Shown here one piece after another: positions 1 through 64,000 of a stretch of DNA of 64,000 bases. Source of the stretch: Azorinus chamasolen (taxonomy: Eukaryota; Mollusca; Bivalvia; Cardiida; Solecurtidae); the NCBI GenBank assembly GCA_963576725.1, contig OY755242.1:30154225-30218224 (forward strand). Direction: 5' to 3'. Numbering within the stretch: position 1 is the first letter of the stretch; the number at the start of each line of letters is the position of its first letter. The position numbers and the translations under genes were made by a program. Under the pieces are notes generated by a model. It was given only the letters and a program-made list of their open reading frames with translations, had not been told where the DNA came from and did no database searches.

Positions 1-1140
1 GCTTATCAGATTTTCATAGGAAAATCTTTAAAAATCTTCTTCTCTAAAACCGTAAGGCCTAGACATTTGATATTTGGTATGTAGCATCATCTAATGGTCC
101 TCTACAAAGATTGTTCAAATTATGTCCCCCAGACCAAAAATGGCCCCGCCCTGGGGCTTATCAGTTTTTCATAGGAAAATCTTTAAAAATCTTCTTCTCT
201 GAAACCATAAGGCCTAGACCTTTTATATTTGGTATGTAGCATCATCTAATGGTCCTCCACAAAGATTGTTCAAATTATGACCGCCGGGCCAAAAATGGCC
301 CCGCCCCGGGGCTTATCAGTTTTTCATAGGAAAATCTTTAAAAATCTTCTTCTCTGAAACCGTAAGGCCTAGACCTTTGGTATTTAGTATGTAGCATCAT
401 CTAATGGTCCTCTACAAAGATTGTTCAAATTATGACCCCTGGACCAAAAATGGTCCCGCCCCGGGGCTTATCAGATTTTCATAGGAAAATCTTTAAAAAT
501 CTTCTTCTCTAAAACCGTAAGGCCTAGACATTTGATATTTGGTATGTAGCATCATCTAATGGTCCTCTACAAAGATTGTTCAAATTATGACCGCCGGGCC
601 AAAAATGGCCCCGCCCCTGGGCTTATCAGTTTTTCATAGGAAAATCTTTAAAAATCTTCTTCTCTGAAACCGTAAGGCCTAGACCTTTGGTATTTAGTAT
701 GTAGCATCATCTAATGGTCCTCTACAAAGATTGTTCAAATTATGACCCCCGGACTAAAAATGGCCCCGCCCCGGGGCTTATCAGTTTTTCATAGGAAAAT
801 CTTTAAAAATCTTCTTCTCTGAAACCTTAAGGCCTAGACCATTGATATTTTGGTATGTAGCATCATCTATTGGTCCTCTACAAAGATTGTTCAAACTATG
901 ACTCCCGGACAAAAAATGGCCCTGCCCCGAGGCTTTGAAAATCTTCTCCAAAACTGTAAGGCCTAGACCTTTGAAATTAAGTATGTATTATCATCTGATG
1001 GTTTTCTACCAAGATTGTTCAAATTATGACCCCTGGACCAAAATGGCCCCGCCCCTGGCTTATCAGTTTTTCATAGGAAAATCTTTAAAATCTCCTTCTG
1101 TGAAATTGTAAGGCCCGGAACTTTGAAACTTATATGAAGC
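1..1140 (+). repeat. 155-bp tandem satellite array
   Basis: Units begin with GCTTATCAG at 1, 156, 311, 466, 621 and 776, so the period is exactly 155 bp. Each carries the landmark AAATCTTCTTCTCT and ends in a GGCCCCGCCC-type tract. From about 930 the units decay: one has lost its first part, and the last starts near 1058. The left end is outside the window, so the array is larger than seen. There is no coding signal. Confidence 0.95.
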
Positions 1141-1383
1141 ATCATCTAGTGTTCCTTTATTTAGATTGTTAAAATTTGAAACTCAAGGCCTAAAATTATG
1201 GCCCTTGGTTTCATATTGGCCCCAATCTGAATCTTACTTATTTTTACATAGAAATACAGTGTATGCATATGTCTATAGTAACCAGGTGAGCGATTTAGGG
1301 CCATCATGGCCCTCTTGTTTCTTAATTGTATGCAATTTTCATATACATGTTATATTTTTTTACCTGTATTTACATTGATAAAA
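1141..1383. repeat. Terminal segment of the 155-bp array element
   Basis: Downstream of the array, at 1285-1325, lies GGTGAGCGATTTAGGGCC followed by ATCATGGCCCTCTTG. The inner AGGGCCATCATGGCCCT is a small palindrome. The same border reappears inverted at 41345-41382 and, in related form, at 45605-45645 and 55683-55725. I read it as the hairpin-bearing terminus of a minisatellite-carrying bivalve element. The short ORF here looks like chance. Confidence 0.6.
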
Positions 1384-1883
1384 TACATCATCTTTTGGGT
1401 AAGACATTAAAGTACATGGAGATATCTTTTAAACTTTTGCGTTTGTAAGATCAAACAGAAAGTTCCCCCAAAATATCCACCCGGGTCCCCTCAATTAAGT
1501 GGTCAACTTGCTTAAGCGGTCAATTTTGCTGCTTTTGACTGGCCGCTTAACACAGGTTTTACTGTATTAGATATAGCTATCTTACATGGGGACTAAGATT
1601 TTAATTGCATTTGAGGGGGGTCATGGTCATGTTCACTATTGATAAAAAAGGAAAGATTTTCAGTCAATAAGTTTAGTTCGGAAAGGTATTTTATGACCAA
1701 GATGGTGTACAGTAACAGATTACCAGTATGTAGAAAAAGTAAGGGATTGCTTTTGATGGGGTCTTCAAGATCACTAATACTAACAATAGAAAAGGGTTTT
1801 CAATTCTTGTAAAGGTCACAGAAATATCTTGTTTTTGTGGTACTGCTATGTCTCTTGTTATCATGAACCCATGACTCTTTCAG
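1384..1883. other. Intron of the phosphatase gene, mostly plain sequence
   Basis: AT-rich intron sequence ending in the acceptor CTCTTTCAG at 1875-1883. At 1488-1566 there is a worn family D remnant (TTAAGCGGTC, then GGTTTTACTGTA). Nothing else is recognisable. Confidence 0.6.
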
Positions 1884-2029
1884 CCTTTCCAGATGTACAG
1901 GAGAGAACTGTCACACAAGAGCTTGAATTTCTTGTCTTGGCATGTGATGGCATTTGGGACGTACTGACCAATCAGGAGGTTGTAGACTTTGTACGTGCCA
2001 GAATCGCTCAGCGCATGGAACCAGAAACA
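1884..2029 (+). CDS. PP2C phosphatase, penultimate exon
   Basis: Acceptor CTCTTTCAG precedes 1884 and donor GTGAGT starts at 2030. The exon opens in phase 2, finishing a split codon (probably Ala), then reads F-P-D-V-Q. It encodes the ACDGIWDV metal-binding segment. The upstream in-frame ATG at 1829 is intronic and is not the start. Confidence 0.9.
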
Positions 2030-4394
2030 GTGAGTGACAGCTATTACATTATTTATCCCTTTACTCCATGAATATTCATGTAAAAAATAGCGTATGTATG
2101 AATATTAACTAGTTATTTTTTTTAATGGCATATGAGACATGGCTGAAACTGTAGAATCAGATCTTTATTATTCCATAAGCAAACAGAGCTGGCCTTTGAT
2201 CAGGTGTCTCGTACAGGAGGTGTCTGATCTGAGTCTACTCTGTTTACAAAATGTGTTAAATATTGAGTAAGGATTGTTACAGTAGCAAGAGTAGTGTCCA
2301 TTAATCTATTATATTTGGTATTGCATCCTTCTTAACTCTTTGATGAATATTTATGTAAGTCTCAGTGCATCACGAATATTAATTGATTTAATTCTGTATA
2401 AAACCTTAGGCTGCTGAAGAATTAATGGTTGTTCAAACATTGTTCTGCTACAAACTTGAATTACTTTTGATTTGTTGAAATGAATAGAGTGTCAAACAGC
2501 TTTGAAATTCGGAATAATCATAGAACAGGGAAATGGTTAACCCTTTCCTCTATAAATATGCCCCTCTACGCCTCTGTAATAACCACTTCTTGAAACCATT
2601 GGATAAATAGAGCATTTGCTTATATTCGAGAAAATGCTCTATTCATCACAATGGTTTCAAACTTCAAAATTCTAAACAAAAATATTTTTCTGTAGTTAAT
2701 GCTCCTTTTCGGTAGATTCATTCAAAGAGGTTTGGTCTAAAAATAGCCTATGGAGGAAAGGGTTAAACAAGGACATTGCAAACAGTAGAGTTTTGAAACA
2801 TGTAAGCAAAAGGCATAAAAACATGGGATGATCAAGTTTTGGGTTAGAAATCATAAGTCTTAAGACCATTACATTATAGGGCTGCAGCGATTCAGGTACT
2901 TCTCGATTCGGTTCGGTTTCGATTATAACCCTCTCGGTTTTCGATCATTCGGTTCAGGTATAGGGTAAAAAAATGTAAGTTTACTCATGTATACATCTAT
3001 AAAAGTACTGGTAGATCTATAGGATTAAGATTAAGTTAGTTTTCAAAAACATCAAGTTGTTTGAAATGTCATATCTAGGATCTAAAACATTGACCTTTCT
3101 CTTGAACCCTTCGTTTTCTACAATTGAGTAGGGATGCATATCTTTGGATATAAAAATACCAATAGCTCATGTAATGATCTTATGTCAATCTGATGATCAA
3201 GTGTATTTAGATTTTGAATGAAACACCTCTGCCATCTGTGACTGATCAGAAGCCGTCCCCATACATGCCAACTTTCTTCGAAACAGTACTTTGCTTCTGC
3301 GATAATGTCATGTTTACGCTTCATAAGCTGTATCATGTTTGTTGTCGTACCATAAATATGAAATAGGAACGCTACATATGCTACATATTGCAGAGGTTTT
3401 ATTCTTGACACTATCCTTGTTCATTAAGCGAAAATGCTTCCATACAGGAGCCTTCAATGCTGCTGGGGGATCGATCAACTCTGACTCAGCCATGTTTTAC
3501 TTAGCAAGGAAAATGGGAAACTGAATGGTCAAAATAGCGGTCTAGTCTTAATTCACCATACATCGAAGCTCCAAACCGAAATTTGCGGCGCCAAACTGAA
3601 AATCGAATCTACACAAATGAACCAAAATTCGGTGAACTGTTGCAGTCCTATTACATTATGCATATTTTCAAAATTATTTGAATATGCAGTAGAACCTGTC
3701 TGAAACAGCCATCAAGAAGAGGTCTATTTATGGGTCTGTAAGGCTGGTGATAGCTTAATGCAGGCCAAAAGTAATGCAGTAAGCTCCTATAGGGGATTTC
3801 TGCATTACTTATGCCCTGCATTAAGCAACCACCTGCTCTTTAAGACGCCTATGTTCAATAAATGAATGGCTGCTTAAGACAAGTTCTACTGTAGTCACTG
3901 AATGTTCACAACTTTTGAACTAAACCTTACCCTGCACCCTGTGAACATTTGTGCAAGAAGTAATGACAACATGAAAATTATTGTTGTAATGGCATTATGA
4001 ATTAAAGAACTTTTGTCTATGGCAAATTTAAAACTTTAGAATGGGAGCTATATAATTTCCCATATACGAACAGCAGACCCTGATCAGACAGCTCCTTCAG
4101 GAGTTGTCTGATCTTGGTTAACCTTGTTTAAAAAGGCATAAAACGGTGTATGTATGGAGTAGAGTAATTGTTTATATCTATGTTTGTGTTTACCTTCAGA
4201 TATGTGAAGAGCTGATGTCCCGGTGTCTCGCACCTGACTGCCAAATGGGTGGTCTTGGATGTGACAATATGACTGTTATTATTGTCTGTTGTTTGCATGG
4301 CAAACCATATGAGGACTTAATAAGGCGATGCTCACAACCAAGTATCGGGGGTCCTTTACCCCACCTCAACACATATGACCATGACCTCAAGTAG
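1884..4394 (+). CDS. PP2C/PPM-family Ser/Thr protein phosphatase, C-terminal part (two exons)
   Basis: Spliced from 1884-2029 and 4200-4394; the 5' exons lie left of the window. PP2C enzymes are Mg/Mn-dependent phosphoserine/threonine phosphatases. The visible C-terminal 113 or so residues hold two diagnostic motifs: LVLACDGIWDV, whose Asp binds metal, and GCDNMTVIIV, whose Asp is the last metal ligand of the fold. Between them lies NQEVVDFV, typical of metazoan PPM proteins. Donor A|GTGAGT at 2030 and acceptor TTCAG at 4195-4199 give a phase-0 junction that reads MEPET-ICEEL. The stop is TAG at 4392. The tail after the catalytic fold is short (about 35 residues). It resembles the invertebrate T23F11.1-like/PPM1 group, but the exact orthologue cannot be fixed without the N-terminus. 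The intron is 2,170 bp and holds A1, B, D and hAT elements. Confidence 0.9.
2053..2268 (-). mobile_element. A1 palindromic MITE, degenerate
   Basis: Begins CCCTTTACTCCATGAATATT and has the CATAAGCAAACAGAG arm, a decayed core (GTACAGGAG) and the return arm GATCTGAGTCTACTCTG. It lies in the phosphatase intron. The TTAA ends are eroded. Confidence 0.75.
2537..2766 (+). mobile_element. B palindromic MITE (TTAA-flanked)
   Basis: TTAACCCTTTCC at the left and GGAAAGGGTTAA at the right. The central arms, AAATAGAGCATTTGC and GAAAATGCTCTATTC, are partly worn. It abuts an A2 terminal remnant (2505-2540, ACAGGGAAATGGTTAA). Confidence 0.85.
2877..3650. mobile_element. Non-autonomous hAT transposon with intact 8-bp target duplication
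   Basis: Flanked by TTACATTA at 2869-2876 and again at 3651-3658, a perfect 8-bp target duplication, the hallmark of hAT insertion. The ends match as inverted repeats: TAGGGCTGCAGCGATTCA at the left and, read from the right on the minus strand, TAGGACTGCAACAGTTCA. Both ends continue into CGGTT/AACCG-rich subterminal sequence, as in many hAT elements. The 774-bp body has no recognisable transposase. It sits in the phosphatase intron. Confidence 0.9.
3687..3891. mobile_element. D palindromic MITE (TA target, pogo-like)
   Basis: CAGTAGAACCTGTCT at the left and AAGTTCTACTGTA at the right. The core arms are GCTTAATGCAGGCCAAAAG and its inverse, around AGCTCCTATAGGGG. Confidence 0.85.
4064..4160 (-). 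mobile_element. A1 fragment next to the last phosphatase exon
   Basis: Contains GATCAGACAGCTCCTTCAGG, then GTTGTCTGATCTTGG and a partial right end. It ends about 40 bp upstream of the exon at 4200. Confidence 0.65.
4200..4394 (+). CDS. PP2C phosphatase, last exon
   Basis: Starts ATATGTGAAGAG (ICEE) just after the TTTACCTTCAG acceptor. It contains GCDNMT, ends DHDLK and stops at 4392-4394. No canonical AATAAA is seen in the 290 bp downstream, so the cleavage site is not called. Confidence 0.9.
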   Translation: MCEELMSRCLAPDCQMGGLGCDNMTVIIVCCLHGKPYEDLIRRCSQPSIGGPLPHLNTYDHDLK

Positions 4395-4686
4395 TGAATG
4401 GCTGTGTCATATAAGTGAAATAACTTCAAAAGTGTTTATCTCAATAGATAACGAAACAGAATGATAAAGTGTGTTGAATATTGTATTTATGCCGAAAAAT
4501 TTGTTGATTACTGTAATTTTGTGTATAGATATTTATAAATGAGTGATTGAGATGAATTTGTATAAATTGTTGATTATGGCTGAATAAGTTATTGACTGTG
4601 TACCTGAACAAAAGTGAATGCTGTTGTATATTATTTGCTGTAAATCATCTCTAATGCAGTCATTTAAAAGATGTCTAATTGTTTTC

Positions 4687-5121
4687 TTAACCCTTTCCTT
4701 CATATAAATCCTTTTTCAAGCAGTTGCAAACAGAGTAGACCCAGATCAGACCCTATGGGAGCCGTCTGATCAGGGTCTGCTCTGTTTGCTAATATAATTT
4801 GATAGTTCTGTTTCTTTACTTGGCTACAATGTTCCACCTTCAGTATTTCATTGTAACTACAGTAAAACCTCTCTATAACGGCCACTAAAGTGTGTTAATT
4901 AGTTGGTATTTAGGGCAGATGGCTGCTTAAAGCAAGGTGAAAGTAAAACAGAACGCTCCTATAGAAGCGTTCTGTTTTACTTTCACCTTGCTTTAAGCAG
5001 CCTCCTGCCTTTAACACAAAATACTTGATGTAATTTAGTGGTCGTTATAGAGAGGTTTTTCTGTACTTTGTCCATGAATTTTCTGAGATTAGGAATAAAC
5101 ACAGAACAGGGAAAGGGTTAA
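4687..5121 (+). mobile_element. A2 MITE carrying a nested C MITE
   Basis: TTAA at 4687 and at 5118-5121. The left part has the AGAGTAGACCCAGATCAGAC arm. The A2-specific right part (ACAATGTTCCACC, then GAATAAACACAGAACAGGG) is split at 4858 by a complete C element, with TA on both sides of it. Removing C restores a normal A2 of about 230 bp, so A2 is older than the C insertion. Confidence 0.9.
4860..5063. mobile_element. C palindromic MITE (pogo-like) nested in A2
   Basis: CAGTAAAACCTCTCTATAAC to GAGAGGTTTTTCTG, 204 bp, TA on both sides. Near-perfect arms GCTTAAAGCAAGGTGAAAG surround AGAACGCTCCTATAG. Confidence 0.93.
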
Positions 5122-5340
5122 CCCTTTACTTGATGAATATTCATGTAAGAATTATTAACTGGATACTGATTAATTGAAATTTATAATGACATTAATATTC
5201 AAGGAAATTTTTGAACATGTCACAAACTATAAAATCATTATTTTATTTTATAAATATTCTCTGCTCATCTGATCTTGGTCTATACTGTTTGCAAAGTTGT
5301 TAAAAGTCATGTCTATGACAGTAAAATGTTAAAAAAGGGT
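5118..5340 (-). mobile_element. A1 MITE sharing its TTAA with the preceding A2
   Basis: Starts at the TTAA that ends the A2 element (5118-5121) with CCCTTTACTTGATGAATATT. The core hairpin tip is lost; the GATCTTGGTCTATACTG arm remains. The right end is worn (AAAAAAGGGTTGTTAA). Confidence 0.75.
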
Positions 5341-5411
5341 TGTTAAATGCTGGATTAAAGTATTAATGCAAAAAGCACCAAAGTAGCTTTCTATATTACT
5401 GTATATATGCT

Positions 5412-5630
5412 TTAACCCATTCCCTCATATTGACGACTCTGTAAAGGTCACTTTGTAAAACCATTGTGATAAATAGAGCATTTGCTCCTATGGGAGCAAA
5501 TGCTCTATTTATCACAATGGTTTCAAACTGAAAATTTCGAAATAATTCCTTTTCTCTAGTTAATGCTCCTTTTTGGTAGATTTATTCAAAGAGGTTGTAT
5601 CTAAAAATGGCCTATGAGGTAATGGATTAA
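5412..5630 (+). mobile_element. B palindromic MITE
   Basis: TTAACCCATTCCCTC to GGTAATGGATTAA. The core is near perfect: GATAAATAGAGCATTTGCTC, CTATGG, then the inverse. Confidence 0.92.
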
Positions 5631-5639
5631 CACTTATGT

Positions 5640-5840
5640 CGCCAACTGCAAAATCATAACCTCTTGCAAACAGTTCAGATTCAGATGAGAGACTGAGTAA
5701 ACTGGTGTCTCGTCAGTATTCAAACTGTTTGACACACTGATTATGTTTTTGAAGAAACTTCACGGAAACCTGAGTCAGATGGCAAAAAGGGTAAGCATCC
5801 ACTTCTTTAGAGACTGCCATATTTGTTTCCTAAGTGTCTA
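5640..5840. repeat. Family I remnant
   Basis: Holds GTGTCTCGTCAGTATTCAAA and CTGTTTGACACACTG, the arm motif of diverged family I. Similar pieces occur at 13195-13245, 15136-15220, 15527-15597, 18958-19025, 28457-28690 and 50045-50115. Confidence 0.5.
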
Positions 5841-5843
5841 CTT

Positions 5844-6066
5844 AAGCTCTCTACTCCATGAATATTCATGAATGAAATATTGATATCATGAATATTAGTT
5901 AGATTAATTGTTAATATATCACATGGACACAGGAATTTTTGGACATTACAGAATCAGATCTTATGTATATTATATCATAAGCAAATAGAGCAGACCCTGA
6001 CCTACAGGAGTTGTCTGATCTGGGTCTACTCTGTTTGAAATGCATATTTATGGAGTAATGGGTTAA
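5844..6066 (-). mobile_element. A1 palindromic MITE
   Basis: CTCTACTCCATGAATATTCA to GGAGTAATGGGTTAA (6063-6066). Part of the core arm is lost (CCCTGACCTACAGGAG). Confidence 0.85.
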
Positions 6067-6152
6067 AGAGGTTCTACTGTCAATATAATGTAAATGATTT
6101 ATATATTCTGTAAATTCTGTTCTTGGCCCAAATGTATAATAGTATATTGAAT

Positions 6153-6396
6153 TATTCCTTTACCTGTTAGAGATGCATTTTTTGCATTTGCAAACAAAGT
6201 AGACCCAAAAATCAGATAGCTCCTGTGGGATCTGTGTCTGTTCTGTTTGCTTATGAAATAATACAGATCTGATTCTACAGTTTCTGCAAACGTAAAAACA
6301 ATTCCTTGTTCATAGATGGTTATAAAAAAAATTAGCTAATTGATATCCGTAAAGTTTATGATTTCTCACATGAATATGCACCAGGTAAAGGGTTAA
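6153..6396 (+). mobile_element. A1 palindromic MITE
   Basis: Arms GCAAACAAAGTAGACCC and CTGTTCTGTTTGC around CAGATAGCTCCTGTGGG. The right end is GGTAAAGGGTTAA. Confidence 0.82.
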
Positions 6397-6808
6397 AAAA
6401 AGACATTCTAGAAACTGGACATCCTATTATGTTTGTATAATGATTTACAGAAAATTAATTTCTGTAAAGATTCATTGGAGTGGAATTTGTGTGATGGTCT
6501 TCTGTATTAAGCAGGTCACATTGTAAATTCCAAGTCAAGGCAACCCTAAGCAATGAATACTGTTCAAAATAGATATAAATTTATACATGTGCTGCTCTCT
6601 GGGAAAAGTGGTATTATTGTATGAATGAAACTTGAAATGATTTATACGTATACCATAGCTTTAAAAAAAAATTTTTTAATCAACTGATTAGTTTTCACTT
6701 ATTTGAGTTTATTAGGCGAAGTCTGACCTGTGACATATTTCCAGTTGTATTGTACAAATCTTCTTCATGAATACTCAGCAGGCTGTATACACATGCTATA
6801 TAATCTCT
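6397..6808. other. Unassigned AT-rich sequence
   Basis: Nothing recognisable apart from homopolymer stretches near 6661. Confidence 0.5.
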
Positions 6809-7049
6809 AATAAACACTCCCGGGTGTGCTCTTTGTAAAAGTACACTAAATGTAGGTGGTTGCTAAATGCAGAATGAAAGTAATGCAGAAGCTCCTGTGG
6901 GAGTTTTCTGCCTTGCTTTCAATCTGCATTAAGCTATCACCTGTATTTTGAAAACCTACATTTCTTTATCTAATGGTTATCATATAGGGTTTTAGTTGTT
7001 TTATTGATCATTAGTTTCCCCACAGAAGTAGAGGGGTGTTTATTAGATT
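6809..7049. mobile_element. J palindromic MITE, distinct termini
   Basis: Outer inverted ends: CTCTAATAAACACTCC at the left, GGGGTGTTTATTAGATTG at the right. The centre resembles D/H: TAAATGCAGAATGAAAG, AAGCTCCTGTGGGAG, and the inverse ending GCATTAAGC. The same central module sits here under a third kind of end. Confidence 0.7.
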
Positions 7050-7084
7050 GGGGACCTTTATCAGGGAGAATATCAATTAGTAAC

Positions 7085-7280
7085 CGGAGCTGTAAATAAG
7101 GGGCGTATTTCAAATACTTAAAATCATCATTTCTCCACCAAGCTTTTAATTGTGACCATTCTGTAGAATTTGTTTTTCAGACGATTTTAATGAGTAGTAA
7201 CAACAGAGGGTTTGGTGGAGAAATAAAAGCGAACTTTTCTTGAAACACAGTAAATTTACGTATCTTATGTATGCCTCTGG
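7085..7280. mobile_element. F inverted-repeat MITE
   Basis: CTGTAAATAAGGGGCGTATT, TTTCTCCACCAAGC, a central inverted repeat, GGTTTGGTGGAGAAATAAA and TTACGTATCTTATG. Better copies at 23507-23698 define the family. Confidence 0.75.
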
Positions 7281-7333
7281 TAAATACAATTGCAATCAAA
7301 TTAGATTGCACAGGGTAAACACTTCATTTCTGA

Positions 7334-7579
7334 TTAACGTTTTTCTCCATGAATATGCTTTAAAAAATAATGAAATCATGAACATTAATTAACTGAATTT
7401 TTATAACGGCATATGAACACAGAAATGTTTGGTCATGGCAGAAACTGTAAAATCTGGTTTATATTATTTCATAAGCAAACAGCAGACCCTGATTAGAAGA
7501 CTCCTACAAGATCCATCCGATCTGGGTCCACACTGTTTGCAAAGCTGTAAGAAGGCATATCTATGGAGTAAAGTGTTAA
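7334..7579 (-). mobile_element. A1 palindromic MITE
   Basis: TTTTTCTCCATGAATATGC, then CATAAGCAAACAGCAGACCC; the right end is GGAGTAAAGTGTTAA. The core is worn (GACTCCTACAAG). Confidence 0.82.
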
Positions 7580-7621
7580 ATATAGCTTTCCATGGGCAAA
7601 ATAGGTATAAGTTTTGCAAAT

Positions 7622-7756
7622 ACAGTAAGACCTTGCTGAAACGAGTACTCAAAGGAAGACTTATTCTGAGTTAAGACATGTTACTTAATGCAGGATGAAA
7701 ATGATTCAGAAATCTCTCATGAGCTTTCTGTATTACTTTTGGTTTGCATAACACAT
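7622..7756. mobile_element. D MITE remnant
   Basis: CAGTAAGACCTTGCTGAAAC, TTAATGCAGGATGAAAA and the returning TGCATAACACATCACC. The right terminus is missing. Confidence 0.65.
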
Positions 7757-7773
7757 CACCTTGCTTATGATTA

Positions 7774-8027
7774 TTAACCCCATCCCTCATATAAATGCCT
7801 TTTGACGCTTTGCAAACAGAGTAGACCCAGATCAAATGTCTCCTATAGGAGCCCTCTCATTAGGGTCTGCTCTGTTTGCTTATTAAATAATGTAGATCTG
7901 ATTCTACAATTTCTGCCAGTGACAAAAAAAAATTACTGTATTTATTCACCATTATAAAAAAAATCAGCTAATAAATATTTATGATGTCATTGATTCTGAC
8001 ATGAATAGTGAACAGGGAAAGGGTGAA
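7774..8027 (+). mobile_element. A1 palindromic MITE
   Basis: TTAACCCCATCCCTC to AGGGAAAGGGTGAA. Arms AGAGTAGACCCAGATCAAAT and the GGGTCTGCTCTGTTTGC return, around GTCTCCTATAGGAGCC. Confidence 0.9.
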
Positions 8028-8214
8028 GTGGTCGCTCCAGGACTGTTCTCCTGTCGCAGTGTCGTTCAACCAAACTCGTACAAACGGGGGGATTAACTGT
8101 ACTCTGGATCCAGATTAGACCACAAGTAAATCAATGTCTCATCAGGATCCAATCTGTGTCTGAAAAGAAGCTGAAAGACAAATTGGCTGTTGGAATTGAA
8201 ATAGCTTTGAATGC

Positions 8215-8465
8215 TGGAAAGGAGTGTTCTGGTATTTGCAAACGGTGTGGACCCAGACCAGAACTCTTAGAGGAGCCCTCTGATCAGAATCTGCAGTTTT
8301 TCATTGCATGTCCTCTCACATATTGTACACTTAACCCTTACAATGCAGGAAACAAGTCACTAACTTCCTTTGCAAACAGTGTAGACCCAGACCATTCAAC
8401 TTTGAATATTCACTCTGCAGGCTCAGTAATTGTTGTCCAAAAAATGTGTCATTTGCTAAAATTCT
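8215..8465. repeat. Two K/I-type palindromic arm remnants
   Basis: GCAAACGGTGTGGACCCAGA with CTTAGAGGAGCCCTCTGATC (8235-8300). A second unit opens TTAACCCTTACAATGCAGG and has GCAAACAGTGTAGACCCAGA (8332-8390). The ORF across this stretch is an accident of the repeat. Confidence 0.6.
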
Positions 8466-9190
8466 AGAAGCTGGTTCTTTTTCTACCATTCCTATTTTAA
8501 AACCAAGGTGTCAAACAGTCCCAGAGTTTTTTAGCATTTCATATGGACCCAGACTGTATGTGAAGGTTGTCCCAAATTTACCTCAAGTGGGTGAAGAGTA
8601 AACATGATCATGACTACTCTTCAGGTGGACAAAAGTACATGTACAATTTTTCTTGACAAGTTCATGTTATCATTATGTCAGGCTTTCACCACTTATGTCA
8701 CATCTGATCATCTCTTCATCAAAGTGTGGCTGGCATTGTTGCTGGTTATAGAGACACAGCTAAGTATTGCATATGGTGAGATTATATAGTTATAGTGATT
8801 GCTTTCATCCTGGAGTCTTGTCTTTGGTTCATAACATCATATGGTAAAACCTCCCTACACTTAAGCCCCATTTGATCATTGGGTAAGCCTTATTGGCACA
8901 TGAATGGGTAGCACTGCTTATCCTTAGCATAATCGTAAGGGGCGACTAATAAGGGTTTTAAAGTAAATGAGTTTCATCATGTCTTATTTTCCGGCAGGTA
9001 TCAAGTTTCTTGATCCATACCCCATATTTTATATCAATGTAAATGAGATGTGCGTTGGGCAACTTTTTTTTCTTTTTCGGCACCATATTACCTATATAGT
9101 GTTGCGATGCGTAAAACCCAACTCGCTCACTCCTAAAGGTTAAAACAGGATGAAAGATGGGAGCTTTCTGCTTTACAGTTGTTCAGCAAT
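8466..9190. other. Mostly unassigned; SINE-like segment
   Basis: At 8890-9125 there is a stretch reading GCGACTAATAAGGG, then CGTAAAACCCAACTCGCTCA, resembling tails of dispersed bivalve SINE-like repeats. A similar TGTAAAACCCAATCACTCC occurs at 10044. The rest shows no feature. Confidence 0.4.
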
Positions 9191-9194
9191 AAAC

Positions 9195-9450
9195 ATTTAA
9201 CTAATGAATATTAATTAATTCATGTAAGAAATAACTACTTCATAAATATTAATAAGCTGAATTTTTATAGTGGCATAAATAACACAGTAAATTTTGGCCA
9301 TTGCAGAAATTGAATAATCAGATCTGTATTACTCCATAAGCAAATTGAGCAGACCCTGATCAGACAGCTCCTACAGGAACAGTCTGATCTTGGTGTACTC
9401 TTTTTGCAAATACCTAAATATATGTCTTTAGCAAAGGAAGGATCATCACA
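9195..9450 (-). mobile_element. A1 MITE, degenerate
   Basis: TTCATGTAAGAAATAACTAC, CATAAGCAAATTGAGCAGAC, then GACAGCTCCTACAGGAAC. Confidence 0.78.
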
Positions 9451-9489
9451 GCAGTCACCTTTAAAGACATTATTTATCCATACATTGGT

Positions 9490-10085
9490 CACTGTAGGGA
9501 GATGTTATACTGTAACATATTGATAGTGGTCAATGATACAAATTGCAAATTACTCTTTTGAGAGGGATGCAATTACTGCAGATGATGAAGATGATAATTT
9601 AGTATGGTTTATTCTTTCTGTTATTTTTACTTCTCAAGTACACTGTATTTGCAAATTGTTTATAAATCATTTTTATCATATTTTGATTATCTGAAATTTT
9701 GAATCAGTATTGTATATTTAGCACTGTATGAAATTCTGATTTTTACTGATTTCCCTCCCGTCAATACTTTATCTTGTACAGGAGTTATATATACCTGCTA
9801 CAAGCATATGCCTGTTACATCAATATATTCTATTTTGAATGAAATGCATATTATATATGCTCAAAAATATATATTACGAAATAAGTTAATATATTTTATT
9901 GATTTCACAAAAAAATTATAGCATATTTTTATGTTGTTGATAACGTAAATTAATCTTTACTGCATACTCTGAATTGTAATGCCAAAATGCAATAACAGTG
10001 CTTTTCTTTGCTATTTTCAGTATTTTAAATGCCAAATTTGTTGGTGTAAAACCCAATCACTCCAAAGTCTAATTGTAGTCTCGAG
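9490..10085. other. AT-rich sequence without features
   Basis: About 600 bp of AT-rich DNA with no repeats or coding signal that I recognise. Confidence 0.5.
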
Positions 10086-10088
10086 TCT

Positions 10089-10330
10089 TTAACCCTTTAT
10101 TCCATAAATACACCATTCTACACCTTTGCAAACAGACTAAACCCAGATCAGACGGCTCCTAGAAGAGCCGTCTGATCATGGTATGCTCTGTTTGCTTTTG
10201 GAATAATATAAATCTACAGTTTCTACAATGGTAAACTCTTTTGTGATCATCAACCATTATGAAAATTAATCAAATTTATATTCATGATGTCATTATTTCT
10301 CACATGAATATTCATGGAATAAAGGGTTAA
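10089..10330 (+). mobile_element. A1 palindromic MITE, both TTAA ends intact
   Basis: TTAACCCTTTATTCC to GGAATAAAGGGTTAA, 242 bp. The core is CAGACGGCTCCTAGAAGAGC followed by CGTCTG. Confidence 0.93.
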
Positions 10331-10398
10331 AACAAGTGATAGCCCTTGTGGGAGCTTTGTGCATTGTAGTTACTTCCATTCTGTATTAATTCTTTATT

Positions 10399-10617
10399 TT
10401 AACCCATTCCTTCATAGGTTATTTTTAGACTCAACCTCTTTGAATAAATCTACCGAAAAGGAGCATTTACAAGAGAAAAGGAAAACGTTAGCATTGTGTA
10501 GTATTGAAACCATTGTGATAAATAGGGCATTTTCTCCTATGGAGCAAATGCTCTATTTATCAAAATGGTTTCAAGAAGTGACTATTACAGCAGCGTATTT
10601 ATGAAGGAAAGGGTTAA
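10399..10617 (-). mobile_element. B palindromic MITE, both TTAA ends
   Basis: TTAACCCATTCCTTC to GAAGGAAAGGGTTAA. The core GATAAATAGGGCATTTTCTC meets the inverse GCAAATGCTCTATTTATC. Confidence 0.92.
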
Positions 10618-10652
10618 GACTATTTATGTAAGAAATTATGATATAAATAATA

Positions 10653-10859
10653 CAGTAAAACCCTGCTAATGCGACCACCCAAAAGAGGTATAATTCTTGG
10701 TGATAGATGCAGGTGGTAGCTTAATGCAGGACAAAAGTAATGCATAAAGTTCCTAGAGGAGCATTATGCATTACTTTTGTCCTGCATTAAGCTACCACCT
10801 GCCTCTACTACCCAGAATTATATCTCTTTTTGGATGGTCACTTTAGAGGGGTTTTACTG
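10653..10859. mobile_element. D palindromic MITE, complete with TA flanks
   Basis: CAGTAAAACCCTGCTAATGC to TTTAGAGGGGTTTTACTG, 207 bp. Arms GCTTAATGCAGGACAAAAG surround AGTTCCTAGAGGAGC. Confidence 0.93.
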
Positions 10860-11055
10860 TAACATGTTACATAGTGTAATCCAAGTTAGGAGGGAGATGT
10901 CTATTTGTCTCATTTTGCAGTGAATTACTTTTTTCATATTATACTTTCTGTTGGAGAAATTAGTTCTACCTTTACATACAGTGGATGTTTCATGTAAAGT
11001 TAATACATTGTTTGCAGTTGTTAATGGTGTGGACTTGTCTAATTATAATATAGCA

Positions 11056-11199
11056 GTAATACCCATTTTAAGTGATCACTTAAAATAAGTAATTGTTGGT
11101 CTGAGTGGCAAGTAGGAGCTTAATGGGGGAATTGAAGTATTACAGAAAGCTCCAGATAGAACATTACCTTTGTTCTGCATTAAGCAGCTACTGCTACTC
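11056..11199. mobile_element. D MITE, degenerate
   Basis: CAGTAATACCCATTTTAAG, AGGAGCTTAATGGGG and TTCTGCATTAAGCAGC. The right terminus is not found. Confidence 0.55.
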
Positions 11200-11229
11200 C
11201 AGTGCTTATTCACAAAGTTGGTGTTATGA

Positions 11230-11431
11230 GCCTTTCACTCATATAGATTTTTTTTCAAACAGAGTAGACCCAGATCGGACCGCTCCTGTTTGGGCTCTCT
11301 GATCAGAGTCCATTCTGTTTGCCTGTGGAATTGTATAGATCTGATTCTACAGTTACTGCCATGGCCAAAATATCCGGCATTCATTGCTCATTACAAAAAT
11401 TCAGCTAATAAATATAAGGGAAAGGATTAAA
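11230..11431 (+). mobile_element. A1 MITE, 3' part short
   Basis: AACAGAGTAGACCCAGATCG, core CGCTCCTGTTTGGGC, TCCATTCTGTTTGC and AGGGAAAGGATTAA. Confidence 0.8.
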
Positions 11432-11478
11432 GAAGGTGTACTGTGTATTGTCTCAACTTATATGTCTCTGGGTTTGAT

Positions 11479-11636
11479 TGTTATATTGTCAGTTCACTAT
11501 TTAGTTGGAATTGTTACATTGTCAGTTTCACTATTAGAATTGTTACATTATCAGTTCACTATTAGTTAGAATTGTTACATTATCAGTTTCACTATTAGTT
11601 GGAATTGTTATATTGTGAGTTCACTATTAGTTAGAT
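11479..11636 (+). repeat. Minisatellite, about 33-bp period
   Basis: About five units of the form GAATTGTTACATTATCAG plus TTTCACTATTAGTTG. Units differ by TT/T and ATTAG/ATTTAG variants. Confidence 0.9.
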
Positions 11637-11824
11637 TTGCATTTTAAGTGTGACAAAGTGAATACATGGTAATTTCTTTTCCTTGTAAGTACATGTTTTA
11701 CCGCCATCTTGTCAACACAGTTATCTCTTTATTTTATGAATGCCGTAGATATTTGGACTCCCAATCTCCCCTTTCCACCAGTTTGTAAAGCTGAATAATT
11801 CATTTAGTACTATTTTGATAACTT

Positions 11825-12060
11825 TTGAAACACCTTTACATGTCTTTGCAAACAGAGTAGACTCAGATGAGACAGCTCCTGTAGGAGCTGCCTGATCAGG
11901 GTCTGCTCCGTTTGCTTATGAAATTATATAGATATGATCTCTAGTTTTTGTCTAAGCCAAATATTCCCTTGAACATTTTATTTACATCATGAAAATTATG
12001 TTAATGAATATTCATGAAGTGATCTATCCAGGAGCAAATGTTCATTAGGGAAACGGTTCA
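11825..12060 (+). mobile_element. A3-type MITE
   Basis: Usual arm and core (GACAGCTCCTGTAGGAGC, then TGCCTGATC), but the right half reads TTGAACATTTTATTTACATC and CAAATGTTCATTAGGGAAA. The copy at 30529-30776 shares this right half, which defines the subfamily. Confidence 0.8.
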
Positions 12061-12128
12061 CCCTTACTCCATGAATATTCATCTCTAAGAAGTCACTTGG
12101 TGTCTCATCTGGAGTGAACTGTTTGCAG

Positions 12129-12355
12129 TTAACCCATTCCCTCATAGGATATTTTTGGACCAAACCTCTTTGAATAAATCTACCGAAAAGGAGCATTTAC
12201 TAGAGAAAAGGAAAAGTTAAGAGTTGTGTAGTATTGAACCATTGTGATAAATAGAGCATCTGCTCCTATGGAGCAAATACCCTATTTATCACAATGGTTT
12301 CAAAAAGTGACTTTTACAGAGGCAAAGAAAGGTGTATTTTTGGAGGAAAGGGTAA
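12129..12355 (-). mobile_element. B palindromic MITE
   Basis: TTAACCCATTCCCTCATAGG to GGAGGAAAGGGTAAA. The core GATAAATAGAGCATCTGCTC meets GCAAATACCCTATTTATC, with three arm mismatches. Confidence 0.9.
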
Positions 12356-12642
12356 ATCACTAAATTGCCAGTAGCATCTTAAATATTAAAGGCAAAGGTA
12401 CTCTAGAATTGGATTGTTCACTCTGTCTACCAGTTATTTCAGTTGTAGTGAAATCCGCCGTGTTTTTAGTTGCTCAATGTTTCTTCACCGGTGAAGATGA
12501 TTTTGTTTTTCTGCCATTTTATTCCAATTCATTGTTTGACATAAGAGAATGAGTGTTTATATTATCTGTTAGATCCAATATAGACTGTCTTGGTATAACA
12601 TATTAAGGACATGTACTCAACTTAATAATTCTTACCTTTAGC

Positions 12643-12891
12643 CATTTCTTGATACAAAACACCTTTTCATGCTTTTGTATACAGAGTAGACGCAGATCAG
12701 ATGACTCCTGTAGTAGCTGTTTGATCAGGGTCTGCTCTTTTTACAAAAATTATAAAAGAGGTGACCGAAGTTTCTACCTATACCAAAAATTCATGTGTGC
12801 ATATGTCATAAAAACAATCGGCTACTAAATATTCATTATATCATTATTTCTTACATGAATATTCAACAGGGAAAGGTTTAACTCTTTGTAT
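12643..12891 (+). mobile_element. A1 palindromic MITE
   Basis: Core ATGACTCCTGTAGTAGC, GATCAGGGTCTGCTC arm, right end CAACAGGGAAAGGTTTAA. Confidence 0.82.
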
Positions 12892-12946
12892 TCTAGTGAT
12901 GAGTTTATGATTACCTGCACAAATAAGTTGGGATTCAGATGAAATG

Positions 12947-13188
12947 TTAACCCTTTCCTTCATATGAATTCTTTTTCACGTGTTTGCAAAGAGAGTAGAT
13001 CCAGATGAGATGGCTCCTATAGGAGCCGTCTGATCTGGGTCTGCTCTGTTTGCCTTTGGAATTTGATATATCTGTTCCTTTAGTTTCTAAATTTGATACA
13101 ATGTTCCACCTTTCATATTTCATTATAACTATTTTGCCTATGGGTATTCAGTAGGTATTGAAATTTGGAATAAATAAATAAGGGTTAA
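12947..13188 (+). mobile_element. A2 MITE, both TTAA ends
   Basis: TTAACCCTTTCCTTCATATG to GAATAAATAAATAAGGGTTA plus A. Core GATGGCTCCTATAGGAGC followed by CGTCTGATC. The A2-specific part holds ACAATGTTCCACC. Confidence 0.92.
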
Positions 13189-13320
13189 GGAACTCAGCAT
13201 CTCACCAGGATTCAAACTGTTTGACAATCTTACTGCATTTTTATGTGGCGTGATTAGGTTAACACTTTTTCAGTTTTTGTATGCTTTCGCCATTTGTTGG
13301 CATGAAAGAAACGTTTCTAG

Positions 13321-13569
13321 TTAACCCTTTCCCTCATATAAACGTGTTTTCACGCATTTGCAAACAGAGTAGACCCAGATCAGACGGCTCCTAGAGGAGC
13401 CGTCTGATCAGGGTCTGCTCTGTTTGCTAGTGGATTTTGAAAAAATGTTTCTTTACTTTCTGAAATGGCGACAAAGTTCCACTTTCCATATGGAATTCTA
13501 ACTATATTGTACATGAATATTCAGTAGGTACTGAAATTTGGAATAAACACAGAACAGGGAAAGGGTTAA
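13321..13569 (+). mobile_element. A2 MITE, near-consensus copy
   Basis: 249 bp including both TTAA. The 68-nt core has arms identical except for two positions (GTAGACCCAG in one arm, GCAGACCCTG in the other), around GACGGCTCCTAGAGGAGC. Confidence 0.95.
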
Positions 13570-13975
13570 TTCTCTACTCCATGAATATCCATGGTAAGAA
13601 TTAATGACTCCATGAACATGTATTAACTGATTTTTTTATAGTGGATCGTGAATACTGGAACTTTTGGGCATTGCTGAAACTGTACAATCCTAGCTATAGT
13701 ATCCCATATCGAGGGCTTGGTGCAAAACTATTCTAACTCCTTCACTTTGTGAAGGAGTTAGAATAGTTTTGCACCAAGCCCTCAATATGCAATCAAGCAT
13801 GATCAGACAGCTCCTGTAGGAGCTACATGTATCTGATCTGTGTAAATTATATCTGTATCATTCCATGAACAAACAGAGCAGATCTAGATCAGATGGCTCC
13901 TTTAGGAACCATCTGATCTGGGTCTGCTCTGTTTGCAAAGGCTTAAAAAGGCGTTTATATGAAGAAAATGGTTAA
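13566..13975 (-). mobile_element. A1 MITE with a duplicated core and an inserted hairpin
   Basis: Starts at the TTAA ending the previous A2 and ends at TTAA 13972. It holds two core modules: GACAGCTCCTGTAGGAGC at about 13805 and GATGGCTCCTTTAGGAACC at about 13884. An unrelated hairpin (13705-13789) sits before the first. Confidence 0.8.
13705..13789. repeat. 85-nt hairpin with perfect 35-bp arms
   Basis: Left arm 13711-13745 starts GAGGGCTTGGTGCAAAAC; the right arm 13749-13783 is its exact inverse; the loop is TTT. Pairing extends outward by CATAT/ATATG with one mismatch. No other copy is seen in the window. Confidence 0.93.
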
Positions 13976-14100
13976 AAGGAGAATATATGAAGGAAAGGGT
14001 TAACTGACTTGTTTGTTCACACTAATAGATAAAAAAAATCAGCTGATAAATATTCATGATTTCCTATACATGTATAAATATTCATAAGGGAAACCATCAA
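13976..14100 (+). mobile_element. A1 terminal remnant
   Basis: GGAAAGGGTTAAC at 13993, then CAGCTGATAAATATTCATG and ATTCATAAGGGAAACC, i.e. one right half of A1. Confidence 0.6.
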
Positions 14101-14428
14101 CGATCCAAAATTAGACCTGTTTGGTACATGTAGTTGGTATGCTTTACCCTCAAATCTACTGCTTAGTATGATAGGACTAGACATTCGGAACAGATTGAAT
14201 TAGTATCAGATGATAGTGTCTAGACAGGATCTAAAAAGAACACAGAATTGATTTTTTTTAGAGTTTGAAAAACTAGAATGGAAATCTTGACATACTTGAA
14301 GTGCTAGAATTTTGAACTGATTTGTGCCACTCATATTTGATCTCATAGATGATGAAAATATAGGCAGTTGCAATTTGTTGTGTTGCACTTTTTTGTTATT
14401 TTCTTTAGTGACCAGAGAGCTAGATAAA

Positions 14429-14449
14429 GGGGGGGGGGGGAGGGGGGGG
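14429..14449. repeat. Poly-G run
   Basis: Twelve G, one A, seven G; another run of about 19 G lies at 14764-14782. Such runs tend to be length-variable. Confidence 0.95.
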
Positions 14450-14561
14450 AATCTTGGTAAATATTTTATCGCTAAACCCTATCTTGCCTCTCTAAGGTGA
14501 TTCACATGAGTTGCAACAAGATAGGATTTGGTTGAGAAATAAGATTTTGATACATTAGTAA

Positions 14562-14787
14562 AGTAACACCTCTCTAAACTGGACATTCAATATAGTGTAA
14601 ATATCGGTCTTGGAGACAGGTGGCAGCTTAATGCAGGGTGAAAGTCATGCAGAGAGCTCCTCTAGGAGCTTTCTGCATGACTTTATGACTTTCACCCTGC
14701 ATTAAGCGGCCACCTGCCTAAAAGTATCACAAATCTTCTGCTAGAATTCCGGTTTAGATGGGAGGGGGGGGGGGGGGGGGGGTTACT
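14562..14787. mobile_element. H palindromic MITE (pogo-like)
   Basis: ACACCTCTCTAAACTGGAC at the left; TTCCGGTTTAGATGGG and TTACTGTA at the right. Arms GCTTAATGCAGGGTGAAAG surround AGAGCTCCTCTAGGAGC. The right terminus is interrupted by the poly-G run at 14764. Confidence 0.85.
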
Positions 14788-14880
14788 GTACACCTCTTAT
14801 CTACATCTCTGGGTGTAACTATGTGTAAGCAGAAAATCTGTAAAATTTCATGTTGTTAACCTTTAGCATGCTGTGATTAA

Positions 14881-15130
14881 TTAATCCTTTCCTTCATATA
14901 AACACCTTTTCATGCTTTTGCAAACAGAGTAGACCCAGATTAGATGGTTCCTGTAGGAACCGTCTGCTGATCAGGGTCTGCTCTGTTTGTATATAAAATT
15001 TTAATAGATCTGACTCTTCATTTTCTTCCAACATTGTGCATACATATGCCATTATAAAAATTCAGCTAATAATTTTCTTGATGTCATTACATGTATTTCT
15101 TACATGAATATTCAACAGGTTAAGGGTTAA
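14881..15130 (+). mobile_element. A1 palindromic MITE, complete
   Basis: TTAATCCTTTCCTTC to AGGTTAAGGGTTAA, 250 bp. Core GATGGTTCCTGTAGGAACC: the inner C/G pair is replaced by T/A in both arms. Confidence 0.92.
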
Positions 15131-15135
15131 ATCAT

Positions 15136-15597
15136 GCCGGTTTTTGCAAACAGTACAGATCCAGATGAGATGCAGACTTTGTGTCATCAAGATCAGACCT
15201 ATGTTCGTCGAAATGTCTTGAAATTGACCAAAGTCCTACTATGAGAACTGAAAACAAAATTTTTGAAAGACAACAAAATATTTGCCGAGCATGCCAAAGG
15301 TTAAGTGACGTTTGACTTTTAAGTTGCAGTGGATTTTATTTTAGTTTCAAACATGTATGTTTGGTTTTAACTTCACAAGTTGTGATTTATTTTCCTTGTA
15401 TGCACAGTTACTAGTCAAGAAGTGAATGTGTTACAATTATGATCAATGTTAACTCTTTCATTGTGATAGTTACTGAAAAGCGACTCATAGGGCTTGATGC
15501 GGTGAATGTATCTCTCATTGCATTTGCAAACAGTTTGGATACATATGAGATGCTCAGGAACTAGGTTTCTCATCAGAGTCCCAACTGGTTTACACTA
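15136..15597. repeat. Family I arm remnants
   Basis: GCAAACAGTACAGATCCAGA (15149) and GCAAACAGTTTGGATAC (15527) with GTTTCTCATCAGAGTCCC. Between them is plain sequence without features. Confidence 0.5.
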
Positions 15598-15651
15598 CAA
15601 TTATCATTATTATGTTTTGAGAAACACTTGAAGGAAAGTCTGCTTTGAAAC

Positions 15652-15820
15652 TGAACCCATTCCCTCATATTGACACCTTTTGGTGCTTCTGTTAAAGTCA
15701 CTTTTTGGACACAAAGGTTTCAAAACTACACGGTTATAGATTTTTTATTTTTCCTAGTAAATGCTCCTTTTTAGTAGATTTGTTCAAGGAGGTTGGGTCT
15801 GAAAATAGGGAATGGGTTAA
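15652..15820 (+). mobile_element. B MITE lacking its central hairpin
   Basis: CCCATTCCCTCATATTGAC to AATAGGGAATGGGTTAA. Both ends and flanks match B, but the AAATAGAGCATTTGCTCC hairpin is gone. Confidence 0.85.
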
Positions 15821-15942
15821 AGCAGATATTAAACATTCTTTACATTCGTAAAACTGATTAGGTGCCAAAAGAGTAAGACTGAAAGTAAAGTTTTGTTAGT
15901 TTTGGAGTCAAAGTAGATATTTGGTTAACCAGTTACCATGTA

Positions 15943-16217
15943 TAGCAAAACCCTTCTAAACCAGAATTTTAGTAAAACCCTTCTAAACCAGAATTGTAGT
16001 AATTATGAATTTAGATCTGTTTAGGCATGTGGCTGCTTTATGCAGGGTAAAAATAATGAAAGTATGATGATAATTTGAAGATCAGGGTCTGAGCCTTTGG
16101 CTCAAATCTGACCAATCAAAAGCTTGAGAACTCAGATCTGACCAATCAAAAGCTTGAGAACGATCTCAGACTCAACTAAAAAGCTTTATAAGCATGGACC
16201 CTGGTTTAGAGAGGTGC
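15943..16217. mobile_element. H MITE interrupted by a G element
   Basis: AAAACCCTTCTAAACCAGAA occurs twice (a 26-bp tandem duplication), followed by TTTATGCAGGGTAAAAAT. The right flank GGTTTAGAGAGG resumes after the G element (16083-16203). Confidence 0.7.
16083..16203. mobile_element. G inverted-repeat MITE
   Basis: CAGGGTCTGAGCC to AAGCATGGACCCTG. The module CTGACCAATCAAAAGCTTG occurs twice in tandem. Copies also lie at 29009-29190 and 53756-53922. Confidence 0.85.
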
Positions 16218-16458
16218 ATAACAAATTTCATTAAGATAACAATGTAGATGGGTAAGCATTTTTGGCTCATGCAGTTTGAGAAAAACTCATGGGATTGTCA
16301 CTTCCTTAGCATCATACAAGTCATGCAAAAACTGGTTTAACTTTCATGTATAGCTTCATCAGGCTTTGATCACCATTATAGTTTGCGACATTGAGACCAA
16401 GGGCCATAACCCTGTCACACATATCCAGAGTTGTGTCCCTTTAACAACATTATTATTT

Positions 16459-16534
16459 CCTAGAGCTGTAGATAAGAGGGGTACATAGGAAGTCTAGGTG
16501 AAACAGTTTTCAAATTTCCCCACCAAACCCTATA
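16459..16534. mobile_element. F MITE left half, cut by C
   Basis: GCTGTAGATAAGAGGGGTAC, then TTTCCCCACCAAACCCTATA, where the C element begins. Confidence 0.75.
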
Positions 16535-16738
16535 CAGTAAAACCTCTCAATAACGGCCACTAAATTGTGTTAATCAGTTGGTATTTAGGGCAGATGGCTG
16601 CTTAAAGCAAGGTGAAAGTAAAACAGAACGCTCCTATAGGAGCATTCTGTTTTACTTTCACCTTGCTTTAAGCAGCCACCTGCCTTTAACACAAAATACT
16701 TGATGTAATTTAGTTGCCGTTATAGAGAGGTTTTACTG
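16535..16738. mobile_element. C palindromic MITE, near-perfect
   Basis: 204 bp, TA on both sides. AGAACGCTCCTATAGGAGC is followed by the inverse arm through CTTTAAGCAGCCACCTGCC. Confidence 0.95.
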
Positions 16739-16759
16739 TACATGTATTTATACTACTCA

Positions 16760-16989
16760 GAATTACCTGATCAACTCTTTACAGAGTTGGCTCAGCTCAT
16801 GTAGGAGCCATCTCTGTTCAGGGTCGAGTAGACTTGTTTGCTTGTTGAATTATATAAATCTCATTTTAGAGTAGCTACTGTGGCCAGAATTTCCTGTGTC
16901 AATGAGCTACTATAAGAAAATCAATCCGTTAATTAATATTCATAAAGTCCATATTTCTTACATGGATATCCATTGAGTAAATGGTTCAG
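16760..16989 (+). mobile_element. A1 MITE, degenerate core
   Basis: GCTCATGTAGGAGCC, GAGTAGACTTGTTTGC, CATGGATATCCATTGAG and ATGGTTCA at the end. Confidence 0.75.
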
Positions 16990-17002
16990 GCAATTCTAAT
17001 GA

Positions 17003-17259
17003 TTAACTGTTTCCTCCATGAATACTCAAGTAAGAATTAAATGCATCATGAATATTATTATATTAATTAGCAGATTTTTTATAATGGCATATGTAAATAC
17101 AAATTGCTGGTATTGGTAGAAACTGTAGAGGCAGGTCTATGGTAATTTTGTAAGCAATCAGAGCAGACCCTGACCAGACGGTTCCTATAGGAGCGTCTGA
17201 TCTGGGTCTACTCTGTTTGCAAATGCAGGAAAATGTGCTTATATGGAGGAAAGGGTTAA
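17003..17259 (-). mobile_element. A1 palindromic MITE, both TTAA ends
   Basis: TTAACTGTTTCCTCC to GGAGGAAAGGGTTAA. Core GACGGTTCCTATAGGAGC followed by GTCTGATC. Confidence 0.9.
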
Positions 17260-17397
17260 CAGCATGATATGGTTTGGCAGAGAAATAAGAGAATTTATAG
17301 ACAAGTACACCTTTTATTTACGGTTCTCAATTTATTCTAGCAGGTGAGCATTTGCACTTTGCTTGCAGTGCTCTTGTTTTGTATATAGTGTTATAAG

Positions 17398-17833
17398 TTA
17401 ACCCTTTGAATGCTTAAGTTTAACCCTCACAATGCTAACTTTTCAAATGAACTATTCCAAAATTCAAACAGGTCAAGCTTATGCTGAATATTTAGGGATT
17501 CTTCTCAAGAAAAGTGTAAGATGACAAACAGTGCAGACCCTGATGATGGGGTTTCTCTAGGAGCCCTCTCATCTGGGTCTACACTGTTTGCAAAGGACAT
17601 TGGTGACTTGTGTCCCACTCAGTAAGGGTTCAAGTGGAATGGTGTGTAATGGCTGAATCCAGTTCACTGAGGTTTAAATTTTTTCAGAAGATTTTTAAGA
17701 AAAAACAGTGCAGACCCTGACCCTCCTCCCAGAGAAGTGATCTGATCTGGGTCTACACTGTTTGCAGGTGTCAGTTCAATCTGGATCTACACAGTTTACA
17801 AATGCCTTTTGATTTCTGCATTTAAAGGGTTAA
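17398..17833. mobile_element. K palindromic element, two units
   Basis: TTAACCCTTTGAATG at 17398 and AAAGGGTTAA at 17824-17833. Unit one: ACAGTGCAGACCCTGATG, CTAGGAGCCCTCTCATC, then GGGTCTACACTGTTTGC. Unit two repeats CAGTGCAGACCCTGACCC and GATCTGGGTCTACACTG. Relatives: 8332, 27118 and 34819. Confidence 0.75.
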
Positions 17834-17937
17834 ATGTATAAGCATACAGCACAATCAATGATTTGTCAAGACTAATTAATGGACATGGAGAAATTCATCT
17901 TGTTACTATAAACCAAAGTCCCCAGACCCCTAACTCT

Positions 17938-18190
17938 TTTCACCCATTATCTGTTCAATATTCATATAAGAAATAATGAAATCATGAATATTTATTAGCT
18001 GAATGTTTATAATGTATTTTTTTCCAGAGATTTATTTTCTTTGATAAGAACAGTAGAATCAGATAGAACATGTCATAAACAAACACTGCAGATCCGGATC
18101 AGACAGGTCATGTAAGATCTTACAGGGGAGTGATCTGGATCTACTGTTTGCAATGGTGTGAAAAAATGTTTATATGAGGGAAAGGGTTAA
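17938..18190 (-). mobile_element. A1 MITE
   Basis: TTTTCACCCATTATCTG, then CATAAACAAACACTGCAGAT. The right end GAGGGAAAGGGTTAA closes at 18190. Confidence 0.85.
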
Positions 18191-18371
18191 TCAATAAATA
18201 CACAACAGAGTAGACCCAGATCAAATGGCTCTACAGGAGCCGTCTGATCAGGGTCTGCTCTGTTTGCTTATGGAATAATATACATGTAAATCTATTTCTA
18301 CAGTTTTTAACACAATAAAAATTCCCATGTTCATAATGCCATTATAAATTTCAACTAATAAATATTTATAC
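18187..18371 (+). mobile_element. A1 MITE, truncated; shares TTAA with neighbour
   Basis: Begins at TTAA 18187. AACAGAGTAGACCCAGATCA, core GGCTCTACAGGAGCC. It breaks off after CTAATAAATATTTATA. Confidence 0.82.
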
Positions 18372-18449
18372 AGTCCAGCTGGCTTGCGGTAGTTTGTATA
18401 GAATAATGCAAAAGAAAAACCTCTGGAATCTTCCTCCACCTGTAATTAG
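18372..18449 (-). repeat. Fragment of the dispersed element seen at 27728
   Basis: CTTCCTCCACCTGTAATTAG is the inverse of CTAATTACAGGTGGAGGAAG at 27795-27815. Confidence 0.65.
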
Positions 18450-18636
18450 CTCTTATCATGAATATCTATTATAGTGACCTATAATTGACCATGGCAGTAA
18501 CAGTATAATCAGATCTATATTATCCCGTACGGATACAAAGCAGACCCTGATCAGACGGCCCCTACATGAGCTGTCTGGTAGGAATCTTCAGTTTGCAAAG
18601 GAATGAAAAGTGTGTCTGTGGTAAAGGATTGAATAA
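18450..18636 (-). mobile_element. A1 MITE, truncated left
   Basis: GCAGACCCTGATCAGACGGC, CCCTACATGAGCTGTC, then GGTAAAGGATTGAAT. Confidence 0.75.
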
Positions 18637-18877
18637 CCCTTTCGGCACCAAATTTCTAATTGTCGTCTGCAATTCAAGTTTGTTAATCATTCAATAAAAT
18701 AAGGAAATGAGATAAATAAATGCAAATTTCAAAGAAATAAAGCACATATATAGAAAAAGAGATTGAGACAAATAGTGTAGTCCCTGATCAGACGCCGCCT
18801 TGAAAATGCGGCGTCTGATCTTGGACTGCACTATTTGTCATGGTGCATTTATGCGACTGCGGCGGTGAAAGGATTAA
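18632..18877. mobile_element. L palindromic element with a GCCGC core
   Basis: AATAACCCTTTCGGC to GGCGGTGAAAGGATTAA. The core TGATCAGACGCCGCC, TTGAAAAT, GCGGCGTCTGATC uses GCCGC where A uses GGCTCC. Flanking arms are CAAATAGTGTAGTCC and GGACTGCACTATTTG. Confidence 0.85.
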
Positions 18878-19069
18878 CTGTATCTAATGAAAAATACAAT
18901 TGCTATAACTCCCAAAGCTATTTCTTTCATTTCTCTACAGATATGTGGTGTGTGTGTGTCAATTAGTTTAGATCCTGATGAGATGCTTAATTACTCAGCA
19001 TGTCATGTGGATCCAAACTGTGCATAGATATGACATATTTTTCTAACATGATTTATCAAATTTATCATA

Positions 19070-19170
19070 CAGTTCAACCTCAACGACCACTCAGGGTGTT
19101 TTTCTGGATTTATAAGACAGATTGTAGCAGAACATTCTGCATTAAGCAGCCACCTGCTTTTAAGACTTCA
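19070..19170. mobile_element. D MITE remnant
   Basis: CAGTTCAACCTCAACGACCA, then TTCTGCATTAAGCAGCCACC. Confidence 0.6.
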
Positions 19171-19179
19171 GTATTAATT

Positions 19180-19382
19180 ATTTACCCCTTAAATACATCT
19201 TTGCAAACAGTGTAGACCCGGATTGGATGTCTCCTATTGGTCAGCTCTGTTTGCTTATGAAATAATATAGATATGATTCTCCAATTTCTGCTTTTGTAAA
19301 AATTTCATGTTTTCCTTTTGAAAAAATAATATTCATGATGTCATCATTTATTTTTGAAAGCACTCATGGCGTTAAGGGTTAA
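19180..19382 (+). mobile_element. A1 MITE, first of a three-element TTAA chain
   Basis: GCAAACAGTGTAGACCCGGA, core GTCTCCTATTGGTC, end GGCGTTAAGGGTTAA at 19382. Confidence 0.85.
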
Positions 19383-19624
19383 CCCTGCATCTGTACAATA
19401 TTCATGCGAAAAATAATTATATGAATATTTATTAGCTGAATTTTAGATTATCATATGTACACATGAATTTTGAATTATTTGTAGAAACTGTAGAGTCTGA
19501 TGTATTGTAATTTGATAAGCCAACAGAGTCACCCTAGTCAGATGGCTCCTTCAGAAGTTTGGTCTAGGTCTACTCTGTTTGCAAGGCATGAAAAGACATT
19601 TATAAATATGAGGGAAAGGATTAA
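19379..19624 (-). mobile_element. A1 MITE, second of the TTAA chain
   Basis: TTAACCCTGCATCTG to GAGGGAAAGGATTAA. Core GATGGCTCCTTCAGAAG. Confidence 0.88.
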
Positions 19625-19889
19625 CCCATTACTTGATAAAGACGTCTTTTCATGCCCTTGTAAGAGTAGACCCAGATCAAACAGCTCCTGCAGGAGCCCT
19701 CAGATCAGGGTCTGCACTGTTTGCTTATGGAATTACACGTACATGTATATACATCCATGTATATGCATCTGATTCTACTGTTTCTACCATTGCCATCTCA
19801 TGTTCATATAAAGAAAATTCAGCTAATTAATATTCCCTAATAATGATGTCATTATTTCTTACATGCATATTCATGAGGTCAACGATTAA
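19621..19889 (+). mobile_element. A1 MITE, third of the TTAA chain
   Basis: TTAACCCATTACTTG to GAGGTCAACGATTAA. Core ACAGCTCCTGCAGGAGCC. A small ACATGTATATACATCCATGT stretch is expanded in its right half. Confidence 0.88.
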
Positions 19890-20447
19890 ATGGTGGCTTA
19901 AGAGAGGTTCTAGTAATGGCATTACTTTTACAGTGTTTTTTCTGAGACATATGTCTGCATCGAAGGAATTTTCAAGTCTCTGCTCAACTTTATTAAATGT
20001 CATTGAACATACCTGCATCAATTCGAATACCAATATTCAAAAAAATCGAGCACGTGTGCCAGTCTCATTGATCACTATAGTTTCTTTTATTGATTTTTTG
20101 TGAAGAGCAGTGGTTTTTTGCACATTCAAGATCAATATTCACTCCTCGATCCCCTTTTGTAACTTTTTTAGAGGTCAGTCTGTGGGACATTATATATATT
20201 GAGAGGTTCTCTATTAATACATGTATGCTGATACAATGTATATATATATGTACATGTACAAGATGAAATTTTTCATGGCCTTATCCTGGCAATGTTTATC
20301 TGTTTGTATAATTGTTATCATATGCTCCTGTTAAAAATTGAAATGGAAATTGTGATATTTCTTGCCAATGGATATTTGAGAAATAAATGTTTACCAAAAA
20401 TTGAAGTTTTATGTTTTTATGTCCAACAGTTCCAACTGGTCTACTTA
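19890..20447. other. No feature recognised
   Basis: AT-rich DNA with TATATA and ACATGT clusters at 20205-20265. The ORFs here show no family resemblance. Confidence 0.5.
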
Positions 20448-20543
20448 TCCCTTTACTCCATATATTGTTTTTATGTCCTATAGGAGCCATCTGATCTGGG
20501 TCTACTCTGTTTGCAAGTGTGTGTATATGAAGGAAATGGTTAA
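20448..20543 (-). mobile_element. A1 MITE with most of the left half deleted
   Basis: CCCTTTACTCCATATATTG runs straight into CCTATAGGAGCCATCTGATC, the GGGTCTACTCTGTTTGC arm and AAGGAAATGGTTAA. The deletion stops at the palindrome centre. Confidence 0.85.
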
Positions 20544-20605
20544 TGTAGTTCCAAGTTTTGCTCTAAAGCCCTTACTGAGGTTCATTTTCTTAAAAGTTAC
20601 CTTGC

Positions 20606-20823
20606 TTAACCCATTCCCTCATATTGACCTTTGATGACTGTCAAAGTCACTGTGAAACCATCCTGATAAATAGAGCATTTGCTCCTATAGGAGCAAATGC
20701 TCTATCACAATGGTTTCAAACCACAGAATTCTAAAATTTTCCTTTTCTCTAGTTAATGCTCTTTTTCGTTAGATTTATTCAAAGATGTTGTATCTAAAAA
20801 TACCCCATGAGGTAATGGGTTAA
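20606..20823 (+). mobile_element. B palindromic MITE
   Basis: TTAACCCATTCCCTC to GAGGTAATGGGTTAA. The core TTTGCTCCTATAGGAGCAAA is intact; eight bases of the right arm are deleted. Confidence 0.92.
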
Positions 20824-20827
20824 TGTT

Positions 20828-21067
20828 TTAACCTATTATCTGATGGAGATGCCTTTTGACAACAGAGTAAACAAAGATCTGATGGCTCCTGCAGAGCCAT
20901 CTGATCTGTCTTCTGTTTTGCTTCTCAAATAAGATCTGACCAATAGATCTAGTTTCTACCATGGCCAAAAATTCCTGTGTTCATGACATTACATGTATAT
21001 AAATCCAGCTCATTAATATTCATGACGTGATTATTTTTACATAAATATTTATGAAGTAATGGGTTAA
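20828..21067 (+). mobile_element. A1 palindromic MITE
   Basis: TTAACCTATTATCTG to GAAGTAATGGGTTAA. Core GATGGCTCCTGCAGAGCC, then ATCTGATC. Confidence 0.88.
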
Positions 21068-21131
21068 TAAACTACCGTTATTATCTTTGCTTTATCTCAT
21101 TCAATGCGACTATTAACCACTTTCAGTTTAG

Positions 21132-21383
21132 TTAAACCCTTTCCTTCATATAAATGCCGGTTAAAGTATTTGCAAACAGAGCAGATCCAGTTCAGATGGC
21201 TTCTATAGGAGCCATCTGATCAGGGTCAGCTGTGTTTGTTAATCGAATTTCATAGACCCCTTTCTTTAGTTTCTAAAAAGGCTACAATGTTCCACCTTCC
21301 ATATTTCTTATAACCATTTTGCCCATGAATATTCAGTAGGTATTGAAATTTGGAATAAACACAGAAAAGGGAAAGGGTTTTAA
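21132..21383 (+). mobile_element. A2 palindromic MITE
   Basis: TTAAACCCTTTCCTTC to GAAAGGGTTTTAA. Core GATGGCTTCTATAGGAGCC, then ATCTGATC, and the A2-type right half. Confidence 0.9.
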
Positions 21384-21466
21384 AGATATTTTTGATGCCA
21401 TTAATGCCAGAAGGCTATTTATGCATTTAGATTTTATCCACTAATTATCCAAAGTATTTGAACACA

Positions 21467-21540
21467 CATAGGCAAACAGTACAGACCCTGATCAAAGGGC
21501 TGCTTAAGTAGCCATTTGATCAGGGCGTCTATTTGCTATG
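21467..21540. repeat. Isolated palindrome related to the A core
   Basis: GGCAAACAGTACAGACCCTG, ATCAAAGGGCTGCTTAAG, then TAGCCATTTGATCAGGG and ATTTGC. The centre GCTGCTTAAGTAGC replaces GCTCCTNNAGGAGC. Confidence 0.7.
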
Positions 21541-21871
21541 TCATTCTAATTCAACTTTATCAATATGGTACCAAATTGAATTATCAAACTCAATAAAAAC
21601 TGATGGAGGTGGAAGATTGGGTTTCCGAATTCTTGGGGTAATACTAAATGGGCATCAAGTAGAACCCTAATGCAAAAGATATTTGAAAACGGAGACAATT
21701 CAAAATTGAGTTGTGCTAAAGTTCTGGCCTGGCTTTCACAAAGTGTCTCAAGTTGAGATTTGTCAAGCTAAGATTTTAAGTTCTACATATATGGAAAGTT
21801 ATAAATGAGTCGAATGACAAAAACTTTTCATACATCATACATGCACACAACAGGCCATTAGAAATAGAGTA

Positions 21872-22099
21872 TTAACCCATTCCCGCATATTGACGCCTGC
21901 TGGCGCCTCTGTAAAAGTCACTTTTGGAAACCATTCTGATAAATAGAGCATTTGCTCCATAGGAGCAAATGCTCTATTTATCAGAATGGTTTCAATACTA
22001 CATAATTCTAAAAAATCCTTTTCTCTAGTAAATGCTCCTTTTTGGTAGATTTTTTCGAAGAGGTTATGTCTAAAAATAGCCTAAGTGGGAATGGGTTAA
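21872..22099 (+). mobile_element. B MITE with a covarying arm change
   Basis: TTAACCCATTCCCGC to GTGGGAATGGGTTAA. The arms read CATTCTGATAAATAGAGC and GCTCTATTTATCAGAATG. Other B copies have CATTGTGAT and ATCACAATG, so both arms changed together. Confidence 0.95.
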
Positions 22100-22455
22100 T
22101 CACAAAACATGATGAGGTTGGCAATTAGTTGTAATTGCATTCTACTGCGATAGGAAATGAGTAAATAAAATCCTATTTGAATTTTTTCAAAAGATTTTAT
22201 TTTGGTCAAATATGTAACGTTCAACAAGTATAGATGATATGACCTCTGTTTATTATAAATGTAAAGTGAAGCAATCTACACAAGAGGCATATAGTCCTAT
22301 CAAAAAAAATATTTTTCTCATATAAATGTACAACCCATTTAGCTTGTACTCATCAGAATAGCCTCAGGTGATTTAATGAGTACTAAAACACCAGGTTTTG
22401 GCACAGCAGTATTTCCTCAATATCCTTATCTGGAGCACAAATAAGTGTCAATGAG
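22100..22455. other. No feature recognised
   Basis: AT-rich DNA with no recognisable repeats. Confidence 0.45.
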
Positions 22456-22731
22456 TTAACCCTTTCCCCGTTCTGTATTTCGGCCAAATTTCAACACCTA
22501 CTAAATATTCATTAACACAACAGTTATAAAGAAATATGGAAGGTGGAACATTGTAGACATTTTATGGAAGGTGGAACATTGTAGACATCTTAGAAAGCAA
22601 AGAAACAGATCTATCAAATTCTATTAGCAAACAGAGCAGACCCTGATCAGACGGCTCCTCTAGGAGCCATCTGATCTGGGTCTATTCTGTTTGCAAATGC
22701 GTGAAAACATGTTTATGAGGGAAAGGGTTAA
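22456..22731 (-). mobile_element. A2 MITE with an internal 28-bp duplication
   Basis: TTAACCCTTTCCCCG to GGGAAAGGGTTAA. GGAAGGTGGAACATTGTAG occurs twice in tandem. Core GACGGCTCCTCTAGGAGCC, then ATCTGATC. Confidence 0.93.
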
Positions 22732-22833
22732 CCGTTTACCTAAAAGAGACACATTTTGACTCCTATGCAACCATAGTACATAGTACTGATGATCTATATG
22801 TTTGCAAAGGCATCTCGTTATTGGAAAGAGTTA
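22728..22833. mobile_element. A1 fragment sharing TTAA with the A2
   Basis: TTAACCGTTTACC to GAAAGAGTTAAAA, with a strongly reduced core. Confidence 0.6.
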
Positions 22834-22868
22834 AAAATCACATGAGGTTTGTTTTTGTCATACATATA

Positions 22869-23142
22869 CAGTTGAACTAAAAGTTCGGATCTTCCAAAAT
22901 CCTTCCAAATTTCTCTATTTTTAAAATGTATCACTACACATATCTAGAAATACATTTCACAGCCTAATGCAGTTCTACAGTAATGCTGAAAGCTCCTGCA
23001 GGAGCTTTCAGCATTACTGTAGATCTGCATTAAGCTATGAACTTGAGAAATTGTCCAGATTACAAATCGGATAACTCGAACTTCTGTTATCTCGAACTAA
23101 TTTATATAGTCCCTTGAAGTTCGAGATATCGAAGTTCAACTG
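22869..23142. mobile_element. E palindromic MITE (pogo-like), complete
   Basis: CAGTTGAACTAAAAGTTCG to CGAAGTTCAACTG, TA on both sides, 274 bp. Core AATGCTGAAAGCTCCTGCAG followed by its inverse. Confidence 0.93.
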
Positions 23143-23506
23143 TACATGTATATAAGTATAATTTCTCAAAGCAGTTTTATTTCATTTTATGTGACCTGTA
23201 CAATGATAAAATGGTATATGGCAGAGCTAACAGTATAGACCTATATCTGCTATTAGTACATCTCTGATACTGATTAGAACTGCCTAAAGAAATTCTAATG
23301 AGAAGCACCAAGACTGGGTTTGGTTAAAGAACATCAAAAATATTTCACTTTGATTTCCTAAATATGTCTCTCATCTACATCTCTGAATCCAGATCAGTTG
23401 TGTGTTGCATACTTAGCTGTTTGTCTGAGTTTACGCTGTTTGCAATGCACTGATATCAGTTTTCTCATAGAACAGCTACTACTTTGAAAACTTATATCAA
23501 GTCATA

Positions 23507-23698
23507 GCTACAGATAAGGGTGCGTACCCAAATACTAAAATCGTCATTTCTCCACCAAACCCCATACTGCGACCACTCTTTAGAATCGTCTCATTGAGAC
23601 GATTCTAAAGATTGGTCACAATAGAGGGTTCAGTGGAGAATTAAAGGAGTTATATTTGAAAATGTAACTTTACGCACCTTATCTGCACCTCTGATGAA
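23507..23698. mobile_element. F inverted-repeat MITE, best copy
   Basis: CTACAGATAAGGGTGCGTAC to TTACGCACCTTATCTGCACC. Centre TTTAGAATCGTCTCATTGAG, then ACGATTCTAAAGA. Subterminal TTTCTCCACCAAACC meets GGTTCAGTGGAGAA. Confidence 0.9.
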
Positions 23699-23942
23699 GA
23701 CATTCTAAAATTCACTATCAATAATCACTTTGGATATCAAGACAACAGTCATACATTAGTCTAGTAAATGAACTGCTAAAATATATAATTATAAAAAAAT
23801 GGAATAAAATCTTCCAGGGAATGATACATTTAGACAATAATTTTATATACCAGATATAGAAAAGCAACTGATTTACAAAAATGTAGATAAACAAGAGCAT
23901 CACATGGGTATGTCAGCATTTGTCCTTTTTAGAAAAAATATT

Positions 23943-24364
23943 TCAACCCTTTACTTGATAAATATGCCTTTGCAAATAGAGTAGATCCAGATCATAAAGG
24001 TCCAATAGAAGCTGTCTAATCAGGGTCTGCTATCTTTGCTAAACCCGTTACTCCATAAATATGCCACTCTATGCCCCTGCAAACAGAGTAGACCAAGATC
24101 TGACAACTCCTATAGGAGCTGTCTGATAAGGGTCTGCTCTGTTCGCTAATGATATAATATAGATATGATTCTACAGTTTCTACCAAGGTCAAAATTTCCT
24201 GTGTAAATGTACTATAATAACAAAGCAATCTAATTGATATTCATGATGTCATTATTTCTTACATGAATATTCATGGAGTAAAGAGTTAATAATACAGATC
24301 TTATATACAGATACTGCCACTGCCATGTTTCACTTGCCCATAATGCCATTATAAAAGATCAGTT
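23943..24364 (+). mobile_element. A1 MITE split by another A1
   Basis: Outer copy: ACCCTTTACTTGATAAAT to GGGTCTGCTATCTTTGC (24041). It resumes at AATACAGATCTTATATACAG (24290) and CCATTATAAAAGATCAG (24364). The inner A1 occupies 24040-24289. Confidence 0.85.
24040..24289 (+). mobile_element. A1 MITE nested in A1
   Basis: AAACCCGTTACTCC to GGAGTAAAGAGTTAA. Core GACAACTCCTATAGGAGC, then TGTCTGAT. Confidence 0.88.
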
Positions 24365-24612
24365 AACCCTTTCCCTGTTCTATGTTTATTCCAAATTTCA
24401 ATACCTACTGAATATTCATTAACAAAATAGTTATAGAGCAATATGGAAGGTCGAACATTGTAGACATTTTAGAAAGCAAAGAAACAGTTCTATCAAATTC
24501 TATTAGCAAACAGAGTAGACCCTGATCAGACGGCTCCTCTAGGAGCCGTCTGATCTGGGTCTACTCTGTTTGCAGATGCGTGAAAACACGTTTGTATGAG
24601 GGAAAGGGTTAA
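24363..24612 (-). mobile_element. A2 MITE, near-consensus, 250 bp
   Basis: TTAACCCTTTCCCTGTTC to GAGGGAAAGGGTTAA. The 68-nt core at 24506-24573 has one arm mismatch, around GACGGCTCCTCTAGGAGC. Confidence 0.95.
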
Positions 24613-24633
24613 TCGATATTCAAAATGTTATTA

Positions 24634-24778
24634 CAGTGGAACCTGTCTTAAGTGGCCATCATAAAGAGGTCTAATTATGGGTCTGTAAGGTAAGGTCAAA
24701 AGCACTGCATTAAGTAACCACCTTTTTTAAGAGTCCCATGTTCAATAAATGAATTGCCTCTTAGGACAGGTTCTACTG
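24634..24778. mobile_element. D MITE lacking its central hairpin
   Basis: CAGTGGAACCTGTCTTAAG to CTTAGGACAGGTTCTACTG, TA on both sides. The core tip is deleted between GGTCAAAAGCACTG and CATTAAG. Confidence 0.88.
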
Positions 24779-24845
24779 TATCTCACATGAATATTAACAA
24801 ATACACGGTTATTGGGTCAGAACTCTTTTACACGGTTATTGGCTC

Positions 24846-25401
24846 AGAACTCTTTACTCCATATACAGTGGAACTTCCATATCTAAAACTCAGATAACTC
24901 CACCTTCTGGATAACTCGAAGTAAAAATTTGGTTCTTCCAAAATGTACAATACAGAATTCTTCTAAAAACATATCACTACCAATATCTAGAAACACACGT
25001 GACAGCTTAATGCAGGTCAAAAGTAATGCTGAAAGCTCCTGCAGGAGCTTTCATCATTACTTTCAACCTGCATTAAGCTGTGAACTTGAGAAATTGTTCA
25101 GACTTTAAAAATCGGATGACTCAAACCTCTGTTATCTCGAAATATTTTGTATTGTCCCTTGAAGTTTGAGATACCGAAGTTCAACTGAATATCCATGCAA
25201 GAAATAATGACGTCATGAATATTAATTAGCTGAATCTTTATAAAGGCATATGAACATCTGACATTTTAGGCAATGACTGAAACTAAAATAAGATCTGTAT
25301 TATATCATATTAGCAAACAGACCAAACCCTGCTCAGACAGCTTCTACAGTCTACTCTGTTTGAAAAGGCATTAATTGATGTATCTATGCAGTAAAGATTA
25401 A
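24846..25401 (-). mobile_element. A1 MITE carrying a nested E MITE
   Basis: ACTCTTTACTCCATA, then E (24866-25187), then TATCCATGCAAGAAATAATG and on to CAGTAAAGATTAA. The left flank has the 30-bp module CACGGTTATTGG.TCAGAAC in tandem duplicate (24805-24850). Confidence 0.88.
24866..25187. mobile_element. E palindromic MITE nested in A1
   Basis: CAGTGGAACTTCCATATC to CCGAAGTTCAACTG. Core GCTGAAAGCTCCTGCAGGAG, then CTTTCATC. Confidence 0.92.
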
Positions 25402-25421
25402 ATATGTATCAAGAGCACTTA

Positions 25422-25674
25422 CATTGAACACTTTCCCTGTTCTATGTTTATTCCGAATTTAAATACCTACTGAATATTCATGGACAACATAGTTATAACA
25501 AAATATGAAAGGTAGAAAATTGTAGCAATTTTAGAAAGTAACAAAACAGATCTTTCAATTTCCATTAGCAAACAGAGCAGACCCTGATCAGACGGCTCTT
25601 ATAGGAGCCGTCTGATCTGGGTCTACTCTTTTGGCAAATGTATTAAAACACGTTTACATGAAGGAAAGGGTTAA
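25422..25674 (-). mobile_element. A2 palindromic MITE
   Basis: AACACTTTCCCTGTTC to GAAGGAAAGGGTTAA. Core GACGGCTCTTATAGGAGCC. Confidence 0.92.
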
Positions 25675-25904
25675 CATGTTTGAAACATATATCCATTACA
25701 GGGATTACCAATGTTTTCATCATTGATTGTCATGATCAATATTAAGCATTTTCTTTTAAATATAATTAAATGGTAATATATTTCATACATATTACCCTGC
25801 AAATCTAAATAATTTATATGAAAATGGTGAACATGCATACTAATGTAGTCTCTGGTCAGGATGTAACATGTTTGTCAACATGGATATAACAAATGTTCTA
25901 TGAC

Positions 25905-26030
25905 GCTTATGTCCAACAGTGTAGCCCCTAGACCTGAGGCTGTAGCAAAACGTTTTATAACCTCGGGGCATGATCTTTGTCTCACTCAATTTGCTCTTTA
26001 TCCCAATTCAAATGGTTATAAAGCATCAAA
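25905..26030. repeat. Weak L-like palindrome downstream of GH3
   Basis: AACAGTGTAGCCCCTAGACC, TGAGGCTGTAGC, CCTCGGGGCATGATC. Only partly palindromic. Confidence 0.4.
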
Positions 26031-26033
26031 GAG

Positions 26034-26264
26034 TTAAACAAGACAAACATCTATGCGATCAATAATAAACTGCACGGCCTCTGCCTTCTTCAGTACTCTT
26101 GGTACTTTGTATTGGTTGGGAGATCCAGTTGTTGTCTCTATCATGAAGCTCCGGAGCTCAGCAAAAGTCCCAGGTTTGACAACGTAGACTTTCATTGGTC
26201 CGATGCTGCTTTTCCTTCTGAAGGATGAATAAACGTAGGAAATCTTTCTCAGCTCATCATCAAT
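26034..26264 (-). CDS. GH3 exon 6 (C-terminus)
   Basis: 231 nt, starts IDDELRKISYVYSSF, includes the PGTFAELRSFMIE segment and ends DVCLV with stop TAA at 26034-26036. Acceptor ATATATTTCAG. No AATAAA is seen just downstream. Confidence 0.93.
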   Translation of the reverse strand: MDDELRKISYVYSSFRRKSSIGPMKVYVVKPGTFAELRSFMIETTTGSPNQYKVPRVLKKAEAVQFIIDRIDVCLV

Positions 26265-29200
26265 CTGAAATATATAATAATAAAGTATTGGGTGCAGGTG
26301 TGTTATTTACTTTATTTCCTTAAAACTTTATTCTATACAGACACCGTTTAATGCCTTTGCAAACAGAGCAGATTCAGATCAGATCCTACAGGAGCCATCT
26401 GATCAAAGTCAAATATGTTTGCTTATGAAATGATATAGATATAATTCTACAGTTTCAGACATGGCCAAAACATCTAGTGTACATGTTCAATTTTAAAAAT
26501 TAATCAAATTAATATTCATGATGCCATTGTTTCTCTTACATGAATATTCATGGAGTAAAGGATTAACCTATTTAATCCTTAATTTCTATTAACCATTTAG
26601 CCGAGTCCAATCTCTGTTTTTTGCTTTCTAAAATGCTTTCAACTTTCCCACTTCCATATTTCATTATAATTATTTTGTCCATGAAAGTTCAGTAGGTATT
26701 GAAATTTGTAATAAACATAGAACAGGGAAAGGGTTAATCATTTAGCTGAGTCCAATCTCTTTGGAAGGTTGTAAACAGATGGAGTAAAGCATTAACCCTT
26801 TCCCTCATATAAACATGTTTTCACGCATTTGCAAACAGAGTAGACCCAGATCAGACGGCTCCTAAAGGAGCAGTCTGATCAGGGTCTGCTCTGTTTGCTC
26901 ATGGAATTTGATAGATCTGTTTCTTTAGATTCTAAAAGGGGGCTACAATGCTCCATTTTCAATATTTAATTACATGTATAACTATTTTGTCCATGAATAT
27001 TCAGTAGGTATTAAAATTTGGAATAAATATTGAGCAGGGAAAGGGTTAAAGAGCATTTGTCAACATATGTATGGTTAGCCAACCTCCATTTTCATTTGAA
27101 AGTGTGTTTGTTTTATCAAGCAGTGTAGATCCTGATCAGATGTCTCATTCAGGAGCCCTCTAATCTAGGTCTATACTAATTGCATATATCTCTATTAACC
27201 CTTTCCTCCATAAATACGCCTTACTATGCCTCTGTAAAAGTCATTTAATGAAACCATTGTGATAAATAGAGCATTTGCTCCATAGCAGCAAATGCTCTAT
27301 TTATCACAATGGTTTCAAAATTACACAATTCTAACATTTTTTCTTTTCTCTAGTAAATGCTCCTTTTCTGTAGATTTATTGAAAGAGGTTGGGTCTAAAA
27401 ATAGCCTAAGGAGGAAAGGGTTAAGAAATACATGCATTATATGTTACATTCTTTTAATTCAGAAACAAAATTATCACACTTGTGCATTAATGCAGGAAGA
27501 AAACAGCATGTATTTTGAGATTTACAATCCATGATGTTTACCATGACAACATGAGGATTAAACACTTGATTTCAATTGGAAGTGAAAATTCCTGTGTTTG
27601 ATCATGGATTATTCTATAAAATATAACAGCCTGATGTTTGTCATTAACTCATTATCTGATGAACATTCACGTTTTCCCAATTTACTCCATGAATATTTAT
27701 GCTCCAATAAATGCCATGATCTAATCAGTTTGTTTGTTTGTTATTGGAGTTTAACGTCGCTTCAACAGTATTAGAGACATATCGTGATGTCCAGCTAATT
27801 ACAGGTGGAGGAAGAGCCCACATATTTTCTGTGCACTGAACAAATTGTATTGTCTCATGCACAAACCTACAGTAAGCCAACTGGAAAGCCATCTGATCAG
27901 CGTCTACTCTATTCATAAATGTGCCAAATGGTGTCTCTACTGAGTAATGGGCTAAAAAATGTCATTATGAATATTTTATTAAACAATTATCTATAATGGT
28001 ATACATGTATATGAACACAGAAATGGGCATGCACAAACTCTTGAATCACATCTACCGGTATATATTGACATAAACAAAACCCATAGTTCTCTCTACTAAT
28101 AAGAACTATTTTGCATTTGAAATACTTGAGTTATGATTCATTCAGAGGCTATTTTAAGATCTAACCTCTTTGAATAAATCTACCGAAAAGGAGTATTAAC
28201 AAGAGAAAAGGAAAATTTTACAATTTTGTAGTTTGAAACAATTGTGATAAATAGATGTTTATCACAATGGTTTCAAGAAGTGACTATTACAGAGGCGTAG
28301 AAATGCGTATTCTATATGCGTATTTATGGAGGAAAGGGTTCAGTAACTTAGTCTTTAACCAGATCCAAAGAATCTAACAATATGAAAATGCTTTGTATAG
28401 AAATAAAGGGAAGTCCTACTTTAACTCTTTTTACATGAGCTGTGAATTTGTGATAACCTATGCAAACATTATAGATCCAGTTGAGATGCCAACCTCATGA
28501 ATGAATCTACCAAAAAGGAGCATTAACTAGACAAAAGATTTTTTTTTAGAATTTTGTAGTTTGAAACCTTTGTGATAAATAGATGCTCTATTCAACAGGT
28601 GACTTTTACAGAGGCGTAGAAAGGCGTACTTATGGAGGAAAGGGTTAATTGGTGGTTCATTTAGATTCAAACTGTTTGACACTCTGATCCTTGAGGAGAA
28701 AAGGAAGAAAAAATAAATTTTAAGGACAGTATTAGTTTTTGCAGACCACAATTACTGAGCAAACGAAGATGACAATTTGGCAGATAATTTTACAAATAAA
28801 AGAAATACACTTTTATGTCATTAATACAGCATACCTTAATTTCCGAGGTGACACGTTCTCCTTTCTCAAGCTCCAAGAACACATGATAACAGGGAGCTGT
28901 GGCTTCTTTACCTGAAAATTTACAAGGTCAGCATGAATATTTATTAGCTGAATTTTTATAATGGTATATGTACACATGACCATTTAGTATTCATAGAAAC
29001 TGTTTAATCAGGGTCCCTGCTTATAAAACTTTTAGTTGAGTCTGAGTACGTTCTCAAGCTTTTGATTGGTCAGATTTGAGCCTCTGGCTCAAATCTGACC
29101 AATCAAAAGCTTGAGAACTCAAATCTGACCAATCAAAAGCTTGAGAACGAAACTCAGACTCAACTAAAAGCTTTATAAGCATGGACCCTGATCTATTATA

Positions 29201-32200
29201 ATTTCACAGGCAAACAAAGCCTATTCGGTTTGCAAAGATATGAAAAAGCTTTTGTATGATGAATAGGTTCAACCTTTGAAACCTTTATAAACAGAGTAGA
29301 ACTAGATCACAGCATTCCTATAGAAGGCACATGAGAGTAGGATCTGCTACGTTTCCTTACATATTACAGATCCTGTTTGCCATGGTAATACATTTTATTA
29401 TTTTCTATTTCTAATACAACAAGATGTGTTTGTGAAACACTATGCCCTATATGTTTGCCTCCATAAGTTGCACATGCATGCAAACTTTAAAGTATGTATG
29501 TGCAATGGCAACAAAACTAGTAATTTGACCTTTGACTTTGATGTATGACCTTGTCCTTGATAAGTCATGCCAAGTTTGAAGTATTTATGCTGAATAGCGA
29601 CAAAATTATCTTCAACGATAAAGTTGAGGACAAAAGGACAAACCAACTAACACAAACCAACAAACAAAAACAATATTCCCCCCTTCTAATTAATGGGGGG
29701 GGGGGGGGGGGGGGGGGGTTTGGTTAAAAATAATATATATGATGGGCAGAATAAAAGGGTTAGTACAGCCAAACTTAGGTTAAGAAGTTCCTCAAAGCTC
29801 AAGCTAGCTAAGATAACTTCAAATATGGCAGCTGAGGTCGACAATATATATACAGTAAAACTCCTCTGAACCGGAATTCTAGTAGAGAAGAATTGAGAAG
29901 TGTTTAGGCATGTGACTGCTTAATACATGGAGCTTTCTGCATGTCTTTCACTCTGCTTTAAGCTGCCACCTGTCTTCAAGACCGTTAGTTATACTAAATT
30001 GGACGTCTGATTTAGAGGGGTTTTACTGTACATACATACAATAAAGCCTCTCTCTCAACTTGTCACTCAAACAAGTGTCAATGTCAGTCCTTCACCCATT
30101 ACTCCATATAAACAACTGTCACTATCTTTGCAGCATTCTGTTCAAGGTCTGTTCCGTTTCCTTATGGAATTATATAGATCGGATTCTACAGCTTCTGCCA
30201 TGCTCAATAATTCACTTTTCAGCAGTTAACTGTCAGACTGGACTGAGAGATTTCACTAATGTCCAGAAATGTGCCTGGCCACTGTAATACACAATTTATT
30301 ACCTGTAGTCGTCCTGGCATCTACCATGAGGCTCTCTGTGCCACAATAGTCCACCATGTTTACCCCGGATTTCTGTATTGCAGCTGTTACTGCATCGTAA
30401 AACACCGCCTCTGATATCTTCTCTCCCCTAACATTAAAAAACTGCCCCTGCCTGAAATGATTGTGATAATTAGAAGTACTAAAACCTCTTTAAACACAGG
30501 CATTTTGGCTTGATTTTTGTAAAACTACTTAACCCTTTCCTTCATATAAACGCCTTTTCACACCTTTGTAAACAGAATAGACCTAGACCAGACCGCTCCT
30601 GCAGGAGCCGTATGACCAGGGTCTGCTCTGTTTGCTTATGAAATTATACAGATCTGATCATACATTGTTTGTGTAAGCCAACACTTCCCTTTTAATGTTT
30701 ACCTTATAAAAAGTAAGTTAATGAATATTCGTGAAGTGATCAATTCATGCATAAATGTTCAACAGGGAAATGGTAAAATTACATTAATGAAACACCAAAG
30801 TATGCTTAGACATTATTGTTAACAAAACATATTTAATTTTTATATTAATATAAGAAAATGTAAGATTCTTTAACAGAACATACATGTATTTGATTTTTAT
30901 ATTATTATTAGAAAATTTAAGATTTTTTTATTTTATAAAAAAAATATATATATATCAATGTTTGACTCTGCAATTCTTTTTCTCAGCCATAAAGTTCATG
31001 CACAGAAAACTAACAGAACCTCCTGTATCTCAACATATGAATAAAGGTCTCTCTAACTTTGAGAGAGCAATGTTGGACAGTATGATGTCTTACCCTACCT
31101 GTATTGGAACTCTATTACTGGACAGGTATTATGATGACCCACAATCTTGATGACATCACCAAACCGGTAACGGTAAAACCCACTGGCATTAGTGATGACC
31201 ATCTCATACATACGATCTTCCTCCACCTAAAACAAGAGAAATTTGAACTGCAATTTAAACGTGGTACAAACTACACACATCCAGTAATTTAACCCTTTCC
31301 TCCATAAATACGCCTTTCTACGCCTCTGTAATAACCACTTCTTGAAACCATTGTGATAAATGGAGCATTTGCTCCTATAGGAGCAAATGCTCTATTTATC
31401 ACAATGATTTCAAACTACAAAATTCTAAATTTTTCCTTTTCTCTAGTAAATGCTCCTTTTGGGTAGATTCATTCAAAGAGGTTGGGTCTAAAAATAGCCT
31501 ATGGAGGAATGGGTTAAAGCTGTAGATAAGACATGTACTGATCTATTAATCCTTTCCCAGTTGAATATTCATGTGTAATAATGACAATATGAATATTTAT
31601 AAGCTAAATTTTTATAATGGCATGTGCACACAGGAGTGCTGGTATTGATAAAAACTGCAGAGTTAAATCTATAATAGTTTCATAAGAAAACAGAGACGAC
31701 CCTGATCAGACAGCTCCTACCAGTGTTTGCAAAGGCATGAAAAAGCTTTTGCATGAAGGAAAGTGTTAAAATATCTAGCTTCTCTGACAGCCGAACCCAA
31801 TCTTGCTGCTACTCATTCGAATCGTCTACCTGGGGCTATACTAATGAGTAGCAGCAAGTTAGGGGTTGGCAGTTTTACAGTAAAACCTCCCTATAATGAC
31901 CACTAAATTGTGTTAATTAGCTTGTATTTAGGGCAGGTGGCTGCTTAAAGCAAGGTGAAAGTAAAACAGAACGCTCCTATAGGAGCATTCTGTTTAACTT
32001 TCACCTTGCTTTAAGTAGTCACATGCCTTTAACATAAAATACTTTATGTAATTTATTGGCCATTATAGAGAGGTTTTACTGTATATCAGAACTAATTCTA
32101 AAAATTTGAAATATACATCCTATTGATTAGAATAATTTTTATTCTAGTTCATGATCACAAGAGTTTTAACCATGACAGAGACGGTAGAATATGATTATTC

Positions 32201-35200
32201 TATTTCACAAGTAAACACAGGACACTGGTGTGGGTCTACTCTGCAAATGCATGAAAAGGCATTTATGTCAAGTAAAGAGTTTCAAGGTAAACTCCATCAT
32301 TCAAATTCTAATTCATGATGTTAATCTCAGAATTCTACTAAAAGAGTAATAGTATGTTTATGTAACTACAGTTTTTCATTGTGCTGATATACCAAGGCCA
32401 TAGTAATATCTCACCTTGTGTCTAGTGAAAAGTTATGCAAAAGGAAGTCAAAACTTTTCCTACCTCATCCATGAAGAGTGTCTTTGGTTGGTCCTCCTCA
32501 CAGTTTTGTACAGGTATAAACTCAAAGAACATGGAGTTGGGAGCCAGTAGATATCTACTTGGTCTTTCTTTTGGCCAGATATTGATTCCCAGCAATCCTT
32601 CTGAAGCAGCATACAAGGGTGAATAGATGGGAGTGTCTTTACAATAGATATCGCGCAATCGTTGTCCGTAGATTTCAAATGTTCCAGAGTCAGCAGACAT
32701 AACCATGTTCAGCCTTGGCCATATTCGTTTAGCCAGGCCTGTTTGTCCTGCATCTATTGCTTTCCGCAGTTCTTCCGCCCTTGTAGGATCTGGAGACATT
32801 CCCTTGTTTAGTTCTTTCTTGACGCTTTCATCTATTTCAAGACTTTCACTAACACTGCCTTTTTCTATATCTTGAACCAGAGAGTCATAGTTAATCACAA
32901 GAGATCTGAAGGCCGAGTACACCAAGGAGGCGAAATTGGCCTCTATGATTCCTAAGTTCTTGTTCTTCAAACCAAACAAAAGATGGATATACATAGCCTC
33001 TGGCTCAGACATAATGTCAAACCCTGCTTTGGGGGTTGAATACATATTCAGTATTCTTTTTGAGTTGGCAGGAGATGAAGAGTTGGGTCCAATCTGTATA
33101 CCACATTCAGATGTTCTCATTCTAGGTGTATAGAAGAACTTCATGTCCTTCTGTGAGCTTGTTGACCCTGGGAAGGCTTGCCGAATGCAGTCATAGACTA
33201 CGCTTATGCCCTGAACGAAGAACAAACCCTGCTGTTTCTTTATCATGGGTAAAACAGCACTTTTACCTGAGGTTCCAGAGGTCACAGCAAAGATGACAGG
33301 ATCATCTGCAGTCATTACTTTCTTCTCCCCTTTCATCATCCTTTGGATGTATGGTTCATAGTGGGGATACCTACAACAAAATGAGATACATGATGTCAAA
33401 GTCAATTTTTTCCCTATTAGGTATCGCAATGCCTTCCGATCAAGTGAAACCAATTTTTTCCTAGAGCAGTAAAAATCTACTACAGCATCTGTTACAGAAA
33501 CTTAGATATTAAATTATTAATGCATTCCCTCATAGGCTATTTTTAGACCCAAATTCTTTGAATAAATCTACTGAAAAGGTGCATTTAATAGAAAAAAGGA
33601 AAAGTTTAGAATTGCAGATATTTAGTTTTGAAACCACTGATATAAATAGAGCATTTGCTTCTGTGGAGCAAATGCTCTATTTATCACAATAGTTTCAAAC
33701 AAGAGCTGTCGGCAGACAGCGCACTCCTATTTCTTTAGTGCTGGATAGTGTAGTGGAAGTCTAAGTCGAAAAGGGGAGATAACTATAGCAAAATTAATTT
33801 TAGGGTTACCTGCTCTTGTGAAATGAGTCCCCCTTGTAATAGTTAACATGCATACCAACTTTGAACCAAATATCTTGGACAGTTTCTGAGATATGGACCT
33901 TAACATACAATGAAAATTCTAAGTCGAAAAAGAGGAATAACTATGGCAAAATTAATTTAAGGGTTACCTACCCTTGTGAAATGGGTTCCCCTTGTGCTAG
34001 TAAATATGCATACCAAATATGAGCCAAATATCTTTGATAATTTCTGAGAAATGGACCTTAACAAAAAGGTTAACCAATGCCGACGCCGTGAGGGTCATGA
34101 CAATACATCCACTCTTTGAAAAAGTGGAGGTAAAAATGACTTTTAGAAAGGCATCAAAATGAGGGAATGGGTTAACCCTTTACTTCATGATAATTTTTGT
34201 AAGAAATAATGACATCATGAATTTAATTAATGGTATATGAACACAGGATGTTTTGACTCTGGCAGAAACTGTTGAATCAGATATGTATGTGTTATTTCAT
34301 GAGAGAACACAGCAAACCCTGATCAGACAACTCCTGTAAAGGCATTATCAGACGTATACAGGCCTATTCTTGAAAATATCTTAATTTACCCATCTTATCT
34401 AGGGTTCTGGATTTAATAGGGTCTGTTTATGTGTTACAGATCTGAGTCTCTACATTATGCCATGGCAATAAATTTCTATGTGTTATATTTTAAGACAAGA
34501 ATTAAATTAATTAATGTTCATAATGGGCAGATGCTGGCATGAATATTCATTAAGTAAAAGATTACTGTTATTTTAACCCTTCGCTTGCTGAATTTTAAAA
34601 TACATTTCTCCTTCTTTACCCATGCCCTGTTGTATAATTACAAATATATTCACTGTGTACACGTATATCGCTGTGTAATCACTGCTGCGGAGTGCACTGG
34701 TTGCACAATCAACTTGTAAATTGTGCAGACCCTGATGAGACAGCTCCTGCAGGAGCTGTCTCATCTGGGTCTTCACTATTTACAGGTAGGTATATTGACG
34801 TGAATAGCAAGCGAAGGGTTAAGAGTGAAATTCAGAATCTTTATTTTAGCCTTTTCAGTGTGGGACATGCATCACTAATGTCCTTTGCAAGTAGTGTAGA
34901 CCCAGATGAGAGGGTTCCTAGAACAGCCCTCTTAACAGGGTTAGCACTGTTTGCCATATTACACTTTTTCTTTAGAAATAATCCCTGAAGATTGACAGTA
35001 AGCTTGCTTGAATTTTGGAATACTGGACCAGGTAGTCCATTTAAAAATTCAGGCACAAACCTTGTAAGAGGGTGAGCTTTCACAAAGTCTTCCCTCGTCT
35101 TGATTTCAGAGAACTTGTACTTCCTCCCATACTCGGTCTCTGCATTCTCCTTCATTCTGGCCATCAAGGTCTCATGCTGGGCCTTCCTAACATCCCTTGT

Positions 35201-35287
35201 GGCCTCATCAAGCTTCCTTCTCATGTACCAGCCAAGCCAGCTCACACCTGCCACTGTGACATACTGGTCAACTGCACTGAAAACCAT
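26034..35287 (-). CDS. GH3 domain-containing protein, complete, six coding exons (572 aa)
   Basis: Join of exons 35287-35061, 33370-32464, 31226-31099, 30451-30303, 28911-28835 and 26264-26034; 1,719 nt, all junctions in frame. GH3 proteins belong to the ANL adenylating superfamily. Plant members join amino acids to jasmonate or auxin; the animal members (GHDC-like) have no settled substrate. All three adenylation motifs are visible: SGTSGKS (residues 107-113, ATP phosphates), YAASEG (329-334) and FYRYRFGDVI (395-404). The C-terminal domain follows in exons 4-6. A short hydrophobic stretch, VTVAGVSWLGWY, lies near the N-terminus (about residues 10-21) and could be a signal anchor. The start ATG at 35287 has A at -3 and G at +4. 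Length fits the family (about 530-600). Catalytic activity cannot be judged from this. Confidence 0.95.
26319..26566 (+). mobile_element. A1 MITE in GH3 intron 5
   Basis: GCAAACAGAGCAGATTCAGA, CCTACAGGAGCCATCTGATC, right end GGAGTAAAGGATTAA. Confidence 0.85.
26592..26737 (+). mobile_element. A2 right half, hairpin lost
   Basis: TTAACCATTTAGCCGAG to GGGAAAGGGTTAA, without the core. ATTTAGC.GAGTCCAATCTC recurs at 26738-26762, a short direct duplication. Confidence 0.75.
26792..27049 (+). mobile_element. A2 palindromic MITE, complete
   Basis: TTAACCCTTTCCCTC to GCAGGGAAAGGGTTAA. Core GACGGCTCCTAAAGGAGC, then AGTCTGATC. Confidence 0.95.
27118..27182. repeat. K-type core
   Basis: AGCAGTGTAGATCCTGATCA, GTCTCATTCAGGAGCCC, TCTAGGTCTATACTAATTGC. 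Confidence 0.6.
27195..27424 (+). mobile_element. B palindromic MITE, complete
   Basis: TTAACCCTTTCCTCC to GGAGGAAAGGGTTAA, 230 bp. Core GAGCATTTGCTCCATAGCAG, then CAAATGCTC. Confidence 0.94.
27678..27956 (-). mobile_element. A1 MITE interrupted by a SINE-like insert
   Basis: CCCAATTTACTCCATGAATA and ATGATCTAATCAG are followed by the insert. Then GCCATCTGATCAGCGTCTAC and GAGTAATGGGCTAAA resume. The insert is annotated separately. Confidence 0.75.
27728..27882. mobile_element. SINE-like dispersed repeat
   Basis: GTTATTGGAGTTTAACGTCG, TAGAGACATATCGTGATG, CTAATTACAGGTGGAGGAAG. TTTAACGTCGCTTCAACA is a very common dispersed motif in bivalve DNA; the family name is not assigned. A fragment lies at 18372-18449. 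Confidence 0.6.
27960..28075 (-). mobile_element. A1 fragment
   Basis: GTCATTATGAATATTTTATT, TATATGAACACAGAAATGGG; no core. Confidence 0.5.
28134..28340 (-). mobile_element. B MITE with a collapsed core
   Basis: AGAGGCTATTTTAAGATC, GATAAATAGATGTTTATC (tip deleted), then GGAGGAAAGGGTTCA. Confidence 0.82.
28497..28648 (-). mobile_element. B MITE, 5' and core truncated, inside family I
   Basis: GAATCTACCAAAAAGGAGC to GGAGGAAAGGGTTAA. Flanking family I arms: GATCCAGTTGAGATGCC on the left and TTTAGATTCAAACTGTTTG on the right. Confidence 0.75.
28835..28911 (-). CDS. GH3 exon 5
   Basis: 77 nt encoding KEATAPCYHVFLELEKGERV and TSEIK. Acceptor AATTTTCAG, donor AAG|GTATGC. Phase 0 at its end. Confidence 0.9.
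28931..29272 (-). mobile_element. A1 MITE carrying a nested G MITE (GH3 intron 4)
   Basis: CATGAATATTTATTAGCTG to AGAAACTGTTTAAT, then G (29009-29190). It resumes ATCTATTATAATTTCACAGG, CAAACAAAGCC and ends GATGAATAGGTTCAA. Confidence 0.82.
29009..29190. mobile_element. G inverted-repeat MITE, complete
   Basis: CAGGGTCCCTGCTTATAAAA to TTTATAAGCATGGACCCTG, 182 bp. Inner arms GTCAGATTTGAGCC, TCTGG, CTCAAATCTGAC. CTGACCAATCAAAAGCTTG is duplicated on the right arm only. Confidence 0.92.
29430..29680. repeat. Degenerate minisatellite-type element segment
   Basis: ACCTTTGACTTTGATGTATG, AAGTTTGAAGTATTTATG; two weak units, ending GGACAAAAGGACAAACC. It resembles the ends of the larger arrays at 47-61 kb. 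A run of 24 G follows at 29695-29718. Confidence 0.5.
29853..30028. mobile_element. H MITE (pogo-like), core reduced
   Basis: CAGTAAAACTCCTCTGAACC to TTTAGAGGGGTTTTACTG, TA on both sides. Only one arm of the core remains (GGAGCTTTCTGCATG). Confidence 0.88.
30086..30230 (+). mobile_element. A1 MITE, degenerate, adjacent to GH3 exon 4
   Basis: CCCATTACTCCATATAAAC, CAAGGTCTGTTCCGTTTCC, GGATTCTACAGCTTCTGCC. It ends about 70 bp before the exon. Confidence 0.65.
30303..30451 (-). CDS. GH3 exon 4
   Basis: 149 nt encoding QGQFFNVRGEKISEAVF onward, a conserved GH3 segment at the start of the C-terminal domain. Acceptor ATCATTTCAG, donor CAG|GTAATA. Confidence 0.92.
30529..30776 (+). mobile_element. 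A3 MITE in GH3 intron 3
   Basis: TTAACCCTTTCCTTC to CAACAGGGAAATGGTAAA. Core ACCGCTCCTGCAGGAGCC. The right half matches the copy at 11825. Confidence 0.88.
31099..31226 (-). CDS. GH3 exon 3 (motif 3)
   Basis: 128 nt, begins VEEDRMYEMV and contains YRYRFGDVIK. Acceptor CTTGTTTTAG, donor CAG|GTAGGG. It ends in a split Arg codon shared with exon 4. Confidence 0.93.
31289..31517 (+). mobile_element. B palindromic MITE in GH3 intron 2
   Basis: TTAACCCTTTCCTCC to GGAGGAATGGGTTAA. Core GAGCATTTGCTCCTATAGG, then AGCAAATGCTC, intact. Confidence 0.94.
31546..31769 (-). mobile_element. A1 MITE in GH3 intron 2
   Basis: TTAATCCTTTCCCAG to GAAGGAAAGTGTTAA. Half of the core is lost (GACAGCTCCTACCAG). Confidence 0.85.
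31793..31870. repeat. Inverted repeat
   Basis: AACCCAATCTTGCTGCTACT and its inverse, ATGAGTAGCAGCAAG, then TTAGGGGTT; arms about 28 bp, loop about 20. Confidence 0.75.
31878..32081. mobile_element. C palindromic MITE in GH3 intron 2
   Basis: 204 bp, CAGTAAAACCTCCCTATAA to GAGAGGTTTTACTG, TA on both sides. AGAACGCTCCTATAGGAGC core. Confidence 0.95.
32464..33370 (-). CDS. GH3 exon 2 (main adenylation domain)
   Basis: 907 nt, residues 76-378. Acceptor TTTTGTTGTAG, donor GAG|GTAGGA. It carries the ATP-binding SGTSGKS and the YAASEG motif, plus GTFEIYGQRL. No repeat lies in the exon. Confidence 0.95.
33517..34175 (-). mobile_element. B MITE split by a minisatellite-type element (GH3 intron 1)
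   Basis: TTAATGCATTCCCTC ... GCTCTATTTATCACAATAG, then the insert at about 33703-34134. TGACTTTTAGAAAGGCATC and GAGGGAATGGGTTAA close the element. Confidence 0.85.
33703..34134. mobile_element. Two-unit minisatellite-bearing element nested in B
   Basis: Begins CAAGAGCTGTCGGCAGACAG. It contains two units with TCTAAGTCGAAAA and ATAACTATGGCAAAATTAA (period about 165 bp). It ends TCTTTGAAAAAGTGGAGG. Confidence 0.75.
34172..34365 (-). mobile_element. A1 MITE sharing TTAA with B
   Basis: TTAACCCTTTACTTC, CTGATCAGACAACTCCTGT; the right half is missing. Confidence 0.8.
34427..34565 (+). mobile_element. A1 right-half remnant
   Basis: ACAGATCTGAGTCTCTAC, TGCCATGGCAATAAATTTC, TTCATTAAGTAAAAGATTA. Confidence 0.65.
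34573..34822. mobile_element. M palindromic MITE, TTAA with perfect 13-bp inverted ends
   Basis: TTAA + CCCTTCGCTTGCT at the left, AGCAAGCGAAGGG + TTAA at the right, 250 bp. Core GCAGACCCTGATGAGACAGC, TCCTGCAGGAGC, TGTCTCATCTGGGTC, with perfect inner arms. Confidence 0.94.
34819..34960. mobile_element. K-type element abutting M
   Basis: Starts at the TTAA of M. GCAAGTAGTGTAGACCCAGA, AGAGGGTTCCTAGAACAGCC, TTAGCACTGTTTGCC. It ends about 100 bp from GH3 exon 1. Confidence 0.65.
35061..35287 (-). CDS. GH3 exon 1 (N-terminus)
   Basis: Encodes residues 1-75 plus two bases. It contains EYGRKYKFSEI and ends at HPLTR, with donor AAG|GTTTGT. Translation continuing past the donor is intronic. CCACAG at 35294-35299 (minus strand) could be an acceptor of a 5'-UTR intron. 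Confidence 0.9.
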
Positions 35288-35519
35288 CTTTCCTGTGGAT
35301 CAGGACTGACAGAACAGATACTACTACGGTCAACTATCCAATCTGCATTCACCCATAGGACGATACAATCTGAGAAAAAAATGGAAATAAAATTACCACT
35401 TCAAATTCAAGCAATCAGAGGTACTAAACAAGATGGGTATTAAGAAAGTCTAATTAAAGTATTTTTAATGATTTTCTGGTAAACCCGATCTTGCAAACCC
35501 AAGCCATTACAGTACAATT

Positions 35520-35670
35520 TAGATAATGGTGCGTTCAGACACTAAAATCATCATTTCTTGTGACCACTCTTAAAAATAAAATCATTTCTCACAACATTAG
35601 GTTTGGTATAGAAATAAAGGAGCTATTCTTGAAAATGTTCAAGTTTACCAATCTTAACTGGGCCTCTAGC
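35520..35670. mobile_element. F MITE, degenerate, upstream of GH3
   Basis: AGATAATGGTGCGTTCAGAC, TGGTATAGAAATAAAGGAGC. No promoter elements of GH3 are recognisable in 35288-35520. Confidence 0.65.
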
Positions 35671-36590
35671 CATTAGAAACATCACTGCAAGGCAATTCTA
35701 ATGAAACACAGCAAGAGAAATAAGTGTATGGTGGGTGGGGGGTGTGTTCTGTAGCATGTATTACTATAAATGCCGTTTCTAGAATGTTTGTCTATATATC
35801 CGTCATTGTAACATTTAATAGATCTATGTGTGCATTTCAAATTATGTTGGCTTGTTGCCATGGTCATATCATGATATTTTCTTTCCATTTTTAAACAGCA
35901 TGGCAGATTTCTACTGTTAATCTGCCAGCAAATACTTGTGTTTGGTATGTTGTTAGTTCAAATTTGCTTATGGATTTTCTATCATTTTAAAGGTACAATA
36001 TAATTTTATTTCAGGTTAAGGGATGAACATATTTTGATTACCCAACCCCTCCCTTCTGGCTTATGAACATTTTATTATTTGAGGTATCTCTCCTGGAAAC
36101 TAAAAACTAAAAAGTGATTTTCTCCATTTCTTTAGGAAATTTAAAAAAGAATTACATTATGCAACTTCCTACCATAAGTTTTACTGGAAAATCAAGTTCA
36201 GTTTCTCATAATCACAGAAATTGTCTATTTTCAATAGGCTTCAATGTTGGCTTAAAAGCAAATATTGAAATTATCTCCACCAAATTAAATTAAACTTAAA
36301 AAACTTGTTTGGGTAAGAATGTCTTTAAAGTGTCAGTTTCATAGAAATATTACCATCCAGCTGTAAGATTTGAAATAAGAGTTATTAGGGTGGCTATACC
36401 TTAAATCATAACTACGACCTGTGATTATATTGGTCAGCCGATAATATTAGTTGAAACGACCCAGGCCGAAATGACTTTGGGCAGACCATGGTGCAAAGAG
36501 CTTTGATCATACACGTACGATAACTCCTACACCCATTAATTTATCATCACTGTAAATAGTTTTAACTTATAATTAGACCCCTATTCGTGG
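35671..36590. other. No feature recognised
   Basis: AT-rich single-copy-looking DNA, with no coding or repeat signal that I can support. Confidence 0.45.
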
Positions 36591-36599
36591 CGCATGTCA

Positions 36600-37337
36600 C
36601 CACCAGTGACATAAACTTTTGATGGCAGCTTTGAAGGATTCAATAGAATCACTCCCAATTACAGTCAAAGGCAGGCCATTCCAGTCCTTAATGGTCCGAG
36701 GAAAAAGGGGAGTTGTCTTGATTGTGTTCTGCATGATGGAAGTTGGTAGGCTAGAGTGTGCATATTGCGGGACTGTCTGAGTGGTGGTAGAAGTCTGTTA
36801 TTGTTTGGAATGGCAACCAGATAATCTGATTGTGTGAAATTTTGTACAACATAATGAGGTGTGCATCTGTCCGTCTGTCAGCAAGGCTTCTCCATTCTAA
36901 TTAAGCTGTTCAGCATGTCACCAACACTAGAAGTATTCCTAAATCTGTTGGTGACAAACCTAGCAGCTCTCCTTTGCACTTTTTCTATATAAGTTATATC
37001 TTCATTAATGTACGGGTCACAAACTGAACTGGCATATTCTAAAGTTGGGCGGACTAGGGATTTGTATGCCTGTTCCTTAACTGAAATGGAGCTGATGTTT
37101 AAGTTCCTTTTTTAGAAAACCAAGAGTTCTGTTGGCCTTATTGCATATGTTGTTTACATGAGTTTGCCATTTAAGATCTGACTGTATTGTGACACCTAAA
37201 TATTTTGCTTTGTCAACATGTTCTAAAATTTTACCATGAAGGGTGTATTTGTAGTGAAGTGGGTGCTTGTTTCTGCTGACAGACAAGACATTGCACTTGT
37301 CTGGATGAAAAGCCATTTTCCATGTTTGTTCCCAACA
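36600..37337 (-). pseudogene. Non-LTR retrotransposon reverse transcriptase, 3' fragment, frameshifted
   Basis: Reading the minus strand from 37337: WKMAFHPDKCNVLSVSRN, AKYLGVTIQSDLKWQTHVNN and FLKKEL, the C-terminal RT (thumb) region of Jockey/CR1-type LINEs. A frameshift near 37095 moves the reading into another frame: SVKEQAYKSLVRPTLEYA, VQRRAARFVTNRF. A further break lies near 36885. The typical ORF2 tail RTIKDWNGLPLTV and SIESFKAAI follows at about 36700-36615. The 5' part of ORF2 (endonuclease, catalytic YxDD) is absent, so it is a dead 5'-truncated copy. Confidence 0.9.
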
Positions 37338-37345
37338 ACTAAGTT

Positions 37346-37432
37346 TATACAGGAAGACTATATGGGATTGGAACGGCTTGCCACCGGATATAGAATCAGT
37401 GGAGAGTATTGAGGCTTTTAAAGTTTTTATAA
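37346..37432 (+). pseudogene. Second LINE ORF2 C-terminal tail, opposite strand
   Basis: Plus strand reads KTIWDWNGLPPDIESVESIE, then AFKVF, the same tail motif as the minus-strand fragment's end, but pointing the other way and abutting its 5' break. Two LINE remnants face each other, or one was rearranged. Confidence 0.8.
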
Positions 37433-37450
37433 CCCTTTCCTTCATATAGA

Positions 37451-38194
37451 CTGGGTCCCCACGATACCGGTGTACTTAATGAACTCAACACACATACAAA
37501 GAAAATATAATTTAACTGAAAAAAATTCAGCAAGCCTCTCCTTCACTTGTCTCTAATCTTTCAAATTGTCTCAAGTACCAGATTATTTCTTTTATATTAC
37601 TAAGTCTGAGAAATGTCAAAATAAAGCGATCATATTGAATGAAGTAAGGGGACCAACTCCATGTAACAGGTGCAATGGTAAAAATTGTCGTATTGTACTG
37701 TGTAGTGATCGGCCTATGTAAGGCATCTCCAACAGCCTTGCTGTTGGGTTAACCCTTTAGCGACGTGGTTAGAGTGTCGGACTATTATCCAGGAGTCCGG
37801 GGTTCGAATCCCGGTAGAGGCCTGTAACTTTTCCTCCCTTAGAATTACTTCATTGGCGGCGAGGATAATTCGGTTCATATGCAGGGATGCATGTAAAGTC
37901 TTAGGGCCATGCGGGTTTGCAGGGCATGGGTATATGCCTGGCTCCTAAAGGTTAAGAGGGAGGGGAGTGTAGTGATCGGCCTATGTAAGGCATCTTCAAC
38001 AGCCTTGCTGTTGGGTTAACCTTTTAGCGACGTGGTTAGAGTGTCGGACTATTATCCAGGAGTCCGGGGTTCGAATCCCGGTAGAGGCCTGTAACTTTTC
38101 CTCCCTTAGAATTACTTCAGTAGTATGGAAAGTCGTGTTGACATTGCTTTAAATGTACATTTTCACATATGCTCAAAGTCACACATAACATATA
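37451..38194 (+). repeat. Tandem duplication, copy 1 (with insert)
   Basis: CTGGGTCCCCACGATACC onward matches copy 2 (38197-38509) almost base for base up to AAAATTGTCG (37690). It resumes at TAGTATGGAAAGTCGTG (38121). The 430 bp between are absent from copy 2. Confidence 0.93.
37691..38120 (+). mobile_element. tRNA-like SINE pair inserted in copy 1
   Basis: Two near-identical units (about 37703-37852 and 37968-38120) begin GTAGTGATCGGCCTATG. Each has a Pol III box A-like TAGCGACGTGG (37758-37768) and a perfect box B, GGTTCGAATCC (37801-37811). The tRNA-like part does not fold into a proper cloverleaf (poor D and anticodon stems), so it is a tRNA-derived repeat, not a tRNA gene. Between the units is a 115-bp spacer with GGCGGCGAGGATAATTCGG. 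Confidence 0.85.
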
Positions 38195-38196
38195 GC

Positions 38197-38509
38197 CTGG
38201 GTCCCCATGGTACCGGTGTACTTAATGAACTCAACACTCGTACAAAGAAAATCTAATTTAACTGAAAAAAAAATCAGAAGCCTTTCCTTCACTTGTCTCT
38301 AATCTTTCAAATTGTTTCAAGTACAAGATTATTTCTTTTTTATTACTAAGTCTGAGAAATGTCAAAATAAAGCGATCACATTGAATGAAGTAAGGGAACC
38401 AACTCCATGTAACCGGTGCAATGGTAAAAATTGTCGTAGTATGGAAAGTCGTGTTCACACTGCTTTAAATGTACATTTTCACATAGGCTCAAAGTCACAC
38501 ATAACATAT
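38197..38509 (+). repeat. Tandem duplication, copy 2 (empty site)
   Basis: CTGGGTCCCCATGGTACCGG to ACACATAACATAT. It runs without interruption through ATTGTCGTAGTATGG at 38430-38444, the pre-insertion state of copy 1. Confidence 0.93.
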
Positions 38510-38693
38510 TATAACCGTTAATCTTTTTTTCAAGTTCCGAAAAGTTCAATCTAACAGGAAAATTAACTAACAATATCAAAATATCTCAAAATGGAAGTTA
38601 ACTGTTTGGGCACTTTAACTCATTACTTCTACGCATGACGCGGACTCACAATAGAATAGCAGAAATTAGTATAGATACGATAACGTAGCTCTA

Positions 38694-38878
38694 TATAAGA
38701 AATAGTACAGCCCACTGAGGGCCCTATTGCATTATAGTGACCTACCAGTCAGCCCGAAAATAGTTTAAGGCCCGAAGCCGAAGGCTGAGGGCCTTAAACT
38801 ATTTTCGGGCTGACTGGTAGGTCACTATAATGCAATTAGGCCCGAAGTGGGCTGTACTATTTCTTATAGTATACCGCA
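38694..38878. repeat. 185-bp near-perfect palindrome
   Basis: Left arm TATAAGAAATAGTACAGCCC ... GCATTATAGTGACCTACC, AGTCAGCCCGAAAATAG. The right arm is its inverse, ending GGGCTGTACTATTTCTTATA. Arms about 85 bp with few mismatches; centre near 38786 with GAAGCCGAAGGC. Confidence 0.95.
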
Positions 38879-39585
38879 TTTCTTTGTTCACGTAAGTATT
38901 TTAGCAGTTCTGTGTCGCTCCGTGATTACCTCAGTTAAATAAGTTTTTCCTTCAGCGGTATTAATCTGCAAATCAAATTACAATTAGATCTATTTCCTTT
39001 ACTAAAGTTAAACAACATTTTAGTATCAATTTATTCAAGCTGAATAATAATCATTATTTTACACAGAATTCATTTTCGAAAAATGCATTGTTTAAATACA
39101 TTTCTTGGATTGAAATGTGCAAAACCCAGTAGATCTATCTTTTCAATCTAGAGCGTGGTCGGGTAGCTAACTCATCACTGTCCAGAGTCGGTGGTCATAG
39201 CAGTGATGATGTTAGATTTATAGTTTTGAAACCGATTTTCAATGCATGTAGAATTGAAAGACAGATCCATCAAACTGAATGGATATGGAGAACTTACAGA
39301 TCATTTGGCAGTAGGCTACTTAACACCAAGGAGGATAACGCGCTAATGTATGCATGCTGTCGTTGCGCTAATGACGTCATTTGATGACGTCATGACATCT
39401 GTAAAAACACCACGACGCTGGATCAACATTATTTTATTTGTGGCTGAATGCATGTAACAAGAATGTGACGTGTATTTCGACACGATAATCTTTGAAAAGG
39501 ACCCTTAGTGATCGAAATATTAGATCATGCTATTCAAGTATTTATGTATTAATTAATATATAATTTAGAATGACGTAATACATCA

Positions 39586-39940
39586 ACGTGCGTTTCCGTA
39601 TGCGCGGAAATTACCGAGCACCGGAAATTACCGAGCGCAGCGGTCCATATAGTGTCCCAGTGGGCACAGTTGCAATTTAAGGATCGGTACGTTTAACATA
39701 AGTAAAGAAGGAGCGTATGTGGATAGGTAGAGCCATATGTATATGTATTCATATGTGTCTGGGATAAGGTATACTATTTATACTATAAATAATACAATTC
39801 ATTTACTGGTACGTGCGTTTCCGTGTGCGCGGAAACTACCGGAACTTACCGAGCGTAGCGGGCACTATATAATGTTCCAGCGGGCACTATCGTAATTTAG
39901 TGACCGGTACAGTTTACATAAGTAAAGAAGGAGCGTATTT
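39586..39940 (+). repeat. Direct repeat pair of about 130 bp
   Basis: Copy 1, 39586-39720, and copy 2, 39811-39940, both start ACGTGCGTTTCCGT and end AAGTAAAGAAGGAGCGTAT. They share ATTACCGAGC/CTTACCGAGC and GGGCAC.GT...CAATTTA blocks. Beyond each lies GGTATACTATT, so the unit may be longer with an indel. Spacing is 225 bp. Confidence 0.9.
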
Positions 39941-40112
39941 GAATGAGGTATACTATTCCTAAATAGCTCTATAAACTGGACGCTAGTCATTATCAGTCTT
40001 ACAGCTACGATATCGCATCTAAAATTAGTAGTGCTTAACAAAGTTAACAATTGGCAGGTGGCGAGATTTATATTTACACCGGTATCGTGAGGCCACCGGT
40101 ATCATGGGGTGT

Positions 40113-40170
40113 TACAGTAAACGTATTTTCATGCAATTTGCAAACAGAGTAGACCCAGATCAGACGGCTC
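40113..40170 (+). mobile_element. Single A arm without its partner
   Basis: TTTGCAAACAGAGTAGACCC and AGATCAGACGGCTC stop exactly at the palindrome centre; unrelated sequence follows. Confidence 0.8.
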
Positions 40171-40174
40171 ATTA

Positions 40175-40815
40175 TAACATAACTAAACTGAAAATCAAAA
40201 TCTTACAAAATTTCGTGATGACACTATTCAGTTGTGCGCAAAAGTACATGTTTTACAGAAAAATATTATGCAACTTGCTTACCGAAGTGTACATTAACTC
40301 GCTGCCATTTCACAACATTTCGGTCTACCGGTAGTGAAAAAATGTCTGACGATTACTTCTAAAGTAATCCAAGTTTCAAAGGTACGGTAAAAGTTGACGT
40401 GTTTTCACATCCGGAATTCTGTTTGTATTGCTTGCGGTATTTTGCGTTGCCATAAAAAATAACGCAGAAATTATTACCTCTTTGATATAACATATTCTGG
40501 GTAGCAAACAATAGGAAAGTCATGATAGTACTGACTTGAAAGTACCTTCTCGAGTAACATTGTAAAGTAAGTCAAACTAAACATCAAAAGGTAGATTAAA
40601 GTTGAATATGTTTGAGATCAGTACCAAAAAAGTAATCATAAAATAGAGATAAAGTGATTCCTGCTACAGTATACTGAAGAAGAATACAAAAAAGAAGAAT
40701 ATGTACGGCATTGGACTGCCAAAGGCAAAACTACCAAACCATCTTCACCTTATCAGACAGTAATTGTTGCTGCTCCACATCAAAAGTGATGGCTAATAAA
40801 AGAGTGTAGGCCTGT
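40175..40815. other. No feature recognised
   Basis: AT-rich DNA, with no supportable gene or repeat. Confidence 0.45.
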
Positions 40816-40819
40816 AATG

Positions 40820-40920
40820 CAGGGCCGTACCTAGAAAATATTTGCTGGGGGGGGGGGGGCTAGTTGGGGGGGGGGGGGGGGCACGGGAGGGGTGTTCCCT
40901 CCCGGTAGTCGAAATTTTTT
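40820..40920. mobile_element. G-rich element terminus
   Basis: CAGGGCCGTACCTAGAAAAT followed by two poly-G runs (40847-40859, 40866-40881) and GGGGTGTTCCCTCCCGG. Related termini in inverse: ACCTGGGTACGGGCCTG at 45569, and CCCTGGCTACGCCTATG at 44968. A third style, GGGGCGGATCCAGG, is at 62957. Confidence 0.7.
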
Positions 40921-41339
40921 GGTATGCCGCTTTGAATGGTGCAATTTCCTGCTATCTGAATCACTCTATTAAGATATAATTTTATGTTAGGCCTATAATA
41001 TAGAAAATCGGCTCCTTTTTACACCTGGATTTCAGTGTATAGACTTAAAGCATGATGAATGATCACCAATGTTTCAATGCAGGGACTTCATACAATTATA
41101 CTAACACCAAAAGTTGTGATCAAGGCTAAAAATTTTTTTGCGATTGACAGACACGCATATGAACATGATTAAAGTTTTTTGCCATTGGCAGACAGACAGA
41201 CACTTGATTATGCTTAAAGGTTTTTTTGCCATGGACAGACTCTGCATTATTCATCTCAGAACTAGCATCCGCTTATGTCTTTATTCTAAATGTGAAAATA
41301 ACCCTGATCAAAACTACAAACATCAAATGTTACAGTTTA

Positions 41340-41390
41340 CCAAGTGGGTCATGATGGCCCTTAATTATTCGCTCACCTGGTTATAACAGA
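41340..41390 (-). mobile_element. Minisatellite-element terminus fragment
   Basis: GGTCATGATGGCCCTTAATT, then TCGCTCACCTGG, the inverse of the border at 1285-1325. Confidence 0.65.
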
Positions 41391-41618
41391 TTTATGTATA
41401 CAATGAAAAAGACACACATATATATACACCATTTTGCACATGATGTTACTTACTTCAGTTAGATCTACATCCAGTTCTGTGGAGAGAGCTAACTCTGCAT
41501 TAAAACATATAAAAACAAATCAAGTTCCGCGATGAAAATAAATAAATTTACATGTAATGCACTGGCATTAATACATTGACATTGATATCAAGGAGGTTAT
41601 AAATCTCTATGCGACAAG

Positions 41619-42662
41619 AAGTGCTGAAATTCTTACCCGGTTATAACCGTTTACGAAATGGCGATTAACCGGTTACAAAATCCGTAACCCGTTAACCGGA
41701 CTGGTTACTTTCCTTAGTTTGCTAGTAGAGTGCTAAAGGCTACAACAGTCATAAAAAGACTTTTAAATTTGTTTTCATGTTCAATAAAATGGTTGAAGTA
41801 TATATATATTTGTTTCAAAATCATTTCATTTGTTGGTTGTTCTATTTAGTACATAAAACAGATCAATTTTATTCTTTTTCATTTGTAGTAATTTTTTAAA
41901 AGTCGTTGGTCTGAAAGATTTCGAAAGATTTGTAATGAAAACATCAGTTTAACTTGATTATGATAAGACGTTCATATAATGATAAAATATGTCATCAAAA
42001 TTCAAGTTATTTTCTCAAGTTTGAGGTCACGCTCGGTTTATGCAGCGCTTCCCGCAATACATCTATACTTAGTATTTTGAGACGGTATCTGCAGTCAGGG
42101 CAACTGTTCTGTACACTCAGCTGATAGTTGTAAACAATGCAGAAATACATATGTTTGAAGTTTGAACATCTGTGACAGTTCCTGTGGGCAGAATATCAAT
42201 ATAACCACCCAAGTGATAATTATGAGCATAAATTATATCCATAATAACAATGGTCATTTTCATTGCTCTTTCATCATATGTTGATATATGCAGTCGAATT
42301 TTAGTACAAAGATTTACGTGGGATATTCTGCTGAAATAACTGATTTGGTTATTTCATTGCAATTATTTTAGTTTAATACCTTGCATTCAGTTATGTATAA
42401 AGCGAGTGTAGATGATCATGATACGGTGTTGGGAGAGGAACCCAATAAGCAATTTTGCCGTCGTGTCCCTTTCCCTTTGTGTTTGTTCAATATACATGCA
42501 AATAATTACAAATAAAATATGTCTAAACCAAAGATTTATGGTGTACCCAAGTGGTGTACCCAAGTTTTAATGATTGTGTGACAGAGCTCCGATTAACCGG
42601 TTAATCGCGATTAATAGTCCCGATTAACCGGTTACAAATTTCCAGTGACCGTTTCAGCACTA
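41619..42662. mobile_element. hAT-type non-autonomous transposon, 1,044 bp, 8-bp target duplication
   Basis: GCGACAAG precedes it (41611-41618) and follows it (42663-42670). Ends: AAGTGCTGAAATTC at the left and, inverted from the right, TAGTGCTGAAACGG. Subterminal ACCGGTTAATCG/CGATTAACCGGTTA blocks occur at both ends. No transposase ORF. The right 640 bp, minus strand, recur at 63668-64000. Confidence 0.92.
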
Positions 42663-42849
42663 GCGACAAGACATCCTCCTAGGCTGCAGTTTAGTATAAT
42701 TGAAAATAAATAAATGCAAGTGTTTAGGTGATCGTGAGACTGTTAGAAAGTGTCAGACTGTGTTCTATACTCTTTGTCCTTCAGCGTGGCTGCTATAATT
42801 AATAAGTTCAATGAAATGTCTTCAGCTGGGTCAATATCTTAGATCTACT

Positions 42850-43212
42850 CCAATTACCAAATAAATGTCCTGAAATGGTCAAAATTTAATGAGTGAAAAG
42901 TCCACCCAAACATCACCAGAAACCGCCAAAGCACACGAAATTTCCAAACTTTTCTCGGGGAAGACCTCCGACGAGAAGGGGTTCTGTTTCCTCTCATGCT
43001 CTCTCCTCCTTCCTGCCTTCGGCACTTGGCCCTTGCCTTCGGTGCGGGCTTCGTTATATCATTTCCTCTAGCAAAATCGATGCATAGGTACTGTTTATAA
43101 AATACCATGCACTTTTAGCATGCTACTTTGATCTAAGCACATAATGCTCGACATACGCGAGGAGTGCTTGTCTAAGCATTCAAATTCACTAAATTCAAGG
43201 AGCTTCCGAGGG
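42850..43212 (-). repeat. Block shared with 63075-63440
   Basis: Inverse strand: GCTTAGACAAGCACTCCTCG, CATTATGTGCTTAGA, TTTTATAAACAGTAC, GCCGAAGGCAGGAAGGAGG. The matching block at 63106-63350 keeps the same order and is likewise followed about 0.5 kb later by the hAT end. Confidence 0.85.
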
Positions 43213-44800
43213 GGCTTTAAGCTTGTATTATCATCACAATTCTTTTGAAATCTTTCTGAACAACGAACATCGATCGGTTTGATGTGCTTACTAGAACAAC
43301 CAACACATAAAATACTTTTGAAACAAATTCATATACTTCAGCAGTTTTATTGAACACTTTTAGGATGTATTGACTTCACAACAGCAAGTGCTACTTAATT
43401 GTGAGGCGGCCGTAAGAAGTCGTCCCGTACTTCATTCTCAGTGTTGTTATATTTTCTGGTCCTTCGGGATCATTAGTTTTAATGTTATTAGTTTTGAAAA
43501 TTGAATACTGTTTAAGCCGGTGCTAGAGCGCGTGAGTAGTGTTGCACTTTTAATTACTACTCATGAACAGACTTAACAAAACCGAGCCATCAATTTTCTT
43601 TTTGCATTGCTACTTTTACTTTCGAAGGATCTCCTACTTTCAGGATATAAAAATCAATTTAAAAGTTTTTTTATGACCGTCGTAACCTTTAGCACTCTAC
43701 TGACAAACTGAGGGAAGTAACCAACCCGGTTAACCGGTTACGCATTTTGAAACAGGTTAATCGCCATTTCGTAATCGGCAACAGTTAACCGGATAATCGT
43801 TACAGCATAAGTTCCTACACTGACAGCTCAAATTTCAGAACATTTAACTGAGTGGAGATCTATTCGTAGAAAGTTAAACAGCAGCGAGCCTAGATCTTAC
43901 TGTAAGTCACATGTAGGTTCAATTGCTAACTATTACATGAGTTTTTATTTCAAAGATCTAGATCTACTCCTGCTTTCATTTAGATTTAAATTTAATAAGA
44001 TCTAGCATTACTTAGATCCTACAGATCCAGATTAAGATATGCTTTAAAGTAATATAACTGTAGATCATCGCTTACAGGAGTAGATCAATTGATGTAGAAA
44101 TTTAAACTTCAATAGTATTAGATCTATATGCGCAACCACTTTGAAAGAAAAAAGTATCTAGCCTAGATCTAAAGATCTAGATCCAAATAAATCTAGTCGT
44201 CGTTATCTCAGGATCAGCAATGAAAAGAAACATTCGCCAAAATACTAGGACAAGCCACCATGTTCAAAGTCTTGAAAAATTATACCTCTCAGCAAGAGAC
44301 GGAAGTGATAAAATATTCAATAGAAACATGAACAAATCAAAGTTCCTCTGAGACGACGAAATCGTCAACATGTGACGATTTTCAAAGCAAACTTTCAGTC
44401 ACTCATGCCTCTTCTTCTCATGCTTCTGAAAGGGTTTCGGGTTCTCTTGGAGTACGTTTTCTAGATATAGGAACTCTCGATATCAAAAGCAGACTCAGGA
44501 TGTCAGATTCCTAGACGTTGACGGTTCTCTGTACTTAGTACACGATTTGAACCACTGATGGGGTTGGGTCGCGCCTCTATAGCTCATCACCGCCTGACGA
44601 GACCTCCTGGGAGATCCATACAGTTAATTTACACACTATTAAGTATTATCCAAACATCATATGAAATATTCTTTATTGTAACTTACAAATGTGTGGATGA
44701 TGACGAGGTTGGATTGTGCATTCGAAGTGAAACTATATAGGCACTTAAATGTATTCATTTCCGAAACATCCTGAACTTCCAATGAAAAGGGGTATATGTT
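43213..44800. other. Unassigned; cluster of AGATCT motifs
   Basis: Apart from the hAT end (43643-43812), no element is recognised. Between 43910 and 44200, AGATCT or TAGATC recurs about a dozen times (for example AAAGATCTAGATCTACTCC), giving a local low-complexity character. Confidence 0.45.
43643..43812 (-). mobile_element. Inverted copy of the hAT left end
   Basis: The inverse of this stretch matches 41625-41790 block for block: ACGAAATGGCGATTAACC, CGGTTAACCGG, GGTTACTT, CAGTAGAGTGCTAAAGG, AAACTTTTAAATT. A second hAT end without a visible partner or target duplication. Confidence 0.85.
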
Positions 44801-44859
44801 AACAAGACTTTGTCCAAAATAGATCTAATTTGCCAAGACATGCCATCTAAATTTCTATA

Positions 44860-44985
44860 TTTCCCGGGGGAGGTCCCCCGAACCCCCGCCGGTGGGAGGG
44901 GGAACCCCCTCCCACACTCTCCCCCGCTCGGCACTTCGTGCCTCGATGTGCGTATGATTTTTAAAACCCTGGCTACGCCTATGCA
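44860..44985. mobile_element. G/C-rich element terminus
   Basis: CCCGGGGGAGGTCCCCCG, GGTGGGAGGGGGAACCCCCT, then TTAAAACCCTGGCTACGCCT. It could pair with the terminus at 40820, but no target duplication is visible. Confidence 0.55.
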
Positions 44986-45525
44986 ATCGGCCTGGGGACG
45001 AAGATCATTTTTACTTTTTTATCATTCGAAATGTTAGAGTTATTTTTTCTTTACTAGTTACTGATCAATGTCAGTAAAACGCTTATTGGTCGAAGTGCAT
45101 ACTGCTTTTTGTAGCTATGCTATAGCGTCTTGAAACGTCATTCCCGTCATCTTAATTTTGCGACAATGTTTCCTCGCTTAATTAATACATGCGGTATTTG
45201 TGGAAATGCAGCAATTTGCATTTTGACACGACTGGTTCCTGAACAAATTATTTGCTAAACTCCAGTATAGCAAAAACTGGAACCAACTCGTGATTACGTA
45301 ATTCGGGTGTTCTCCGCTGGGAGTTCCCCTGATTTGTCCATACTAAAATAGGCCAAGCGTAGACCACAGCATGACAGGTGGCCTGTCTGTGTAGATAACT
45401 AAAAGATAATCTCCCCGAGGTAGGAAAATATCAGTCACTAAAAATTGCCTTCGTAAAATTCAAAGCGGTAGATCTAGCTGAAAACTAAAAAGGGGCCCAT
45501 TAACAAAAATGGTATCTTGGCAGCC
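44986..45525. other. No feature recognised
   Basis: Mixed-composition DNA, with no supportable call. Confidence 0.4.
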
Positions 45526-45590
45526 AGCTGGGGGGGGGGGGGGGGGACGGGCCCCCGAGCCCCCCCACCTGGGTACGGGCCTGTAATGTA
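45526..45590. mobile_element. G-run element terminus
   Basis: CAGCTGG followed by 16 G, ACGGGCCCCCGAGCCCCC, ACCTGGGTACGGGCCTG. Confidence 0.65.
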
Positions 45591-45604
45591 TGTGTATATA
45601 TGCA

Positions 45605-45925
45605 TGTACAACAAGAGAGACATGGTGGCCCTGATATCGCTCACCAGACAACCAGAGGAAAAGATTTTCAAAGTTATCACTAGATCTATATGTTTCTATA
45701 GAAAACTGGCCGTCCCTGGGGCGGGACCTCATTTGACCCCAGGCACATGATTTATATAATTTTTGTACAGGACTTCAGGACAATGTTATGTGCCAAATAT
45801 AAAAACTGAGAACCTTCCGGTTTCAGAGGAGAATAACTTCAAAGTTTTCACAATAGGTTTCTAGATAAAACAAGGTACCTCTGGGACACGATCAATTTTG
45901 GCCCAGGGGCATAATTAAGTTAGCA
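45605..45925 (+). repeat. Minisatellite-type element, two units
   Basis: Border CAAGAGAGACATGGTGGCCC then CGCTCACCAGACAACCAGAG. Units contain AACTGGCCGTCCCTGGGG and GCATAATT; the same family as 55683-56900. Confidence 0.75.
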
Positions 45926-45959
45926 TCAATGCTTGGGTGGCCAATAGTATACCCGAACT

Positions 45960-46040
45960 TTACCGAAGTTTGCAATGATCAAGGCTGTTTGCATGGCTCA
46001 TTTGGCAATCATCAAGGCTGTTTGCACGGCTCAGTTGGCT
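45960..46040 (+). repeat. Short tandem duplication
   Basis: ATGATCAAGGCTGTTTGC.CGGCTCA-type unit of about 36 bp, twice. Confidence 0.7.
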
Positions 46041-46367
46041 AAGCCTATGCTTTTAAAGTTCGATTATCTTAAACCCTTGCCGGCTATTCGCGACAAATAT
46101 CTTTCGCAAAGAGCTCCCAAGGATCCAGATCAGATGCTGAGCAACTCGACGTCTAATCCAGATCCATGCTGTCCGTAAATCGGTCTATTGTTTCGCAACG
46201 TTGGCTGATTTCGGACACTTTTAAAATGAAGCAGACGAGAGTTTCAGCAGACAACATTAATTGCTGTAGGCGAGGGGTTAATTACTTTTATTAACTTGTC
46301 AATTGTTAACAGTAAGAGTCACGATTTGACTACTCCCAACACTGATGGGGTATTGTACATGTATATA

Positions 46368-46575
46368 CAGTAGAACCCCTCTAAACCGGACGTTAAAGTT
46401 GGTATAGATATCGGTTTTGGAGACAAGTGGCAGCTTAATGCAGGGTGAAAGTCATGCAGTAAGCTCCTCTATATAGGAGCTGTTTGCACGACTTTTACCT
46501 TGTATTAAGCAGCCATCTGCCTAAAAGTGTCTAAATTCTTCTCTACTAAAATTCCGGTTTAGAGGAGGTTTACTG
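46368..46575. mobile_element. H palindromic MITE, complete
   Basis: CAGTAGAACCCCTCTAAACC to TTTAGAGGAGGTTTACTG, 208 bp, TA on both sides. Core TAAGCTCCTCTATATAGGAG, then CTG. Confidence 0.93.
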
Positions 46576-46784
46576 TAGTGTTTTATTGTATATGTGCTTT
46601 AGGACCTTTTGATAGACTGACCTGGTCAAATGAGTTCTTCCGTTAAATAAAGTCGTTGTAGTTGTTATTATTATGTTTAATTAATTTACATGTATCTGGT
46701 AATACTGGCGGATACACAGCATGTACTATGCAATTTTGTTTCACATATAAACAGCCAAAGAGAGTTATACCAACACATTCTCCG

Positions 46785-47005
46785 TACTATTCCAGCTCAG
46801 TGGTCATTTTCCTAATATAACATAGAATGTGAATGAGCGAGTTCGACGGTTCATCTCAGCATTCGAATTCACTTTCCCTATATGAACGTGAATGTCGATT
46901 GTCGAGCTATACATTCCAGCTCGATATTCATTTTCCATATAGATCTATAAACTCGAATGTCGATTTCTACATTCCAGCACAACATTCAATTTCTCTGTAT
47001 GACCC
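46785..47005 (+). repeat. Degenerate tandem repeat of about 60 bp
   Basis: Units share ACATTCCAGC(T/A)C and ATTCA.TTTCC.TATA (46788, 46856, 46910, 46972). The 137-codon ORF here results from this repeat plus the microsatellite. Confidence 0.75.
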
Positions 47006-47033
47006 AGGTTTGGATCCATGTTTTCAGCTGAAT

Positions 47034-47049
47034 GCGCACGCGCGCGCGC

Positions 47050-47098
<49 letters not shown>

Positions 47099-47109
47099 GG
47101 GGGGGGGGG
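47034..47109 (+). repeat. Compound microsatellite (CG)n(TG)n(G)n
   Basis: About nine CG, about 22 TG, then 15 G in succession. Confidence 0.97.
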
Positions 47110-47357
47110 TTAGATTTGTAAAAAGTTGGATGGATGACATCACTAGTGTCTTTGTGATGCATGTTGAGAAAGAGCGTAATTGGCAGTTAGGCAGTTGCAT
47201 ATCTTGTAATACATGTATGAGTCATGCAGGAAACACCGTATACTAAACACACAACCGCCTGAACAGCACCACGACGAAAAACAGTAAATATACATGTATA
47301 TAATAGCCACAAAGAGACGAACAAAGACATAACAAACAAGCAAATTCATAGAATTGA

Positions 47358-48786
47358 TATCCCCTGCCAAAGGTATTACAAAGGGGACATGTGCTTTGTT
47401 GTATTACAAAAAGTATAGACCTAGACTGGCTGCCGCGTCTCGGCTATGGTATCTGATCCAGTCTACCACGTTTTGCATTAGTTGTAATCTGTATATACAG
47501 TAAAACCTCTCTATAACGGCCACTAAATTACATCAAGTAGTGTGTGGTAAAGACAGGTGACTGCTTAAAGCAAGGTGGAAGTAAAACAGAACACTCCTAT
47601 AGGAGCGTTTTGATCTACTTTCACCTTGCTTTAAGCAGCCACCTGCCCTAAATATCAACTAATTAACACAATTTAGTGGCCGTTATAGGTTTGTTTTTTA
47701 CTGTACTATACAGTTGAATCATTACATATCCGATTGGGCGTTGCATTGGTGTTGTGGTTGCTGATCTGTTTCTGAACTGTTTGAATCATAAGGCCTATTT
47801 TATCTAGACACTGTTTGAATATGAATGCTGTATAAAGCATAATTCAAGTACTTAATACAAAACAGTATTGAACAGTATCCGTCTGTTTTCAACAGGGGGT
47901 AAGGGCAATACATATATGATTTTTGTGAATCAAAGGGGAATAACTCCTACAAGTCGCACGCCATCTGAACATGTAATACATGGGAACAATGCCATGGCAA
48001 TAACAACTATTCATGTTGAGTTTCACTGAATTCTGTAAATCCATTACAGAGATAAAGCATTGGACGGAAAATATGTGATTTTTGATAATCAAAGGGCATA
48101 ACTTCTAAATGTTACAAGTGACCTGGAAAAGTAATACCTGGGAACGTTGCCCCCAGTGATAACAAATATGTATGTCAAGTTTCATTGAGTTCGGTCAATC
48201 TGTAACATAGATATAGCATCGGTTGGAGAAAAAAATGTCATTTTTGCGTATAACAGGGCAATAACTCCTAAATGCTGCAAGCGATCTGGAAAAGTAATAC
48301 ATGGGAATAATGCCTCAGTTATAACAAATATTCATGTCAAGTTTAATTGAATTCTATTAATCCGTTACAGAGATATGGCATCAGACGGGGGAAAGTCATT
48401 TTAGCGTATAAAAGTGCAATAACTCCTAAATGCGACGAGCGATCTGGAAATGTAATACATGGGAACGATGCCCCAGTGATAACAAATATAAATGTCTAGT
48501 TTCATTGAATTCTGTCAATCCGTTATAGAGATATGACACCGGACGGGAAAAATATGTAATTTTTTCGTATAAAAGGGCAATAACTCCTAAATGCCGAAAG
48601 CGATCTGGAAAAGTAATATATGGAAACGGTGCCCCAGTGATAACATATATTCATGTCAAGTTACATTGAATTCTGTCAATCATTTACAGAGATATGACAT
48701 CGGACGGAAACTGGACGGACGGAAACTTGACGGACGGAAAGACGGACAAACCCAAAACAATATCACTCTGCCTTTGGCAGGGGATA
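47358..48786 (+). mobile_element. Minisatellite-bearing element with 16-bp inverted termini
   Basis: TATCCCCTGCCAAAGG at 47358-47373 is the exact inverse of CCTTTGGCAGGGGATA at 48771-48786. Inside are about five units of about 177 bp (AATAACTCCTAAATGC, ATCTGGAAAAGTAATAC, GTTTCATTGAATTCTG), then GACGGACGGAAA tracts. A C MITE is nested at 47498-47703. The overall plan (flank, tandem core, purine tract) recalls the pearl/CvE elements described in bivalves. Confidence 0.85.
47498..47703. mobile_element. C palindromic MITE nested in the minisatellite element
   Basis: CAGTAAAACCTCTCTATAAC to GTTTTTTACTG. AGAACACTCCTATAGGAGC core, arms slightly worn. Confidence 0.93.
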
Positions 48787-49006
48787 ACAAACAATAGGGG
48801 GAAGATGGAAGTACCGCCTTGGAACAGTCAGAGACAAATTTCACTGGGGGTTTAAACAGGTTTAGGGGCGCCCAACCTCATATCACACTTATTCCACCCC
48901 ACCCTAAAAGACAAACCGTGTAAATAAACGTACGCCCTCCCCGACTAATCTACAACAACCGCAATGGCAAATTCAGTAGTAGAGTGCATGTAAAACTAAA
49001 ACATAT

Positions 49007-49234
49007 TTAACACATTCCCTCATGACTTTTGACGACTCTATAAAAGTCATGCACTGTTTGAAAACATTGTGATAAATACAGCATTTGCTCCTATAGGAGC
49101 AAATGCTCCATTTATCACAATGGTCTCCAACTACAAAATTCTAAAAAAAATCATTTTCTCTAATTAGTGCTCCTTTTCGGTAGATATATTCAAAGATGTT
49201 GATCTAAAAATAGCCTTATCAGGGAATGGGTTAA
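49007..49234 (+). mobile_element. B palindromic MITE
   Basis: TTAACACATTCCCTC to AGGGAATGGGTTAA. Core GCATTTGCTCCTATAGGAGC, then AAATGCTCC. Confidence 0.92.
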
Positions 49235-49822
49235 GTGAAACAAACTGTATCCACCTATCGCTAGAGTGCTCAATGATTGAGCTGTAAGTTTGCAAAAGTA
49301 ATTAGATGTAAATCTAGATACGTTACACCCCGCCCTTCTAAATCCGCGCCTGTGAGCGCAAATGTTGATTTACAGGTTGACACTCACCTCACATTCCTTA
49401 TATAAAATGGATGTTGATGAGTGAGTTCTGACATTTCCAGATTATTTTCATTTCATTTTTATTAAATCGAATATACCCTATTAGTTGTCCAGTCAATGTT
49501 CACAAACATTTTGAGCCTTATTTTGAGACTCAGACTTCACATCTACAAACTAAAACAGTGTTGTAAAGTTCATTATTTCTTAACATATTTGTCTTTGCAA
49601 AGGAAGTAATTTTGTCATATGTAACCATCGTATAATTTATTTCCTTCACAAAGACATTTCTGTTGGGTTGTGTGAAAATCACACACCATTGGTTGAAGCC
49701 TGTGGTTCAGAAGCTAATAGCAAAGAAACTGCCTAATTGATCCTGCTGATGCATAAAATAAAATACACAACTATTTATGTCAGTCACCATGTTTACTGTG
49801 GTGGGAATAACGCCAATGGCGT
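49235..49822. other. No feature recognised
   Basis: AT-rich DNA, no supportable feature. Confidence 0.45.
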
Positions 49823-49823
49823 A

Positions 49824-50026
49824 CAGTAAACCCTCTCTATAACGACCACTAAATTACATCAAATAGTTTGTGTTAAAGGCATGTGGCTGCTTAAAGCAAG
49901 GTGAAAGTAAAACAGAACGCTCCTATAGGAACGTTCTGTTTTACTTTCACCTTGTTTTAAGCAGCCACCTGCCCTAATTACCAACTAATTAACATATTTA
50001 GTAACCGTTTTAGAGAGGTGTTACTG
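49824..50026. mobile_element. C palindromic MITE
   Basis: CAGTAAACCCTCTCTATAAC to GAGAGGTGTTACTG. Core AGAACGCTCCTATAGGAACG. Confidence 0.94.
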
Positions 50027-50039
50027 TATGTTTCAAGTT

Positions 50040-50239
50040 GAGTTGCATTTGAAACCATATTGAATCCAACTGAGACGCCGAGTAACTCGGCTTCTCACCA
50101 GGATCTAAAGCTGATTAAACCTTGTTCAATAGTGTCTCACAAACTTGACCTAGGTCATTTGGTCAAGTTTCTAAAAAACTTGTTTAATGACAATTTGTCA
50201 ATAATTTCTCAAATGCTTGATCGAAGCGGGGAAAGGGTT
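50040..50239. repeat. Family I element
   Basis: TTGAATCCAACTGAGACGCC, GAGTAACTCGGCTTCTCACC, then AGCGGGGAAAGGGTTAA. The centre is GCCGAGTAACTCGGC, a different palindromic tip under a TTAA-type right end. Confidence 0.65.
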
Positions 50240-50277
50240 AACCTTAACCAGGCATGGAAAAGATCATTTTCAACTAC

Positions 50278-50413
50278 ATTAGAACCTGTTTTAAGCGGCC
50301 ATTAATTTATAGGAGTTTTCTATATTGCTTTTGAAGTGCATTAAGCTGCCACTTGCCTTAGGGGCCCATAATTAGGTCCCTTTTGGTTGATCGCTTAAGA
50401 CAGTTTATACTGT
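50278..50413. mobile_element. D MITE, reduced core
   Basis: TTAGAACCTGTTTTAAGCGG to CGCTTAAGACAGTTTATACTG. Confidence 0.75.
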
Positions 50414-50431
50414 ATTTGAAGGTTCTAATAC

Positions 50432-50597
50432 AGTAAATCTGATAAACCAGAATTTAGTAAAACGTAGTTTAGTTCTGTATAGGCAGGTGGCTGCATAATG
50501 CACGATGAAAGACATGCATAAAACTCCTTTGGTAGCTTTCTGCATTACTTTCATCCTGCATTAAGCTGTCATTCATATAACAGACCGGAATTTATAC
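50432..50597. mobile_element. H MITE, right end lost
   Basis: CAGTAAATCTGATAAACCAG, GGTGGCTGCATAATGC, AAACTCCTTTGGTAGC, CCTGCATTAAGCTGTC. Confidence 0.72.
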
Positions 50598-50859
50598 TAA
50601 TTCCTTAAAATGCATTGAACTTTGATGTGCATGTAGTTCATTTTTATGTTTGCGGTTTATTGTGTATTTATCTATAACCCCAGTTAAAGCATTAAGTGAT
50701 AGCATTAAGTGATGCCATAAACACATATTTTCACTGAAATCATAAAACACAGTGTTGGTTATGTTCTATTACTCTTATGAAGACTGTCAATTTGAACTCA
50801 CACCCAAAAATACCCCTGTGATACGATATACACCTCAGCCTCAGTTTTTAACTTATTGA

Positions 50860-53522
50860 CCAGAGGGACAAAACGGTTTTTTAAAAAACAAAATATGCCA
50901 GAACTCTGGTGTTCCAAGGTAAATATGGGTGATTCTTGCAGGACCACATTTATCTATGGTACTAAATACTTACACAAAGTTTCATTGAAAATGTCCAAAC
51001 AGTTTCTTAGATATGGCTAAGATGGACAAAAAGGTTATGTCTTTCACAAAAGACCATAATTCTAGTGTTTCAAGTTCAATATGAGTGATGGTATTTCCTT
51101 AAAGTTCTAAACACTTTCACTAAGTTTCAAAGAAAAAGTCCAAACCGTTTCTGAGATTTGACTCCAGACAAAAAGGTTAAGTTTTTGCCAAATAAAGGAT
51201 CGTACCTTTGGTTTTCAAGAACAGTATGATTGATACTTGCAGAGCCGCACGTCTTTATGCTACTTAACATTTACACAAAGTTTCAAAGAAATACTCCATA
51301 CAATTTCTGAGAAATGACTCTGGAACACGCAAAGCTGTTACACTTTTGGCAAACAAAGGGTCATAACTCCGATGATCCAATGTCAATGCGAATGATACGT
51401 ACAGAGCCGCATGTCCTGGGGCTACTAAACATTTTCACAAAGTTTCATAGAAACATTCCGATCAATAATTTATTTCTGAGAAATGGCTCCGGACGGACAC
51501 AATGTTACATTTTTCGCAAATGGCCAGAACTCTGGTGTTCTACGGTCAATATGAATGGTACTTGCGGAGTCGCATGTCATTATTCTACGTATAGGTTAGA
51601 GCATATTTATTTCATACTACGGAATATAGTCCTCAAGGCGCGGGACGCGCCGAGAAGACTATATTCTGTAGTATGAAATAAACATGCTCTGAGCTATTTA
51701 GCACAATGCTCTACCGTCGCTGTCAATTTTCCCGCCAAAATATTGCAAAGTTGCAATGCAAGCCACATTGATTAGCTGAAGCGGTTCGATGAGGTAAATT
51801 GAAATCGCAAGCCTCATTCTTCGTTGAAAAATGGCGGACGAAACAGTGAATTTCGACGTATACTGGAGACAACTTGATCTGGAAATATGTGTAAATTGTT
51901 TTTAGTAATTCGTTTAGAAGGGTGCTACTGTATTTGCAAAGTTTTCATAGTAAAGTTCGACGAATTTTTCAGTTGGTTAAAATCTTTGCATTGTATAATC
52001 TTACAAATGAATGATGTTAAGGATAAGATGCTCTAAAGTAGCAGATCCTTTCGAGCAAATTATCTTTTTAACAAAGTCGTTTCAAAAAGAACTTTACTAT
52101 TCAAACAAATAAAATTGTATTTAGTAATTCATTTAAAAATGTGCTACTGTATTTGCACTGTTTTCATAGCCCGTTCTTTTATTTTTTTCACCGATCAATT
52201 GACAGTTTCCATTCACAGCTGTCATTTTTCGATGAAATGGACAGAAATTTACGCAAAATAGTATTGAAGCCAACGCCCTGAAATCTTGCAACCTTATTGG
52301 TTAATAGCACAGCGACGATGTAGAGCATGTGCTAATGGTACTTAGCGCATGCTCTACATCGTCGCTGTGCTATTAACCAATAAGGTTGCGAGATTTCAGG
52401 GCGTTGGCTTCAATACTATATTGCGTAAATTTCTGTCCATTTCATCGATAAATGACAGCTGTGAATAGCAACTGTCAATGCATTTATCCGTGATAAAAAA
52501 AGAAGAAAAGGCGGACTATGAAAACAGTGCAAATACAATAGCAACTTTCTTAACGAATTACTAAATACAATTCTATTTGTTTGAATAGTAAAAATCTTTT
52601 TGAAACGATTATGTTAAAAAGATAAAATGCTCGAAAGGATCTACTGCTTTAGAGCAATTAATCCTCGAGAACATTCATTTTTAAGATTATACAATGCAAA
52701 GTTTTTAAACAACTGAACAATACGTCGAAATTTACTATAGAAACAGTGCAGATACAGTAGCACCCTTCTAAACAATTAAAATAAAAAAAATACAATTTAC
52801 ACATATTTCCAGATAAAATTGTCTCCAATATACGTCGAAATGCACTGTTTCGTCCGCCATGTTTCACTGAAGAATGAAGCTTGCAAAAAACCTTGTTTAT
52901 TTCAATTTACCTGATCGAACCGCTTCAACCAATCAATATGGTTTGCTTTGCAATATTTTGGCGGGAAAATTGACGGCGACGGTAGAGCATTGTGCTAAAT
53001 AGCTCAGAGCATTTTTATTTCATACTACAGAATATAGTCCTCTCGGCGCGTCCCGCGCCTTGAGTACTATATTCCGTAGTATGAAATAAAAATGCTCTAA
53101 CCTATACTTAACATTTTCGTAGTTTCATAGAAAAACTCCAACCAGTGTCTGAGAAATGGCTTAGGACAGATTTTTTTTTTTTTACATATTTTGAAAACAA
53201 ATGGCCAAAAATCTGGTGTTCCTGGGTCAATATGAATGATACTTACAGAGCCGCATATCTTTATGCTACTTAATATTTACACAAAGTTTCAAACTCCATA
53301 CAATTTCTGAGAAATGGCTCTGGACATGCAAAAACATTGCAGTTTTGTCAAACAACCAAGGACAATGTGAGTGATACGTGCAGGCCCAAATTCTGTTATG
53401 GTACTTAACATTTACACAAAGTTTCAATGAAAAAAAGGTTCCTGAGACATCACTCAGGGATGCATGGACACACAGACGGACGGACAGACAACATCAAAAC
53501 TATATCCCTCCGCGGGGGATAA
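50860..53522 (+). repeat. Minisatellite-bearing element, split by a foldback
   Basis: Units of about 160 bp (CAATATGAATGATACTTGCA, GAGCCGCATGTC, ATTTACACAAAGTTTCA, TTTCTGAGAAATGGCTC) run 50875-51588 and resume 53107-53450. The end is CACAGACGGACGGACAGAC, then TATATCCCTCCGCGGGGGAT. The terminal CCCTCCGCGGGGGATA is a hairpin. Confidence 0.85.
51589..53104. mobile_element. 1.5-kb foldback (giant palindrome) with nested terminal hairpins
   Basis: Outer ends TATAGGTTAGAGC (51590) and GCTCTAACCTATA (53106) are exact inverses. The two arms, about 740 bp each, mirror through GCTCTACCGTCGC, TTTTCCCGCCAAAATATTGC, GCTGTCA and TTGGTTAATAGCACAGCG. The centre is at 52321-52356: TAGAGCATGTGCTAA, TGGTAC, TTAGCGCATGCTCTA. 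Each end holds its own hairpin (51606-51682; 53013-53089) with tip CGGCGCG/CGCGCC. Flanking TAC (51586-51588, 53105-53107) fits a 3-bp target duplication inside the satellite unit. Confidence 0.93.
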
Positions 53523-53755
53523 TACAAATGTAGATACAAATACAATGGCGAATACATCGGGGTCTTTGATATCAAACAAATAAAACTTTTGTCGTCTTAA
53601 GTGTTTATTCAGTATTTCTTGCAGTGCTCTTTTCAGCATATTAAATGGTTTACGTGATTTTTAGACATTTTCAAATTGTGTTGCAAAATGAGACTAGCAT
53701 GCATTTGTATGAGGAAAATAGTTAGAAACTGGCCAACTTTCTCATCTCCAAGTCA

Positions 53756-53922
53756 CAGGGACCCGGGTTGAGTCTGAGTTTCGTTCTCAAGCTTTTGATT
53801 GGTCAGATTTGAGTTCTCAAGCTTTTGATTGGTCAGATTTGAGCCAAAGGCACAAATCTGACCAATCAAAAACTTGAGAACGAACTCAGACTCAACTAAA
53901 CGTTTTATAAGCATGGACCCTG
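53756..53922. mobile_element. G inverted-repeat MITE
   Basis: CAGGGACCCGGGTTGAGTC to TTTATAAGCATGGACCCTG. Here the duplicated CTCAAGCTTTTGATTGGTCA module is on the left arm, the opposite of 29009. Confidence 0.9.
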
Positions 53923-53934
53923 GCCCGGTGACTA

Positions 53935-54095
53935 TAAAACATTTTTGAGTACAAATATGATTTCAGTTTCATATTTTTTACTAAGGCCTAAAATCATACT
54001 GAAGCATCTGATTGGCCAGCTTTTGACGGAGTCAAAATCTGACCAATCTGGAGCATGAGCATGATTTCGTACTCACACTCAAAATGTTTTATAGG
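53935..54095. repeat. Inverted repeat related to G in plan
   Basis: AAACATTTTTGAGTACAAAT, TGATTGGCCAGCTTTTGACG, GTCAAAATCTGACCAATC, TCAAAATGTTTTATAGGC. Arms about 60 bp, diverged. Confidence 0.65.
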
Positions 54096-54359
54096 CACCA
54101 GACTGAATTCATATATGGAGACTCGAATTGTCAACATAATTTACCTTCGAAACTGTTTCAGCGTCGATTAGAGTCTGGAGTTTGCAATAGTATTGATAGA
54201 AATAATGGACTTAATACGAACTACGTGATTGTAACCAGATTCTGTTACAGGATGTCCCCAAAATGGAACACATAGCAGGTATAAATGAGCAACAGATAGT
54301 ATATGAATTTTGCAACATAATATATTTTGCAATCACATGCCACCACCAAGTAATCATGG

Positions 54360-54960
54360 CAGCAAACACCTTTGAAACACCTGCCAGTAAACACCCAAAT
54401 ACCAATTTTCAAAATCAAATCATATTTAATTAATGACCAGTCAGAAGCTTCCATTCCATTACCAAAGCAACTCACTCTCTCCAAACATATACGATTGAGT
54501 TTGGGGTACCCAAATACACATACCTACCAATTTTCAGCAAACTCAAACAATACATGTACAGTAGAACCCCTCTAATGCGACCACTTAATGATTAAACATG
54601 GATGTCTTTATAAGCAGGTGGTTGCTGAATGCAGGGCAAAAGTAATACAGACAGCTTCTCTAGGTACTTTCTGCATTACTTTTGTCCTGCATTAAGCTAC
54701 CACCTGCATCTAGCATCCAGAATTATACCTCTTTTAGGTGGTCGCATTAGCGTGGTTTTACCGTATCTACATTCGACCAAATCAGAGCCCACCATTCGGA
54801 AACAATGGCAACCAATACTTTCGAAACACCTACCAATCAATTTGGAGTACCGAAATATCCAGACATACCAATTATCAGTTAATCAACCAATTTTCAGCAA
54901 AATCAACAATAGCTAAATTTCGAACAATTAGGGGCCACCGTTCGGTTACTATGGCATTTG
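54360..54960. repeat. Degenerate tandem repeat interrupted by a D MITE
   Basis: GAAACACCT.CCA, GGGGTACCCAAATAC, ACCAATTTTCAGCAAA recur at 54372-54545 and 54825-54910. Confidence 0.6.
54559..54763. mobile_element. D palindromic MITE
   Basis: CAGTAGAACCCCTCTAATGC to GCATTAGCGTGGTTTTACCG, TA on both sides. Core CAGCTTCTCTAGGTAC. Confidence 0.92.
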
Positions 54961-55077
54961 GTTGTTTTTTTTAAACTAAACCAAAGTGGAAAGAAGATCT
55001 GCACATTACCAGAAATGTTCATGTGAATTTTCTAAGGATTGGAATATTACTTACAAAGAAAGGTGTTTGACAAGTTC

Positions 55078-55212
55078 ACAGCAGAAGACGAAGACGAAGA
55101 AGAAGACGTACAAGAAAAGGTATACAAGAACAAGAAGCACAAAAGCAAGAAGAACAAGAAGAAATATTACTACTACTACTACTACTGCTACTACTACTAC
55201 TACTACTACTAA
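55078..55212 (+). repeat. Triplet low-complexity tract
   Basis: A GAC/GAA/AAG-rich stretch followed by (TAC)n at 55165-55212, with one TGC interruption. ORFs in both directions here are low-complexity artefacts. Confidence 0.93.
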
Positions 55213-55234
55213 GATAAAAATAAAATAAGAAACG

Positions 55235-55600
55235 AATTGAACACATTAATATTTTTCCCACTCGTATTAGGGACATAAAAATCAACCTTAGATTGCATAA
55301 TTATTTAATAGACAATGAGAGTTAAACTAGTCAAATGACTTTTAGCCACTAGAGTGAGGCAGTTTTCTGGGTTCCATGTTTGGGCATGGTTTAAGGCGTT
55401 AGACTGAAATAAACAACTAAAGTGGACTTGTGGTTTGTTGTTATTTAGACCCTCGGTCGGCAAGCATTGAAATACATCTTTCTGTTTCAAAATAATACAT
55501 GTAATAATAATAACAATGAGAAACGGAGTAAACACAATAAATTCCCCACTTCGTTTGGGGGACATAAAAATCAACCTAAGATTCAATAGGCAATGAAAGG
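55235..55600. repeat. Direct duplication of about 75 bp
   Basis: GGGACATAAAAATCAACCTT at 55270 and GGACATAAAAATCAACCTAA at 55560. Left flanks AAACGAATTGAACACA and AAACGGAGTAAACACA also match; right flanks are ATAGACAATGAGA and ATAGGCAATGAAA. Confidence 0.8.
55455..55497 (-). pseudogene. FPGT C-terminal fragment copy
   Basis: GCAAGCATTGAAATACATCT and TTCTGTTTCAAAATA match 57025-57060, the 3' end of FPGT exon 2, with one deleted base. The minus strand still reads ILKQKDVF before the frame shifts. Confidence 0.75.
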
Positions 55601-55682
55601 AGGAGTAAGACGTATAAAACAACACAGGATAGATTAGAAAAGATAGAAACTATAGAACCAGATCTATATAATTCCATATATA

Positions 55683-56900
55683 ACAAGAGGGCCAGAATGG
55701 TCCAGACATCGCTCACCAGACAATCAGATATGTTTCTACTGGAAACTGACCATCCCTGGGACAGTGCCAATTTTGACCCCAGGGACACAATTTATATAAC
55801 TTTTGTAGAGGACCTAAACATGATGCTATGTGCCAAATATAAAATCTGAGATTTTCAAAGTTTGCACTGTATGTTTCTATTGAAAACTGGCCACCCCTGG
55901 GGAGGGGCCTATTTTGACCCCAGGGGCATAATTTATATAACTTTTGTAGAGGACCGGAAAATGGTGCTATGTGCCAAACATGAAAGCTGAGAACCCTGTA
56001 GATTCAGAGGAGAAGCTTTTCAAAGTTTTCACTATATGTTTCTATAGACAAGAGGGCCATTGAAAGTGTTAATTTTTCAGACAAACAGATTACGGATGAC
56101 AGAAACCCTATCACTGCTGAGCATGACTTAACTGAAATTAGCACACAGTTTCTGATCACAGTCATTCTGATCTGACACATATGTAACTTCATATGTGGTT
56201 TGTACAAGAGAGTTAATTGTATGATTGATATGTATTAAAAACAGTGTGAACAAACTTAAACAAGCAGACTTAAACAAATTCTGAAGCAGACACCATTGGA
56301 GTACTGAAAGAATGAGTAGAGATTACTATTAGAACACTTGAACTTGTATTAAGCTGAACTTCACAACTGATACACTGATGGGATGGACTTTATATTGATA
56401 GCTGGCAGCTTAATGCAGGGCATAGATATGAAAAAAAGCTTTAAGAGCTTTCTGCATTTTGAGAATTATCCACATATCTGGGACATGTAGTTTTTGACAA
56501 GAAAGTTTTCCTATGAATAACTAGTGACCACAAGGGCTGTTTATGCAGTCAGCTACAAAAATCTGGCCATCCCTGGGGTGAGACCAATTTTGACCCTAGG
56601 GGCATAATTTATATAACTTTTGTAGAAGACCTGAAGTTGAAGTTGTGTGCCAAATATGAAAGCTGAGAACCTTCTAGAGGAGAAGAATTTCAAAGTTTTT
56701 ACTATATGTTTCTATTGAAAACTTCACACCCCAGGGTGGGGCCAATTTGGACTCCATGGGCATAAATTATATATCTTTTGTAGAGGAACTATAGGTGATG
56801 CTATGTGCCAAAGATGAAAGCTGTGAACCCTGTAGATTCAGAGGGGAAGATTTTTAAAGGTTCAAATTGTTGACGCGGGATGACTGGTGAGCTAAAACCG
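55683..56900 (+). repeat. Minisatellite-bearing element downstream of FPGT
   Basis: Border CAAGAGGGCCAGAATGG, then CGCTCACCAGAC. Units of about 150 bp: ACTGGCCACCCCTGGGG, CATAATTTATATAACTTTTG, GTGCCAAA.ATGAAAGCTGAG, TTCAGAGGAGAAG. It closes GGTGAGCT at about 56887. The middle (56060-56520) is non-repeat sequence with D-like GGCAGCTTAATGCAGGGC at 56402. Confidence 0.8.
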
Positions 56901-56983
56901 CATGAAAGGGCATTTATATGAAGTATAGCGTTAATATCCAGAATATTTATCAACAGGAAAAAGAAATGTACATACTAAACAGT

Positions 56984-58629
56984 TTAACCTGACTCGATTT
57001 TCTTGTAGAGTTTGTCTCTGTGTGCAAGCATTGAAAATACATCTTTCTGTTTCAAAATATTGGCCATGGAAACTAGTTTAAATTCTGAGAAAGACACAGA
57101 TGTCAAGTTATCCTTCTTTAACGCCTCAACAGACCGAAGAGCTAGCAATAATGACTGACTCTTTGAATCGACCAGTGGAAAGAGACTTGAGAACCACAGA
57201 TTTATCTTTGATCCAGGTTTTCCCTGTTCTGCTTGGATACTGGAAAGATCTATATCAAGAATTGCCGCATAATCCTCGACATATTTTCCTAAAAAAGGTA
57301 GTTTCCTTTGGTCATTGTTACGTGCTTCCTTTTTGAGATTGTCGCGAATGTCAAACACAACAGTGGCAAATTTGGTAATACTTTCATCAACTACAGGAAT
57401 CGTATGAATGAAAATATCATTTGGGAAATCTATTGTGTTTGAAAGTTTGATATCAGTGGCTACTGTTGGTAGTTTTTCCTCTGTGATAAACTCACAGCTG
57501 CTGACTATGCAATTTTGTCCAATGTTGACAGGTATGCTAAAGTTGCAGTATTCTACGACAGCCGTTTCCGAAATGTTTGATGTCATCGGCAAAACACTGT
57601 GCATCACACAACCCATAACTGTGTCACTTTCAGCATTACAAATCTTCCGTAACTTTGCTACGGGTTCATCAGGGGGCGAATCATGTTGACTGGAACAGTC
57701 TTCAATCATGTCCGAAATCCAGAAATTAAAGACATCTTTAGAGAGACTGAGCTCAGACTGGAAAGTCGTGTCACAACAGAAACTCGCGATATATTCTTTC
57801 ATGGTGCCAATATGAATGAATTTTGAACAATTCATTACTATTAGTGAGATTCCAGAACCTTTTAGCAGATTGTAAACAGCTTGTCTAGTTCTATGCAGAT
57901 CCTTGGTGAGTGTGCTGACATTAGATGTGTTTTTGATATAGCTGTCTGAGGCATCTCGACCCAATGCTTGGAGAAAATCACCATAAGCATCTATTTCACA
58001 GGTGATCTGAGTGAAATCATCAAAAAATTTGAGAAATTTTGCAGTTATGTCATGAGCAAAGAAGAAGGAGCTGTCTGTGTACACAGCCCGTCCTGGCACC
58101 TTAATAACATCACAGAAAGTCAAGTCCTTGGACCGAAGTACGGCTCCTTTCTCATACATCAGACTTTCGCTTGGTTTCTGTAAGACCTGTTTACATTCAC
58201 AAAGTTGTATTGGATTCATTGGGTCTATTTCCTCCACATTTTCCAGCACATAAACACCATGGCCGACTCCAATTGCCAGAGTCGAGGGGTGAGCCAACGC
58301 TGTAAACCCAGATTCTGCAAACTTCACACCATTAAGTCTTTTTGGTAGACGATAAACCAGAAAATCATCGGCACAGGTGACAAACACCCCCGGACACATG
58401 AGAGGAATCAGAGGAAGAAACATGGCCAATTTCATATCAAGCATCTGGTAAATTGGATTTCCCTTCGGGATTGGTGAGAATATTTTCCCCAGTATACTAG
58501 CACTTGGCATTCTTTGACTCTGTCCCCCAGCATGGATAAGGAGAACCCGTTTCTCAAGCAATCCATCTTTGTCATTTTTATATTTATTCTCCAGGAATTT
58601 TAGAGCTGTCAGTGTTGATCCTCCATTTC
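56984..58629 (-). CDS. FPGT: FPGT last exon (large)
   Basis: 1,646 nt without introns, 547 codons plus stop. An in-frame ATG at 58666 lies in the intron and is not the start. No repeat occurs within the exon. Confidence 0.95.
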
Positions 58630-61583
58630 CTATTGAATATACAAAAAAAGTGTAAACCCCAACCAATCACAGTAAATATCTTCAAGTTCAACCAGCTGAT
58701 CTAGATCAGGTTTACTGAATTATAGATACATAGATCTGATTCTATAGTTTCTGCAATGGCAAAAAAGCGTATGCTCATACATTGTACATGTATATCTTTA
58801 TGAAATGTTTGCTAATATTTCATGTGATTATTTCTTACATGAATACTCATCATTTAAAGGGTTAATGCAGGATGAAATTATACGCTTTTTTTAGCTCACC
58901 TGGCACAAAGTGCCAAGGTGAGCTATTGGGATGATCCTGTGTTTGTCACTGTAATTCGTTCGTCGTAAACAATTTACTTATACATCTTCTTTGAAAGTAC
59001 TGCAAGAAAATTGACAAAAATTGGCCAGGATATTCCTTAGATGCTATGGTTACCATCTAATGAATATCCTGGCCAATTTTTGTCAATTTCCTTGCAGTGG
59101 TTTCAAAGAAGCACTGGTCCTCTTCCAAAATTGTTCATTTCAATGAAGAACTGTGGTTGCCATGGCAACCAAATGAAAAAATCTTTGAAAATCTTCTTCT
59201 GCAAAACCACTGGTCATATTCCAGAATAATTTGGCAGAAATAGTCCTTAGGTGCGTGACCCTTTATCAAGAAAGTAAGGGTCCGGACATGATGTTTTTAA
59301 AGTCATTTTTGCAAATAAAGGACCATAACTCCTAAACAACTGAAGCAATTTACATGGCTATCAAACTTGACCAAACATGTGTGTAAAGTTTGATGTGGAT
59401 TGGACACATACTTCCCAAGAAAGAGTCTGGGCAAAATATTTTTAAAAACTTTTTGCAAATAAGGGCCACAACTCCTAAACGAGTAAAGCGATCTACATGG
59501 CTATTAAAATTGACTAAGATATAATCGCCACAAACATGTGTGTAAAGTTTGGTTTGGATTGGACAAACACTTTCCAAGAAGTTTTCCGGACAAGATATAT
59601 TTAAAGTATTTTTTGCAAATGAAGGGCTGCAACTCCTAAATGACTGGGGCGATTTACACGGCTATCGAACTTGACATAAGATATAATGGCCACAAACATG
59701 TGTGTTTGGTGTGAATTGGACAAATACTTTCCAAGAAAGAGCCCGGACAAATTCTTCTAGATGTGCGTACAGACAGACATACGGACAGACAAGGGCAACC
59801 CTATATGCCACCACTATGTGGGGGCATAAAAACCCAGTTACCTGGTGTCTTATATGGATCCAAACTGTTTGCAAAAAAATTTGCTAGTAGAGTGCTGACA
59901 AATGAGCAGCAGCTGAATGCTTTAACTCTTACCCTGCTGCATATTCATGTAAGAAATAATGACATCGTGAATATTTATTAGCTGAATTTTTATAATGACA
60001 ATAATGAAAATAAAGCATGGATATTAACAAATCTACCTGAACGTTCATGTTGGCATATAAACACAGCAAGTGTTGGTAATATAGCAGATAGAACTATGGA
60101 ATCAAATCTATATAATTCTATCAGCAAACAGAGCAGACCCTCATCTCTTGTGATATTGAGTTTGATACGGACAGCTAAACTGATCTTGAAGCTACATATA
60201 TTACAAAACATCAAAGTTTTTCACAATTACAAAAAAGTGACACACCATGTCAACACCAAGGCTATGACAAAACATTGGCTTTTTTCTATAGATTACTAAA
60301 ACTTGATCCTGATCATAATTTGAACTGAAATCATTTTTCACAGAAGGATAACGGTTAAAGAAGCTCCATTTTAACCGTTTACTCCATAAATACTCATGTA
60401 AGAAATAACGACATCATGACTATTAATTAGATTATTCATAATTCTTATTATGGCACATGAGCACAGGAATTTTTGGCTGTCTGATCTGGATCTTCTCTGT
60501 TTACAGAAGTGTAGAAAAGCATAGGGTTCAACCATGACAGAATGTCAACAAGAGCCCCATGTGTCGGAGCATTATACCCCCGAAGTCTGTGCTGTCATAA
60601 CATGCACACTATTAATTTGAGTTAAATCACTGAAAGTGACCTTGACCTATGACACCATCAACCTCAAGATCAATAGGGACCTGGGGTCATCTACTTGCCA
60701 TAACTTATCAAGTTATTGAGCAGACAATAGTTTTGAGTTGAAGGTCACAGTGACCTTGACCTTTGACCGACTGACCTCAAAATCAATAGGGGTCATCTAC
60801 TAGCCATGATTAACCTTCCTACTAAGTATGAAGACAGCACACCTAATATTTATCAAATTACTGTGCGGACAAGATTTTTGAGTTGAAGGTCATGGTGACC
60901 TTGACATTTGATCGACTGACATCAAAATCAATAAGGGTCATCTACTAGCCATGACCAACCTTCCTACTAAGTATGAAGGCAGCACACCTATTCTTATCAA
61001 GTTATTCAGCAGACGAGACTTTTGAGTTGAAGGTCACAGTGACCTTGACCTTTGACTAACTGATCTCAATAATCAAGAGGTCATCTTCTAGCCATGACCA
61101 ACCTTCCTATTTAGTATGAAGACAGCACACCTAATACTTATCAAGTTATTGAGCAGACAAGATTTTTGAGTTGAAAGTTGACTGACTAAAACCTCAAAAT
61201 CACTAGGGGTCATCTACTAGCCATGCATGAACAACCTTCCTCCTTAGTATGAAGACAGCACACCCAATAGTTGTTAAGTTATTGAGTGCACAAAGATGTG
61301 ACTATACTGACGGACAGAACGACAGACAAGCACCATTTACCATAATATGACCGAAGTTACCTTCGCCAATCAGGCATATAAAAAAAGGTTTCTTTCAGTT
61401 TAAAAATACCTATTTTCGGGCCAGGTGGATCATGAATCACATGTATGGGGAGCCCCAGAGGTAGCTCCTGGCGTTCATATTTCTGCTTCAGCTGAGCTTC
61501 ATACACATCAGCTTGTTCTTTGTCAGCAGTGGTGATGACAACTACATCCCAGTATGGTGCCCCTAGGCTGCTCACATCTTTAC
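56984..61583 (-). CDS. FPGT: Fucose-1-phosphate guanylyltransferase (GDP-L-fucose pyrophosphorylase), 5' exon missing
   Basis: Join of 61583-61410 and 58629-56984; about 605 residues. The enzyme makes GDP-L-fucose from fucose-1-phosphate and GTP in the cytosolic salvage pathway. The first exon carries WDVVVITTADKEQADVYE, GLPIHVIHDPPGPKIG. The junction (donor ATAG|GTATTT, acceptor TTCAATAG) restores the conserved GPKIGNGGSTL. Then come LLIHAGGQSQRMPSAS and LGKIFSPIPKGNPIYQMLD (nucleotide-binding loop), VTCADDFLVY, TALAHPS and CEIDAYGDFLQALG, all FPGT signatures, and a C-terminal beta-helix-like region. Vertebrate FPGT is about 600 aa, so only about 15-30 N-terminal residues are lacking. The stop is TAA at 56984. 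Confidence 0.95.
58700..58864 (+). mobile_element. A1 right half in the FPGT intron
   Basis: GATCTGATTCTATAGTTTCT, TTATTTCTTACATGAATACT, ATTTAAAGGGTTAA. Confidence 0.72.
58888..59270. mobile_element. Element with a terminal hairpin and an inner 58-bp inverted repeat
   Basis: 58889-58920: AGCTCACCTGGCACAAAG, TGCCAAGGTGAGCT, a near-perfect hairpin. 58986-59043 and 59054-59111 are inverses (CTTCTTTGAAAGTACTGC; TTGACAAAAATTGGCCAGG; ATTCCTTAGATG), loop 10 nt. Confidence 0.85.
59275..59838 (+). repeat. Minisatellite-bearing element in the FPGT intron
   Basis: Three units of about 175 bp (CAACTCCTAAA, CACAAACATGTGTGT, GGATTGGACAAA.ACTTTCC). It ends CAGACAGACATACGGACAGA and the hairpin TATGCCACCACTATGTGG, GGGCATA. 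Confidence 0.85.
59924..60150 (-). mobile_element. A1 MITE, core lost
   Basis: CTCTTACCCTGCTGCATATT, AAGAAATAATGACATCG, TATCAGCAAACAGAGCAGAC. It is cut at CCCTCATC. Confidence 0.75.
60372..60532 (-). mobile_element. A1 MITE, one arm deleted
   Basis: TAACCGTTTACTCCATAAAT, GGAATTTTTGGCTGTCTGAT, CTTCTCTGTTTACAG, AAGCATAGGGTTCAA. The left core arm is missing. Confidence 0.75.
60545..61340 (+). repeat. Minisatellite-bearing element between FPGT exons
   Basis: About five units of about 145 bp: GAGTTGAAGGTCACAGTGAC, CTTGACCTTTGACCGACTG, GGTCATCTACTAGCCATGA, CTAAGTATGAAGACAGCACA. Left border CAAGAGCCCCATGTGTCGG, right end CTGACGGACAGAACGACAG. Confidence 0.9.
61410..61583 (-). CDS. FPGT: FPGT exon (second coding exon, probably)
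   Basis: 174 nt; acceptor TTATTTTCAG. It starts with GT completing a split Gly codon, then KDVSSLGAPYWD. The in-frame ATG upstream (61605) is intronic. The start exon must lie above 61583 but could not be identified. Confidence 0.92.
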
Positions 61584-61682
61584 CTGAAAATAAAACCAAC
61601 ACCATTTTATGTAATCTTTTTTTAATTTGGCGGGAGGTGAACTATGGTAGTTTTGGTTACAAATACCAGTGAAAGGCAGAGC

Positions 61683-61832
61683 AATAGATAAGGGTGCATA
61701 TTTAAATACTAAAATTTTCATATCTCCACCAAACCTATCTTTAGAATTAGCACAAAGAAAGTGATCAAAACATGGAGTTTGGTGGAGAAATAGAGGAACT
61801 ATTCTTGACAATGTCTAAATATACCAGTCTTA
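61683..61832. mobile_element. F MITE, degenerate
   Basis: AATAGATAAGGGTGCATATT, ATCTCCACCAAACC, GGAGTTTGGTGGAGAAATAG, CTATTCTTGACAATGTC. Confidence 0.8.
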
Positions 61833-61909
61833 ACTCTTTCAAAATAAACATGAATTGGTCACCTCATGAAAGTCCATTTACTTAATTTTCATAATATAAA
61901 ATTTTCATG

Positions 61910-62030
61910 GGAATTTTGACTTAGACAAAAACTAGGATCAGATTTATTTATATTATTCCATAAGCAAACAGAACAAACCCTGATCAGTTCCTACAGGAGC
62001 TGTATGATCTGAGAGACTGAGACTGCTAGC
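61910..62030 (-). mobile_element. A1 fragment
   Basis: GGGAATTTTGACTTAGAC, CCATAAGCAAACAGAACAAA, GATCAGTTCCTACAGGAGC. Confidence 0.68.
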
Positions 62031-62044
62031 TGATACAATGTAGT

Positions 62045-62460
62045 GCATTTTGATGCAAACAAAGTAGACCTACAGTACAACCTCTCTATAACGGCTACTA
62101 AATTGTGTTAATTATTTGGTCTTTAGGGCAGGTGGCTGCTTAAAACAAGGTGAAAGTAAAGGAGCGTTGTTTTTCTTTCATCTTGCTTTAAGCAACCACC
62201 TGCCTTTAACACAAAATACTTGATGTAATTCAGTGGCCATTATAGAGGTTTTACTGTAGATCAAACAGCTTCTGTAAGTGTCGTCTGATCAGGGTTTGCT
62301 TTGTTTGCTTATGGAGTTATACAGATTTGATTCTACAGTTTCTGTCATGGAAAAATATTCTTGTACTAGCTATATGTCATATGCAACTGAAAGAATTCAG
62401 CTAATAAATATTCATGAGGCCATTATTCCTTACATGCATATTCATCAGGTAAAGGGATAA
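62045..62460 (+). mobile_element. A1 MITE with a nested C MITE
   Basis: GATGCAAACAAAGTAGACC is followed by C (62073-62256), then AGATCAAACAGCTTCTGTAA, GATCAGGGTTTGCTTTG and ATTCATCAGGTAAAGGGATA. Confidence 0.86.
62073..62256. mobile_element. C MITE nested in A1, core shortened
   Basis: CAGTACAACCTCTCTATAAC to ATAGAGGTTTTACTG, TA on both sides. The hairpin tip has lost about 20 bases (GTGAAAGTAAAGGAGCG). Confidence 0.9.
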
Positions 62461-62641
62461 AGCTGGTATACAATACTGTTCAAAATCAGTACACTTAATT
62501 GGTTTGGTGTCAACTGTCAATGCATTGCATCAGATTTTCACCACTCCTATAATATCATATAGCTTAATTGATATATGCATGAGATAGGTGCATTGATGAT
62601 TCAATCTGTTAACGAAGTATTAAATTATCCTCATGCAATGA

Positions 62642-62850
62642 AATACAGACATCATGAATAATTAGCTTGCCATATGAACACAGAAAGTTTTGGCCAAGGC
62701 ATGCACTGCATAATCAGACCTATATTATTTCATAAGCAAACTGAGCAGATCTTGATGACATAATTGGCTCTTGTAGCTGCCATCTGATCTGTGTTTACAA
62801 CTTTACTTTGTTTGCAAATTAAGGCATTAAAAGGTATATATAGAGTAACA
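62642..62850 (-). mobile_element. A1 MITE
   Basis: ATACAGACATCATGAATAAT, CATAAGCAAACTGAGCAGAT, GGCTCTTGTAGCTGCC, TATAGAGTAACAGTAAG. Confidence 0.75.
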
Positions 62851-62954
62851 GTAAGCACTATAACCCGGGCCGGCCTGTAATTGGGTATGATATATTTGTA
62901 GGAATATGTTTCTTGGAGTGGTGCAGTTTTAACTCTTATAATACCAGTGTAAAC

Positions 62955-63100
62955 AGGGGCGGATCCAGGATTTGCTGTTAGAGGGGGCGTAAAACTTAAA
63001 TATATGCTGGGGATCCAGGGGGCCGCTATGGCCCCTGGTGGGTCCAGGGAAAATCCCTGGTAGGGGGTCCGGGGGGGGAGGGAGCTCCTGGATTTTAGTG
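62955..63100. mobile_element. GGGGCGGATCCAGG-type element terminus
   Basis: CAGGGGCGGATCCAGGATT, GGGGATCCAGGGGGCCGC, GGTGGGTCCAGGGAAAATCC, AGGGGGTCCGG plus a G run. This end style is common among invertebrate DNA transposons; the superfamily is not assigned. Confidence 0.65.
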
Positions 63101-64000
63101 ATTTTGAATACTTAGACAAGCACTCCTCGAGCATGTCGAGTATTATGTGCTTGCATTAGAGTAACGTGCTGAAAATGCGTTGCATTTTATAAACAGTACA
63201 GGTCTATGGATTTAGCCAGAAGAAATGCTATAATGAAGACCGCGCAGAAGGTATGGGCCGAGGGCCGAAGCAGGAGGGAGGTGAAGAGCACGAGAGGGAC
63301 ACAGCCCAAGGGCGTAGTGCCCATTACGCACAATACGCACGTGCATATAAAAAATATTTGAAAGCCAAAATTTTCACAGAGCCATTTTTTGCTTACATTG
63401 TATTTATTTTGAAATTCAAGTAAAAAAATTATAAGCGTAACAGAATCTAGACCATCTATCTGGAAAACCAAAGTTTAATGTTCATGGTGCGTCATAATAG
63501 AAAAAGCTTTAATAGTCATATTTATGACATCATAAATCAATAATTGTCACGCCAACAGTCTCATCATCCTGTAAATTTACGTCATCATCTTGCAAACGTC
63601 ATCAAACAGCAATGCTTTGACAGCATATTTTACCCATTATAATATTGAAGTTGATTATATAGTGCTGAATTAATCGGGAGTAGTAACCGCGGTTAACCGG
63701 TTAATCGGAGCTCTGTCACACAATCATTCAAACACCGCAAATCTTGGTACAAAAATGCGACTGCATATATTACCATATGATGAAAGAGCAATGAGGACCA
63801 TTTGTTATTATCAATATAATATGCACAGAATAATTACCTGGGAGCTAATATTGATATGTTTCTGCGCACAAGAAGGGTAACAGATGTTCAAACTGCAAGC
63901 ACAGGTATTTCTGCCATTGTTTACAGCTATCAGCTGAGAATACAGTATAGTTTAGAGACCTTCTCAAAATACTATATTGCGGGAAGCGTTCAAGCTTGTG
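63101..64000 (+). mobile_element. Second copy of the 42.0-43.2 kb block, running off the window
   Basis: ACTTAGACAAGCACTCCTCG and GCATGTCGAGTATTATGTGC (63106-63155) match the inverse of 43212-43120. From 63668, TAGTGCTGAA, CGGTTAACCGGTTAATCGG and AGCTCTGTCACACAATCATT match the hAT end at 42662. CATATGATGAAAGAGCAATG and TATTGCGGGAAGCG match further in. About 250 bp present in copy 1 are missing near 63740. Confidence 0.86.

Follow-up and report, generated by a model that had tools for sequence, protein, structure and literature searches.

Core palindrome in the window and the genome

The window, the whole stretch of 64,000 nucleotides analysed here, contains MITEs whose internal hairpins carry a 14-base palindromic core, GCTCCTNNAGGAGC, at their tips (Table 1). 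The general form of the tip, GCTCC-TNNA-GGAGC, closes each internal hairpin. Eighteen exact copies of the core were found in the window, whereas the shuffle expectation was 0, and a preliminary description of such a core at the centre of several MITE families was partly confirmed. With up to two mismatches allowed, there were 48 matches against an average of 0.96 in shuffles. The core was also the commonest perfect 6+NN+6 palindrome of the window (18 copies versus 5 for the runner-up).

A core-independent scan of the window detected 41 hairpins; 23 had the core at ≤2 mismatches, and 28 had it when the one-base-contracted B form was also counted. A 200-kb sample drawn from fixed places contained 68 hairpins: 31 had both GCTCC and GGAGC near the tip, 14 had one of them and 23 had neither. 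Across the bivalve genome (1.72 Gb) the exact core was found 389,419 times, or once every 4.4 kb, whereas the pattern read backwards gave 58.

The examples first quoted needed correction. Only the E (22992-23005) and H (14656-14669) cores are exact; one base differs in each of A (10155), C (4955) and D (10749), two differ in J (6891), and the B example at 27270 reads GCTCCATAGCAGC, which is 13 bases long and has another mismatch. The range first given, 4860..46575, was too narrow at its right side, as the window scan found further cores at 47593, 49087 and 49919.

Table 1. MITE copies and related elements, by position in the window
Element	Positions	Strand	Core and remarks
A-type TTAA element	13321..13569	+	core 13387-13400, hairpin 13360-13427
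A-type TTAA element	26792..27049	+	core 26858-26871
A-type element	12946..13189	+	core 13013-13026
A-type TTAA element	24363..24612	-	core 24533-24546
A-type element	25425..25674	-	core 25595-25608, 1 mismatch
A-type TTAA element	22456..22731	-	core 22654-22667
A-type element	30529..30777	+	core 30595-30608
A-type hairpin, left end nearer B	10089..10330	+	core 10155-10168, 1 mismatch
A-type hairpin, other TTAA ends CCCTTCGCTTGCT	34573..34822	-	core 34743-34756
B-type TTAA element	5412..5630	+	core 5484-5497, 1 mismatch
B-type TTAA element	20606..20823	+	core 20681-20694
B-type element	49007..49234	+	core 49087-49100
B-type element	31289..31517	+	core 31371-31384
B-type element	27195..27424	+	contracted core GCTCCATAGCAGC
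B-type element	10399..10617	-	contracted core TCTCCTATGGAGC
B-type element	12129..12356	-	contracted core GCTCCTATGGAGC
B-type element	21872..22099	+	contracted core GCTCCATAGGAGC
C element, TA + CAGTAAAACC ends	4858..5065	.	flanked by two parts of an A copy; core 4955-4968, 1 mismatch
C element	16533..16740	.	core 16630-16643
C element	31876..32083	.	core 31973-31986
C element	47496..47705	.	core 47593-47606, 1 mismatch
C element	49822..50028	.	core 49919-49932, 1 mismatch
C element without tip	62071..62258	.	no core
D element	10651..10861	.	core 10749-10762, 1 mismatch
H element	14559..14790	.	core 14656-14669
H element	46366..46577	.	widened core GCTCCTCTATATAGGAGC
C-group element K	3685..3893	.	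core 3783-3796, 2 mismatches
E element, two CAGTTGAACT ends listed in separate pairs	22867..23144	.	core 22992-23005
E element	24864..25189	.	core 25035-25048
J: C-group hairpin, unclassified inverted ends CTAATAAACACYCC	6807..7046	.	core 6891-6904, 2 mismatches
Related TTAA-like element, A-like arms	18633..18877	.	tip CCGCCTT, other ends; no core

Arm types, element ends and their combinations

The inner arms of C, D, E, H, J and K (3685-3893) align across about 40 bp (shuffle p 0.0005-0.001). As the inner arms of C, D, E, H and J are homologous, the seven cases of the preliminary description are reduced to three arm types. A and B (TTAA, piggyBac-like) make up one pool and the C-group (TA, pogo-like) the other. 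Inside any one arm type, core and stem are inherited together. The earlier statement that the arms do not match is wrong within the C-group, K included. Homology between the arms of A, B and the C-group is unconvincing. Shared descent of the inner arms explains the core within the C-group; what it leaves are the three arm types in their two pools.

Smith-Waterman comparisons of A, B and C-group arms gave p values of 0.06-0.96, except B-C at 0.007. In-register tests on 83 of 104 arms (gapless, ≥24/36 matches; 28686 excluded beforehand) gave 0.03 for A-C, 0.04 for B-C, 0.12 for A-D, 0.42 for B-D, 0.37 for A-B and 0.058 for the triple. Unrelated arms also reach 13-14 matches in 30, the same level as these arms, and by such alignments homology between the three types is not established. 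Arm typing covered 120 of the 123 sampled cores, the other 3 being too near the end of a stretch. For A, 58 non-redundant places were retained at E ≤1e-5. No fourth arm type appeared among 60 cores with 0-1 mismatch in the 200-kb sample, by a lenient test that also types 18% of random positions (267/1500). The ten B copies listed comprise three exact, one one-mismatch, five contracted and one degenerate core, so that B is firm for GCTCC/GGAGC only.

The ends assign the families to two superfamilies, as first proposed. A search pattern that itself began with TTAA and allowed ≤2 mismatches gave 32 candidate pairs, of which 22 had TTAA at each end; some of the 32 overlap one another or enclose a nested element. 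The ends of A and some of B are CCCTTT or CCCTTC, and the remaining B ends, CCCATT, fit the CC[C/T]T motif loosely, indicating that A and B are of piggyBac type. Pogo/Tigger elements have TA targets and CAGT ends. The C and D copies had TA at both ends, and the K copy, one H copy and one E copy showed one-base departures from TA/CAGT at one end, which agrees with a pogo/Tigger type for C, D, E, H and K. The terminal sequences had been said not to match, but the ends of C, D, H and K are alike and A ends match B ends. The third end type attributed to J is a pair of CTAATAAACACYCC ends (6807-6820, 7033-7046) that match each other (p 0.004). It occurs in a single copy in the window, and no clear match was found among the other ends tested (best p 0.024).

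One internal hairpin can lie under several ends. The A hairpin occurs under 13321-type and 34573-type ends, those of A34573-34822 being unlike those of copy 13321, and the left end of A10089 scored closer to B ends (29 with 31289 and 26 with 27195) than to A copy 13321 (17). The C-group hairpin was found under C/D/H/K, E and J ends. A-like arms (p ≤0.009 for 14 of 16 arms) also carry either the tip CCGCCTT under CCCTTTCGGCRCC-like ends or the tip CCGAGT, apparently beneath CTTTAGCCTGCT ends. Ends, arms and tips thus behave as modules.

Hybrid elements, transposases and known MITEs

Hybrids of A and B joined exactly at the core were found at 100 exact places genome-wide, and a B/C-group hybrid pattern matched 54; the reversed-pattern controls both gave 0. 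Judged by this pattern, the B/C-group places join different superfamilies at the core. Beyond the core, that search pattern fixed just TTCTG on one side, and a few of the 54 places may be A/B hybrids carrying a point change. One A/B hybrid (L019) proved to be a complete TTAA element of about 270 bp when read: its A half is followed by an exact core and by a B half that ends in TTAA. Among 48 hairpins of the window with both arms typed, there was no clear hybrid; hairpin 4091, which was called mixed at 11 to 10, reads as A. The joins bear out the earlier suggestion of recombination between families at hairpin tips, but they are scarce (154 exact places versus 389,419 cores). They may be by-products of the shared core, for example through deletions between neighbours, and so possibly its consequence rather than its cause.

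Transposases of both kinds are encoded in the genome, with 110 DDE_Tnp_1_7 matches for piggyBac (best E 4.8e-94) and 151 DDE_1 matches for the pogo type (best E 2.0e-49). In 20 of the 151 DDE_1 loci (about 3.5 kb each), there was no full C-group arm (best local score 16/40) and no autonomous parent with these inner arms. Pfam detected no transposase domain in 4 of the 8 start-to-stop ORFs (≥110 aa) or in 10 of the 42 stop-to-stop ORFs (≥85 aa) of the window, the two scans overlapping by one locus. The sole Pfam signal in the scanned ORFs was a sub-cut-off match to PF20511, and the window had no Rfam match at gathering scores.

The target sites and terminal motifs resemble those of piggyBac-like and pogo-like MITEs in general. 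The bivalve MITEs DTC M1 and M2 of Donax trunculus (Satovic and Plohl 2017) reportedly have a long imperfect central palindrome and are said to share no common sequence. Searches of GTDB genomes and IMG/VR, both of which probably contain little animal DNA, gave 0 matches. Full-text literature searches, sequence strings included and repeat databases outside their scope, found no published description of such a shared core, in line with the preliminary description.

According to the available text on them, the CMITEs of Acropora corals are piggyBac-like, target TTAA and end in CCCTTT (PMC2872659), which they have in common with clam A and some of clam B. They differ from the clam set in being about 100 bp long with a 75-bp internal region and all TTAA-type, and that text describes neither sharing with a second superfamily nor joining at hairpin tips (PMC2872659). 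Their internal region is conserved more across families than their terminal repeats (PMC2872659); in A, the terminal repeats (0.86-0.93) and the hairpin (0.86-0.90) are conserved alike, the inside being no better kept. In the clam set, too, a single internal region is found beneath different terminal repeats. As the clam tip also occurs in TA-type elements, the clam set is not classed as CMITE. MITE-like repeat 1 of the Lucina pectinata haemoglobin genes, also a bivalve MITE, is 210 bp long; its terminal repeats are imperfect and span 30 bp, and the palindrome at its centre spans 77 bp (PMC4732748). Compared by description, it resembles clam C (208 bp) in size and plan.

Origin of the shared tip

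How three arm types in two pools came to share one tip was weighed against several explanations. The preliminary description had offered a mobile palindromic seed; such a free seed would insert into elements. In both pools the core does occupy the same spot, the centre of the hairpin. However, no solitary core was found among the 60 sampled cores with 0-1 mismatch, leniently typed as they were, and of the 15 of 60 two-mismatch cores without typed arms, 14 were in one tandem array. In the window, 47 of 48 cores had one or both arms typed (a single arm in 4 cases). A free seed is very improbable.

Selection on the tip was another option offered, by which a GC-clamped stem and TNNA loop would converge because they aid fold-back, amplification or RNA processing. 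Example single strands fold into a single hairpin whose loop has four bases (z -12 to -15), paired stem positions co-vary at 1.94 times expectation versus 0.73-1.52 over 16 shifts, and stem-loop models of MITE amplification appear in the available text of one publication (PMC8268682). Between the subfamilies of the window, the core ranked second of 47 six-column windows. In the C-group the core was slightly better kept than the stem (0.88/0.89 versus 0.84/0.83, 200-kb sample), which weakly supports selection, but it was not in A (0.83/0.84 versus 0.87/0.86, 128 places) or in B (0.90/0.93 versus 0.96/0.94, 27 places). A clamp function needs no identical bases, and other tips in related families, with CCGCCTT and CCGAGT already found, point the same way. 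We consider convergent selection improbable.

Coincidence is a more serious rival, though still unlikely: each pool would have inherited its own tip, matching by chance, and hybrids would have arisen later at that chance homology. A chance model was run for 11-13 lineages, as 29082 and 54027 proved related. Some pair among 11 lineages shared a six-base tip (≤1 register step) in 4.0% of trials, rising to 5.4% with 12, and a five-base tip was shared in 17-19%. Were the tip a joint inheritance of A and B, only the C-group match would need explaining, at 4% (11 lineages); moreover, B is secure for GCTCC/GGAGC only (3 of 10 listed copies exact) and cross-pool arm homology is not firm. With A and B independent, however, agreement of three lineages is improbable (0 to 0.0006 at six bases, 0.004-0.0075 at five), and A-like arms with other tips imply that A was not bound to keep the core tip.

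On balance, we lean slightly towards the explanation that the arm types came to share the tip by an old exchange between hairpin tips or by descent from an old common hairpin, with ends, arms and tips being modular. The hybrids joined at the core indicate that tip exchange does occur, also between the two pools, and we infer that this process was also responsible for the original spread. A broader proposal, plausible but more tentative, is that MITE hairpins are modules exchangeable across superfamilies, that the tip spread between piggyBac-like and pogo-like elements by tip exchange, and that it has a descent line of its own. In the favoured explanation, the elements are non-autonomous DNA transposons in two pools, TTAA piggyBac-like (A, B) and TA pogo-like (C, D, E, H, K, joined by J through its inner part), each presumably mobilised by its own transposase. 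Their modularity shows in one arm kind under several ends, at least three tips on A-like arms and one tip on three arm types. A likely route of exchange would be recombination of neighbours, or template switching from one to the other, at the palindrome they have in common.

MITE classes rest on ends; if hairpins and tips cross end types and superfamilies, a second line of descent is hidden by that classification. If this holds, a 14-base palindrome occurring every 4.4 kb would be a genome-wide recombination site.

The palindromic core and its carriers

The core GCTCCTNNAGGAGC, a 14-base palindrome closing the internal hairpins of the MITEs, occurred in 18 exact copies in the window and in none in shuffled sequences. 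With up to two mismatches, it occurred at 48 places (0.96 in shuffles). It was the top perfect 6+NN+6 palindrome of the window; the runner-up had 5 copies. Genome-wide, 389,419 exact places were found in 1,723,440,353 bases, whereas the pattern read backwards gave 58. These counts confirmed that a palindromic core recurs in the MITEs, as the preliminary description had claimed. A hairpin scan blind to the core detected 41 hairpins in the window and none in three Markov-generated sequences. The core (≤2 mismatches) was present in 23 of the 41, or 28 counting the contracted, one-base-shorter B form.

The piggyBac-like A elements (about 250 bp) have ends TTAACCCTTTCC..GGAAAGGGTTAA and the arm sequence GCAAACAGAGYAGACCCWGATCAGACGGCTCCT; they occupied 58 non-redundant places in the window and 128 in a 200-kb genome sample (20 stretches of 10 kb, fixed coordinates). 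B elements have the arm TTTGAAACCATTGTGATAAATAGAGCATTTGCTCCT and ends related to those of A, and the left end of the A-type element 10089-10330 was closer to B than to the A-type element 13321-13569. Ten listed B copies carried three exact cores, one core with one mismatch, five tips one base shorter, and one degenerate tip. The core (≤3 mismatches) or its contracted form lay inside 25 of 32 TTAA end pairs in the window. The pogo-like C, D, E, H, and K, with J (C-group), have arms near GCTTAAWGCARG..AAAGTAAWGCAGAANGCTCCT. Ends of C, D, H, and K resembled each other; E ends matched mutually and, weakly, one H end; J ends matched mutually, with no clear match to other ends tested. The genome contained 151 pogo-type DDE_1 and 110 piggyBac-type DDE_Tnp_1_7 matches. 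No full C-group arm was found at the 20 of 151 DDE_1 loci read, about 3.5 kb each.

Three arm types

The arm sequences of the families had been described as not matching. This did not hold within the C-group, whose inner arms aligned (p 0.0005-0.001); this leaves three arm types. All 29 sampled exact cores with room fell into them (A 14, C-group 11, B 3, A/B 1), as did all 31 one-mismatch cores (A 20, C-group 9, B 2), under a lenient typing that also typed 267 of 1500 random positions. Among two-mismatch cores, 15 of 60 lay outside, 14 of them from one tandem array. Beyond the core, Smith-Waterman p values were 0.06-0.96 for A with B and the C-group, 0.007 for B-C, and 0.3-0.94 for B with others. 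In-register p values were 0.03 (A-C), 0.04 (B-C), 0.12 (A-D), 0.42 (B-D), 0.058 (triple), and 0.37 for A-B (outer half 0.004); unrelated arms also attain 13-14 matches of 30. Common ancestry of the A, B, and C-group arms is unproven.

Chance, conservation, and other tips

In a chance model, run twice with similar outcome, at least one pair of lineages had matching six-base tips, a shift of one register step being allowed, in 4.0% (11 lineages), 5.4% (12 lineages), and 6.1% (13 lineages) of trials, and at least one triple did so in 0.01-0.06%. Five-base matches arose in 17-22% (pair) and 0.4-0.7% (triple). Conservation in window A copies was 0.89/0.87 for the core, 0.90/0.89 for the stem, 0.87/0.90 for the ends, and 0.74 for spacers. 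Sampled core and stem values were 0.83/0.84 versus 0.87/0.86 (A), 0.90/0.93 versus 0.96/0.94 (B), and 0.88/0.89 versus 0.84/0.83 (C-group). Among 49 A copies, 15 had a palindromic central NN, close to the 17.4 obtained by shuffling, as in a loop. Double changes at paired positions, CpG excluded, reached 1.94 times expectation versus 0.73-1.52 in 16 shifted registers; part of this excess may come from common subfamily history.

Hairpins with A-like arms in the sample and window also ended on CCGCCTT or CCGAGT. Fourteen of their 16 arms matched A (p ≤0.009); both arms at L023 3835 did not. A-like arms are therefore not bound to the core as their tip.

Features of the window and of the sampled 10-kb stretches (L numbers)
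Feature	Location	Remarks
TTAA family, ends near CCCTTTCGGCRCC	window 18633-18877; L011 2256, L013 1042, L023 8429	A-like arms; tip CCGCCTT, once ACGCCTT; no core
CCGAGT-tip hairpins	L009 3490, L012 2377, L018 4768, L023 3835	A-like arms in 3/4
Recurrent hairpin GACCACTCTTTAGAATCGTCTC	window 23593; L012 1716, L020 6299, L027 6480	no kinship with A, B, C-group arms
Hairpin family GCTTTTGATTGGTCAGATTTGAGCC	window 29050-29118, 53813-53881; L018 4987	30-bp tandem duplications at 29088, 53783; similar one at 16101
Second palindrome CATGAANNTTCATG	window 2067, 5857, 10303, 24262, 26539	5 exact copies; one within TTAA element 10089-10330
Pogo-like element like K	window 24632-24780	149 bp; one hairpin arm and tip apparently lost
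Nested inverted repeats	window 51896-52789	293-nt arms (84%) outside fold-back with 138-nt arms (96%), 6-nt loop; no core
24-bp tandem array of GCTCCNAGAAGAGC	L012 916-1413	source of 14/15 untyped two-mismatch cores
Tandem arrays	window 1-935, 47919-48710, 59372-59751, 60703-61175	period about 145-160 bp
Two GH3-domain ORFs (PF03321)	window 32422-35287 (-)	A-type MITE 34573-34822 in between
Fucose pyrophosphorylase match (PF07959)	window ORF 56984-58666	best named relatives: bivalves Mercenaria, Sinanodonta, Potamilus, Mactra (56-57% identity)

Hybrids and the origin of the shared tip

One sampled element in L019 joined an A half to a B half through an exact core, with TTAACCCC near 296 and TTAA at 565. 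Genome-wide, the exact A/B pattern CAGAYRGCTCCTNNAGGAGCAAATGC was found at 100 places (43 + 57) and the B/C-group pattern GCATTTGCTCCTNNAGGAGCNTTCTG at 54 (24 + 30), with none for either reversed control. At the 54 places, the core was followed by GTTCTG (25) or TTTCTG (22), the C and D forms, CTTCTG (5, one change from the A arm), or ATTCTG (2). Exact-pattern hybrids made up 0.04% of all cores, a denominator not confined to pure A/A, B/B, and C/C copies. Finding one hybrid in a sample of 29 exact cores greatly exceeds what this ratio predicts; this may be luck, or the exact patterns may overlook most hybrids. Recombination at hairpin tips between families had been among the options raised earlier. 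The hybrids are joined at the tip, and exchange there is therefore real.

The coral CMITEs (PMC2872659) are a near likeness to the modular hairpin inheritance of these clam MITEs. Compared with that account, the scale is new, as are a single tip on three arm types of two superfamilies, related arms bearing other tips, and hybrids joined at the tip. Inheritance of modular hairpins accounts for much of the shared core, and the best reading is that the shared tip also arose through hairpin-tip exchange.
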